Assembly (NCBI GenBank): GCA_947172415.1
Contig: OX359198.1
Location: forward strand, 3,751,401 to 3,815,400
Source of the DNA: Chondrosia reniformis
Taxonomy: Eukaryota > Porifera > Demospongiae > Chondrillida > Chondrillidae
Length of the DNA: 64,000 nt
Reading direction: 5' to 3'
Part shown: positions 1-64,000 of the stretch, in pieces
Layout of the letters: each line of letters begins with the position of its first letter
Numbering within the stretch: position 1 is the stretch's first letter
Notes under the pieces: model-generated
Told to the model about the DNA's origin: nothing
Databases searched by the model: none
What the model saw: the letters and a program-made list of their open reading frames with translations, nothing else
Program-made: the position numbers and the translations under genes

Positions 1-1494
1 AAAACTAGTAACTAGTACATAAACTAGTTGATACAACTATATAGTAAATAAAAGGTGTTCATAGACCTAGAACATACAACTAGTACGTACAACTAGTCTC
101 TAGCACATATAACTAGTTCCTACCTGGTACCTAGTTCAATTAGTGCTAGGCCTTACAACTAGTACACGAAACTAGTACATAAACATATAATTAGTACAAA
201 CAATTTGTTATTATAACTAGTACTTGTACATACAACTAATTCATACAAATAGAAAATAAAACTAGAACATACACCTAGTAGATACAACAAGTTCAAGAAA
301 TTAGTACCTACAACTAGTACATATAACTACTTACTAGTACTTACATCTAGTACACACTACTAGTACATCCAACAAGAACTTTCAACTAGGACATACAACT
401 AGTACATACAACTAATACATAAAACTAGCACATTAAAATGGAACATACAACTACTACCCAGTTCATACAACTAGTATATGACACTAGAACCTACAACTAG
501 CACATACAACTAGTACTAGTACATACAACTAGCACATACAACTAGTACTAGTACATACAACTAGTACATACAATTAGTACATACAACTAATACATAAAAC
601 TAGTCCATACAATTAGAATACACAACTAGAAACCAGTAAATACAACGAGTATACACAACTAGTACCTACAACTAGCACATATCACTACCATTAGTACATA
701 CAACTAGTACATAGAACTAGTACCTAAAACTAGTACATATAACTAGTACATGCAAATAGTACATACACTTAGTTCATACAACTAGTACAAAGAACTAGTA
801 TATACAAAGAGTACCTATAACTAGGACATACTACCTGTACATAGAACTAGTACATACACATGGAATTAGTACATACAACTAGTACATTAAACTAGTACTA
901 CAGCTTGTACATATGACTACCACATACAACTAGTAAATTCGACTAGTATATAAATACAACTATTACATTCAATGAGTACATACAACTAGTCCATACCACT
1001 AGTATATACAACTACAACATACACTAATCCATACAACTAGAACCTACGACTAGTTAATATAACTAGTACATACAACTAGTTTATATATACAACTAGTACA
1101 TACAACTAGTACATACAACTAGTACATACAACTACTACATCCACCTAGTTCATACAACTAGTACAAAGAACTAGTATATACAATGAGTAAATAAAACTAG
1201 AACATACTACTTGTACATATACCTAATACATACACATAGAACTAGTACGTGCAACTAGTTAATACAACTAGTCCTTCAACTGGTACTTAGAATTAGTACA
1301 TGGAAAGAGTACATAAAACTAGTACATACATCTACTACATATAACTAGTAACTAATACATACAACTATTACATACAACTAGTACATACAACTAGTACCTG
1401 CAAATAGAACATATAACTAGTACATACAACTATAATATGCAACTAGGACATACAACTAGTAACTAGTACGTAAAACTAGTACATGTAACTAGTT
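1..1494 (-). repeat. 13-bp ACTAGT satellite array (CTAGTACATACAA on + strand)
   Basis: Degenerate tandem array of a 13-bp unit, read as CTAGTACATACAA on the plus strand. Runs of exact units occur near 1080-1135; elsewhere substitutions and 1-5 bp indels are frequent. Every unit is centred on the palindrome ACTAGT, so the array can pair with itself locally. No gene is seen. The array ends where the 3' tail of a LINE begins. Confidence 0.9.
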
Positions 1495-2158
1495 TGGTTT
1501 GATGTGGTTTGGTAATCTGATTTAAATTGGGGAAGCCACTAGCCAAAAGCTACTCTGAAGGAACCCACAAAATGTAGAAAAAAGAATATCAAATAATATA
1601 TATAAAGAATTGCCAGTCATATGATTCAAGTAAAGAAATATTAAATACAAGTGAGATATAGAAACAAATTAGAAATATGTTCATCCACTGCACAATTGAC
1701 AGAATGGGGGGTAGTCATTGCACGTTTGAATGCTGTCTGGGAGGGATCGTCATTTTGAAGAACCAGCAATTAAAGCTGAAAGCTTTTTGACCAAAGGTGG
1801 AACGAGTCATAGGGAGGTTGAACTGTTCTGTAGAGGATGCACATGTGGTGTGGTGGGTTGATGGAGTGTGGAAAATATGTGGCAGGTATGGCGGAGATAA
1901 GGAGTTTAAGCACTTGTACATTGTCTGACACATGTGGAGTTTTCTTCTGTCATTTAAACAGGTAAAACCTAGTTCCTGTCTGGCAGAGGAGGCAGAGTAG
2001 AGGCGAGGCTTATGAAGAATGAGATGACAACAAAAAGTTGAAAAGAGTTAATAGGCATTTAGATTCTTCAAAGATACACAGGACCATACAACATCACAAA
2101 AGTCGAGTGTCGGAATGACATAGGACTTGAAGTATGGCAAAAGAAGACATTTAGAAAA

Positions 2159-2569
2159 CAAGTAGTTCGAGTTTAAAAACTCGTGGGGCTGCCGCCCCCC
2201 GAATTTACTCGAACTACTTGGCTGCATCGTTGGGCTTTGATATACTATGCTTAATCCTAACGATTGAGGACGCTTAAGTGTCCTGAAAATTATAAATAAC
2301 GACAGAAAAGCTTCGTTAACTAAAGCTTCCTGAATACCGCCATTTGCAAAAACGATGTATTGACGTATAAATTAAGTGTTACAATAGTTGCGTATGAACT
2401 CGTATTATACATAATTCGACATATAAAATGTGTTATAATAGTTGCGTATGAACTCGTATTATATATATATTTATATATATATATATATATATATATCCGT
2501 AACATGAAGCCATACATAAATTGCGTTATGAAAACAATAGAGAGGGCTGCCTGTGGCAGCCCCTAAAAA
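2159..2569 (-). mobile_element. non-autonomous Helentron-like element, copy A (411 bp)
   Basis: One end (2159-2220) is a palindromic hairpin: CAAGTAGTTCGAG pairs with CTCGAACTACTTG around a GGGGCTGCC/GCCCC core. The other end (about 2543-2569) is the hairpin GGGCTGCC-TGT-GGCAGCCC followed by CTAAAAA. GGGGCTGCC near one end and GGCAGCCCC near the other form asymmetric inverted repeats. Inside are two imperfect copies of a roughly 55-bp segment (AATAGTTGCGTATGAACTCG) and an AT run. Further copies: 6932-7334, 38340-38696 and 50823-51122. Both termini also bound the 24.6-kb element at 23092-47740. No coding capacity. Helentron assignment is inferred from terminal structure. Confidence 0.8.
2459..2497. 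repeat. AT microsatellite inside element A
   Basis: A (TA)n run with a few interruptions, present at the same internal position in the related copies (about 7005-7032 and 38620-38650), so it belongs to the element rather than to the host site. Confidence 0.9.
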
Positions 2570-4183
2570 CCATGAGAGACGCCGAAGCAGGTTCAAGCTA
2601 CGTGAAAATTTAGCACAGATGTGGGCGATGTGATCACTCCAGGTCAAAGTATCATTTTGGAGCACACTAAAGAAATGAATACCCGAACCTGTTCAATGAG
2701 TCGAACTTCAACACTAAGCTCCAAGTTACCATCAACCTTCTTCCGTGAGGAATGGATCAGCATGCACTTTTTTTTCAGAGTATTCAGTTTTAGACTGTTG
2801 CTCAGCATCCAGAGGTTGGCCAGGTTGAGGCAGAGGTGAAGAGAAGTTTTTAGAGAAGGAAGTTTATCACTGATGATGTAGATGGACGTATCGTCAGCAA
2901 AAATAACAGTGGAATCAAGAGGAAGTATTTTTGGAAGATCATTGATAAAGGAAGAAAATAGGGTGGGGCCCAGAACTGAACCTTGCAGGACACCGGAAGA
3001 GGGGATACCAGGAGAAGAGAAGTGATCACCAACACGAGTCAACTGAACTCTATCAGTAAGGTAGGACCGAAACCATGAGACAGTGGAGGGAGACAGGCCA
3101 AGCTGAGAGAGTTTGGCAAGAAGAAAGTCGTGGTTTACCGTGTCGAAAACCTTAGAGATGTCAAGGAAAATCACACCAACAAACTGCTTTCGATCTAAGG
3201 CCTTGTACCAGGTATCAGTGCAGTGAAGGAGAGGTGTTTGAGTTGAGTGCTGGGGGCAGAACCCAGATTGAAAAGGGTAGATAAGATTATTCGAGTGCAG
3301 GTGGGAAGTCAGTTGTTCATTTACGCATCTTTCTAAAAGTTTGCTACAAACAAGAAGTTAGATGGGACGATAGCGAGCAGGTGCAGAACGATCTCCACCT
3401 TTGTGCAGTGGCTTGATCGAGGCACCCCTCCATGGTTTAGGGAAGACAAAGGAGGAGGGGAGGACTTCAGGATAGAACATAGAGGAAAGCAGATAACAGG
3501 CCTGGCAGTAATGAGGATGGATGAAGGTACTTTGTCAAGACCAGCAGAGCATCGAGGTTTGAAAGAAGAAAGAGTTTCTTCACACCATGCAGGAGTGGTA
3601 GGAGAGAGAGTCAGGACAGAGTCCAGTGTAGCGTTAATTGAAGAGGCCAGAGTGACATCTGGAGGGTCTCTCTTAGAACTAACAGAAACAAAGTGGTCAT
3701 TCAGCACATTAGCAAAAGTATTGTGGTCAGTGTTGAAGGAAGTCCAGGAATCCGTTTGGTCATTTCTGCAGGCTTGGTTAAGTGTTCTCCACAGGGTGGA
3801 GGAATGGGTCTTGGTGGAAATGAGGCGATAGAAATATTGGCCTGCCTTTGTAGGGAGACCGCATGGTTTCTCTGGGTATTGAACTGGGCTCACAGAAGAG
3901 AAGATGGACTCCGACGATGGAGTTTTAGGAGTCTGTTTCGCTTGTCCATGTCATCTCGGATGAGTTTAGAGATCCACGAAGCTGGATTCTTCTTTACTCG
4001 AACAGACTTGATTGGGGTATGGACTTCAAGGACCTCTTGAAAGAGTGTGTTGAAAACCCTCACTTTGTCCTTAACATCATCAAATAACTCAACAATACAC
4101 CATGGGACAGACCAGAGATCATCAACAATATCAGCTTCAGAGAAATGCTTAAATGATCTAAGCTTAATTGAACATGGAGCAGG

Positions 4184-4847
4184 TTAAATGACAGGAAAGG
4201 CAAGATCTAGAATGATAGGAAGATGATCATAGATAGCACAGTCAAGAACCATTGATTTGGAAATTGGGACATCGAGCGTGGTAAGGAAGAGGTCAATGAG
4301 AGAATTGGAAGATTCAGAGATTCTTGTAGGCTGGGAGATAGGTTGAATTAAGGAGTGGGAAACTAGGAAACCATAGAAAAGTTTGTTGTTTGATTTAGCC
4401 AAATCAGATATGTCAATGTTCAAGTCACCACAAGCTACAGCGTATTTCTTATTAATCAACATTGACTCAATACTAGAGCAAACATCATGAACAGACTGAG
4501 ACTGTGAAATAGGGGACAATAAAAGCAACCCAGAGCGGGGGAAAAGTAAAGAGCTTTGATGCAACAGTAACCCATAAGGACTCAAGACCAGAGGCAAGAA
4601 TGTCCTGCGACAGATTGGAAAAATTTAGATAGTTGGCACAGAACACAGCAACACCATCACCATGGCGATTTTGATCGAGTCTAGTGACAGAATAGCCAGG
4701 TACAGAAATCTCACCATCACTAATCCCAACATCCAACCAAGTTTCCGACACTGCCAATATATTAAGGCCTTGGGAAACAGTAAGAAGGGCGATTTCATCC
4801 AAATGGCCGATCAAGCTGCGGACGTTCAAGTGGACGATTCTGAGCAT
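4184..4847 (-). pseudogene. APE-like endonuclease domain of the CR1/L2-like LINE
   Basis: This part would nick target DNA for retrotransposition. The first segment (4847 to 4485) starts MLRIVHLNVRSL, the typical N-terminal strand of LINE APE endonucleases, with SETWL as the metal-binding glutamate motif. The second segment (4597 to 4184, another frame) carries GDLNIDISD, the conserved GD.N motif, and YDHLPI, the equivalent of the catalytic SDH motif with S replaced by Y. A frameshift near 4500-4590 separates them. The ATG at 4847 is the natural start, as only about 15 bp remain before satellite. Any ORF1 of the element is absent. Confidence 0.8.
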
Positions 4848-4862
4848 CTTTGTCTTTATGGA

Positions 4863-6102
4863 CTAGTATATACAACTAGTGCCAACAACTAGTAAATATA
4901 ACTTGTACTAGTACCTACAACTAGAAACTACAACTAGTAAATATTACCAGGACTAGTATATACAACTATATAGTTCATATATACAACTAGTACCTACAAC
5001 TAGTACATACAACTTTTACACACAACTTGTAAGAACTAGTTCTATATACTAGTTGTATATGCTAGTTGCATGAAATAGTTAAATGTACTAGTTGTAGTAC
5101 TAGCTTAATGTACTAGTTGTATGTAGTGGTTGAATGTACTAGTTGTATGTACTAATTCTATGTAGATGAAGTAGTTGTATGTACCAGTTATATGTACCAG
5201 TTATATGTACTAGTTGAATGTAATATTTGTTCGCACTAGTTGTGTGTACTAGTTGTATGTACTAGTTGTATGTATTAGTTACTAGTTGTGTATAAAAACT
5301 ATTTGTATGTACTAGTTGTATGAAAAAGTAATAGTTATATTTACTAGTTGTAAGAACTAGTTGAATGTACTATTTGTAAGTACTAGTTTAATGTGCTCGT
5401 TGTGCGTATTAGTTATATGGACTAGTCGTAGTAATACTTGAATGTACACATTGTATGTACTGGTTGTATGTACTAGTTGTATGTATTTCGTCTATGTGTA
5501 TGTATTACGTCTATGTTTATGTACTAGTTATCTTTACTAGTTGTATGTACTGGTTATATGTACAAGGTGTATATGATAGTTATGTACTAGTTGTATGTAC
5601 TAGTGTATGTACTAGTTCTTTGAACTAGTTATATGCACTATTTGTATATCCTAGTTCTATGTCCTAATTATATGTACTATTTGTATATAGTAGTTGTATT
5701 TACTAGTTGCAAGTACTAGTTGTATGTAATAGTTATAAGTACTAGTTGTATGTTCTATTGCATGTAGTAGTCGTTTGTAATTGTGACTAGTTGCATGTAC
5801 TAATTGTATGCACTAGTTTTTTACTAGTCCTAGTTAATATTTACTAGTTGTAGTCTCTGGTTGTTTGTACAAGTTGTATATACTAGTTGTATGTTCTAGT
5901 TGTATGAACTAGTTGTATGAATTAATACTAGTTATATTTACTAGTTGTAGGTACTAGTTGTATGTACTAACTTTATGTATTAGTTAGTAGTTGTATGGTC
6001 TAGTTGTATAGAATAGTTGTATGTACTAGTTGTATGTACTAGTTATATGTACTTGTTGTATGTACTAGTTGAATGTACTCGAACTAATTTTATTTACTAG
6101 TT
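4863..6102 (+). repeat. 13-bp satellite array with an orientation switch near 5040
   Basis: From 4863 to about 5038 units read CTAGTACATACAA on the plus strand; from about 5040 to 6102 they read TTGTATGTACTAG. The switch is abrupt and leaves a head-to-head palindrome. No coding sequence is seen. Confidence 0.88.
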
Positions 6103-6557
6103 GTAGATGATAATTGGTGCTTTGGGGACAGTGGACACGCTCTTGGAAGACCTAAGTGGAATGCCAAAGCTGTTAAAAAGTGCAGTAGAAGTGATGAGAG
6201 CGATGCAGAGAACTGTTCTCTGCTGGCTGTAAGGATATTGAGGCGACATCTATCTGTTGAGGGATTGGGGCCTGGACGATAAGTAGTCCTGTCCCAGTCC
6301 TTGCCTGTCGACCTCTGGAAAGTAGTGGTGGATTTGTGTATGGAGGTACTCCCTCCTATTATGACGGTCAACTTTGGCCCGACGTGCACCTGTCTGCTGC
6401 TCCCGGAAGGAGGCAAAGCCGAGGCTTCTGGCTAAAAACCCAAAGAAAGGAAAACATAACTGACCGAGGGTTGTCCAAGCCGGATACTCCTTACCTTAGT
6501 AAACTAAGGCAAGAAGTAACAAGGTTCTCCATTAAGGCTTTTGTTTTAAAAAAGTAG
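6103..6557 (+). mobile_element. 3' end fragment of an R2-like LINE
   Basis: About 455 bp matching, in inverse orientation, the 3' untranslated end of the R2-like LINE at 13636-16012. Shared landmarks are GATGATAATTGGTGCTT, ACGGTCAACTTTGG and the end AAGGTTCTCC..TTAAAG/GGCTTTTGT. It is heavily 5'-truncated, which is usual for LINE insertions. Short open frames here are not conserved between copies and are not genes. Confidence 0.8.
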
Positions 6558-6931
6558 GTACCAGGTATTTGTTAAAGTTCTAAATGCTAGTTATGTACCA
6601 GTTGTATGTTCTAATTGTATGTTCTAGTAGTGTGAACAAGTAATATGCACTAATTGTATATACCAGGTGAATGCCCAAGTTGTTTGCACTAGATGCATGA
6701 ACTAGTTGTATGTATTCATTACTTGTTGTATGTACTAGTTGTATATATTAGTTGTATGTACCAATTAAATGTACAAGTTGTATGCTTTAGTATTAGTTAT
6801 ATTGACTAGATGTAGGCACTACTTGTTTGTACTAGTTATAAGTACTAGTTCAATGTACTAGTTGCATGTTCTAGTGTATGGAGTTGTTATATGTAATCTT
6901 ACTAGTTGTATGTCATAATTGTATGTACTAG
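6558..6931 (+). repeat. 13-bp satellite array
   Basis: Degenerate TTGTATGTACTAG units between the LINE fragment and element copy B. No gene. Confidence 0.85.
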
Positions 6932-7334
6932 TTTTTACGGGCTGCCACAGGCAGCCCCCTCTATTGTTTTCATAACGCGATTTATGTATGGCTTCATGTA
7001 ACGTATATATATATATATATAAATATATATATAATACGAGTTCATACGCAACTATTATAACACATTTTATATGTCGAATTATGTATAATACGAGTTCATA
7101 CGCAACTATTGTAACACTTAATTTTTACGTCAATACATCGTTTTTGCAAATGGCGGTGTTCAGGAAGCTTTAGTTAACGAAGCTTTTCTGTCGTTATTTA
7201 TAATTTTCAGGACACTTAAGCATCCTAAATCGTTAGGATTAAGAATAGTATATCAAAGCCCAACGATGCGGCCAAGTAGTTCGAGTAAATTCGGGGGGCG
7301 GCAGCCCCACGAGTTTTTAAACTCGAACTACTTG
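6932..7334 (+). mobile_element. non-autonomous Helentron-like element, copy B (403 bp)
   Basis: Inverted relative to copy A and nearly full length. The left end TTTTTACGGGCTGCCACAGG carries the GC hairpin; the right end (7273-7334) is the palindromic hairpin ending CTCGAACTACTTG. It sits in satellite: the left flank ends ...GTACTAG and the right flank begins TTTTATTAG, implying insertion into a GTTTT-type target. Internal landmarks (CATTTGCAAA/TTTGCAAATGG, the 55-bp duplication, the AT run) match copy A. An apparent frame across 6988-7173 is an artefact of the internal duplication. Confidence 0.8.
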
Positions 7335-8112
7335 TTTTATTAGTACCAGTTATATTTACTAGTAGTAGTCGCTGGTTGTATGTACTAGTTGTATGTACTA
7401 CTTGTATGTACATGTCACTAGTTGTATGTACTAGTTGTATGTACTAGTTGTACGAACTAGTTGTAGGTACTAGTTGTATGTAGTAGTTGAATGTACTAGT
7501 ACTAGTTATATTTTCCAGCTGTGGGTACTAGTTGTTTGTGCTAATTGTACATACTAATTAGCAGTTCTTTAGTCTAGTTGTATAGAGTAGTTGTAGGTAC
7601 AAGTGGTATGTTCTAGTTGTATTTACTATTTAGTTGTATGTACTAGTTTTATTAACTAGTTGTATGTACTAGTTGTATGTTCTAGTTGTATGTACTAGTT
7701 GTATGTACTACTTCTATGTGTATGTACTACCTATATTTACAAGCTGTATGTAGTAGGTTTATGTACAAGTTCAATATGCTAGTTAGGTACTAGTTGTATG
7801 TACTAGTTGTATGTACTAGTTGTATTTATTTGTTGTATGGACACATTACTGCTTGTATATGCTAGTGGTGTGTACTAGTTGTATGTACTAATTACTAGTA
7901 TAAGTTATATTCACTAAGTTTAGGAACTACTTGTATATACTAGTTATATGTATCAGTTTTATGTACTAGTTACTAATTGTATGTACTAGTATAAGTTATA
8001 TTCACTAATTTTAGGAACTACTTGTATATACTAGTTATATGTATCAGTTTTATGTACTAGTTACTAGTTGTATGAACTAGTTGTATGTACTTGTTTTATG
8101 TACTAGTTGTAA
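7335..8112 (+). repeat. 13-bp satellite array with a 91-bp local duplication
   Basis: TTGTATGTACTAG units. A 91-bp segment beginning AGTATAAGTTATATTCACTA at 7897 is repeated at 7988 with very few differences, a recent local duplication. The array meets the opposite orientation at about 8113. Confidence 0.88.
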
Positions 8113-10285
8113 TGGAAAAAACTAGTTCATACAACTAGTACATTCAACTAGTACACACAACTAGACCATAGAACAACTAGTAGATACAACTAGTACCTAC
8201 AACTATTACATACAATTAGTAGATACAGCTAAACCATACAACTTGTACCTGAAACATTCAACTAGTACTTAAAACTTGTACAATAAAATTAATGCCTACA
8301 ACTAGTAAATATAACTAGTGCTAAAACATACAACTAGTACATAAAACTACTACATAAAACTACTACATACAACCAGTAGATACAACTAGTACATACATAT
8401 AGAAGCAGTACATAGAAATAGTACATACAACTATTACACTCAGCTAGTAAATACAACTAGTCCATACACATAGAACATACAAATAGAACAAACAAATAGA
8501 ACATACAATAGTACGTACCACTAGTAATGAGTAGATAAAGCCAGTACATACAACTAATACATACAACTAGTACATACAAATGGAACATAAAACTAGTACA
8601 TACAACTGGTACTTAGAACAAGTACATACAACTTGTACATACATTAGTGCATACAACTAGTACATACAACTAGTACATACAACTGGTACATTCAACTGGT
8701 ACATAAAACCTGTACCTACAACTAATAAATAAAACTACTTCATTTACATAGAAGTAGTAAATACAACTAATACATACAACAACTACATACAGCTAGCATA
8801 TTAAGCTGGTACTACACCTAGTACATATAACAAGTACATATAACTAGCAAAAACAACTAGCACATATATACAACTAGTACATACACCTAGTTCCTACAAC
8901 TGTTAAATATAACTAATACTATATAGTACATACAACTAGTACATAATACTAATACATACAAGTTGTACATAGAATTAGTGCATACAACTAGTTCATACAA
9001 CTAGTACTACAACTAGTACATACAATCTGTACATACAACTAGTAATTATAACTAGTACCAGTACAAACAACTAGTACATACAACTAGTACATAAAAAGTA
9101 TATTAAACTTGTACTTAACCTAGTACATACAACTAGTACATATAACTAGGACTTTTAACCAGTACATACAACTAGTAAATATAACTAGTACAAAGACATA
9201 GAAGTAGTGCATACAACTAGTGCATAAAACCAATACATACAATGAATACATTAAACTAGTACTACAACTAGTCTATATTAATAGAACATAGAACTAGCAC
9301 ATACAACTAGTACATACAACTCGAACGTACAACTAGTTAATACAACTAGTACATACAACTAGTACATAGAACTAGTGCATATAATTAGTATATATAATTA
9401 GTACATTTAACTAGTACATACAACTAGTTCCTACAACTAGTAAATACAACTATTACTATATTGTACATACAACTAGTGCATAAAACTAATACATAGAACT
9501 TCCACATATAACAAACAAATACACATACAACTAGTACATTCAATTAGGACATACAACTAGTACATACAACGAGTACAGTAAACTAGTACTACAACTTGTA
9601 TATATAACTAGTACATTCAACTAGTACATACAATTAGTAGATAAATATAACTAGTACATACAACTATGCATATATATATAACTACTGCATAAAAGTAGTG
9701 CATACAACTAGGACCTACAACTAGCAAATATAACTAGTACATACAACTAGTAACGAGTAAAGACAACTAGTACTTACAATTAGTACATATAACTAGTAAA
9801 TATAGCCATGCCTAGTCCATACAAGTAGTACATACAACTAGTACATACAACTAGGACATACAACTTGGACTTACAACTAGTATATACAACTAGTTCATAC
9901 AACTAGTATCTAGTAGATAAAACTAGTACCTACCTAGTACCTAGTTTAATGAGTACTAACGACCTACAACAAGCATATACAACTACTACATAAACATATA
10001 ACTAGTACATACATGTAGTACCTACAGCTAGTAAATATAACTAGTACTAGTACATAAAACTAGTATATATAACTAGTACATACAACTAGTTAATAAAACT
10101 AGTACATACAACTTCTACAGACAACTTGTACATACAACTAGTGCAGTACATACAGCTAGTAACTAGTACATACAACTAGTTCATACAAGTAGTACGTAAA
10201 ACTAGTTCATATAACTAGTTCATATAACTAATTCATGCAACTAGTACATACAACTAGTATCTAGCACATATAACTAGTACATAAT
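8113..10285 (-). repeat. 13-bp satellite array, opposite orientation
   Basis: CTAGTACATACAA units on the plus strand directly after the head-to-head switch at about 8113 (GTAATGGAAAAAACTAG). Ends at an AT-rich stretch (about 10270-10298) before a LINE. No gene. Confidence 0.9.
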
Positions 10286-10382
10286 ATATATATTATATAA
10301 GATGGCACTCACCAATGGGTTGTTGGCTTACCTCAAGGCTTTTCGCCAGCGCACTCACTGTGAGTCAATTCGGAATTAGATC

Positions 10383-11218
10383 TTGAGCAAATATGACGCT
10401 AAGTCGATCCGTGCTGCTAAGGACATTCTGTGGACCGATTGCAGCACTGATCTGTCAAGATTAAAGCTGAAGAAGAAAGTGAGACGAAGCTTGACGGTGC
10501 GCTCTCAAGAACTGGTCGACCTTGATGATATTATCGGGGCTTTTGATACGCTGGTTAGCATTGCTTGTCTTCCAGAGGTCGTCTACTTCAGATGCCTCAG
10601 CTTCTCCCTTTGTGTGGCGTTGAGCGAGTGTCTGAGGATGTTCGCACTTTGCGAGTAGATGTCTGCTCCCGTCTCGAGGGTATTGAAAAACGTCTTCAAC
10701 ACTCTCTCTCTACTCCCTCTACGTCAAAGAATGGGACCAATGCAAATTTGCATAGTGGTTCATCTCAAAGGCAAGCTCCTGACACGCTCAAACGTGGAAG
10801 TAATGTTGTTCTTCTTGGTATCCAGGAAGATAAGGATCTTTCAATTGTTGGTGATGTTCTGCAGGCTACTGCTGGCAGTCATATTGCTGTCAAAGACACT
10901 TTCAGACTGGGCAAACAGTTAAAACAACCCCAGCAGACAAGAAGGCAACAGTCAGGCAATGTCTCTGAAAAGAACGGCTCACTGCCAACTACATGCACAT
11001 CTGAACCCACCCGCCCTAGACCTATTCTCATTAAGCTTAACTGTCCTTGGGACAGGCGAATTATCCTTGCTGAAAAGAAGCGGTTGTCAAGCATCAATGG
11101 AATGGAAAAGTACTTCTTACAGCCAGACCTACCTGTAGAAGAATGCAAGAAACGGAGAGCTGCATATCTGGCACGGAAAACACCAGCTAGGAATTTCCAC
11201 ACCACTGATCTACAATGA
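10383..11218 (+). pseudogene. ORF1-like nucleic-acid-binding protein of the CR1-group LINE
   Basis: Two overlapping frames (10383-10658 and 10565-11218) form one protein broken by a frameshift near 10600. The first begins MSKYDAKSIRAAKDILW. The second contains a heptad-like segment (VRTLRVDVCSRLEGIEKRL), then VVLLGIQED and RPILIKLNCPWDRRIIL, and ends with KKRRAAYLARK. This NVVLLGI ... RPILIKL ... WDRR pattern is characteristic of RRM-like ORF1 proteins in CR1-type LINEs, which coat the element RNA. Its stop lies at 11218, overlapping the endonuclease start at 11215, typical of a two-ORF LINE. Confidence 0.75.
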
Positions 11219-12152
11219 CTGATGATTATGCAACGTTGGTACAAGAGAAACTCTCAATAGCATCATTTAACTGTCATGAATACAATAATGGTCTTTCCTA
11301 TATACTTGTTCTTCTTGATTCCTCTGACATTGTCCTGTTACAAGAACACTGGCTTTCAGATTCAGAGCTAGGTAAACTCTGTTTTGATGGTTTTGTCAAT
11401 CATACTATATCTGGTTTTGATAGCTCCGCATTGTTATATGGGCGTCCTTTTGGAGGTTGTGCCATATTATATCGCCAAAGCTTAGTTAACTCTATTCAGC
11501 AAGTTAAACATCATCTCATTGATTTTGTGCTGTCAAGATTGATCTCCATAGCTGTAATTGTCTTTTAGTGAACGTCTATTTACCAAGTGATTATCGATCT
11601 GATGATGCCAATGAACAACTTAGTGACACACTTGGGGAGCTTTGGGGTCTTATCTCTACAGTGACCCATGACGTCTTGGTGATTGCTGGAGATTGGAACA
11701 CAGATATGCAGCGACGGTGCAGTTTTACTGACATTGTGCAATCCTTCCTTAGTGAGTTGAACCTCTCTTTTGCAGATTTGAGGTATGCAGATGTTGTTAG
11801 GTTTACTTATATGAGTCATAATGGGTCTAAGTCTTGGCTTGATCATGTAGCTGTCTCTAACTGTATTCTCCCATTAATTAGCAATGTACATACAATCAGT
11901 GATGGTAGGAATTTATCTGATCATAATCCCTTAGTTTTCTGTCTGGACCCACCCTGCACTGCAGGTGATTATAGATTTTTTACAGCTACTGAAACAATTA
12001 CCACAAGGGCTTGGTATAAAGCCAATAATCATCACATTAGCATGTTCCAGAATATAGTTGGGCATGCACTAGAGTCTATGAACATTGAGCTGAATGATGA
12101 CATCATCTCCTGTTGCAATCCAACCTTCACAACTCATCAGCAACAGCTTTAG
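11215..12152 (+). pseudogene. APE endonuclease and linker of the CR1-group LINE
   Basis: Starts at ATG 11215, overlapping the ORF1 stop by 4 bp. Frame 1 (11215-11568) has LSIASFNCHEYNNGL (strand with catalytic N), LLQEHWLSD (metal-binding E) and GRPFGGCAILYR. It stops at 11566; the following frame (11568-12152) continues NVYLPSDY, AGDWNTDMQRR (GDWN motif) and NLSDHNPLVF (SDH motif). All catalytic motifs are present across the two frames, so the domain was intact before one frame disruption near 11560. Confidence 0.82.
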
Positions 12153-12619
12153 CAAGTGTGTGATCAGCTTGTTAAGTGCCTTAAGGATGTTGCAGACTGT
12201 TCAATCCCATGCAAAGGACCTGGCAAACAACCCTGCATCTCTGGGTGGTCACAGTTTGTCAAACCAGAATTACAGGCTAGCCAGTGGTGGCATAAGCTCT
12301 GGCTTGATGCTGGTTCCCCTTCTGCTGGTGTTCTATTTCAGCTCAAATAGCATTGCCACCGTAGATACAAGTATGCTGTCCGACATGTAAGGACAAAACA
12401 GGAGCATATCAGACATGAAAAGTTGGCTGAGGCATTACTTCAAGACCCTAACCGCGGTTTCTGGTCTGAAGTGCATCGAGCTGTCGGTTGAAAAAAATGT
12501 CCTCCATCTCCAGTTGTTGATAATGTTACTGGGTCTGTCAACATTGCCAATCTGTGGTCCAATAGTTTCAAGCGCCTGTACAACTCCATTGACAGTTCTG
12601 TCACTACAGAACTGCTAGA

Positions 12620-13257
12620 TAATCTTGAATCAGATCTAACTTCAGCGGATATTGCTCCCATATTTTTGTCATTGGAAACAATCCAGGGGGCCAATGGGAA
12701 GCTCAAGCGTGGAAAGGTTGGTGGTGACTCACTGGCTTCAGACCATATTCTGAATGCACCTGCTTCATTACATCATTTTCTTGCACGTCTGTTTACATCA
12801 CTGCTGAGACACGGGTTCATCCCGTCTGTACTCCGTGATGCCACTATTCAGCCAATACCTAAGGGTTCTAAAAATCCATCTCTCCCTGCAAATTGCCATG
12901 GAATTGCCCTTGCATCTTCTCTCAGTAAAATTCTTGAGTGGTCTATTCTTACTACCTGGAGTCAATACCTCATCACCAGTGATCTACAATCTGGAAGCTA
13001 ACTTATAACTGCCATACATCTATTTCCCACTCTGTTGGATTAACTACCAGTATCTATAACATCATTTATTCTAGATTTAAGAAACTACTATCAAGTGCAT
13101 CTTCTCACCCAGCTAGAGTTATCCGTTCTGTATTTCGGGACAGCTCTCAAGTTTGCAATTCAAGCTTTGTAGGATATAACTATATGTATGGAAACTCGCA
13201 TTGTAAATCCTATTCCACTGATGATGTTGCTGTGGGCCATCTAATTATAGAAATCTG
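12620..13257 (+). pseudogene. truncated reverse transcriptase of the CR1-group LINE
   Basis: The segment to 13001 has KVGGDSLASDHI, IQPIPKGSKNP and GIALASSLSKILEW, matching RT motifs 0-1 (K..G.D, I..IPK, R.I.L.S..SK). The expected FG.K..H and D-A/FADD motifs are missing. Downstream sequence to 13257 resembles the C-terminal tail. Comparison with family architecture implies an internal deletion of about 1 kb at roughly 13001-13010. Confidence 0.7.
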
Positions 13258-13388
13258 AGACACTCACACTGTCATTCCTCACTTCAGTCAACATGAAGTA
13301 GATTTTATTGTGTCTTCAGCATCAACTATGTAACCATTTTAATCATTTCGCATTTGTCTCTGTTTTTTGCACCTTCACTGGTGTGTTT

Positions 13389-13411
13389 CAATAATAATAA
13401 TAATAATAATA
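13389..13411. repeat. (ATA)n microsatellite, LINE 3' tail
   Basis: Seven to eight ATA/AAT units directly at the 3' end of the LINE; such LINE families often end in short tandem repeats instead of poly(A). Confidence 0.85.
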
Positions 13412-13635
13412 AACATATAACTAGTACGTACAATTACTACCTACAACTAGTAAATTTAATTAGTACTAGTACATACCACTAGTATATACAACTAGTACAT
13501 AAAACTAATAACTAGTACATACAACTAGTACATATAACTAGTATATACAACCAGTAACTACAGCTGGTAATAATACCTTGTACTAGTACATACAATTAGT
13601 ACATTCAACTAGCACCTACAACTAGTAAATATTAC
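13412..13635 (-). repeat. 13-bp satellite array
   Basis: CTAGTACATACAA units on the plus strand between two LINEs, ending at about 13635 (AATATTACACGGG). Confidence 0.85.
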
Positions 13636-14189
13636 ACGGGGAAAAGACACAAAAGCTTTAACGGAGAACCTTGTTACTTCTCGCCTTAGTTTACTAAGTC
13701 AATCTGACTTGGACAACCTTCAGTCAGTTATGTTTTCCCTTCTTTGGGTTTTTAGCCAGAAGCCTCGGCTTTGCCTCCTTCCGGCAGCAGCAGACAGGTG
13801 CACGTCAGACCAAAGTTGACCGTCATAATAGGAGGGAATACCTCCATACACCAATCCACTATCGCTTTCCAGAATTCGACAGGCAAGGATTGGCACAGGA
13901 CTGCTTATCGTCCAGGCCCTAATCCCTCAACAGATAGATGTCGCCCCAATATCCATACAGCCGAACAGAGAACAGTTCTCTGCATGGGTCTCATCACTTC
14001 TACTGCACCTCTTGACAGCTTTGGAATTCCCATAAGGTCTTCCAGGAGCGTATTCACTGTCCCCAAGCACCAATTATCATCGGGACTACCTTAATTCGTA
14101 GCCCTTAAATTGTTTCCTCATATCAGCTGCCATCTTCTGGTACTTTTGGAACTTCTCTTGCCATCTTCCATGAAGATGGCTGTCAGTAG

Positions 14190-14626
14190 AAACTGACATC
14201 TCAATAATGAAGATGGACTTAATAGCCAATCCTCAACCACTACTCTGGCCTTCTCTCTCTCATTTCTTCATCTGTAGGGATACTATGATCCCACAACATT
14301 TTGACAGACCTATTCTCATAGACTGGTTTTGCTTCTAGTTTGTACCAGGGCTCTTCCTGCTTCAATCCATATTCTTTCAACAATCTCCACAACAGTATCA
14401 GTATTGCCCGGTCGTGCTTCTCTTTGTAGAGAGAAAATCCCTTTGGCTCACACATGTTTAGTATGTGTTTGACCGTTTCCATAACCTTGCCACATCCTCT
14501 GCACATTAGGAGGCTAGAATTCCTCAGAATCCTCCTTGGGTACCACCTAGTGTGCAGCACATCATCTTTGGCTGCGAGAATCAGAGCCTCAGTTTGAGGT
14601 CTGAGTCTACCCTCAGAAAGCCACAC
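14190..14626 (-). pseudogene. CCHC knuckle and restriction-like endonuclease of the R2-like LINE
   Basis: The frame 14626-14240 starts MWLSEGRLRPQTEALILAA. CRGCG...KHILNMC gives the C-x2-C-x(6-8)-H-x4-C zinc knuckle of R2-type LINEs. LWDHSIPTDEEMRERRP matches the K.LWD..I.TD.....RPD core of the restriction-like endonuclease; at the expected D the frame reads E and then a stop, while the next frame continues VVVEDWLLS. The C-terminal endonuclease is thus broken by a frameshift near 14240. Confidence 0.78.
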
Positions 14627-15067
14627 ATAAGACTCCCTATTTGTGACTTGTCTGTGGTATGAGCCCTGGTGAGACCTTTTGGCTAGATTACTTTTTAATC
14701 TTTCAGTCTAAGCCTCCAGGAGCTCACGTGCCACTCTCCTCCATTCTCTTACACTATTTTGTGAGGGACCTGTCTTTAGCCACATTTCCACTAGTACAAT
14801 TCTGTGGCTTCCCAGTATCAATCTGGCTTCTTTCAAGACAGTCCTCCTCTGCTTTGAGCACTCCAGCCACTCTTGGTTTTTAACCACAACAGCTGTGAGT
14901 GGATCATTGGCAGTATGGAGGTATCTTGCCAGATTCACAACAGCCCTGTCTTAATTCGAAGGAAAACTATGGAGCTCTCTACCTCCTTGAGAGTGAGGCA
15001 AGTTCACTCTCTCAATGGCAGAGTTATAGTGATGACACTGGTACTTTCTCGTGAGCTTTCTCACCAT

Positions 15068-15895
15068 TTAATACAGTTTTGGAGGCTCACGTTGAGTCCA
15101 CCTCAAAACTGGGTAAGAATATCTCAATAGAGAGGTCCACAAAATGTTAGAGGCTTCTGCAACATTCTTACCATTGAGGTGAGAGCTCCACACTTTGTGG
15201 AGTCTAATCCTCAATTCATTGATCAAGCAAGCTTTGACCTTGCTATCATCTACCTCCAACAGTTGTTCTAGTTCTAGGTACTTATAACCTTTTTCAAGGC
15301 TCCCTATGGTTCCTTCACTGCGTTCAGGGTTGTCTGGGCCAGCCAGAACCTTCCCCTTTTGCATGTGAGCTGTTCCACACTTTCTCATACCAAACCTCAT
15401 GCCAATGGTATTTGAGGTTTTCTCCACGCATTCCATGGATTCCCTGAGTTTATCAGGCCCACCAGCATATATCTTAAGGTCATGCATGTACAACAAGTGT
15501 GACATAGTGTTCCTTTCCCCATCATGCCAGAGGGTATATCCCTTGGTTCTGTTAAGAACTTAGGATATGGGAGCTATGGCCAGACAAAAGAGGAGTGGCG
15601 ATAAGGATTCCCCTTGGAAGAGTCCCTGTTATATTTAACAGGGGTGCTCCTAACCTCCTTCCCCAGAGTCCTCAACTCATGCACAGTACCCCCTTGTTTG
15701 GAGAAGAGCTCTATAGACCTCCTGATCCAACCCGGGCTCTTGATGGTTTTTAGCACCTTCATCACCCACTCTGTCATATGCCTTCTCATAATCGATCAAT
15801 GCCACACTAAGTGGCTTGCCAGTAATTTTGGCATCTAGACCGATTGATTTATCCAGCAGTAGACAGTCCACACAGACCCACCTTCCTTTTTTCAT
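15068..15895 (-). pseudogene. RT domain of the R2-like LINE
   Basis: From 15895 the frame reads GRWVCVDCLLLDKSIGLDAK and VALIDYEKAYDRV (RT motif A, catalytic D). After frame breaks, 15505-15068 begins SHLLYMHDLKIYA, which is the catalytic YMDDLKIY motif with the first aspartate changed to histidine. It continues through KCGTAHMQKGKV and LRYSYPVLRWTQ. The mutated catalytic aspartate alone would inactivate it. The 60-64 kb copy shows the same order. Confidence 0.82.
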
Positions 15896-16012
15896 GGCCC
15901 TTTAGGCTATAGGCAAGTGATCATTAGTGTAGGTGTATGCGAATAGTTATGATACAATGCATGCTGTGACAGCCTTGTACATTGTGTTGAGACTGCAACT
16001 TTTCGGGTCACC

Positions 16013-17397
16013 AGTACTAGTAAATACAACTAGTTCAAATATACAACTAGTACACACAACTGGTACATAATTAGTACGTAATTAGTACATACATCTAGTT
16101 CATACAACTAGTACATACCACTGGTATCTACAACTAGCAAATATAACTAGTACTTTTCCGTAAAACTAGTATAAATAACTAGTACATGGAACTAGTACAT
16201 ATAACTAAACCATACAACTAGTAACTAGAACATTCAACTAGTACTCACATCTACTACATACAACTATTGCCTACAATACCACTGGTATCTACAACTAGTA
16301 AATGTAACTAGTACTATTCCATAAAACTAGTAGATGCAACTAATGCAAACAACTAGTACATTCAACTAGTACTTACAACTAGCACATATAACTAGTACTA
16401 GTACACACAACTAGTACCTACAACTAGTGTATAAAGCCAATCAGAGTACATACAAGTGGTACATAAAACTAGTATACAACCTGTACATTCAACTAGTAAC
16501 GAGTACATACAACTAATACATACAACTAGGACCTACAACTAGTATATATAACCAATCAGAGTATATACAACTGGTACATAAAACTAGTACATACAAGCAG
16601 TACATACAACTAGTAACGAGTACATACAACTAGTACCTACAACTAGTGTATAAAGCCAATCAGAGTACATACAAGTGGTACATAAAACTAGTATACAACC
16701 TGTACATTCAACTAGTAACGAGTACATACAACTAATACATACAACTAGGACCTACAACTAGTATATATAACCAATCAGAGTATATACAACTGGTACATAA
16801 AACTAGTACATACAAGCAGTACATACAACTAGTAACGAGTACATACAACTAATACAAACAACTAGTACATACAACTTCTACATACAACTAATAACTAGTT
16901 CATACAACTAATACATACAACTAGTGCATGCAACTAAGACATACAACTAGTACATACAACTAGTACCTACAACTAGTAAATATAACTAAAACTAGTACAT
17001 ACAGCTACTACATACAACTGGGATAAACAACTAGTACATAAAACTAATACATACAACTAGCACGTACAACTAATACATACAAATAGTACATACAACAGGT
17101 TCTTACACCTAGTATATACAACTATTACATGCAAGTACTGTATACAACTAGACGACACAACAACTAACTAGTACTTACAATTAGTACATATAATACAACT
17201 AGTACCTACAACTAGCTAGTACTTACAATTAGTACATATAATACAACTAGTACCTACAACTAACTAGTACCTACAACTAGTGAATATAATCAGTATTTGT
17301 GCATACAACTAGTACATATGACTAGTACATATGACTAGTACACACTACTAGGACATAGAACTGGTGCATAACACTATTACATACAACTAGTACTTTG
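16013..17397 (-). repeat. 13-bp satellite with a 219-bp perfect tandem duplication
   Basis: CTAGTACATACAA units. A 219-bp segment (16407-16625) is repeated immediately (16626-16844) with no difference that I could find, including the unusual phrases GTGTATAAAGCCAATCAGAG and AACCAATCAGAG. Landmarks such as ATACCACTGGTATCTACAAC (about 16270) and ACTATTCCATAAAACTAGTAG (about 16313) recur at about 47.88 and 51.36 kb, showing a higher-order repeat. Confidence 0.88.
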
Positions 17398-17618
17398 TAC
17401 CAGTTGTATGTTCTAGTTGTATGAACTAGGTGTATGTTTTAGTTGTATTAACTAGTTGTATTTACTAGTTGTATGTAATAGTTGTATGTACCAGTTGTAT
17501 GTATTAGTTGTATGGATTAATTATATGTACTAGTTGTATGTACTCATTACTAGTTGTATGTACTAATTACTAGTAATGAGTACATACCACTAATACATAC
17601 AACTAGTCCACACACTGG
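17398..17618 (+). repeat. 13-bp satellite, switched orientation
   Basis: After the switch ACTAGTACTTTGTACCAGTTGTATG (about 17385) units read TTGTATGTACTAG until about 17575, with a last short opposite-sense piece to about 17618. The same switch sequence occurs at about 48385 and 51925. Confidence 0.85.
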
Positions 17619-17619
17619 T

Positions 17620-18927
17620 ACCTTATGACTGTTCCTTAGGGATAGGCTGCCTTATAGCGATCAACACGTAACAAGCGCTAATTAATAAAGAATTTTCATT
17701 TTCAATCGTTAAGAGTGAATGCTTCCTTTAGTGTTATCAGTTACACACCGAAAGGAATTTAAAATCGTCCATTGTTAAATTGGTTATAGCATCCTTTGGC
17801 TTAATTGATTTACATATCGTATATAATCATCTCGCTTCGTATCATTGTCTTATAATCGTCTCACTTCGTATCCTATTAATGTTTTATTTAATCGTCTCAC
17901 TTCGTACATATTGTATTATACAATTAATGTCTAATATAAGTCTTAAGTGTGAAAACGGCTTTTCAGAGCTCTTTGCATAGTAGCTATAAAATGATTCACT
18001 TCTCTAGCTATTGTCGAATACTTACTTTTTACATACCTTTTGTTAACGAATAATTCGTATGCAGCAACTATTGCAAAGCCGCAGTTGAACTTCAGAGCAA
18101 TCTAATTATCGACTGATATCCCTCTTGCCTTTTTTGGGGGGCATAATCTTCTCTGTTGTAGACGAAAATTCAAAAATTGGCAATCCTTAGTGTGAATAAC
18201 ACCTTACGGCGATCCTCGATCACTTGCGTCAACATACATACACACATGTTTATATCCCAGTTACACAACTTAGGATTTGCGCAATATTAACATCCGGCTA
18301 TAAAATTTCACCGTTTGCGTTTGAAATGTGTAATCATCCCATGAATAAACTTATTTGCTAATGAATATGATTTAAATGTTAAGAAATGGCGTCTGTTGCA
18401 GAAGTGAAGGAAAATTGCCTATGCGCTTAAGTTAGAAGATCCTCATAGTCGTGTAGTCAGCTTCAATGGATTCAGTGAGTGTCATTTAGTAAGAATTAAG
18501 AAGTCCGTTTGCGTCTGAGCTTCATTTCCCAAGATATGAAAGATTAAATATCATTTACTAATCTATTAAAAGTGTATTTTCACAGTTTTCTTCTCAACGG
18601 ATGGGCGAATTGAAACGGACTTCTTAATTTTGTTAGAATACATTGTAACCTTTCCAATAAAGTATAGAACGTAGTTCTAGCTTTTTCCTAGACTAAGCGC
18701 ATAGTGTCTGAGAGTTTTAAAATCGGCCCTTTTTAACACGTTATATCTTCGACATTGGTTGTTCAATCTCGCTCAAATTTTAGATTTCGCTGATAGATAA
18801 ATAAGCGCTTCGATGTATACCAGTTTAAGGTGGCAAATCGTTTCTGTTAGAACGAAACGTGCTCTTAAAAGTGTTTATAAAAAAAACGTAAAAACACGCA
18901 GATCAGTCATATGGCGCCTGTGATGTA
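17620..18927. other. unidentified 1.3-kb non-satellite block
   Basis: A non-satellite insertion between satellite arrays. No gene is recognised; a 66-residue frame at 17780-17980 looks fortuitous. It contains three near-copies of AATCGTCTCACTTCGTA (about 17824-17910) and a 16-bp inverted pair, ATTAAGAAGTCCGTTT (about 18496) with AAACGGACTTCTTAAT (about 18614). Its last 170 bp recur at 19285-19455. Its two ends share a loose ATGACTG inverted motif. It is probably a non-autonomous transposon, but class and boundaries are unproven. Confidence 0.5.
18757..18926 (+). repeat. 170-bp dispersed repeat, copy 1
   Basis: Starts GGTTGTTCAATCTCGCTCAA and ends ACACGCAGATCAGTCATATGGC. It is closely matched at 19285-19455, with a few substitutions and a one-base length change in an A run. 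Confidence 0.85.
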
Positions 18928-19284
18928 CTAGTAGTTGTATGAACTACTTGTATGTAATATGTGAATGTACATTTATATGTACTAGTTATATTTTTATGTA
19001 TTAGTTATATGTTGTAGATATGTGTAATAGTTATATGTGCTAGTGGCAGGTCCTAGTTATATCTAATAGTTGTATGGACTAGTACTAGCTATATTTACTA
19101 GTTGTAGGTACTAGTTGTATGTTCTAGTTGCATGTATATACTAGTTGTATATACTAGCTATGTACTGGTTGTATGTTCTAGTTGTATCTACTAGTTGTAT
19201 GTACTAGTGGTAGATTCTTGTACTAGTTATACTAGGTGCTAGGAAGGTACTAGTTGTATGTACTAGTTGTATGTACTAGTTTAA
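18928..19284 (+). repeat. 13-bp satellite array
   Basis: TTGTATGTACTAG units between the two copies of the 170-bp repeat. Confidence 0.85.
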
Positions 19285-19455
19285 TACTGGTTGTTCAATC
19301 TCGCTCAAATTTTTGATTTCGCTGACATTTAAATAAGCGCTTCGATGTATACCAGTTTAAGTTAGCAAATCGTTTCTGTTAGAACGAAACTTGCTTTTAA
19401 AAATGTTTATAAAAAAACGTAAAAACACGCAGATCAGTCATATGGCAACTGTGAT
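19285..19455 (+). repeat. 170-bp dispersed repeat, copy 2
   Basis: Same orientation and end points as 18757-18926, but embedded alone in satellite. This suggests a truncated copy of the block at 17620-18927 sharing one end. Confidence 0.85.
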
Positions 19456-21290
19456 AGAACGAGTACATAAAACTAGGACCTACACACTTATTACATATAA
19501 TTAGTATATAAATATTTAACTAGTAAATATGAATAGTGCATCCACATAGTATATATAACTAGGATATTTAACTTGTTCATACAACTATTATATACAAACA
19601 ACTAGCATTTAAATTAGTATTTAAAATAAGGTCGTAAAACTAGTTTACACAACTATTAACTAGTACATATATATGATACAACTAATACATACAACTGGTA
19701 CATACAACTATTACATACAACTAGTAAATAGTACTTGTTATATTTATTAGTCGTAGGTACTAGTTGCATGGATTAGTGTATGTTATAGTTGTATATACTA
19801 GATGTATGGACTAGTTGTATGTACTAATTGAATGTACTAATTGTATTTATATACTAGTTGTATTTACTAGTTGAATGTATTAGTTTCATGTAAGTTGTAG
19901 TTTTAGTTATATGTACAAATAGTGTGACCTAGTTATATGTACTCGTTGTATTTACTAGGTGTTTGTACTAGTTGTATGGACTAGTTGTATAGACTAGTAG
20001 TATGAACTAGTAGCATGTACTAGTTGTTTATACCAGTTGCATGTACTCGTTGAATGGACTAGTTGTATTAGTTATATGAACTAATTGTATGTATTAGTTG
20101 TATGTACTAGTTAATAGTTTTAAGTACAAGTTTTGTGTACTAGTTGTTTGTATTAGTTGTATGTACTAGTTATTAATTGTATGATTTAGTTGTATAGAGT
20201 AGTTGTATGTACTAGTTGTATATACTAGTTGTAAGAACTTGTTGTTTGTACTAGTTGTATGTCCCAGTTGTGTAAATTAGTTGTATGTCTTAGTACTACA
20301 GATATTTACTAGTTGTAGGTACTAGTTGTAATGACTAGTTGTATGTACTAGTACTAGTTATATTTACGAGTTGTAGGTACTAGTTGTAGGTACTAGTTGT
20401 GTGTACTAGATGTATGTACTAGTAGGACATACTAGTTGTATGTATTAAGTGTATGCATTGCTTGTATATATTAGTTGTATGTACTAGTTACTAGTTGTAT
20501 GTACAAGTTGTAGATACTAGTTGTAGATACTTGTTACCAGTTCTATGTACTGGTTGTATGTAGTAGTTGTATGTACCAGTTGTATGCACTAGTACTAGCT
20601 ATATGTTCGAGTTGTAGGTACTAGTTGTATATACTAAGGGTGTGTAATGGTTACTAGTTGTATGGTCAAGTTGTATTTACTAGTTGTTTGTTTAAGTTGT
20701 ATGTACTAGTTGTATGTGCTAGTTGTATGTACTAGTTGTATGTACTAGTTGTATGTACTTGTTGCATGCACTAGTTGTATGTTTAGTTGTATACACTAGT
20801 TGTATGTATCAGTTGTATGTACTTGTTACCAGTTGTATGTACTGGTTGTACGTACTAGTTGTTTGTACCATTGGTATTTACTAGTACTAGTTATATGTGC
20901 TAGCTGTACGCACTAGTTGTATATACTAGTTGTATGTTTGGGTTCCTAGTTGTATGGTCAATGGGTATTTTTTAGTTGTTTGTTCTAGTTGTATATACTA
21001 TATTTAAGTACTAGTTACTAATTATATGTAATAGTTGTATGTACTAGTTGTATGTATTAGTTGTAAGAACTAGTTACTAGTTGTATGTACAGGTTGTGTG
21101 TACTAGTTGTGTGTACCAGTTGTATGTACTAGTACTAGTTATATGCTCTAGTTGTAAGTTCTAGTTGTATATACTAGTTGTATGTACTGATTACTAGTTG
21201 TATGGTCAAGTTGTGTTTTCTAGTTGTTTGTTTTAGTTATATGTACTATTTGTATGTACTACTTGCATGTACTATAATGGAATAAGGATT
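19456..21290 (+). repeat. 13-bp satellite array with orientation switch near 19729
   Basis: From 19456 to about 19728 units read CTAGTACATACAA on the plus strand; from about 19729 on they read TTGTATGTACTAG. The phrase TTTATATACTAGTTGTATTTAC (about 19848) is a higher-order landmark also found near 22555, 48605, 50335, 52215 and 58795. Confidence 0.88.
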
Positions 21291-21385
21291 TCTTCTAACT
21301 GCGTCGAACTTATCTTTGTAAAGGTTCATCTTTCGACTTTTAGAGCGTCTAGAGACGCAGTTTTTTCGGTTCTTCTGTCTGCCAA

Positions 21386-21413
21386 ACGTTTCGACCCTGG
21401 GGGTCTTCTTCAG
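21386..21413 (-). ncRNA. possible hammerhead-ribozyme-like core, left arm
   Basis: On the minus strand this reads CTGAAGA, a GACCC-CCA-GGGTC stem, then GAAACGT. CTGANGA - stem II - GAAA is the hammerhead core order, and hammerhead motifs are known in Penelope pLTRs. One extra A lies between CTGAAGA and the stem, and a clear stem III/cleavage site was not resolved by eye. The mirrored copy at 22353-22380 has a weakened stem (GACCC/GGATC). Confidence 0.35.
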
Positions 21414-21444
21414 TGACTGGTGTTGGTCTTCAAGGTGTCTTCAT

Positions 21445-21858
21445 TTATAGGCATCTTTTCCCGCCATTTTCTATTACCTCATCAGTGATGTCATCGGTTA
21501 CATCATTTCCGGAGGAAGGAGAGGTGGAGGGAGTATTCATAAAAAAGGGTTTCCAACCACTTCTTAGTACAATTCCTTGATCTAAGTTCATTCTTACCTG
21601 ACATTGTTGGATCTTCAGGGCTTCCTTAATTCTTCTTCTGTACCAGTTCTCTTCCCTCTCCACCACTCTGGCTTGGCTCCACTCAATTGGATGACCAGTT
21701 TTTAGGGAGTGAACAGCTAAACCATTGTTCACATCCCCCATCCTGACGGCACGTTTGTGCTCCGCCATCCTGACTTTTAGTGTTCTTCCAGTTTCTCCAG
21801 TGTACACTGCAGGGCAACTAGAACAGGGGATCTGGTAAATGACACCTTTAATATCCAT
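21445..21858 (-). pseudogene. GIY-YIG endonuclease of the Penelope-like element
   Basis: Endonuclease domain that nicks target DNA for Penelope-type retrotransposition. Visible motifs are GVIYQIPC (GIY equivalent, residues 5-12), AVYTGETGRTLKVRMAEHK (YIG equivalent, catalytic R and conserved H), then an acidic helix (EEN WYRRRIKEAL) with the expected metal-binding E. Length is 137 residues. It is separated from the RT tail (22353-21865) by a stop at 21865, so the usual single polypeptide is broken. The C-terminus runs into the left inverted arm. Confidence 0.85.
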
Positions 21859-21864
21859 GGTAGG

Positions 21865-22353
21865 CTAGGGTTGTTTAGGCCTAGAGAGGATACTCCTCAG
21901 TGATCTCTGCTTTGTGAAAATGGTTTCGATGTTCATCTTCCGGCATGTTCTGGAGATCATTTCACTGAGGCCTTTCACATATGGAATAAAAAGTTTACGT
22001 TTACCATCTTCCCTACTTCCCTGGTTCTGTTGTCTCTTCTTCATGTGCCTAGCAGCAACCTTACTGGGGTATCCGTTGGCCTGGAGAACCCCTTTCAGGT
22101 GCTCTTTTTCCTCTTGGAGGACACTGGATCCAGCACCACAGATCTTCTCCGCTCTGTCCCTGAGGCAAAGGGCAATGCCAACTTTCACCCTAGGATGGTG
22201 ATGAGACGAGAAGTGAAGGTATCTATCCGTGTGGGTTGGTTTTCTGTAAACGGATGTACTCAAACTTCCTTCCTTCATCACTGATGAGGTAATTGAAAAT
22301 GGCGGGAAAAGATTCCTATAAATGAAGACACCTTGAAGACCAACACCAGTCAC
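21865..22353 (-). pseudogene. C-terminal reverse transcriptase region of the Penelope-like element
   Basis: Contains SVYRKPTHTDRYLHFSSHHH, the strongly conserved VYRKPT.TD.YL..S.HHP block after the RT palm of Penelope-like elements, followed by a basic linker. The frame begins inside the right inverted arm (22276-22455). The upstream palm, including the catalytic YADD-type motif, is missing from the window. Not functional alone. Confidence 0.82.
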
Positions 22354-22455
22354 TGAAGAAGACCCCCAGGATCGAAACGTTTGGCAGACAGAAGAACCGA
22401 AAAAACTGCGTCTCTAGACGCTCTAAAAGTCGAAAGATGAACCCTTACGAAGATT

Positions 22456-23091
22456 GCATGTACTAGTTGTGTGTACTAGATGTATGTGCAAGTTACTATT
22501 TATATGTACTATTTGTATGTACTAGTTGTATATACTAATTGAATGTACTAGTTGTATTTATATACTAATTGTATTTACAAGTTGCATGTACTAGTTTCGT
22601 GTGAGTTGTAGTACTAGTTATATGTACAAGTAGTATGACCTAGTTATATCTACTCGTTGTTTATACTAGGTCTTTGAACTAGTTGTATGTACTAGTTGTA
22701 TGAACTAGTTTTATGTACTAGTTGTCATACTAGTTGTTTGTACTAGTTTTATGTATTAGTTTTATGCTCATTGTAGATACTAGTTGCATATACTAGTTAT
22801 TTGTACTTGTTACTAGCTCTATGGTCTAGTTTTATTTTCTAGCTGTATGTATTAATTGTATGGACTAGTTGTATGAACAAGTAGCATGTACTAGTTGTAT
22901 TTAACAGTTGCATGTTCTCATTGTATGTACTAGTTGTATATACTAGTTGTAAGTACTAGTTGTATGTACTAGTTGTATGTACTAGATGTATTTACTCATA
23001 ACTAGTTGTATCTTTTAATACTAGTTATATTTACTTGTTGTAAGTACTAGTTGAATGTTCTAGTTACTAAATGTATTAGTGCTATTCCAAA
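22456..23091 (+). repeat. 13-bp satellite array ending at the giant-element insertion point
   Basis: TTGTATGTACTAG units. The last bases, GTTACTAAATGTATTAGTG then CTATTCCAAA, match the paralogous sequence at about 51183-51211, where no insertion is present. Confidence 0.88.
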
Positions 23092-23154
23092 CAAGTAGTT
23101 CGAGTTAAAAAAACTCGTGGGGCTGCCGCCCCCCGAATGAACTCGAACTACTTG
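23092..23154 (-). repeat. 3' terminal hairpin of the giant element
   Basis: A 63-bp imperfect palindrome: outer arms CAAGTAGTTCGAGTT and AACTCGAACTACTTG-type, inner GGGGCTGCCGCCCCC core. Equivalent hairpins close the elements at 2159-2220, 7273-7334 and 51062-51122. The GGGGCTGCC core is the inverted partner of the GGCAGCCCC block near the other end of these elements. Confidence 0.85.
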
Positions 23155-24100
23155 GATCCCTTCGGTCGCTGTGTCCTTCTAATTACCAATCATGTTCATG
23201 CTACTAGTATACTGTAATAAACACTTCTATGATCAATCATCAACTAATAAGTACATTAGAAACAGAAAAAAGAGTGTGAGGGAAGAATATTAGCTCTTGG
23301 TACAATGAAGCCTCTGTTTTGCAGGAACACTGAAGTATGCACTAAAATGACTTGTAAGTTAATAGTGCAATAAATGAGATATGATAGATATGGTATGGGT
23401 ATGGTTTCTTTCTTTGGTTCCAAACATGTTTATCCAGTGCTTCTCAGAAATGCATTAATTTGTTGGAAAGAATATGTGGATACCTGAAGGAAAATAGTAC
23501 ACTTACAAAGTAACAGCACTTCGCAGTAATGTGCATGAGTTAATTAGCAATCATATTATATATACACTTACTTGTTAGACTTGCTAATGAAATGCTTGCT
23601 CACTCCTCATGTCTCCCCAATGCAGGTCTAAGTTATACGTTTATAGTAATTCAAAACATGTATCTTCTTCTATATTATTTTCCCTCTAGTTGTGAAGGTA
23701 AGGAGTGACCTGCAATGATGTGAGAACAATTTTAAGTTTGTAAGTGAAAGCCAAATGGGGTATACAATTCAAGAAATTGACTTACCAGAAAGCTTTTAAA
23801 TTGACTGCTCCATGCATCCTTGCTTCTTAGTAAAGCACAAAAAGGACACTAACTGTGACACTGCCAACCACACATCAGAGAAAAAATTCAAAATTACAAA
23901 GCACATATGAACTCACACTAACACCCTGTATTGCTGTAGAGTGTGACTTATTGTCAAAATATATTGTTGATGTAGGACTTTTAAAAACACTTAGAAAATA
24001 TATTATATGTAAAGTACAAATATACTTCAGTGTGTAGAAAGTAGCCTCCAATACTAAATTCTATATAACTGGACATCACCACGTCAGCCTTCTCAGTCAC
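23155..24100. other. non-coding spacer between terminal hairpin and OTU region
   Basis: About 950 bp of AT-rich unique sequence. No conserved protein was recognised in either strand, and short frames such as 23855-24037 have no recognisable motif. By position it would be the 3' untranslated region of the minus-strand Helitron gene. Confidence 0.5.
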
Positions 24101-24179
24101 CACATTCTACCATTCACTTGCCTTGATACACAAACACTGCAACCGATGATGGTAGTCGGCACATTTGTGTATATCACTC

Positions 24180-25146
24180 TTCAGGAGCCCACTGTGACAT
24201 GAAGGTGGTAAATGGAACAAACCCTAAGGAACATTTTGCAGACACCATTGGAAGAATGGTAGTGAAATGGGAGGAATCCAAAAAATCCTAAAAGTGGAAC
24301 ATGCTCTTCTGGGACTGCATCAGAGCGAAAGCAAATACTGTTGTTCAACCACTTGTCTCTCATTTCAAACAGATTTTGCAATTCAGCAGGTGTGACATCC
24401 TGCTTAATTGGTTGGAGCTACTTTCCTTCATCTTGAAGACATCTGCTGTGAATTACACCATACAACCAAATGGACCTCTCCAAAATTATTGCCAGTGCAT
24501 GCAGATGAAATTGGTTTCCCCATGACTTGTCAGTGATCGAACTGTGAAGTAGTTCCAGCCACTGTACTTCTGCTGCTTTAGCAACTGAAGCGGCATCACG
24601 TTTCTGCAATGGTAGAAGTATCCTAGCAGTTGGCTGAATGACTTTTAGCATATGTTGTTGATGCACAATGAGGCTATAAGCGGTCACCATTCTCAAGTGC
24701 ATGGCACATGTACTGCTCTGTTCCACCAAGGGCCAAAGATAGCATATGATACATACAATTTCCACCTCCTTTAGTGCAAACTGGCATGTACTGTGACGTA
24801 AAAGCTGGAAAGACTTTGTCTTTTACTGCAACATCCACTTGATGGTGCATATTGCTGAAAGTTGCCCGAGAAGGACGATTGACCACTTTCAGAATAGTCT
24901 GTGATTCACTGTGATGACACTTTGACCACCTTACTATAGACTCCTATTCAAAGTGTTACTAGTCACTAGAGCTTCAAGTATTGTTTTCAGTGACAACACC
25001 AGTGTGTCAACATAGGTAATTGGGATGTCTGAATGAACAGACTGACTGCCATCCACTAATGGTTCCGATGTATGCTCCTTGCCATGTGTCCCTTTATCCC
25101 CAATCTTAACATACGATTGTGACATGCACTTGCCATTTTGTACCAA
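24180..25146 (-). pseudogene. OTU-like cysteine protease domain of the Helitron
   Basis: Segments in several frames. 25146-24934 is a linker. 24886-24674 has CTKGGGNCMYHMLSLALGGTE, matching the OTU catalytic block (D/G-G-N-C-L-Y/F.ALS..L.GT.), with C at residue 44. 24765-24418 has WGNQFHLHALA, the W-G-x-(4)-L-x-A-L-A block, and near 24250 HYH provides a possible catalytic histidine. OTU domains are known in animal Helitrons, C-terminal to or between Rep and helicase. At least three frame changes and stops make this copy inactive. Its position 3' of the helicase, same strand, supports one ancestral polyprotein. Confidence 0.72.
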
Positions 25147-25265
25147 AGCACTACTACCCTTTACTGCAGCACTTGATTTCTCCTTATTTTGACTACAATT
25201 TTGGACAAAATGACCTGATATTAGCTCCTTTTTTCTGAATCCTCACCACTATGAGCAGATTCTTG

Positions 25266-27246
25266 TCATAGCCTTACCATTTCCTCATGGACTCTCTTGT
25301 TTGCTGTCGTCTTCTTTGGCTGAAAGTTCAGGAGGGCCACTCCACTCAGTGTGCGCACACGACTAAGAGCTACATAGGCCATTCCAGGTTCAAATATATC
25401 CTTCCCTAAATCCATGACTGCTGCATCAAGTGACAATCCATGCACCTTGTGAACAGTTGCTGCCCAGCACAGATTCAAGGGAATCTGTGTTCTCTGCAGG
25501 AGTGTACCTTCCTTTCCATAGAAATGTGCAGAAATAGGCTGAATTGGTACAACATCCTGTTGCTCCAAGACAACTGGTACCTTTGACAATTTCCCCACAT
25601 TGGGATCTAAGAATCTCACATATACCTCTCTGGGTAATTCACCAGGTATACTCTGTAGCCTTGCATTTCTCGGCCACTTGAAGCCTAAAATTGTTCCTCT
25701 GGCACCATTCACCAAGCCATCACCACAGTTAATGTTTCTTCGCAACATTAATCTAGCACCAACTGCTAGCTTCAGTATATGGGGCAGTGCAGCACAGTCT
25801 TTATCATCTTGTGGAATGAGACGTTCAGGAACCTCATTGTATTTAATATTGGCATAAATTTGCCCTCGACTCTCTAATATTGCATGCTCTGCATCAATAC
25901 TATAGATTTGGCTGCTCTTTGCCAGACTTTTTATCTGCATTTCATTGTGCCCATCAACTGGTACCTTTGACAATTTCCCCACATTGGGATCTAAGAATCT
26001 CACATATACCTCTCTGGGTAATTCACCAGGTATACTCTGTAGCCTTGCATTTCTCGGCCACTTGAAGCCTAAAATTGTTCCTCTGGTACCATGATGGTAC
26101 TGTACGAGGATACAGTGTCAGAGCTGTATCAAAGGGGGAAGCCAGCAAATCCACAGTCCCACCCGAAACCAAACGGGTTTGCAGAACTTTCACATCTTCA
26201 TTGGTGTGCACGCCCATCCTGATCCGATTAAGTATCTCTGAGAATGAAGAATCATTCGGGTGACGCATGTTTACTTCAAGTTCAATCACCTTGAAGAAAT
26301 TCCTCCAAAGGTGTGAAGCCAGTCGCCCTGATGAGCGGCCAGGTTTCTGACTGAATATAAAACTACCGTTCACTGGAGAGAGCTTGTACAAGTCGCCCAC
26401 TGCAATGACATTCAAGTCACCAAAAATCTCATCATTGCCATAAATCTCACACAGTCGACTGTGAACTGACTTCAGTATCTGGTAAGACACCATACTGATT
26501 TCATCAATGATGATGGTGTGCACTCCTTGCCACAGATTCCTCAAGTCATGCAGGGCTAGGGCATTCAGCTGCAATTGATGAGCAGTTCTGCCATGCTCCA
26601 CCTGAAGCCGCAATGCTCTATGGATTGTGAGGCCTCCAATGTTGAAGGCTGCAACTCCGGTGGGTGCCATCAACATACAGGCATGCATCTCTTGACTCCC
26701 TGACATAGAACGTTCCATATGCTCTTTAATAGCCTTAATTACACGTGATTTTCCAGTGCCTGCTCCACCTGTCACAAACAGATGAAATGGTTCTGGAGGT
26801 TCGTGGCGTATTTTCATTCTGTGTTGGTGCAACTCACGAGTGTAATGCACAACAATGTCAAATGGAATACGCTGCTTTGTATTCAAACTTACCATGAGTT
26901 GCCTAAATTCTCTATCAGTAAGGGAGTGTCTACTGATGGCTCCAATGTCGTCATCATTGTCATTTAGTAGCATATGTTCTGCATCTATTGCAATCAGATT
27001 GTCATCATCAAGGCATGCTGGGTCCATGAAATGCTCTGGGTTCATCAACCCTCCTTCAGCCTCAATAAAGGGTTGTGCAGCATCCTCCCTTTGAGCCTGC
27101 TGTGCCATTGGGGCAACGACATCTTGGTAGGCATCATCTTCCAAGGCTTGTAATTGCACAACAGCCTTTTGGACTTCATCTGCAAAGGCATGATTGTGAG
27201 CATTCAAAACAACCATTTCTTCTTCTCGTACAATGTAAGCCTCCAT
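25266..27246 (-). pseudogene. PIF1-like helicase domain of the Helitron
   Basis: 5'-3' helicase moving the displaced transposon strand. ATG at 27246. Motifs in the first frame: GGAGTGKS (Walker A, residues 160-167), APTGVAA with LTIHRAL (194-212), IIIDEIS (Walker B, 245-251) and VGDLYKLSPV (283-292, K in place of the usual Q). The second frame (26003-25266) holds VGARLMLRRNIN, WAATVHKVHGLSLD and YVALSRVRTLSGV (motifs V-VI). Between the parts, a 137-bp direct duplicate (25955-26091) of 25571-25707 is inserted, shifting the frame after LYPRTV. The copy is therefore dead, though otherwise well preserved. Confidence 0.9.
25955..26091. repeat. 137-bp direct duplication inside the helicase gene
   Basis: Sequence starting CAACTGGTACCTTTGACAAT at 25571 and at 25955 runs in parallel for 137 bp with apparently one substitution (GGCACCA against GGTACCA). 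The extra copy lies between helicase motifs and breaks the reading frame. Confidence 0.9.
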
Positions 27247-27700
27247 TGCAGAAGAGTGACCTTCAACAGATCCTCAGGTTCCTTCCTCCAAGGGATGTAT
27301 AGTAGCAGCAAACTGTAGTAATAGTCATCACCATGACTTTCTACTGTCTGAACTGGGATTCGAAGACAGGCTTGCTTCCTTCTCAGACGGACCCATCCCA
27401 TGTCATTCTGCAACTGGTTACGAGGCTGTGCTGGTCCATTTCCAGCTTTCCCAACACCTCATGTATCTACATCATACCACAGTGCAAAATGTGCAAAGGT
27501 CATGCTTGCAAATTCTGGTGTGTCTGGTCTAGAGGAATATCTATCAAAGATACCAGGGGCAAAAATATCAGAGGAATCATCCTCCAATTCTAGCAATTCA
27601 GACCTACTCTTGAGTAACCTCGTTTTCTTCTCTGGTCTGGCAGTGTTAAGGAATACAACTTTTCTTGAATTTTCTTTCAAAGGCAAGTGACACAATCAAT
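27204..27700 (-). pseudogene. linker between Rep and helicase of the Helitron
   Basis: Two frames: 27695-27459 and 27413-27204. The first reads PLKENSRKVVFLNTARPEKK and a Ser/acidic stretch; the second has GDDYYYSLLLLYIPWRKEPEDLL, matching the conserved E.YY.SLLLL..PWR.E.DL block that precedes the helicase in Helitron proteins. A frameshift near 27420-27460 separates them and another joins the helicase frame at 27246. Confidence 0.75.
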
Positions 27701-27842
27701 ATGCTGCCTCCTGGGCACTCAACTCACGATGGGTCAGCATTGTGTTGTCAATCTTTGACAGACGCTTTCTTATTGAAGCCTGAGGGGGCAAGCTTTCCAA
27801 TGCATCTCGAATAGCGCTCCTGACTCCTTCACTTTCTGATTT

Positions 27843-29161
27843 TCACATGTAGGAACACACATATGCAGCTGTGCCATATACTGATCCAATCAATTGTATA
27901 TCCATATTAGCTTTCCATGCCTTCAGAAGGTGTGTATTGGATGGATTGCAGTTTTCTTCCCCTGCTGCTCTCTTCAAGACATAGAACCTGGACTTGTTTC
28001 CAGGATCATCATGGCTTTTCAGCCGTGTATCTTCTGACAAAGGTTGAGGAAAATCAAATCGGCAGTCTGCCAAATTTTTCTCCCTTCATGTTGCTTTCCT
28101 GCAAGTTGATGTATGATGGTGCTGCTGCACTCTCAACACCAAAGAACAATGTTCTTCATCTTTGCAACCATGTGTTGGAATATTTACAGAAATGTATCTA
28201 TCAATGTACTGTGCAGCAATCTGCCTGCCAGCTGTAGTATCTAAGTTTGGAGCATCCCTTATCCACCACATGGAATGGATATGTGGAGATCCCTCAACTG
28301 GAATTCAATTCTCCAAAAGTAGTCAACTACCTCACCAATAGGTTGCCCAGATCCTTTAATCACTTCCCTAAGGAAGCACTGAAAGCGATGTGCAAAATGC
28401 CTAGCTGTAACCACTGGATTTGTCCTCATCAGTTCTCTCCTCTCACTGGTTGATAAATTAGCTGCCTGTTCCTCTGACAGATTCTGACCCATACTCCTGC
28501 TTAGGCCTATCATCAAGTCTACCCAATTATTATCGTCAGCACTCAGTGTGACAAAGAATGTGGGAGGACCTAGGATGCGAAACATGGCAAATAGCTGGAT
28601 CTTTACTGAGTTCCAATAAGCTTGTGTGCCACGAATATCTCTCATGAAGCTATAACAATTTTCAAGTAAGTGAGGGTTATTTTCCAGGCGTCCTCGCAAC
28701 AAACCAACTGAGAGTAGCTCCTTCTCATTGGTTTCCTTGTTAGAGTTCTCGCATTGGCCTATTCTGAATGATCGCATCCTCATTGCAATGGAAATGCTGC
28801 TCTGCAACTTCAGGGCTTCTACAATGTTACAGGCCCAAAAGATATAAGCAGGATGACATGCCCATCTTGAGTCAGCACTAAACATTCTTGTTTGGAAATA
28901 TCCTAGAGGTGTAACTTTGACTTCTCTGATGGTGCCAAAACCATTTTCACCATTGGGGTAAAGGGTTGGAAAAGCCAACACTTCTAAATTAATTTGATTC
29001 TGAAATATACTTAGTGGTGTGGTTGTTACTCTCTGCAACTTATGTATCTGTTGTTTTATTGGTATACTACCTTGTATCAGGTCAATAGCCTGTACAACTG
29101 GCTGGAGAGCATCCAACCTAACAATTCCTGTTTCATCCATTTCTAAAATGTCTTCATTCAC
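27843..29161 (-). pseudogene. HUH replication initiator (Rep) domain of the Helitron
   Basis: Nicks and joins DNA during rolling-circle transposition. The frame 29161-28259 contains VLAFPTLYPNGENGFG, the block FFVTLSADDNNW and FWRIEFQLR. The HUH motif itself, PHIHSMWWIRDAP, lies in the next frame (28271-28086): one base appears lost in a G run near 28293. The tyrosine region, ANMDIQLIG...AAYVCSY, is in 28073-27843, giving the Y-x3-Y pair, followed by a TGA at 27845 where the family continues. HUH histidines and both tyrosines are thus present but split over three frames. Confidence 0.88.
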
Positions 29162-30093
29162 ATTTTCACCTCAGTGACGTTTTCTTCCTTATGGTTGAAC
29201 ATGTCTTCTGACATCTTAGTGATGGTGATGTCACCATACAAGGGGTTATGTTGCTTTAACCATTTCAAAGCTAGCATCACATTGGAGTATCGACAGATAT
29301 GGTAAATTGTATCAGGGACAGAGTCATTTGGTTTACTTCCAATAGAGTCTGGCTGCTGAATGTAAAGAATATCTTCACCACTGGGTAAACGAGGGAGCTC
29401 TGAAATGACACAGTCAACATTTGAGGGAAAGTTGATTACCTGGCCCCTAACAGCCCTTTGTCCACCCCTTGGCAAAATGATCATTTTCATGAAAACAGTC
29501 GCCTTTGAAATCAAACGCTGCTCCAATGTGTTTAGTCCAATGAACACTGAAGGGACCTCTGGTACTTTCATTTTATTAAACTGTGATCCTGGTGGAATTT
29601 TCTTTCTTTCCATAGAACTCTTGCACTTGTTACACAACCAAACACTTTCTATACTTTCTTGAACTGATTCATTCACGACAGTCAGTAGATCATTTGCCAC
29701 ATCACAGCTGTACAGGGCACCCAACTGCTCATAGCACAACCTTTCACATGAAAAACACTTATGGGTCGGCCCCTTAAGAATTGCTTTTTCAAACTTATAT
29801 AAGTAATTTTTCAACTTCAAACCTTGTTTTGATGGTATTGAACTCTCAAGTCTTGGTACTTGCACAGCAGATGCAGTAACAACACCAGACTCAACTACAC
29901 TTCCACCCACTTCCATGTCCACATCTTCAGACATTTCGCTGATAAGATTTTCCTTAGCAGTATCATCCAGGACTGAATCATCACTTTGGGTTGATTCTCT
30001 TTGAATTTCCTTCAAACTCTCACTCTCCAACCCGTCAGTGGATTCGTAAATTGAACTAATGCAGGTATTTGAAACAATGCTAGTACATGGCAC
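29158..30093 (-). pseudogene. DUF6570-like N-terminal region of the Helitron protein
   Basis: 311 residues. An acidic Ser/Glu-rich first third precedes a Cys-containing module: CFSCERLCYEQ, then WLCNKCKSSM, followed by PSVFIGLNTLEQRLISKATVFMKM, PRGGQRAVRGQVINFPSN and LPRLP. The order C-x2-C, C-x2-C, L...E..LI, RGGQ..V.G..INFP.N is typical of the region that precedes Rep in animal Helitrons. The indicated start is GTG and the frame is open upstream, so the real start was further 5'. A one-base shift near 29160 disconnects it from Rep. Confidence 0.75.
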
Positions 30094-30245
30094 ACTACTG
30101 GTTATTTCTGCTTCTGAGTTACACTTTACTTGCAGAAGTCGTTTTTACATCCTCCATGCTTGCATTCTTAATCTTGCTTGCTCTTTTTCTCTCTCCAATC
30201 TTAAAGTACTTTTTGTTTAGATTCATTAGTCAATCTTGTTTTCTT

Positions 30246-31127
30246 TCATTTGTTACTGCTGCTCAGTCTTGACTCCCGTTTTTTAGTCGATTCAGACTGC
30301 AACCTCTTCTTCTGATTTTCAGAGAGGGTGGCAAGTCTTGCAGCACGATCTTCATTGCTTTCTGACTGCAACCTCTTACTCCGATTTTCAGAGAGGGTGG
30401 CAAGTCTTGCAGCACGATCTTCATTGCTTTCTAAGTGCAACCTCCTACTCTGATTTTCAGAGAGGATGGCAAGTCTTGCAGCACGATCTTCATCAATTTC
30501 TGATTGCAGCCTCTTACTCTGATTTTCAGAGAGGGTGGCAAGTCTTGCAGCACGATCTTCATTGCTTTCTGACTGCAACCTCTTACTCTGATTTTCAGAG
30601 AGGCTGGCAAGTCTTGTAGCACGATCTTCCTTAGTTTCTGAGTACAGCCATTTCCTGTTATTTTCAGTAAGTTTAGCAAGCCTTGCAGCACGTTGCTCCT
30701 CAGTCTCACATTGCAGCCGCCGTCTTTGGTTCTCTGACATTTTTAATAACCTTATACAGTGCTCTTCGACTGTTTCAGCATCTAGCCGCTTTCTCTGACA
30801 TGCTGACAGCATGGCCAGTGTAGAACATTTCTTTGTTTCACTGTCCATGTATTCTTGTCCTTCAATTCCAGTTTGATCCATAACTGGATTAACAGCTAAT
30901 ATAGGCATGCTCAGTTCATCATGACTCTCATTCTGACGTGGGCCTGGGTTCAATTCAACATCTCCACCCTGCAATAGCCGTATACTTATTGCACGAGCTA
31001 AGCGAAAGTTACCCTTACAGTAGCACCTTCTGCGTAGCAGGTGATGCAATGTACACCTGAACCATTGCCTTCGTTGATGGATGCACATATTCTTGCAAAA
31101 TACAAAAACCAAATGATAATGCTTCAT
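30246..31127 (-). CDS. Helitron N-terminal protein with 2A motif and 23-residue repeats
   Basis: First ATG at 31127; the frame is open further upstream. A basic Cys/Arg-rich leader of about 50 residues ends in LLQGGDVELNPGP (30939-30977), an exact match to the 2A ribosome-skipping consensus (G-D-V-E-x-N-P-G-P), which would release the leader between G and P. After it comes a linker and about seven tandem 23-residue repeats with the core SENQ.KRLQSE..EDRAARLA (about 30290-30760). These are Arg/Glu-rich, likely helical and similar to repeats at the start of other animal Helitron proteins. A stop at 30246 separates it from the DUF6570-like frame. No stop interrupts this piece. Confidence 0.75.
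   Translation of the reverse strand: MKHYHLVFVFCKNMCIHQRRQWFRCTLHHLLRRRCYCKGNFRLARAISIRLLQGGDVELNPGPRQNESHDELSMPILAVNPVMDQTGIEGQEYMDSETKKCSTLAMLSACQRKRLDAETVEEHCIRLLKMSENQRRRLQCETEEQRAARLAKLTENNRKWLYSETKEDRATRLASLSENQSKRLQSESNEDRAARLATLSENQSKRLQSEIDEDRAARLAILSENQSRRLHLESNEDRAARLATLSENRSKRLQSESNEDRAARLATLSENQKKRLQSESTKKRESRLSSSNK
30939..30977 (-). other. 2A ribosome-skipping motif (LLQGGDVELNPGP)
   Basis: Thirteen codons that fit the 2A consensus at every defining position: D-V-E-x-N-P-G-P preceded by GG and a leucine-rich segment. 2A motifs are known from several RNA virus groups, trypanosome and animal non-LTR retrotransposons and sea-urchin NLR proteins. Its location near the protein N-terminus, before the repeats, mirrors retrotransposon cases. 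Confidence 0.85.
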
Positions 31128-31179
31128 TGGAATGTCATGGTACTCCAAGCAATTATTTGCAAAATGACCATGGTGAGGC

Positions 31180-31683
31180 TCATATGTTACTAACCAAAAG
31201 GATTGTCAAACCATCAAAGTTCATTTCATTCAGGTCAGTGTACATTTTTATTTCATGAATCATACTGTAAGTAGAAGTACATATTTCAGATTGCCAAACA
31301 CAAGACAATTCATTCGAGATACAGTTTGAGTGACCCCAGTATGACGGTGCAGGACCCCAGCAGTAGGGTTCAGGACCCCAGCAGTGGGGTTCAGAACCCC
31401 AGCAGCGGGGTTCACGACCCCAGCAGCGGGGTTCACGACCCCCGCGGCAGGGTAATTGAAAAGATAAAATGTAAGCAAATCCTCTGTATGTGGTTATATC
31501 CGGTTTATACACACAAAGTGATTCATTTGCAAAGTTGGTGCATCCATTGAGAGCATTTTGCATCATATGTGTACTTCTTACATTGTCATTAATTGGTTCC
31601 TTGAGACACCCGTTGGATGGATCTAAATAAAGAAAGGTAGTTGACAAACAGAAGGTCAACAACCCAAAAATCCACCTAAACAT
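31180..31683 (-). CDS. putative secreted protein with EP(R/H/Y)CWG repeats, unknown function
   Basis: 167 residues from ATG 31683. The N-terminus MFRWIFGLLTFCLSTTFLYL has a charged start and hydrophobic core like a signal peptide. Residues about 85-115 are five tandem seven-residue repeats of the type REPRCWG, encoded by a 21-bp minisatellite (about 31326-31450). The rest has scattered cysteines and no domain that I recognise. It lies directly upstream of the Helitron N-terminal protein on the same strand, 53 bp away, so it may be cargo, a 5' exon or chance. Whether it is expressed is unknown. Confidence 0.4.
   Translation of the reverse strand: MFRWIFGLLTFCLSTTFLYLDPSNGCLKEPINDNVRSTHMMQNALNGCTNFANESLCVYKPDITTYRGFAYILSFQLPCRGGREPRCWGREPRCWGSEPHCWGPEPYCWGPAPSYWGHSNCISNELSCVWQSEICTSTYSMIHEIKMYTDLNEMNFDGLTILLVSNI
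31326..31450. repeat. 21-bp minisatellite
   Basis: About five to six copies of a unit like GTTCACGACCCCAGCAGCGGG. The purine/pyrimidine composition (G/C-rich) contrasts with the AT-rich surroundings. Because the unit is a multiple of three, frames stay open through it on both strands. Confidence 0.88.
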
Positions 31684-33090
31684 AATACAAAACTAATTGA
31701 GTGTGGCTTAGCTTTGATCTGTTCCATGTAGGTATATTTCCTGCCTCTCTCTTCTGGCCTTTCTGATGTCACCAGGACCTTTTATGTGGAAGGTACATAT
31801 TGAGATAAAGCATTGTATAAATAAATATTACAAATCTATGTTAAATTAAAAAGGAATATATATACTTCCGAAAGTACAGTTAACTGTATTTGTGTTAGAT
31901 GAAACATGATAGGTGTTAAATGACAATGAATTTATTTAACTGTATTTTTGAATATCATTACAACTGCCGAAATGTCGGTGAAAAGTTGTTGTGACGAAAA
32001 TCGTTTAGTGCTTAGTCTAGAAGAACAGTTGGACAACGCCGATGGTTTCATAGTCATCAGTAAGTGTTGCTCTACAAAACTGTCGGCCTCGGTATCAATT
32101 CCTTCTTCATTAGTCAAGTTATGACCAAATTTGTGCTTGTTGATTACACCTAATAGTGACATTTTCTTTATTATCTCAAGAAAGGAAAGCTGTATTAAAA
32201 CCGAGGCCGACAGATTTTCAATTTAATTTATAAGGATTCCAATGATGCACAAACCTTATGAGTGTTGTAAATGGGTGCTAATTCAGAGGAGAATTTTGAA
32301 GAAAACGTTTATTCGATACCCTTCAAAATTTGTAAGACTATTATTCTCACCATAAAGACTTTAAATATAATATATTAAATATTCTCTGAAAGGCATTAGT
32401 TATTCCTATGCTGAGAAATTAACTTGTAAAAGCATTAACGATTTAACTCAATTTAATGTGGAACAACCATATGGCGCCTGATTGGAATGGAAGTCATGTG
32501 TTCTGGAACGGTTTTCACGAGGAGTCACATGTTCGTATCGAACGTTTCCTGGAATGGCAAAGGAAACTGTTCTGTTCTCTCTGCTCATGCAGGATAGTGA
32601 AGTCTGCGAACATTCTCGAAATGAATCATTCGAGGAAGGTTAGTTAATATCTAATAAGTATTCAGATAATGCCCGGGACGTTTAATAATCCTTGTGCTTA
32701 TTTAAGATTAAGAAAACATAAAATGTATTCCTCTGTTTCAGCGATTTAGCTAGAGTTTAAGCCTGTCACGGTATATTTATTTCTCCTAAATTTTAGCCCT
32801 GCAAGGTTAATGATAGGCACATCCAAGTAAATCTCTCCCTTGGAAAAGTTAATTGCAATATGAACATTGTACATACACGGTTAAATTTGTTGTTAGAAAC
32901 AGCTCCGGTGTTTGGTATTTTAATATTAAACAATTCTCCATAACTACTAATTTTACAAGAAAACAAATACTTAATAAATGATAAACGTGTTTTAAACTGC
33001 TGTAAATTTCAATTAAAATTTATTTAAACCTTTGTAAGTATGTATGAGTATTATTAACAAAGTGTTTCATTTATCCGTGATGTCTGTTTG
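31684..33090. other. AT-rich region with two small unassigned frames
   Basis: No recognised gene. A 76-residue frame (32162-31932, minus, ATG start, Ser/Thr-rich) and a 63-residue frame (32456-32647, plus, Trp/His-rich start MWNNHMAPDWNG, ending near a possible donor AAG/GTTAGT) have no known motif. A 14-bp inverted pair, CTGTCGGCCTCGGT (about 32079) with ACCGAGGCCGACAG (about 32199), brackets the start of the first frame. This may be the 5' flank and promoter area of the minus-strand genes; that is inference only. Confidence 0.4.
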
Positions 33091-34567
33091 TTTAGGTCAA
33101 TCAAGAAGACCCTCCGCCAGGATTTAGTAGGTCGTTTATCTGTCTAGTTTGATAGGTACTATGACCCAGGGATGACATGATTGGATTCAAAGGTGGCTAT
33201 TGACAACCTTGGACCCAAATACACACCTTTTGAGGATGGTGAGTCAGCTTGATAATGTGTGCATCTTAATACCCAATATCTCATTGACTACGTCAAATTG
33301 TAATACCACTCATTTGCTGTAAGGCAGTATGGACATGTTTCTACACATGACTGGCAAGAGAATTACTTTAATGAGTAATTCTGTCAAAGAATAAAATTTG
33401 AGAGTATATTAGTAAATATGAAAAGTATGTAGATATCGGACTCCATTTTGCATAGGTACCTTTCGTTTAAAAATGAGGATATAAGGCACCCTCATGCAGT
33501 CAAATTTTTATCAAAATGTTTCACCCCAATGGTACATCAAGGTAACCATGTATTGAATTGTACATGCTTCAAGTACAGTGTACAACTTCATCACACATGT
33601 AAAACTAAACTAGCATGTGTTGACATTATCCAATAATTAGGTTTCATTGATTTGTTACAATAAAGTACGTATTGTGGTTAGAGTAATGCTATACAAAGGT
33701 CTAACAAGGTATTAGAGGTTGTCATATATGCCATTCCCATTCTGTAGTCTATGCAGATGAAAGTATATGTTCTGAATATGTTACAGAATTGATGGAGTTC
33801 AACTTATGTGTCGGCCATTTTAACATCAATTTAGGTGAGTGAGTGTAGTTATGCATACCGAGCATTTGACAGTACAGCCTTTTAATTGCTGATAAAAATT
33901 TTAGTTTCTTGGCCTTTGTGAACACACAAATGTATAATTAAGCTACAAGTATCAATAAATGACCTTCCTTGGATGCGCACCATTTTCCCTGAAATGTCAA
34001 TTTGGAATGAAAAGTTTCCACCGTGATGGTGAGACACATTTCTGCATGTGAAATACAGGTATTATCCACGACTAAAAATAACTATATCTTAATATTAATA
34101 GTGTTACCCTTTGTATCATTAGATGTTGAGATTGTAGTTGTAGTAGAGTTGCTAGGTTGTTGTTTGATGACCAATCCCTTTCGAAAATCTGGGTATTTGG
34201 TAAGCTAACGACTCCAGAATACTACACAGTGCTACTGATGAGGTGTGGTATTCTCCGAAAATGCCTTCTAGAACATTGGTATAGTTGTGAATACGTATAG
34301 TCTACTGTTGTAATAGTTTTCTTTCAGTACATTTATAATTTGTAGTGAAGTTAATATTATTTTTCTACAGATGCAGTATACTCAACAGTTGATGTATCTA
34401 AAGCAAGAAACTTTTTGTATGACCTTTATGTATCAATTTAATTTGTTAAGGAATTTTTATAAAATCATTGTAGCTTTTTTTGTTATAGAAAATGAAGTTA
34501 CCCAACCTTCTTTAGTGCAATCTTCATTAGAGCATAAAAATACACTTCTGGTCCTTGACTACAAGTG
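33091..34567 (+). CDS. possible multi-exon cargo gene (exon-like segments)
   Basis: Several short segments have acceptor/donor-like borders and protein-like reading. (1) About 33095-33239: ends KVAIDNLGPKYTPFED then G/GTGAGT, but with one in-frame stop upstream. (2) About 33753-33834: VYADESICSEYVTELMEFNL, CVGHFNINL, then G/GTGAG. (3) About 34122-34200: acceptor TCATTAG, DVEIVVVVELLGCC..., then GTAAGC. (4) From about 34371: acceptor TTTCTACAG, DAVYSTVDVSKARNF LYDLYVSI then stop, or a 65-residue alternative frame. Segments 1-3 agree in phase 1. No family is recognised. It could be captured host sequence or chance. Confidence 0.25.
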
Positions 34568-34599
34568 ACTTCTCTAGATTTCAGACTAATTTGTATAGT

Positions 34600-35560
34600 T
34601 GTGTAGTCTAGCCTTATTAAGCAAGGGTAAAAGGGGTATACATATAATTTAACCATAAAGAAGTCTTTAAACTTTCCTATCCTGTCAGCCTATAAAATCA
34701 AGTACTATATAAAAAGCAGCCAGCATACTTTAGGACTCTGATGGAAGGAACAGAAATTCGGACTGATAACGTGGGAAAGGTTTTAATAGACGATTTTTCA
34801 AAATTATGCAATCATTTCCTACATTGCGTCATATATTCGATTATACCGCAATAAAAATGAAAACGATCTGAATAATAAAATGTAATAGAATATATAGCTT
34901 AAAATATTAATGAAAGATGTTTGTACTTCATTTACGCTGTGTTAGATTTTTTATATAACAACACAAAGGCTACTAGTACAGCGTTAGTGCGTTAAAACAA
35001 TTCACAAGCGGTACTTTCTATAGACAATTTGCTAATAAAACACAATATGTTGTTCGTATAGTCAGTATGTGATCAATGAATCTATAGCTGTGTTCATCAT
35101 TTCCATGGCACTTAAATATATATATACAGTACAAGTTACAATAATATATATATATATGCGCAAGTGTGTGATAAAACCCACCAAAGAGGAACTTGGGCGC
35201 TGAAACATAGATTCGTCGCAGCGAGTGTCATTGCGAGCTTTAGCACTAAAAAGCGCTGTTGAAAGAAGCAGCCTGTAGGCTCTTCCAAGATCTTCAACAG
35301 TAAATGTCATCCTTACAGTATCGAAACGAATGTTGTTATGGCAATACATAAACCGCTAAAGGAACGGTTTTACACGCGATGCATCTATCGTTCAGATTAA
35401 AATAAGGCCTTTGCACAGTCCTAGGTACAAAAGTTATCGGTAGAAACGAATTTATCCTTAACACAGCCATGTGCCCAGACAATCGCCAAGGAAAATTACT
35501 TCGCAGCTGGTTGCTTTGTCAATGTGTTACTATAACAACGTTTAAAGCAACAGTCGAAAG
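34600..35560. other. AT-rich region, nothing recognised
   Basis: Contains TA-rich runs (about 35115-35155) with ACAGTACAAGTTACAATAAT, a motif also present in the fold-back repeat at 45.8 kb and near 47650. A 95-residue minus-strand frame (35349-35062) has no known motif and crosses the TA run, so it is probably not a gene. Confidence 0.4.
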
Positions 35561-35639
35561 ATCGAAAGATGGACTACGCGATGGTAAGTCTCGGCAGGCT
35601 ATAAAGTTCATGTCAGCGACTTTTGTGAATTTCTTTTAT

Positions 35640-35651
35640 AATAATAACAAC

Positions 35652-35684
<33 letters not shown>

Positions 35685-35685
35685 T
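35640..35685. repeat. (AAT)n microsatellite
   Basis: About fourteen AAT/AAC units in the putative first intron of the interrupted gene. Confidence 0.92.
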
Positions 35686-35954
35686 GTAGTCACAAAAGTT
35701 ATATATGAGTTGAGGTCTTCTTGGTACTTCCTTCATGCACTTTGATCTTTATCTTCAGTTCTTTGTATATTCAAAACTCCTCCTATTTTAAAATGTACAC
35801 ATATATATAAATATTTAAGGAATTATAATCCATGCATAAGGGCATATACTTCATGATATGTAGTAGGACCAATGAGGATACAGGTGTGTCATGCTTTTTA
35901 GGAGATTTAGCATGTAGAATAAATTAAATGTTTTTTTATATATAGGAAGAGGAA

Positions 35955-36926
35955 CTAGGCTTTCTCCAGATCCACACATACCATGATCATACTTTTGTTC
36001 TTTGCAATAACCTTCTCACTTAACATTCTGACAGTAAACAGTTGATCCGTACAGCTTCTCCTCTTCCGAAAGGCCCCTTGTTCTTCCAAAATCTTCTCTT
36101 CCGTAATATCTCTCATCCTCTTGTCCAGTATCTTAGCATACACCTTCCCCGGTATACTTAGCAGACTGATCCCTCAGTAGTTCTTACATTGCACTTTGCT
36201 GCCTTTCTTATGTACTGGCACCACTAGCGCTTTCCTCCAATCATCAGGCACCATGCTGTTCATCCATGCTCTGTTCATAATTCTATGCAACCATTCCACT
36301 ACTACTTCACCCCCGGCCTTCAGCATCTCACCACTTATATCACACACCCCTGGCGTTTTCCTATTCTTTAGCCTAGCAATGCTTCTTCGTATTTCTTCTA
36401 AAGTAATCTCTTCTACAGTCTCCTCTACAGTCTCCTCCACCTGAACCTCCTCCCCTGTTACTTCCTTACTCACCCTTTGCTGTGGTACATCATTGGCCTG
36501 AAACAATGAGGCAAAGTACTCTTTCCATCTCACTTTCACCTTCTCCTCCTCACAGATCACCTGCCCATTCTCGTCGCATACTCTCCCCACTTCATGGTTC
36601 CCTTTCACCGTTGCTCTTATCTTTCCCCAGAAATTCCGTTGGTTCTTGGCAAAATCATGCTGGAGGGACTCACCGAGCTGGATCCATTCGTCATTTTTAG
36701 CCTTCCTCGCCACTTGTCTAGCTTCTTTCTTTGCCACGATATACATTTCCCTTGCCTCTGTAGTTTTCACTTGGATCCACCTCTTGTATGCTATCTTCTT
36801 TTTCCTGATAGCTGCTTCGACCTCCTTGCTCCACCATCCAGTTCTCTTCTTACTGCTTTGGCATTTTCTTCTCCCACACACTTCTTCAGCTGTCCCTAAG
36901 ATAACCCCCTTGAATTCTTCCCACAT
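35955..36926 (-). pseudogene. inverted N-terminal RT half of the LINE
   Basis: The frame 36926-36174 starts MWEEFKGVILGTAEEVCG and contains WWSKEVEAAIRKKK, FWGKIRATVKG, KNRKTPGVCDISGEML (G..D of RT motif 0) and VVPVHKKGSKVQCKNY, then a stop. The frame continues past it as GISLLSIPGKVYAKILDKR, EEQGAFRKRRSCTDQLF (motif 1 region) and VCVDLEKA (start of motif A) to 35955. Apart from that stop it is open, so the insertion is fairly young. Confidence 0.85.
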
Positions 36927-38050
36927 TCTGTCTACTTCTTCCCCTTCAATGTAAACAGGGAGATGATGTGGAAGGTGCTGGAAGATTATGGAATTAGAGG
37001 AAGCTTGGTGAAGGCAGTCAGATCAATGTATGTGAATTGTGAGGCATGTGTGAAAGTACAAGGAGGCACATCGGACTGGTTCAAGGTGGAGCAGGGGGTG
37101 AGACAGGGTTGTGTAATGTCCCCGTGGCTCTTTAATGTGTACATGGACCATATATTGAGGGAGGCGAAGGAGAGGTTTAGTAGAGGAGTCAAACTGAAAG
37201 ATAGAAATGTGCAGTTTCTCTTATTTGCGGATGACCTAATGCTAGTGGCTGAGAAAGAGGAGGATGTGGAGAGCAATCTAAGGATCTTAGATGGTGTGAT
37301 GGCAGAGTGGCAGATGAAGATAAACTGGGGGAAGACTAAGGCAATGGTTGTGAAAAGAGGAGGAGGTCCATGCAATGTATCGGTAAAGGGGGAGAAGATA
37401 GAAGAAGTGAAAGTGATGAAGTATTTAGGGGCAATGTTCAATGAGGAGGGGTCATGCGAAGATGAGGTTGATAGCAGAATAGGGCTGACATGCAGAACCA
37501 TAGGGGCACTGAGAAAGGAGGTTGTAGATCGTAAAGAGCTAAGCAAGGCCACAAAATTGAGAGTATACAATGCTGTGGTGAAGCCTACACTACTCTATGG
37601 CAGTGAAACGTGGACACTGCAGAACAGGCACAAGAAGAAGCTGCAGGCAACAGAGATGAGATACCTGAGGAAAGTTGAGGGTGTCACAAGAATGGACAGG
37701 ATGAGAAGCGATGACATCAGAGAGAGACTGAGGCAAGAAGATGTTATAGATACTGTAATAAGAAAGAAGAAGCAATGGATGAAGAAGATTGAAGAGATTC
37801 CAGAAGAGAGACTAGTGAAGACGGTGTATATAGAGGAGCTGCCAGGAAAGAGACCAAGAGGGAGACCGCGGAAAAGATGGGAAGATGACTTGAATTAATG
37901 ATAAAACTTATACAGAACTGTGCATGCATATATCTAAGTTCGTATATCTTTATTTTAAAGCAACAGGTCCAGTAGGTATTATTACAATATGTATTCTGGC
38001 TACCTCCTGCATAGGAGAAACGCTGTTGTGATTGATTGATTGATTGATTG
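35958..38050 (+). mobile_element. RTE/jockey-like LINE with 5' inversion (twin priming)
   Basis: The 3' half is on the plus strand (36961-38050) and the 5' half is inverted (36960 down to 35958). The two halves are consecutive parts of one RT: the inverted part ends ...MIMVCVDLEKA and the plus part begins MMWKVLEDYGIRGS, so only a few codons are lost. An 11-bp target duplication, AAGAGGAACTA, flanks it at 35947-35957 and 38051-38061. The 3' tail is (TGAT)n (about 38030-38050). This is the structure expected from twin-primed target-primed reverse transcription. Confidence 0.9.
36963..37898 (+). pseudogene. C-terminal RT half of the LINE
   Basis: 311 residues, fully open. It has VRQGCVMSPWLFNVYMD (motif B), FLLFADDLMLVAE (catalytic FADD), KTKAMVV, VMKYLGAMFNEEGS, LLYGSETWTL and the C-terminal GKRPRGRPRKRWEDDL signature typical of RTE-like and related LINEs. 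The ATG at 36963 is an internal methionine of the original polyprotein, not its true start. Clade choice is by motif style. Confidence 0.88.
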
Positions 38051-38339
38051 AAGAGGAACTAACGGATTTCGAAGATGAACTGGCAGAAAAAAATCTCAAC
38101 CCCCACCCCCACCACCACCAAAATCTCCACCCAAAACCAAAACCCCGAGAATTTGCAACCCCCACCCAAACCCCACCCCGAAACCCCACCCCAGCCCAAG
38201 CTTAAAGAGAGGGCTAGAGGGTGGAGCTGCAGCAAGTAAGGGAATATTTCTAATAAAATACTGTAAATTTATATTATTTTCTCTGTGTAGCTGCCAATTC
38301 TACAACTTCGGTTTTAGAATTGTATGCCACAAGTGCAAA

Positions 38340-38696
38340 CAAGTATTTCGAGTTTAAAAACTCAAACTACTTGGCCGCATCGTTGGGATTTAATATATAT
38401 ATATATTCGTAATACTAATGATTGAGGACGATTAAGTGTCCTGAACTTTATAAATAACGATGGAAAAGCTTCATAAACTAAAGCTTCCTGAATGCCGCCA
38501 TTTGCAAAAACGATGTATTGACATATAAATTAAGTGTAACAATAGTTGGGTATGAACTCGTATTATACATATATCGATGTATAAAATAAGTGTTATAATA
38601 GTTGCGTATCAACCCGTATTATATATATAGATATATATATATATATATCTTTCCGTAACATGAAGCCATACAACGTAATCGGCAAATGAAAACAAT
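38340..38696 (-). mobile_element. non-autonomous Helentron-like element, copy C
   Basis: Starts CAAGTATTTCGAG with a shortened terminal hairpin lacking the GGGGCTGCC core, followed by ACTTGGCCGCATCGTTGGG, the CATTTGCAAAAACG block, the two 55-bp segments, an AT run and CCGTAACATGAAGCCATAC. The right end diverges after GAAAACAATATA, so the GC hairpin is missing or altered. It appears inserted in or beside an exon of the possible gene at 35569-38895. Confidence 0.72.
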
Positions 38697-38995
38697 ATAA
38701 GGGAAGGCTCCCCCAGAAGGATCTCAAGGGAGTGGCCGCAGACGTGGCCGTAAGGGAGGGAGGCGTGGGAGGGGTCCATACCCTCGTAATGTGAGTTTAT
38801 ACATTTCATTTATATATTAACCTGACACTTGTTTTTCTCTTCTGCAGACACACAACAACATGTTCAATTCAGGATCTAATATAACTTTTAATTAATCACT
38901 AGTATAATAACACTTTGTAACACTTTTACTTAATTAATTGTATTTAAGTTTTAATTAATTATACAATGGAACCACAAAATGATAAAGGACTACTT

Positions 38996-39262
38996 TACAC
39001 TCCTACAACTTTAGATACACTTAGAACGCCTCTTTCAAGCTACACTCAAACAACGTCAGATACACTTAGAACGCCTCTTTCAATCTACGTATACTCATAC
39101 AACTTTAGACACACTTAGAACGCCCCTGTCAAGCTACACTCATACAACTTTAGATACACCTAGTACACCTCTGTCGGGCTACAGTCGTACAACTCTCAAA
39201 CACACGTGTAAGTTCTATCAAGCTGCACTCATTCAAATTTAGACACACATAGAACGTCTCTG
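38996..39262. repeat. 45-bp tandem repeat array, copy D
   Basis: About five to six units of the type AGAACGCCTCTGTCAAGCTA + CACTCATACAACTTTAGATA + CACTT. The same unit forms the longer array at 44466-45330. Downstream sequence (about 39240-39720) is shared with 45300-45790, so array and flank were copied together. Confidence 0.88.
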
Positions 39263-39464
39263 TTCAAAATTTGTACACAATCAGTACTATGGGCGGCACA
39301 GGTAGAATTACAATAACAACTTAGCACTGACAGATGTTACACAGATCGTAGACATTAGAACGTCTTTCTAGACTGACATAGGCCTAGTATAACAGTAATT
39401 ACTTAAATCAAAAGAGGATTCATAGATATTGACCAAACTTACTTGTCTTTTTCATTGCGCTTCG

Positions 39465-39814
39465 AACTGAAAGTACTTGGCCCCTTCGTTGGACTTCAAT
39501 ATGGCTATCTAGTAGTATTCAAAACGATTCTGGACGGTTAAGTGTCCTGAACATGATAGAAAAGCTTCAGCTTCATAAAGGCCACCATTTGCAAAAACGG
39601 TGTATTGACGTAGAAATTAAGTATTACAATAGTTTCGTATGAACTCGTATTATACATATTAAGTCGTATAAAATAAGTGTTATAATAGTTTCGTATTAAT
39701 TCGTATTATATATATGTAGAGTGCAAGTTATATTCATATATTATGTATATGAATTTGCACTGTATAACCGTATCATGAAGCCATACATAACTCGTGTTAT
39801 GAAAACAATATATA
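39465..39814 (-). mobile_element. diverged Helentron-like block D, interrupted by the Ginger-like transposon
   Basis: Resembles the body of copies A-C (AGTGTCCTGAACATGATAG, CATTTGCAAAAACGG, two copies of the 55-bp segment, then CCATACATAACTCGTGTTATG), but with a degenerate hairpin end. A 43-bp hairpin replaces the simple AT run at 39720-39762 (AGTGCAAG...TTGCACT arms). The Ginger-like element is inserted at 39815 in GAAAACAATATA. Confidence 0.65.
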
Positions 39815-40515
39815 TGTTCCCTGCTTTCTATGGATTTATGCAATCTATAGAATGCGCAACGCAATCTAGGAATTCCTACAATGCGGGCCAATCTATAGAT
39901 TGTCGCGCATTCTATAGATCCGTAGAGACGTTCGATTCTATATAGGAATAGGGCGAGTACGTTCAATTCTATATAGAAAGAGTACGTTCGATTCTACAGA
40001 AAGTACACGTTCTATAGGGAGAGTACGAGTATACGTTCGATTCTATATTCGAAAACGCCGACAAAATTAAACTTTAAAAAATCACACACTGTCTCAAGAA
40101 TGATCCTTGTACAAGTGGAAACTGTCCCAAGTTCAAGCACTGGGTCAGAAAGGTTTTTCTTTAATGATTTATGGAGTGCTAAGGCTCAAAGATGTATTGT
40201 GCCTGCCAGCTGCGCAGCAAGGAACAAGCTAAGATAGCTATACTAAATTGTAGAGGTATATAGACCTATGTGCACTGAGCAATATATATGCAATATGTAT
40301 ATTTAGCTATAGCTAGCTGCATTGAATAGTGATACCTATGCACTGCTTACTGATAATACAAATAATACTGTCTTATTTAAACATTAAGTATACAATAAAA
40401 TACTACCTTATTTAAACATTGTCTCTATGAAAATGAATGAAACTGATATGAACACGGCTAAGAAAAGAAACAACACTATGGCAAATGCTATAGAGACAAT
40501 AAAATCAGAAGCCAG
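39815..40515. other. left subterminal region of the Ginger-like element
   Basis: TIR, then repeated ACGTTCGATTCTATA and GAGTACG blocks (about 39925-40060), which may serve as transposase binding sites, then about 450 bp without a recognised gene. Confidence 0.6.
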
Positions 40516-40570
40516 TACTGTAACAAGTGTTAACTTGAACTACCAGTTTAAGTTAACACTTGTTACAGTA
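40516..40570. repeat. 21-bp perfect inverted repeat at the transposase stop codon
   Basis: Arms 40516-40536 (TACTGTAACAAGTGTTAACTT) differ from exact mirror at no position from 40550-40570. The right arm contains the last codons (YCNKC) and stop of the PHD finger, so the end of the coding sequence is duplicated in inverse orientation 13 bp downstream. An RNA hairpin would form at the mRNA 3' end. A second 11-bp inverted pair, ATTGTCTCTAT (40418) and ATAGAGACAAT (40490), follows. Confidence 0.9.
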
Positions 40571-41203
40571 CCATGGCTCTTCGCTATTTTCTAATGCTGC
40601 TTTAGGTACATCCACACATGGTATGTGGTACCATTCGTCACATTTACAACACTGAACCATGCTGCTGTCTTCCGGCATTCTGCAGTCGCAAAAGACAGTT
40701 ACTGTGTCCAATGCTCTGATGACTTTATTGGGCGTTCTCTCTTTCATGATGGGGAACATGGTCAGCTCTCCTTTTTGCAAGCACTCATGCAGGTGATTTC
40801 TCATTTTGCCTTGATCAAAGAGTTGCTTCTCTGGCAAACACCCATTTGCAAGACATGTGGCAAATGCCAATGAAAACAAGCCACAATCATATGTACCTCT
40901 CTGCATCTGAACATCAATGAAGTTCAGAGTGATCTCTTTATTATCTGTATGGACAATAGCTGCAACTTGTTCTTTTACACACGAGCTGGCGCTCATGCAT
41001 AGGCTGTCATAAACATTCACTGTGCCATCCACTGCCTCAATTGTGCTTATAGTAAGCCAATGGGCATGTCCATTGTTGACAATCTGGATGAAATCTCCCT
41101 TCTGGATATCAAAGGCACACATCTGCCCAATGCAAGGAGGTTGAAGACCATGTGCACCAGTTTGCCTCTGAAATAGCCAGCAAGAATGTTGTCTGTCACC
41201 CAC
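40554..41203 (-). pseudogene. Ulp1-like protease with C-terminal PHD finger (3' part of transposase)
   Basis: 216-residue open frame. The catalytic triad of a C48 (Ulp1) cysteine protease is visible: HWL (H48), VYDS (D66) and Q-x4-DCGLF (Q101, C107). The C-terminus is a C4HC3 PHD finger: C172-x-C174, C185-x2-C188, H193-x2-C196, C213-x2-C216, ending ...EEPWYCNKC and stop. Ulp1 proteases cleave SUMO-like tags; PHD fingers read histone tails. In a transposase this suggests SUMO editing and chromatin targeting, which is inference. Joined to the upstream frame by a frameshift near 41150. Confidence 0.85.
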
Positions 41204-42184
41204 GCTGTTGGATGCAGAAAGATTCCTTGATCTGCGGTTGTGAGACAGACATCCTCAACTTTCACCCACTTATCAACTTTCTTCTTAGTAGATGAGCTCT
41301 CATTTGTGTCCGGTTCGGATGTCAAGTCAATCACTGTGGAAGTCTGTGTTGTACTCTTGTGCTGGCTCTGTCGTTGCTTCAAAATGAGATTTTTGGCAGT
41401 TGATAGGCAACTGACTACCTTTCGTCTTTTGGCTGGTGTGTCCATTTGTGATGGTGGGCAATTAGAGCATGATAAACCCTGATGACATTTTGATGTGCAG
41501 GGTGACCCAAGTTTTCGGCAAGAACACCTTAGACTTTGACATTCACTCTTGCAATTGCAGCGGCCGACTTCAAACTCGTTGGGTGAATTCAATTTCTTTG
41601 TTGCCTCTCTTAGTGACAAAACAGGATCCTTCTTCCACTCTTCTACTGTAAGTGGAAGGATTCCATGATAGAGTTCCAGGTCACTCTCACCAAAGCATGT
41701 CTTAAGCACTCCACAAGAGGACCTATATACAAGGTATATAGTAATACTGTATGAAGTAATATGACACAATAGCATGTACACTACATGATCAAACAAGAGG
41801 CACATCTGCATTGTAGAGCTGTACATTAAACACCTATATATTATCGCCAGTATAACACTAACAGTAAGCATTAACATTAAACACTAGTGCGCTGTGGAAA
41901 GCATAAAATATATATTCTACCAAACTTACCTGAGCCGATACAAGTGGTGCACTTTCCCAAGGCGTTCTACTACAACACAAGGTAGCCAATGACGGTCGGT
42001 TGAGGCACGGTCAATCCTTGGGATCCTGACACTGACAAAGTTCCCAGGACAAAAAACATTTTCTTTTTTCTCTTGCCTTTGCAATACTTTAGCTTCATTT
42101 TCTCAGCATTGGCCCTATACCTTTTATCAGCTTCTTCACGCAACTTTCTGTGCTTCTCTGGTGATGCAAGTGCTCCACAAATAC

Positions 42185-42475
42185 CATCGCCATCACCTGA
42201 GAATGTTTCTCCATCAAGCCCCTCATCAACACTACTATCATCTAGTACAGTCCCACAGTCATCTGCTCCACCAGTACCATCGCCATCACCTAAGAATGTT
42301 TCTCCAGCAAGCCCCTCATCAACACTACTACCATCTAGTATAGTCCCACAGTCATCTGCTCCACCAGTACCATCGCCATCACCTAAGAATGTTTCTCCAG
42401 CAAGCCCCTCATCAACACTACTACCATCTAGTACAGTCCCACAGTCATCTGCTCCACCAGTACCATCGCCATCAC
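42185..42475. repeat. 93-bp coding minisatellite in the transposase linker
   Basis: Three near-identical 93-bp units encoding GDGDGTGGADDCGT and VLDGSSVDEGLAGETFL on the minus strand. The plus-strand Pro/Ser-rich frame over the same unit is antisense and not a gene. Confidence 0.9.
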
Positions 42476-43502
42476 CACCTGATCTTAGCTCTTCCTCCGT
42501 GTCAAGAAAGTCCACCACATCCTCTTCCATGATGCGCTTACCCTTTGCTCATGGAAAAATGATTTGTCGAGGAGGCTGCCCAAACACTAGCTCATAAGTG
42601 GTAGCTTTCATGGCACCATGAACAGTTGTGTTCAGCTGATCTAAGAAGGATAGAAATTATTTCAAAGTAACATTGCATTCCACAAAAACTATTTGTTTTA
42701 GCATAAACAACAAATAAGAGAATACTTACACTGTACGAAAGAGAGCCATTCAGACCAAGGTGGGTAATCACCCTCATCATACTCGTAGATTCGCACTCCC
42801 AAAAGCTTCTCAACCATATGATTACCCTGCTCAACCAGCCCCTGGCACTTGGGATTTCGTGGGCGACCATTGATAATGGTCACTTCACCAGGCCACTCCC
42901 TCACCACACTTTCAACAACTTCGTTCACAAATTCGTGGCCATTGTCTGAATGTAGGATCTTGGGCACACTAACATAGGAGAAAACATGGTTCTGGAGATT
43001 CAGTACAACTTCTGCTCCAGATTCTCTACTTAAAGGGAATAAAAAGTGCATTTTTGACCAATGATCCATGTAGTGACCTATCCATTTGTAGATGCCGTCA
43101 GGTCGATGTCTCATGTCTATAAGGTCGATCTGAAATGAAAATATTGACACAAGAGAGTGAGTAACTGCATGACACCAAAGTTGGCCAAGCAGCTGCATCA
43201 CACAGCAGGCACGTAGTACCTACCTGTCCCCTAGTCATGAACCCAGATGAGATGATTGGTTTCAATGGTGCTCTTGTGTTTTGTGGCTTGCTCGTGTGAC
43301 ATACCAGACAAAGCTCCACAAACTTGTCAATGGCACATCTTGGTATGCACTCATACATCTTGCTGATCTACAGAAATGCATGGTTGTCTTTGTTTACAGC
43401 CATTACATGACTTTAAATGTTTTTTTTTTAATTGTAGGAATTCCTAGATTGCGTTGCGCATTCTATAGATTGCGCAAATCCATAGAAAGCGCGGAACATA
43501 TA

Positions 43503-44460
43503 TAGCTGATTAATTAATAGGATGTTTATAAAAAACAGTAGGGTGTATATAATAAACAAAGTGTATTTATACTAAACAAAACGAGAGAAAATAATGCTTA
43601 CTCGACAGCTGTATTGCAACTACAGCATTTAACTTAGCGGAAGTTCTTCTTAGGGGTAGATCGAAAAGGGATCTGATTTTGACCTTACTGATCGGTTATT
43701 CAACCTTATAGATTTAACGTTTAAGAAGATATTTTAAACTTATAGTCCTACAGTGAGAATTACGTGACGTTCATATAGCTTGAAACTGAACTTTCATCTT
43801 TGCAGTCTACTGTAAAGACGAAGGTTATCACCAAAGTGATAGTAGGTACCGCCAAAGGCTCATTTTGTGCGCCACATGAACTCCATATCGATTTATTAAT
43901 TATTATTTATTTGTTTGTCTCATTTAACATAAGTTGACGTTCAACACTAACCAGCAAGCAAAGATGGATACCAAGACTTTGTTAGATAGTCTTTAATGCA
44001 TATCCTCATTACCAAAAATTAGTGAAGTCTCGCACACAGAAACACTTCCACGCTATTGCCAACCATAATTATAGATTTAAAGAATGTCTACATCAACTAA
44101 GCACTGCAAGAATACTACATAAAAACACATGCAGTTGTATATATGTCATACACGCTAGGGATAAGCTAAAGCGCTAAGCTACATAGCCCTAGGCCTTCTT
44201 ATAATTCATTCATGCTACTGATAAGCTTAGCTCTTTTTCTACTTAAAGTGTTTAGCTTGAGTAAACGTAACATGGAAATGAGTCGCTCAAAAGACTCGCA
44301 CATAGAAACGCGTATCCATCCATTCCACACGTTACTGATAATAATGTTAGCTTGTAAGGTTTACACCATTCAAGCTACCCCCAACCCGACTTATAATGTT
44401 AAATAATTTAGACTGTATTGTAATTCCTGGCTCATGATGGTGTCCTCGTGACAATTAATA
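43503..44460. other. AT-rich spacer, nothing recognised
   Basis: No conserved coding sequence. A 64-residue plus-strand frame at 44212-44406 has no motif. It begins directly after the TATA duplication of the Ginger-like element and ends at the 45-bp repeat array. Confidence 0.5.
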
Positions 44461-44465
44461 TCCAC

Positions 44466-45330
44466 TAAGCCACACTTGTACAAACTAAGACACACGTAGA
44501 ACGCCTCTGTCAAGATACACTCATACAACTGTAGACACAGGTAAAACACCTCTGCTAAGCTACACTTTTTTACAACTTTAGATACACTTAGAACGCCTCT
44601 TTCAAGCTACACTCATACAACTTTAGATACACTAAGAACGCCCTTGTCATGCTACACGTGTACAACTCTAGCCACACATAGATCGCCTCTGCTAAGTACA
44701 ACTTCAGACACATGTAGAACGTGTCTGCTAAGTACAACTTTAGACACACGTAGAACGCCTCTGCTAAGCTACACTTGTACAAACTTAGACACACGTGAAA
44801 CGCTTCTGTCAAGCTGCACTCGAACAACTGTAGACACACGTAGAACGCCTCTGCTAAGCTATACTCACACAACTTTAAATACACTTAGAACGCCCCTATC
44901 AAGCTACACTTCTACAACTTTAGATACACTAAGAAGGCCCCTGTCATACTACACGTGTATAACTCTAGACATACGTAGAACGCCTCTGCTAAGTACAACT
45001 TTAGACACACATAGAACGCATCTGCTAAGCTACACTTGTAAAAACTTAGATACACGTGGAACACTTCTGTCAAACTACACCCATACAACTTTAGATACAC
45101 TTAGAAACGCCTCTATCAGGTTACACGTGTACAACTCTAGACACACGTAGAACGCCTCTGCTAAGTACAACTTTAGACACACGTAGAACGCCTCTGCTAA
45201 GCTACACTTGTACAACTGTAGACACAGGTAGAACGCCTCTGCTAAGCTACACTCGTACAACTCTCAGACACACATGGAATAGTTCTATCAAGCTGCACCC
45301 GTTCAAATTTAGACACACATAGAATGTCTC
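44466..45330. repeat. 45-bp (and 36-bp variant) tandem repeat array, copy E
   Basis: About twenty units related to AGAACGCCTCTGCTAAGCTA + CACTTGTACAACTTTAGACACACGT; a shorter 36-bp form lacks the CTACACTTG part. Unit lengths are multiples of three, so long frames are open on both strands without being genes. Flanking sequence to about 45810 is shared with the block near 39240-39720. Confidence 0.88.
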
Positions 45331-45534
45331 TGTTCAAAATTTGTACAAAATCAGTCCTATATACTGGCTGCACAGGTAGAACTTCAATTACAAAAATAAC
45401 TTAGCATTGACAGATGTTACACAGATCGTAGACATTAGAACATCTTTCTAGACTGACATAGGCCTAGTATTATAGTATTTACTTAAATCAAAAGAGGATT
45501 AATAAATATTGACCAAACTTACTTGTCTTTTTTC

Positions 45535-45812
45535 ATTGGTCTTCTAACTGAAAGTACTTCGGCCCTTCGATGGACTTCAATATGGCTATCTAGTGGTATT
45601 CCAAACGATTATGAAAGCTTAAGTGTCCTGAACACAATAGAAAAGCTTCAGCTTCATAAAGGCCGCCATTTGCTAAAACGATGTATTGATGTATAAATTA
45701 AGTGTTACAATAGTTTCGTATGAATTCGTATTATACATATAAGGAGGTATAAAATAAGTGTAATAATAGTTGCGTATTAATTCGTATTATATATATATTC
45801 ATATATGTATAT
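45535..45812 (-). mobile_element. diverged Helentron-like block E
   Basis: Matches block D and the body of copies A-C (TTAAGTGTCCTGAACA, GCCGCCATTTGC, TAAGTGTTACAATAGTTTCG and its second copy). It stops in an AT run at about 45812, where the fold-back repeat starts; the missing CCGTAACATGAAGCC end may be the one at 47665-47740. That would make the sequence from 45.5 to 47.7 kb one 5' terminal region split by insertions. Confidence 0.6.
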
Positions 45813-45816
45813 ATAA

Positions 45817-46618
45817 CCAAGTACTACACAGTACAAGTTACAAATTTATGAGGGCCAAGTGACTATACAATATTAAAATTACAAGCAAGTACTAGTACGT
45901 GCAGTGCAAGTTACAAATTTAAAGAGATCCAAGTGACCCCTAGGATAATCAGTATTTTAAACAGTACAAGACTTTAGTCACACTAGTACTGTCGCAGGCT
46001 TTGAAATCCTCAACTACTGCATAGAGAGTAGTAGTTGATACAGATCATCCAATTGCAAGGTGGAACACATGGCCTACCAATTACCTTTTCACACCTTAGT
46101 TTAGACTGAAGATGATGCATCTGCATGCGATATATCAACAAAGGTTCCAGTTTTAAAGGGGTCTCAGCTAATAACCACAGCAGATTTGATTTGCCTTGTG
46201 AGGGAGCTAAGAACACGGACGGTTGGTAGGCCATGTGCTCCACCTTGCAATTGCATGATCTGTATCAACTACTACTCTCTATGCAGAAGTTGAGGATTTC
46301 AAAGCCTGCGACAGTACTAGTGTGACTAAAGTCTTGTACTGTTAAAATACTGATTATCCTAGGGGTCACTTGGATCTCTTTAAATTTGTAACTTGCACTG
46401 CACGTGTAGCTAGTACTTGATTGTAATTTTAATATTGTACAGTCACTTGGCCCTCTATATTTATATATATATTGACTAAAGTCTTGTCCTGTTTAAAATA
46501 CTGATTATCCTATGGGGTGTAACTTGCAATGCATGTGTAGCTAGTACTTGATTGTAATTTTAATATTGTATAGTCACTTGGCCCTCATAAATTTGTAACT
46601 TGTACTGTGTAGTACTTG
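45817..46618. repeat. fold-back (long inverted) repeat of about 260-bp arms
   Basis: Left arm 45817-46080 and right arm 46223-46618 are reverse complements, for example CATGGCCTACCAA (46068) with TTGGTAGGCCATG (46223) and CCAAGTACTACACAG (45817) with its complement ending 46618. The right arm is longer because about 130 bp (GACTAAAGTCTTGT...CACTTGGCCCTC) is duplicated in it. The loop is 142 bp with no gene. Probably a MITE or fold-back element; no target duplication identified. Confidence 0.88.
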
Positions 46619-46791
46619 ATTGTAATTTTAATATTTTATATATTTACCAGTAACTTTCACTAGGTAGTGTACTTGAGTGTACTGATTAGCCAGCAAAGTA
46701 CTTCAACATTCACTATGAGCAATTTCGTTATGAGATTCCACTGTACATGTATGTACACATGGAAAACGTACACACATGGATAAGAATAGAG

Positions 46792-46920
46792 CCTTGTTGA
46801 ACATCAGAAACAGAAATTTACTAATTCTGGACGTTTCAACCCGGAGGTCTTCATCAGTAATACAGGAATGGGAATATCCAGTAGGAAATCAGTAAATTCA
46901 TCTTGCTGACGCTCAACAAG
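46792..46920 (-). ncRNA. possible hammerhead-like motif in a Penelope-type remnant
   Basis: Minus strand 46857-46831 reads CTGATGA, a GACC-TCCG-GGTT stem and GAAACGT, the hammerhead core order with exact CTGANGA and GAAA blocks. It is enclosed by a 15-bp stem: CTTGTTGAGCGTCAG (46920-46906) with CTGATGTTCAACAAG (46806-46792), 13 of 15 complementary. Such cores are common in Penelope pLTRs. A cleavage site was not confirmed by eye. A 73-residue frame across it is not a gene. Confidence 0.35.
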
Positions 46921-47650
46921 GTTTATTCTCATAATGATCGCAACAACACTCCTAATTCCTACGCATGGACATGTAAAAATATTAACAGAGCTTAAATTAC
47001 CAAAGTAATACGGTCGACCAAACAAATTCAGTATTTCACATCAAGATAGGAAAAACTCTGCCTCAAACTTGATGGGGACGTATACAAAAACACTTTATCT
47101 AACCTTCGCTACAACTCGCCTGTTCGCTAGCTCCTTCTCGTAGGAGAGCGTCGACTCATCATAGCCGTTCACAAAGGGATAATCTTCTTTAGCAAAGAGA
47201 CGGTGACATTTTCGCCACATCACAAGATTCACCAAATGCGTAAGGAGCGACATACCAGAGGTGTTGGTGACGCACTAGAGAAACATCACAATACATCACC
47301 AGATTGCGCAATCGAAACTTTGAATTCTTTATTATATCTTGATTATTTTGCTCATTTAATTAAGCAAAACTTGGCCAGACGTTTGTCATACACATGTACC
47401 ATGATATATGTCGGTTTCACAGTTATCTGACCAATTGAAAATTTTTACTAATATAACACTTGGTTTCAATATAAATTTTCTATAGCTTTTCTATAGTTCT
47501 ATGGCATTTTATATGCAGACTTTGTCCTCTGTTTTCTACCAAACGGAGACCTAAATGAAAAATCCCTTAATTAAAAATGAGCCATATGACTTATTTATAT
47601 TATATTATTTATTTATATTATATTATATTAGATTACCTTAGTATATTGTA
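46921..47650. other. AT-rich spacer before the right terminus
   Basis: No recognised gene. A plus-strand 75-residue frame (47203-47430) has no motif. It ends with TATTGTAACTTGTACTGTATA, which resembles the ends of the fold-back repeat and precedes the conserved CCGTAACATGAAGCC terminus. Confidence 0.45.
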
Positions 47651-47654
47651 ACTT

Positions 47655-47740
47655 GTACTGTATATATCCGTAACATGAAGCCATACATAAATCGCGTTAT
47701 GAAAACAATAGAGGAGGCTGCCTTTGACAGCCCCTAAAAA
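47655..47740 (-). repeat. 5' terminus of the giant element
   Basis: About 85 bp matching the end of copies A and B: CCGTAACATGAAGCCATACA, GAAAACAATAGAGG, the GGCTG-CCTTTGA-CAGCC hairpin (47716-47732) and CTAAAAA. Satellite resumes at 47741. The hairpin is imperfect compared with copy A (TTTGACAG for TGTGGCAG). Confidence 0.85.
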
Positions 47741-50700
47741 CTAGTAGTTACAACTAGTACATATAACTAGTATTTATAACTATTATATACATACAACTAG
47801 TACATACAACTACACCATACAACTTGTAACTAGAACATTCAACAAGTAAATACATCTAGTACGTAAAACTATTGCCTACAATACCACTGGTATCTACAAC
47901 TAGAAAATATAACTAGTACTATTCAGTAAAACTAGTAGATAAAACTAGTACCTACAACTAGCACATATAACTAATACATACAACTAGTGCATGCAACTAA
48001 GACATAAAACTAGTATATACAACTAGTACCTACAACTAGTAAATATGACTAGTACTAGTACACACAGCTAATATATACAACTGAGACATACAACTAGGAC
48101 GTACAACTAGTACATACAACTAGTACATACAAATAGAACATACAAATAGTATATACAACAAATTCTTACAACTATTATATACAACTAGTACATCCAACTA
48201 CTCTCTACAAGTAGACCACACAACAAGTAACTAGTACTTACAATAAGTACATACAATACAACTAGTACCTACAACTAGTGAATATAACCAGTATTTGTAT
48301 ATACAGCTTGTACATACGACTACTACATATGACTAGTATACACTACTAGTACATAGAACTGGTGCATATAACTATTACAGACAACTAGTACTTTGTACTA
48401 GTTGTATGTTCTAGTTGTATGAACTAGGTGTATGTATTAGTTGTATTAACTAGTTGTATGTACTAGTTGTATATAATAGTTTTATGGCAGTTGTATGGTC
48501 TAGTTGTATTTACCAGTTGTATGTTCTAGTTGTATGTACCAGTTGTATGTATAGACTAGTTGTATGTACTAGTTGTATGTACTAATTGAATGTACTAGTG
48601 ATATTTATATACTAGTTGTATTCACTAGTTATATGTACTAGTTTAATGTAAGTTGTATTACTATTTATATGTACAAGTAGTATAACCTAGTTATATGTAC
48701 TCGTTTTATATACTAGGTCTTTGTACTAGTTGCATGTACTAGTTGTATGCCATAGTTGTGTACCAGTTGGAGGTTCTAGTTGTATATACTATTTGTATGT
48801 ACTAGTTGTATGTTCTAGTTGTATGGACTGGTTGAATGTATATATTAGTTGTATGGACTAGTTGTATGTACTGGTTGTATGTACTCATTACTAGTTGTAT
48901 GTACTAGTTGTATATACTAGTTTTATTCAATAGTACTAGTTATATTTACTAGTCGTAGGTACTAGTTGCATGGATTAGTGTATGTTGTATTTGTATATAC
49001 TAGATGTATGGACTAGTTTTATGTACTAATTGAATGTACTAGTTGTATTTATATACTAGTTGTATTTATTAGTTGAATGTACTAGTTTCATGTAAGTTGC
49101 AGTGCTAGGTATATGTACAAGTAGTATGACCTAGTTATATGTACTCGTTGTATATATATACTAGGTGTTTGTATTAGTTGTATGTACTAGTTGTATGAAC
49201 TAGTTGTATGTTCTAGTTGTATGTAGTAGGTGTAGGTACTAGTTGTAAGTAATAGCTGTATATATTAGTTGTAGATACTCGTTACCAGTTGTATGCATGG
49301 TTGTACGTCATAGTTGTATGTACCAGTTGTTCTATGTATATGTTCTAGTTGTAGGTACTAGTTGTATATACTAGTTGTATATACTGGTTACTAGTTGTAT
49401 GGTCGAGTTGTATTTACTAGTTGTTTGTTTAAATTGTATTTACTAGTTGTATGTACTAGTTGTTTGTACTAGTTGTATATACAAGTTGTGTGTACTAGAT
49501 GTATCTACTAGTTAATAGTTATATGTACTAGTTGTATGTACCAGTTCCATGTACTAGTTGCATGTACTAGTTGTAGGTTTTAGTTGTGTGCACTAGTTGT
49601 ATGTATGAGTTGTAGGTACTAGTTACCAGTTGTATGTACGGGCTGTACGTACTAGTTGTATGTACCATTGGTATTTACTAATACTTATTATGTGTGCTAG
49701 CTGTACGCATTAGTTTTACATACTAGTTGTATGTTCGGGTTATAGTTGTATAGTCAATTTGTATTTTCTCATTGTTTGTTCTAGTTGTATGTACTAGATG
49801 AATGTACTAGTTACTAATTATAAGTACTAGTTATGTGTTCTAGTTGTAAGTACTAGTTGTATATACTAGATGTATGTACTGGTTATTAGTTGTATGGTCA
49901 AGTTGTGTTTTCTAGTTGTTTTAGTCGTATTTACTATTTGTATGTACTAGTTGTAAGAACTACTTGCATGTATTAGTTGTGTTTACTAGATGTATGTACT
50001 AGTTAATAGTTATATGTATTATTTGTATATACTAGGTGTATGTAATAATTGAATGTATAAGTTGTGTTTATATACTAGTTGTATTTACTAGTTGTATGTA
50101 CTAGTTTCATGTAAGTTGTAGTACTAGTTGTTTGTACAAGTAGAATGACCTAGTTATATGTACTCGTTGTATATAGTAGGCCTTTGTACTAGATGCATGA
50201 ACTAGTTGTATGAACTAGTTTTATGTACTAGTTATACGTACTAGTTGTTTGTACTAGTTGTATGTACTAGTTTTAAGATCGTTGTAGATTCTAGTTTCTA
50301 TACTAGTTGTACGTACTAATTGAATTTACTAGTTGTATTTATATACTAGTTGTTTTTACTAGTTGTATGCACTAGTTTCATGTAAGTTGTAGTAGTAGTT
50401 GTATGTACAAGTAGAATGACCTAGTTATATGTACTCGTTGTATATAGTAGGTCTTTGTACTAGATGTGTGAACTAGTTGTATGAACTAGTTTTATGTACC
50501 AGTTGTACGTACTAGTTGTTTGTACTAGTTGTATGTATTAGTTTTATGCGCATTGTAGGTTCTAGTTGCGTATACTATTTGTATGTACTAGTTACTAGCT
50601 GTATGGTCTAGTTTTATTTACTAGTTGTATGTTCCAGTTTTATGTACTAGTTGTATGTATTAGTTGTATGGACTAGTTGTATGAACTAGTAGCAGGTACT

Positions 50701-50822
50701 AGTTGTATATACCAGTTGCATGTACTCATTGTATGTACTAGTTGTATGTACTAGTTGTAAGTACTAGTTGTATGTACTAGTTGTATATATTAGATGTAAT
50801 TACTCAAAACTAGTTGTATGTT
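47741..50822 (+). repeat. 13-bp satellite array with orientation switch near 48392
   Basis: CTAGTACATACAA units to about 48392, then TTGTATGTACTAG. The first 650 bp parallel 51211-51931 and 16013-17397 landmark by landmark; the switch ACTTTGTACTAGTTGTATG is identical in kind. Interrupted at 50823 by element copy G. Confidence 0.9.
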
Positions 50823-51122
50823 AACGCGATTTATGTATGGCTTCATGTTACGGATATACATATGAATATATATATAATACGAGTTCATACGCAAGTATTA
50901 TAACACTTAATTTATACATCAATAGATCGTTTTTGCAAATGGCGGAGTTTAGGAAGCTTTGGTTAACGAAGCTTTTCTGTCGCTATTAATAATTTTCAGG
51001 ACACTTAAGCGTCCTCAATCGTTAGGATTAAGAATAGTATATCAAAGCCCAACGATGCGGCCAAGTAGTTCGAGTAAATTCGGGGGTGGTAGCCCCACGA
51101 GTTTTTAAACTCGAACTACTTG
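50823..51122 (+). mobile_element. non-autonomous Helentron-like element, copy G (5'-truncated)
   Basis: Starts AACGCGATTTATGTATGGC, so the TTTTTA/GGCTGCC end is missing; the remaining body and the terminal hairpin (51062-51122) match copy B. Flanks ...TTGTATGTT and TTAACTAGTTATATTTAC correspond to the uninterrupted satellite at about 54335-54365 (TTGTATGTTTTAGTACTAGT), giving a paralogous empty site. Confidence 0.8.
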
Positions 51123-54100
51123 TTAACTAGTTATATTTACTTTGTTGTAGGCACTAGATGTATGTACCATTTGTTAGTACTAGTTGAATTTCTGGTTACT
51201 AATTTTATTTGTGCTATTCCATAAAACGACTAGATACAACTAGTACATAGAACTAGTACTTATAACTATTACATACAACTAGTACATACAACTAAACCAT
51301 ACAACTAGTAACTACAACATTCAACTAGTACTGACATCTGGTATATACAACTATTGCCTACAATACCACTGGTATCTAGAACTAGAAAATATAACTAGTA
51401 CTATTCCATAAACCTAGTAGATACAACTAGTACATAGAACTAGTATATACAACTAGTACCTACAACTAGCACATATAACTAGTACTAGTACATACAACTA
51501 GTACATACAACTAGTACCTACAACTAGTATATATAACCAATCAGAGTACATTAAACTGGTACATAAAACTAGTACATACAACTTCTATACTAATAACTAG
51601 TTCGTATAAATAGTACATACAACTAGTGCATGCAACTAAGACATACAACTAATACATACAATCAATACACACAAATAGTACATACAACAAGTACATACAA
51701 CAAGTTCTTACATCTAGTATATACAACTAGTACATACAACTACTGTACACAACTAGACGACACAACAACTAACTATTACTTACAATTAGTACATACAATA
51801 CAACTAGTACCTACAACTAGTGATTATAACCAGTATTTGTATATACAACTAGTACATATGACTAGTACATATGTCTAGTACACAGTACTAGTGAATAGAA
51901 CTGGTGCATATAACTATTACAGACAACTAATACTTTGTACTAGTTGTATGTTCTAGTTGTATGAACTAGGTGTATGTATTAGTTGTATTTAATAGTTTTA
52001 TGGTAGTTGTATGGTCTAGTTGAATTTACTATTTGTATGTTCCAGTTGTATATACTCATTACTAGTTGTATATACTAGTTGTATATACTAGTTTTATGCA
52101 AAAGGACTAGTCATATTTACTAGTCGTAGGTAATAGTTGCATGGATTAGTGTATGTTGTGGTTGTATATACTAGATGCATGGACTAGTTGGATGTACTAA
52201 TTGAATGTACTAGTTGTATTTATATACTAGTTGTATTTACTAGTTGTATGTACTAGTTTCATGTAAGTTGAAATACTAGTTATATGTCCAAGTAGTATGA
52301 CCTAGTTATATGTACTCGTTGTATATACTAGGTCTTTGAACTTGTTGTATGTACTAGTTGTATGAACTAGTTTTATGTACTACTTGTGTGTACTAGTTGT
52401 TTGAACTACTTGTTTGTAATAGTTTTATGCCAGTTGTAGGTTGTAGTTGTATATACTAGTTTAATGGACTAGTTGAATGTTCCAGTTGTATGTACCGGTT
52501 GTGTGTATTAGTTGCATGGACTAGTTGTATGTACTAGTTGTATGCACTCATTACTAGTTGTATGTACTAGTTGTATGCACTCAATACTAGTTGTATGTAC
52601 TAGTTGTATATACTAGTTTTATGCAGTAGTACTAGTTATATTTACTTGTCGTAGGTACTAGTTGTATGTACTAGTGGTATATACCAGTTGCATGTACCAG
52701 TTATATGTACAAGTTGTATGTACCAGTTTTATATACTAGTTGTAAGTAAAAGTTTTATGCTAGTTGTAGGTTCTAGTTGTATATACTAGTTGTATGTACT
52801 CGTTACTAGTTGTATGGTCTAGTTTTATTTACTAGTCGTATTTATTAGTTGTATGGACCAGTTGTATGAACTAGTAGCATGTACTAGTTGTATATACCAG
52901 TTGCATGTACCCTTTGTATGTACTAGATGTATGTACTAGTTTTATGTACAAGTTGTATGTACTAGTTGTATGTATAAATACTGGTTATATTCACTAGTTG
53001 TAAGGTAGTTGTATGGTCTAATTGTATAGAGTAGTTATATGTACTAGTAGTATATACTAGTTGTAAGAACTGGTTGTATATCCTATTTGCATTTACTAGT
53101 TGTATGTTTTAGTTGTATGCACTAGTTGTATGTACTAGTGGAATGTACTAGTTGTATGTACCAGTTGTATGTACTAGTACTAGTTATATGTTCTAGTTGT
53201 AGGTACTAGTGTATATACTAAATGGATGTACTGGTAACTAGTTGTATGGTCAAGTTGTGTTTTCTAGTTGTTTGTTCTAGTTGTATGTACTATTTGTATG
53301 TACTAGTTGTAAGTACTACTTGCATGTACTAGCTGTGTGTGCTAAATGCATATACTAGTTACTAGTCATATGTTCAAATTGTATGTACTAGTTGTGTGTA
53401 CTAATTGCATGTAATAGTTGTATGTGTTAGTTGTATGCACTAGGTTTATATATTACTTGTATGTACTAGTTGTATGTACTAGTTGCATGTACTGGTTGTA
53501 TGTTTTAGTTGTATGCACTAGTTTTATGTATTAGTTGTATATACTAGTTCCTAGTTGTAAGTACAATTTGTATGTACTAGTTGTATATATGATTTGTTTA
53601 TACTTGTTAGCAGTTGTATGTGCTGGTTGTACGTACTAGTTATGTGTACCATTGGTATTTATTAGTACTAGTTATATGTGCTAGCTTTACGCACTAGTTG
53701 TATATATGGTTGTATGGTCAAGTTGTGTTTTCTAGTTGTTTGTTTTAGTGTTATGTGCTATTTGTATGTACTAGTTTTAAGTACTACTTGAATGTACTAG
53801 TTGTGTTTATATACTAGTTGTATTTACTGGTAGTATGTACTAGTTTTATGTAAGTTGTAGTACTAGTTGTATGTACAAGTAGTTTGACCTAGTTATATGT
53901 ACTCGTTGTATATACTAGGTCTTTGTACTAGTTGTATGTATATACTAGTTGTATGAACTAGTTTTATGTACTACTTTTACGTACTAGTTGTTTGTACTAG
54001 TTGTATGTACTAGTTTTATACTCATTGTAGGTTCTAGTTGCATATACTAGTTTAATGTACTAATTACTAGTTGCATGGTCTAGTGTTATTTACTAGTTAT

Positions 54101-57100
54101 ATGTTCTAGTTTTATATACTAGTTGTATGTATTAGTTGAATTGACTAGTTGTATGAACTAGTAGCAAGAACTAGTTGTATATACCAGTAGCCTGTATTCG
54201 TTGTATGTACTTGTTGTATGTACTAGTTGTAAGTACTAGTTGTATATACTAGTTGTAGGTACTAGATGTATTTACCCATTAGTAATTGTATGTACTAGTT
54301 TTATGTACTAATTTTATGTACAAGTTGTATGTTTTAGTACTAGTTATATTTACTTGTTGTAGGCACTAGATGTATCTGCTAGTTGTAAGTACTAGTTGAA
54401 TGTTCTAGTTACTAATTGTATGGTTTAATTGTATGTACTAGTTGTGTGTAATAGTTTTATGTACTAGTTCTATGAACTAGTTGTATGTACAAATACTGGT
54501 TATAATCATTAGTTGTAGGGTAGTTGCATTGTCTAGTTGTATATATTAATTGTATGTACTTGTTGTATATACTAGTTGTAAGAACTAGTTGTATGTGCTA
54601 TTTGTCTGTGCTGGTTGTATGTTTTAGTTGTATGTACTAGTTGTATGTCCTAGTTGAATGTACTAGTTTTATGTCCAAGTTGTATGTTTAAGTACTAGTT
54701 ATATTTAATAGTTCAAGGAACTAGTTGTATGTACTAGTTTTAAGTACCAGTTGAATGTTCTATTTACCAGTTGTATGGTTTAGTTTGGTGTACAAGTTGT
54801 ATGTACTAGTTCTATACACTACTTCTAAGTTAATGAACTAGCTGTGTGTTATAGTTGTATGTACTATTTCTATATACTACCTCTAAGTGTATGTACTAGT
54901 TATATTTATTAGTTGGATGTACCGGTTATATGTACTAGTTATGTGTACTAGTTGTATTTACTAGTTGGTTGTACTGGTTGTATGTATTAGTTTTATGGTC
55001 TAGTTGTGTGTTCTAGTTGTATGTACTAGTTGTATGTACGATATAGTTGTATGTACTAGTTGTATGTACTAGTACTAGTTATATTTACTAGTTGTAGGTA
55101 CCAGTTGCATGTATTAGTTGTATGTACTAGTTGTATTTACTAGTTGGTTGTACTGGTTGTATGTACTAGTTCTATGGTCTAGATGTGTGTACTAATTGTA
55201 TGTACTAGTTGTATGTACTATATAGTTTTAGGTACTAGTTGTATGTACTATATAGTTTTAGGTACTAGTTGTATGTACTACTTCTAGTTATATTTCCTAG
55301 TTGTTGGTACAAGTTGTATGTACTTGCTGTATGTAGTATTTGTATTCACTAATTGTTTGTACTGCTTGTATGTACTAGTTTTATTGTCTAGTTGTTTGTA
55401 CTAGTAGTATGTACTAGTATTAGTTATATGTGCTAGTTGTAGGTTCTAGTTGTATATACTAGTTGCATGTACTAGTACCAGTTCTATTTACTAGGTACCA
55501 GTTGTGTGTACTAGTGGTATGTACTATAAGTATTTACTAATTGTTAGTACTGATTGTTTGAACTAGTTGTATGTACTAGCTGTGTGTTATAGTTGTATGT
55601 ACTAGTTGCATGAACTAGTTGTATATAATATTTGCATGTACTAGTTATGTGTACTAGTTGTATGTAGTAGCTGTGTGTTATAGTTGTATATACTAGTTGC
55701 ATGAACTAGTTTTATATACTATTTGCATGTACTAGTTATGTGTACTAGTTGTATGTACTATCTGTGTGTTATAGTTGTATGTATATACTAGTTCTATACA
55801 CTACTTCTAAGTGTATGTACTAGCTGTGTGTTATAGTTGTATGTACTTTTTCTATATACTACCTCTAAGTGTATGTACTAGTTTTATTTACTAGTTGTAT
55901 ATAACGGTTATATGTACTAGTTATATGTACTTGTTCTATGTACTAGTTGTGGGTATTAGTCATATGTTCTAGTTGTATGTACATATACTAGATATGTTCA
56001 CTAGTTGTATGTACTGGTTGTATATACTAGTTGCATGTACTAATTGTATGTTCTACTTAGTAGTTGTCTGGTCTAGTTGTATAGAGTAATTGTATGTACT
56101 AGTTGTATGTACCAGTTGTATGTTCTGTGACTGGTTATATACAGTAGTTGTATATAGGTAGTTTTATATACTATTGACTAGTTGTATGGTCTAGTTGTAT
56201 TTATTAGTTGTTTGTTCTAGTAGTATGTACTAGGTGTATGTACTATATTTTATTATGTTATATTTATTAGCTAAAGATACTTGATGAATGCACTAGTTAT
56301 GTGCACTAGTTGCTAGTTGTATGTTCTAGTTGAATTTCTAGTAATATGTACTCGTTGTATGTACTAGTTGTATACTAGTTACTAGTTGTATGTACTAGTA
56401 CTAGTTATATTTATTACCTGTATGTACTAGTTGTGGGTACTAGAAGTATGTACTAGTAGCATGTACTAGTTGTATGTAGTAGTTGTATGCACTAGTTAAT
56501 GTATTAGTTGTATGTACTAGTTACTAGTTGTATGTACTAGCTGTATATACTTTTACCCAGTTGTATGTACTTATTGTAAGTAGCAGTTGTTCTTACGAGT
56601 TACCAGTTGCATGGTCTAGTTGTATGTACTATTTGTACATGCTAGATGTATTTACTAGTGCTATGTTCTAGTAGTGTGTACTAGTTGTATATACTAGTTG
56701 TATATACTACATGTATGTACTCGTTACTAGTAAATGCACTAGATGTATGTACTAGATGTATAGTTGTATGGACTAATACTAGTTATATTTACTAGTTGAA
56801 GTTACTAGTTGTATGGACTAGTTGCATGTACTCATTGCTAGTTGTATGTACTAGCTGTATGTACTATTTGAATGAACCGGTACTAGTTATATTTACTAGT
56901 TGAAGGTACTACTTTTATGTACTAGTTCAATGTAATGGTTGTATGTACTCATTGTACGTACTAGTTGTAAGTACTAATTGTATCTACTACTTATGTACTA
57001 GTTATATGAACTAGGTGTAAGTACTAGTTGTAGGGACAAGCTATTTACTAGTTGCATGTTCTAGTTGTCTGAACTAGTTGTATGTACTTTATTTATGAGT

Positions 57101-60100
57101 TTTAAGAACTCTTTGTAGGTACTAGTTGTATGTAGTAGTATAAGCTATATTTAGTAATTGTAGGAACTCCTTGTATATATTAGTTATATGTATTAGTTTT
57201 ATGTTCTAGTTACTGGTTGTATGTACTAGTTCTTTATTCTGGTTGTATGTACTAGTTGTAAGTACTAGTTGTATGTACTAGTTGTGTGTACTAGTTGAAT
57301 ACACTAGTTGAATACACTATTTGTATGTACTACTTGTTTACTTGTTGTATGTACTAGTTGTATGTACTAGTTGTATGAAGTAGTTTTATGTACTAGTTGT
57401 CGTACTAGTTGTTTGTACTAGTTGTATGTATTAGTTTTATGCTCGTTGTAGATTCTAGTTGCATATACTAGTTGTATGTACTAGTTACTAGCTGTATGGT
57501 CTAGTTTTATTTACTAGTTGAAAGTATTAATTGTATGGACTAGTTGTTAGTACTCGTTGTATGTAATAGTGCTAGTTATATTTACTAGTTGAAGGTACTA
57601 GTTGTATGTACTAGTTGAATGTAATAGTTGTATGTACTTATTGTATGTACTAGCTGTATTATACTAGTTGTATGTACTACTTATGTCCTAGTTATATGTA
57701 CTAGTGGTATGTACTAGTTGTAGGTACAAGTTGTATGTACCCGTTGTATATACTAGTACTAGTTATGTGTCCTATTTGTAAGTACTAGTTGTATATACTA
57801 TGTGCAGTAGTTATATGTACAAGTAGTATATCCTAGTTTTAGGTACTCATTGTATATATACTTGTTCTTTGTACTAGTTGTATGTACTAGTTGAATGAGC
57901 TAGGTGTATGTACTATTTGCATGTACTAGCTATATGTACCTAGTTGTATGTACTTGCTGTGTGTAATAGTTGTATGTACTAGTTCTATGTACTACTTATA
58001 TGTGTATGTACTAGTTACATGTACTAGTTGTATGTACCGCTTTTATGTACTAGTTTACTTACTTGGTGTATGTCTCAGTTGTATGTATTAGTTGTATGTA
58101 CTAGTACTAGTTATATTGACTATTTGAAGGTACTTGTTGTATGTACTAGTCGTGTGTACTAGCAGCAGGTACTAGTGTTATGAAGAAGTTGAATGTACTA
58201 GTTGTATGTTTTAGCTGTATGTACAAGTTGTATGTGCTAGTTGTATGTATTAGTTGTGTGTACTCGTTAGCAGTTGTATGTACTGGTTGTATGTACTAGG
58301 TGCATGTACCAGTTGTATGTACTATGACTGGTCATTATATATTAATTGTAAGTAATAGTTGTATGAACTAGTTGTAAGTACTAGTACTAGTTATATGTGC
58401 TAGTTGTAGGTACTACTTGTACATACTAGTTGTATGTACAGGCGCATATTTGTATGGTCTAGTTGTATTTACCATCTGTATGTTTTAATTGTGTGTACTA
58501 GTTACCAGTTCTTTGTACTGGTTGTATGTACTAGTTGTATCTACCAGTTCTGTGTACTTTGACTGGCAATATATACTAATTGTAGGTAATAGTTGTATGG
58601 TCTAATTGTATTTACTAGTTGTATGTTCTTGTAGTGTCTACTAGTTGTATGCACTAGTTTTATGTACTAGTTGCATGTACACATTACTAGTTATATGTAC
58701 TAGTTGTATATACTAGTTGAATGCCCTAGTACTAGTTGTATTTACTAGTCGTAGTTAGTTATTTGTATGTGCTCATTAAATATACTTGTTGTATTTATAT
58801 ACTAGTTGTATTTATTAGTTGTATGTACTAGTTTTATGTACAAGTGGTAGTACTAGTTATATGTACAAGTAGTGTGACCTAGTTATATGTACTCGTTGTA
58901 TATACTAGTTCTTTGTACTTGTTGTATGTACTAGTTGTAAGAACTGGTGTATGTACTATTTGTATGTATATACTATTATTATGTACTAGTTGTATGTACT
59001 AGTCCTAGTTATATTTAGTAGGTGTAGGAACTAGTTGTTTGTACTAGTTGTATGTACTAGTTGAATGTACTAGTTACTAGTTGTATAGTTTAGTACTATT
59101 TACTAGTTGTATGTACTATATATTAGTATGTACTAGTTATATGTTCTATTTGTATGTTCTAGTTGTATGCACTAGTCATTGGTTGTATGTACTTGTTGTA
59201 TATACTAGTTTTATGCACCTGTACTAGTTATATTTACTATTTGTAGGTTCTAGTTGTGTGTAGTAGTTGTATTTAGTAGTTTCATGTGCAAGTTTTATGT
59301 GTTAGTTGTAAGTATCGACTAGTTGGATGTACTAGTTGTGTGTAATAGGTATATGTCCAAGTTATTGTACTAGTTTAATGTAGTAGTTGTATGTATTATT
59401 TGCATGTACTAGTTATATGAACTAGTTGTATGTACTAGCTGTGTGTAATAGTTGTATGTGCTAGTTCTATGTACTACTTCTATGCGTATGTCCTTGTTAT
59501 ATATACTTGTTGTATGAACCGGTTATATGTACTAGTCAAATGTATTTGTTCTAGGTTCTAGTTGTGTGTGCTAGTCATATGTACTAGGTGCATGTACATA
59601 TACTAGTTATATTCACTAGTTTTAGGTACTAGTTGTATATACTCGTTGTATATACAATTTCTATGTACTAGTTAGTAGTTGTATTGTTTAGTTGTATAGA
59701 ATTATTGTATGTACTATTTGTATAAACTAGTTGTAAAAACTTGTTGTATGTACTATTTGTATGTACTAGCTGTATGTATTAGTTGTACATACTTTTTGTA
59801 TATACTAGTTGTATGTACGAGTTGTATGTCTCAGTTGTATGTATTAGTTGTATGTACTAGTATAATTAATATTTACTAGTTGTATCTACTAGTTGTATAC
59901 ACTAATTGTATGTACTAGTACTAGTTATATTTACGAGTTGTAGAAACTAGTTGTATGTACTAGGTGTGTGTACTAGATGTATGTTCTAGTTACTAGTTTT
60001 ATATACTGGTTGTATGTACTAGTTGTATGTACTGTTAGCATGTACTAGTTGTATGTATTAGTTGTATGTACTAGTTGTACGTATCAGTTACAAGTTGTAT

Positions 60101-60480
60101 CTACAAGTTGAATATACTAGTTGTATGTATTAGTTGTATGTACTCATTACCAGTTGTATGTACAGGTTGTAAGTACTAGTTGTATGTTCCAGTTGTGTGT
60201 ACTATGACTGGGTAGATATAGTAGTTGTATATACTAGTTGTCTGTATTAATTTTAAGTACTAGTACTAGTTATATTTACTAGTTACAGGTACCAGTTGTA
60301 TGTACTCATTACTAGTTGTATGTACTAGTTGTATATACTAGTTTTATGCAATAGTACTAGTTATATTTACCAGTCGTAATTACTTGTTGGATGTATTGGT
60401 GTATGTTGTAGTTGTATATATTAGATGTATGGACTATATAGTTGTATGTATTTATTGAATGAACTAGTTGTATTTATATA
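51123..60480 (+). repeat. long 13-bp satellite array, two orientation switches
   Basis: TTGTATGTACTAG units to about 51210, CTAGTACATACAA from about 51211 to 51931, then TTGTATGTACTAG for more than 8 kb. Local higher-order duplications are visible, for example a roughly 95-bp repeat (AGCTGTGTGTTATAGTTG) at 55580-55770 and a 38-bp repeat (GTACTATATAGTTTTAG) at 55220-55270. No gene is seen. Confidence 0.92.
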
Positions 60481-60489
60481 CTGTATATG

Positions 60490-61955
60490 TTGTGGGAATT
60501 GGAGTCTGTTGTTCCGAGCTGACAAGAGGATAGGTATTGTCCAGTTCAACCCCCGACAGAGCAGGGTGCTTAGCCCTTCATGTGGCATCCTGTGGCTAAA
60601 TCAGCCTCCCTGTCAGCATGGGCTAACCCCCTGTCTGGCAGTTTCACTGGGTTACGTTGCGCCATGAGAATGACAATTTTCAAGACAGGCTGTGGCCTAG
60701 GTGCACCGGTGGTGAAGAAAACCCTGGGTCAACCAGAATAGGTGATTCCACTGGTGCCTCACAGGTAGATGTACCTGAATGTAATAGTCTATCTTCGGTC
60801 CCCGTGACGGGCCAACCAGCCCTCTGACCGAGGAAATGGTTAGGGCACTAATTGATTGCTATGAGCGATCTGAACCCAAAAGAGGGGGCTATCAGAAGCG
60901 TTTAGAGCGGAAATGGCTGAGCAAATACCCACATTTGCCTCAGACCAGTCAAACCCTTACCTTCTAAGCCAAAAGGAACTTGGTAGGAGACGGAGTACTG
61001 CAAGTAACGGGTAGCCGAGATTTAGATTTGGTTAATGATTAACCGCAAGGTGCCTCTAGAAGGAGAAGGATCCAAGGGGTGATCTGGAACCTTCAGAGGG
61101 ATAATATCCTCATGGAGCTCTACCGAGAAAGTAACCCCATGGAAAAAGGGTTTGTCGGGCGGTTGTACCAGGCTGGGAATGCTGCAATGCCAGACCATAA
61201 CACCACAAAGGTAGTGCTAACTACAAGACTTAGTAGAATTCCGAAGAGGACAAGGTCTCTCGAGACTAAACCTTGTGGAACCTGACTCTTGTGGTGTAGC
61301 CACCCTAACTGGGACTGTGGAGGAAGGTGTGGGAGCACAGGGACAGGAGGAGCTTCACCAAGTTCAGGCTGGGACTGAACAAATGTTCAACTGTCTGCAG
61401 TCCCTGTTGAAACTCCCACACATGATCATCCCACTCCCAGGACAAGTGGCAATGATCATCTGATGCAATTTTTAGGAAAAGCAAAAGATGCCTGTCTCCG
61501 AAAGAAACCTGGAGATTTCTCTTGTAGAAAACCCTGTGGGGCGGTGCGGTTCAACCATGTTGATACGGCACGGCTTCAGGAGGCCAATGATTGGGTGGAG
61601 AAAGAGTGGTAGGAGGGCCCTAGGTCGGCCTGGCACCTGAACTGCCTGGTCTACTCTGTTGCTATGGCTGTGAGGGGAAAAACAACCTACGAATCGCAGC
61701 CATGCAACCAGGGAAGGAAATCAGACAATCAGAAGGGAAGTAAGAGACAGGAAGGTCACATAAGTGACAGGAAGGCCAAGGGCCTTAGGTTTAGAAGACT
61801 GCTTGCCTGGTTGGATGTGGAAATAGCCCGTTAACAGAAAAATAATCCTATGACCAAGTGCCAGAAAGTACTCGGAAGAAAGCTTAGGAGGGAGTTCCAT
61901 TCATTAAATCTGAATGTGCTGATCAGAGCTCGGGAAGAGACACTGGGGAAACTCA
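60490..61955 (+). other. 5' region of the R2-like LINE, no clear ORF
   Basis: About 1.45 kb with a higher GC content than its surroundings. Short frames at 60425-60667, 61079-61285 and 61275-61463 show no recognisable domain; R2-group elements normally carry zinc fingers here, and I do not see them clearly. Probably decayed 5' UTR and N-terminal coding sequence. Confidence 0.5.
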
Positions 61956-61959
61956 GGGT

Positions 61960-64000
61960 CTAGACCCTACAAGAGCGAAGATCGGCTGAACGCAGGAAAT
62001 TCCAAGAACAAAACCACCTTTGGAATACCCAAAGGAAGTTCTGGATGAATGACAATATTCCAACCTCCAATGAAGCTCCCTCAATTGAGGTAGTAACAGA
62101 CTTTTGGACTAAGATTGTAGGTACTGTTGGTAAGGTCAACAAAGACGACCCTGGGGTGAAAGAATGGCTAAAGGAAACCAACAAGAGGGTGGGTAGAACC
62201 TCCTCTGAAGGTCCCGATAGCATTGATGAGACCAAACTGAGGAAACCCTTCAAAAAGGAAAAAACCTGGTCAGCCCCTGGGCCAATGGCATCTGCACGTT
62301 TTGGTGGGAAGCACTCCCCTCTGCCCAGTCTGCCTTGGCAGATGTACTACGCAGGGTGGTGAGCGGAGATCTGTCAGTCCCAGACTGGCTTGCAAGGGGT
62401 CGCACTCTACTCATCCCCATAAAGGGTGACCCGAAAAGTGCGGCCAACTACCAACCTATTGTGTGTCTCAACACAATGTACAAGGCTGTCACAGCATACA
62501 TTGCATCAGAATTACTCACTTACACCTACACTAATGATCTTTTGCCTATGGCCCAACAATCTATGAGGAAAGGGAGGTGGGGCTGTGTGGACTGTCTACT
62601 CCTGGATCAATCAATCGGTCTAGATGCCAAAATTATGGGCAAGCCACATAGTGTGGCATGGATCGATTATGAGAAGGCATATGACAGAGTCCCTCATAAG
62701 TGGGTGGTGAAGGTGCTAAAAACCATCAAGTGCCCAGGTTGAATCCAGAGGTCTATAGAGCTCTTCTCCAAACACTGGGCTACTGTGCTTGCGTTTAGGA
62801 CTGCGGGGAAGGTGGTTAGGAGCACCCCTTTTAAATATAACAGGGGACTCTTCCAAGGGGAATCCTTATTGCCACTCCTCTTTTGTCTGGCCATATAGCT
62901 CCCATATCCCAAGTTCTTGACAGAACCAATGGATATACCCTCTGGCATAATGGGGAAAGGAACACCATGTCACACTTGTTGTACATGGATGACCTTAAGA
63001 TATATGTTGGAGGACCTGATAAACTCAGGAAAGCCATGGTATATGTGGAGAAAACCTCAAATACCATTGGCATAAGGTTTGGAGTGAGAAAGTGTGGAAC
63101 AGCTCACATGCAAAAGGGGAAACTTCTGGCTGGCTCAGATAACCCTGAACGCAGTGAAGAATCCATAAGGAGCCTTGAAAAAGGTGCTTCTTATAAGTAC
63201 CTAGGGCTAGAACAACTGTTTGAGGTAGATGATAGCAAGGTCAAAGCTTGCTTGATCAACGAATTGCGGAGGAGACTCCACAAAGTGTGGAGCTCTCACC
63301 TCAATGGTAAGAATGCTGCAGAAGCCTCTAACACGTTGTGTGCCTCTCTATTGAGATACTCTTACCCAGTTTTGAGGTGGACTCAAAGTGAACTTCCAAA
63401 ACAGGACCGAATGGAGAGAAAGATCATGAGAAAGTACCAGTGTCATCACTATAACTCTGCCATTGAGAGAGTGAACTTGCCTCACTCCCAAGGTGGTAGA
63501 GGGCTCTGTAGTTTTCCTTTGGATCACGACAGGGCTGTTGTGAATCTGGCAAGATACCTCCATACTGCCAATGGTCAACTCACAGCTGTTGTGGTTAAAT
63601 ACCAAAAGTGGCTGGAGTGCTCAAAGCAGAGGAGGACTGTCTTGAAAGAAGCCAGATTGAGACTGGGAAGCCACGGAATAGAACTAGAACCGGAAATGTG
63701 GCTGAAGACAGATCCCTCACAAAATAGTGTAAGAGAATGGAGGAGAGTGGCATGTGAGCTCAGGGAGGCTCAGACGGAAAGGTTAAAAAATAACCTAGCC
63801 GAAAGGTCTCACCGGGGCTCATACCACAGACAAGTCACAAATAGGGAGTCTTATGTGTGGCTTTCTGAGGGGAGACTCAGACCTCAAACTGAGGCTCTGA
63901 TTCTCGCAGCCCGAGATGATGTGCTGCACACTAGCTGGTACCAAAATAGGATTCTGAGGTATTCTAGCCTCCTAATGTGTACAGAATGTGGCAAGGCTAT
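61960..64000 (+). pseudogene. RT-containing ORF of the R2-like LINE
   Basis: 62045-62362 gives the pre-RT region (IEVVTDFWTKIVGTVGKVN, VKEWLKETNKRVG). After a frameshift near 62300, 62335-62742 has VVSGDLSVPDWLARGRTLLI, SAANYQPIVCLNTMYK (motif 1), GRWGCVDCLLLDQSIGLDAK and VAWIDYEKAYDRVPHKWVV (motif A), then stop. Further frames carry LFQGESLLPLLFCLA (motif B, about 62850) and LLYMDDLKIY (catalytic YMDD, about 62975), here with both aspartates, then SYVWLSEGRLRPQ and LLMCTECGK at the window end. Dead by frameshifts, but the catalytic motif is unmutated, unlike the other copy. Confidence 0.85.

Follow-up and report, generated by a model that had tools for sequence, protein, structure and literature searches.

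The DNA analysed here, referred to as the window, is a 64,000-nucleotide stretch of the genome of the demosponge Chondrosia reniformis (GenBank assembly GCA_947172415.1, contig OX359198.1, positions 3,751,401 to 3,815,400). Within a 13-bp satellite, it contains what is very probably a single Helitron2/Helentron-like element at 23092-47740, which spans 24,649 bp on the minus strand with its 3' end on the left and its 5' end on the right. The last satellite base is 23091 and the satellite restarts at 47741, leaving the boundaries as they were first read. The strand orientation of the satellite flips where the element is inserted and a second time near 48.39 kb (22454-23065, 47739-48391 and 48394-60473). 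The window also holds an inverted 1.5-kb pair, at 14481-15993 and 62465-64000, whose members are 89.8% identical. A PTEN-like exon gave weak matches to PTEN structures, the best with E 0.024.

Both termini carry hairpins. The 3' terminal hairpin (23092-23155, minus strand), identified by folding and genome matches, folds strongly (-19.4 kcal/mol, z -7.96), while the 5' terminal 80 bp (47661-47740, minus strand), which read TTTTTAGGGGCTGTC inward, form a weaker hairpin (-6.1 kcal/mol, z -2.87). An asymmetric terminal inverted repeat is present, with GGGGCTGTC placed 6 nt from the 5' terminus and its inverted partner, GGGGCTGCC, starting 27 nt inside the 3' terminus. In most copies compared, the 5'-end repeat is GGGGCTGCC rather than GGGGCTGTC. 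Alignment confirmed the earlier observation that these ends equal those of two short elements, at 2159 and 6931-7334. Identity is 93.8% between the left end (64 bp) and the ends at 2159 and 7334; for the right end it is 93.8% over 81 bp with the end at 2570 and 92.7% over 82 bp with that at 6930. The marks of canonical Helitrons (Helitron1), namely 5' TC, 3' CTRR and insertion between A and T, were not found at the compared ends, and an Rfam search returned no match.

The left part of the element is a protein-coding core. Because its Rep, helicase and OTU-like frames run leftward on the minus strand, 23092 is the 3' side, in agreement with the first reading. For comparison, ten further copies were fetched by their left end and two by a block at 31-36 kb described below. 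The encoded protein order is a 2A-like motif, STPR repeats, DUF6570, Rep, helicase and an OTU-like region. The first three, recognised by motif, frames and domain search, occupy 29158-31205 (minus strand), with the 2A-like motif GGDVELNPGP directly ahead of the STPR repeats (31205-30246, minus strand). DVELNPGP occurs in 9/13 sequences, preceded by GG in six and GR in three, and from the 2A consensus we take it to be a putative 2A peptide. The Rep region (28259-29170, minus strand) matches Helitron_like_N with E 1.2e-26 in the window and 1e-30 in copy C5m3107. Rep motif 2 (FWR ... GSPHxH) has the GSP form in seven of the 13 sequences and the full GSPHxH in five, and the frame of the window copy breaks at this motif. 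Two overlapping frames encode a PIF1-type helicase (25266-27273, minus strand; E 1.3e-23 in the window and 1.6e-25 in C5m3107), a region with a 138-bp internal repeat (25571/25955). The OTU-like C-terminal region (24181-24943, minus strand), with its GGGNCMYH motif (6/13 sequences), was recognised from frames and a weak Pfam match, below the cut-off both in copy C1p3910 (E 0.012) and in the window (E 0.028).

The coding frames of the window copy are broken, and a single open frame across the core was found in none of 11 sequences (ten copies and the window). The longest uninterrupted stretch, 1052 aa, is in C1p3910, followed by one of 962 aa in C5m3107. A crude dN/dS estimate, taken from codons that differ at a single position, stays below 1 in all 15 pairs of six chosen sequences (0.35-0.93). 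An AP endonuclease was not found among 15 core frames of the window, six of C5m3107 and one of C1p3910; it may have been lost or have decayed.

Beyond the core, a block at 31454-35957 was delimited by comparison with relatives and a frame scan; no gene was recognised in it. It is common to the relatives C13m, C14m and C3p, with gaps, up to 35393 or further. None of its 18 frames of at least 55 aa exceeds a Pfam cut-off, and weak matches below it (DAGK_prokar, 0.034; EED insertion, 0.0047; Dis3l2_C_term, 0.028) were set aside. One piece of the block (31864-32480) matches 27 other genome places at 80-86% identity and is probably an older nested repeat.

Four nested insertions account for 7,983 of the 24,649 bp, leaving a remainder of about 16.7 kb, and three of the four are missing at the corresponding places in relatives. 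The first is a LINE fragment at 35958-38049 whose front part is inverted. It has RVT_1 matches on both strands (minus, positions 12-78; plus, positions 80-203) and a 12-bp target site duplication (TSD), GAAGAGGAACTA, at 35946-35957 and 38050-38061. Twin priming leaves the start of the reverse transcriptase inverted relative to the rest, the pattern seen in this LINE. At the LINE site, C3p has 364 bp of other sequence. A HINE-like copy with a shortened hairpin follows at 38340-38716 (plus strand), recognised by its end match; the same place is uninterrupted in C3p, confirming the initial impression that this piece is a separate non-autonomous copy.

The largest insertion (39816-43497, minus strand) is a Ginger-like DNA transposon with terminal inverted repeats (TIRs) of about 65 bp, an apparent 6-bp ATATAT TSD and other copies in the genome. 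It is absent from C13m, C14m and C3p. Its Ulp1/C48 and PHD matches exceed the Pfam cut-off, and its integrase core lies just below (30.9 versus 32.6 bits). These domains and the TIRs are shared with Ginger1 as characterised in the available excerpt of PMC2836005. However, Ginger1 has a 4-bp CCGG/CCGT TSD and a TGTNR terminus there, whereas the TIR here begins GTTCC and the apparent TSD is the 6-bp one. The fourth insertion is a 1.83-kb element (45829-47660) with 15-bp TIRs, CAGTACAAGTTACAA, at whose site C5m3107 has a single TIR copy.

The 5' side of the element is doubled. An inner 5' module (38996-39815) consists of a 45-bp array and a copy of the 5'-terminal region (39268-39815) that is without the terminal hairpin in all four copies compared, two of which are probable duplicates. 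A spacer (43498-44464) that is repeated at many genome places separates it from a second 45-bp array and outer 5' module (44465-45809), delimited by comparison with relatives. In C5m3107, the outer module runs directly into the right end. The suspicion that the right end belongs to a nested copy is thus not borne out, and the more general suspicion of nesting was right for the middle of the element and wrong for its right end. The inner junction is crossed by 22/43 rows (query included), most of which extend no more than about 25-45 bp on the module side. The idea that the doubled 5' module marks the long lineage alone was rejected on this count; together with the many places that hold the spacer, it indicates that the doubled region is older than the long lineage.

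The pair of ends recurs throughout the genome. A 309-bp left-end query is covered over positions 1-303 or more in 30 of 40 scored places. The 40 left ends used for pairing, 33 from one match set and seven from another set of 40 rows, are not all independent insertions; three partial rows that lack the hairpin and are absent from the 33-end set were left out. Among the matches listed (100 of 185 right ends), at least 18 of the 40 are followed downstream, within 30 kb and at distances of 4.3-24.6 kb, by a right end on the same strand, and none by one on the opposite strand; the other 22 have no partner among these matches. Of the 18 copies paired in this way, that in the window is the longest. 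Upstream within 30 kb, among the same matches, six left ends have a same-strand and seven an opposite-strand right end; right ends also occur on HINE copies, which are short, and the local density of ends is high. The left ends are clustered as well: 39 of the 40 (contigs C1-C14, one on C12 left out) lie at relative positions 0.23-0.60 along their contig, with a standard deviation of 0.084 that was reached in 0/20000 uniform draws. Of 100 satellite places listed from 10,478 (C1-C5 only), most occupy comparable zones, but one cluster, at C3 7.0 Mb, does not. These positions suggest pericentromeric DNA.

Among the ten copies fetched by left end, the right end was found in six, at 11.2-19.2 kb and within the 20 kb fetched, and was not found in the 20 kb searched for each of the other four. 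Long core pieces are about 88-96% identical to the window copy. Six of the ten have a nearly identical left flank and probably arose by duplication of a single insertion. The right flank is common to C14m and C3p, which were counted as one insertion and are missing the left end; both have the same order of core remnant, block, inner module, spacer, array, outer module and right end.

The cleanest evidence comes from C13m, a relative of 19.2 kb that has the 31-35 kb block in common with the window and contains core, block, inner module and right end. Its joined flanks matched 67 genome rows, 40 of which cross the junction. At base level, the empty site reads TTAATTAAAAAATGGCG in all four aligned loci (L029-L032), and the filled site reads TTAATTAAA, with the element ending TAAAAA and followed by TGGCG. 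C13m is thus inserted in an A run, and comparison with the four empty sites shows no target duplication beyond that run. The host repeat at these loci is dispersed, about 0.9 kb long, with inverted ends of about 180 bp and 40 matched places.

For the window copy itself, the first-pass annotation had pointed to an unoccupied satellite site near 51.2 kb. The joined flanks do have their best match, among the satellites tested, at 51124-51422 (plus strand, score 356). This rests on satellite similarity and is weaker evidence than the site in C13m; the self-similarity of the satellite made controls necessary. When random satellite pieces of the same orientation (48.4-60.3 kb) were joined, 3 of 52 joins reached at least 356. 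With the right flank fixed, only one of 1000 random left pieces of matching orientation did so, from a pool that included satellite adjoining the true left flank. The site is probably the correct one, though no proof. A search within the window for an empty site of the HINE at 2159 gave no match.

We consider it very likely that 23092-47740 is one decayed Helitron2-type rolling-circle transposon, of which about 16.7 kb is inherited and inside which four other transposons lie. The recurring end pair and the clean empty site of a relative uphold the original proposal of a single rolling-circle element with these two ends and this orientation, lying in satellite. Transposition would start with a nick made at 47740, the 5' end, by the minus-strand Rep-helicase; unwinding by the helicase would proceed leftward, and strand transfer would stop at the 3' hairpin at 23092. 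The transferred strand would then enter an A/T run without target duplication. Nicking and strand transfer are proposed here from Rep-helicase homology and the hairpins. The inherited part would comprise the 8.4-kb protein-coding core, the 4.5-kb block and the doubled 5' region. The LINE, the HINE-like copy and the two TIR elements would be later insertions, and the coding frame would have decayed. These insertions presumably arrived after the element had landed here, although they could also predate its landing.

Other explanations for this arrangement can be envisaged. The inner 5' module (39268-39815) and the HINE at 38340 both lie inside the span, as would be expected if two or more independent elements abutted, the left one with a 5' end near 31-39 kb and the right end supplied by a neighbouring or nested copy. 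We regard this as unlikely: the inner module is hairpinless wherever it was compared, the right end is continuous with the outer module in C5m3107, and in C13m a single insertion, matched by a single empty site, holds the core, the block, the inner module and the right end. Satellite-mediated recombination, or misassembly, could also have joined unrelated pieces, and both the satellite flanks and the probable segmental duplicates of this element family, which are common here, lend themselves to such a composite. Yet the order of pieces recurs at C13, C14 and C3, and C13m sits in a non-satellite repeat with its empty site resolved to the base, making a composite origin very improbable.

The same low standing applies to a giant gene-carrying Helentron with captured host genes at 31-39 kb. 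The block was indeed inherited with the element, but its frames all stay below the Pfam cut-offs, on which ground host gene capture at 31-36 kb was rejected, and the reverse transcriptase frames belong to a LINE with its own TSD. Short spliced exons could escape such a scan. The "extra genes" initially suspected here are instead a nested LINE (36-38 kb) and a block devoid of passing frames.

Comparison with known systems places the element within a known kind. Part of PMC5148889 describes Helitron2 elements by hairpins at both termini together with an asymmetric inverted repeat, and Helentrons by an additional endonuclease. The terminal hairpins, the asymmetric inverted repeat 20-40 bp inside the 3' terminus, the Rep-helicase with no endonuclease found and the insertion into T-rich DNA all agree with that account of Helitron2. 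The OTU-like C-terminus, STPR repeats, 2A-like motif, doubled 5' region and inherited length of about 16.7 kb differ from it.

In Helentrons, an AP endonuclease is fused to the C-terminus and an OTU domain is often present. Placement of the protein by comparison with the published Rep motif shows a likeness to this group, as described in the available portion of PMC4067079, in Rep motif 2 (FWR and GSPHxH). It extends to palindromic subterminal inverted repeats, A/T-run insertion without TSD and more numerous short HINE partners. Ends and Rep motif thus look Helentron-like all the same. However, the endonuclease was looked for in the frames scanned and not found, so the strict label "Helentron" is not supported and Helitron2 is the safer name. 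Proto-Helentron-Pi from Phytophthora infestans, in the same portion of PMC4067079, likewise has a Helentron-type Rep without endonuclease and a length of about 14 kb, but it has Helitron-like termini (3' CTAG, insertion between A and T) that are absent here. Nor is the length a record, because maize Helitrons reach up to 39 kb, as stated in the excerpt of PMC6431247. The kind is known; it is the doubled 5' region and the gene layout that are unusual.

The doubled 5' side may reflect the bypass of a dead inner 5' end, and unequal exchange between the 45-bp arrays would serve equally well. Tentatively, and with more doubt than confidence, we suggest a Helitron2 lineage that dropped the endonuclease or never had it and that places its RepHel-OTU protein behind a 2A-like recoding peptide. 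Such a lineage would grow on its 5' side, with the hairpinless inner end bypassed for the outer one and the intervening DNA made mobile.

In summary, the analysis separates what the element carried from what landed inside it, and a rolling-circle element of 19 kb is documented at base level as one insertion in this genome. Should the 2A-like motif of this RepHel protein prove functional, it would add a new translational feature to the group. The retained hairpinless inner 5' end gives direct access to the question of whether DNA is gained on the 5' side of these elements.
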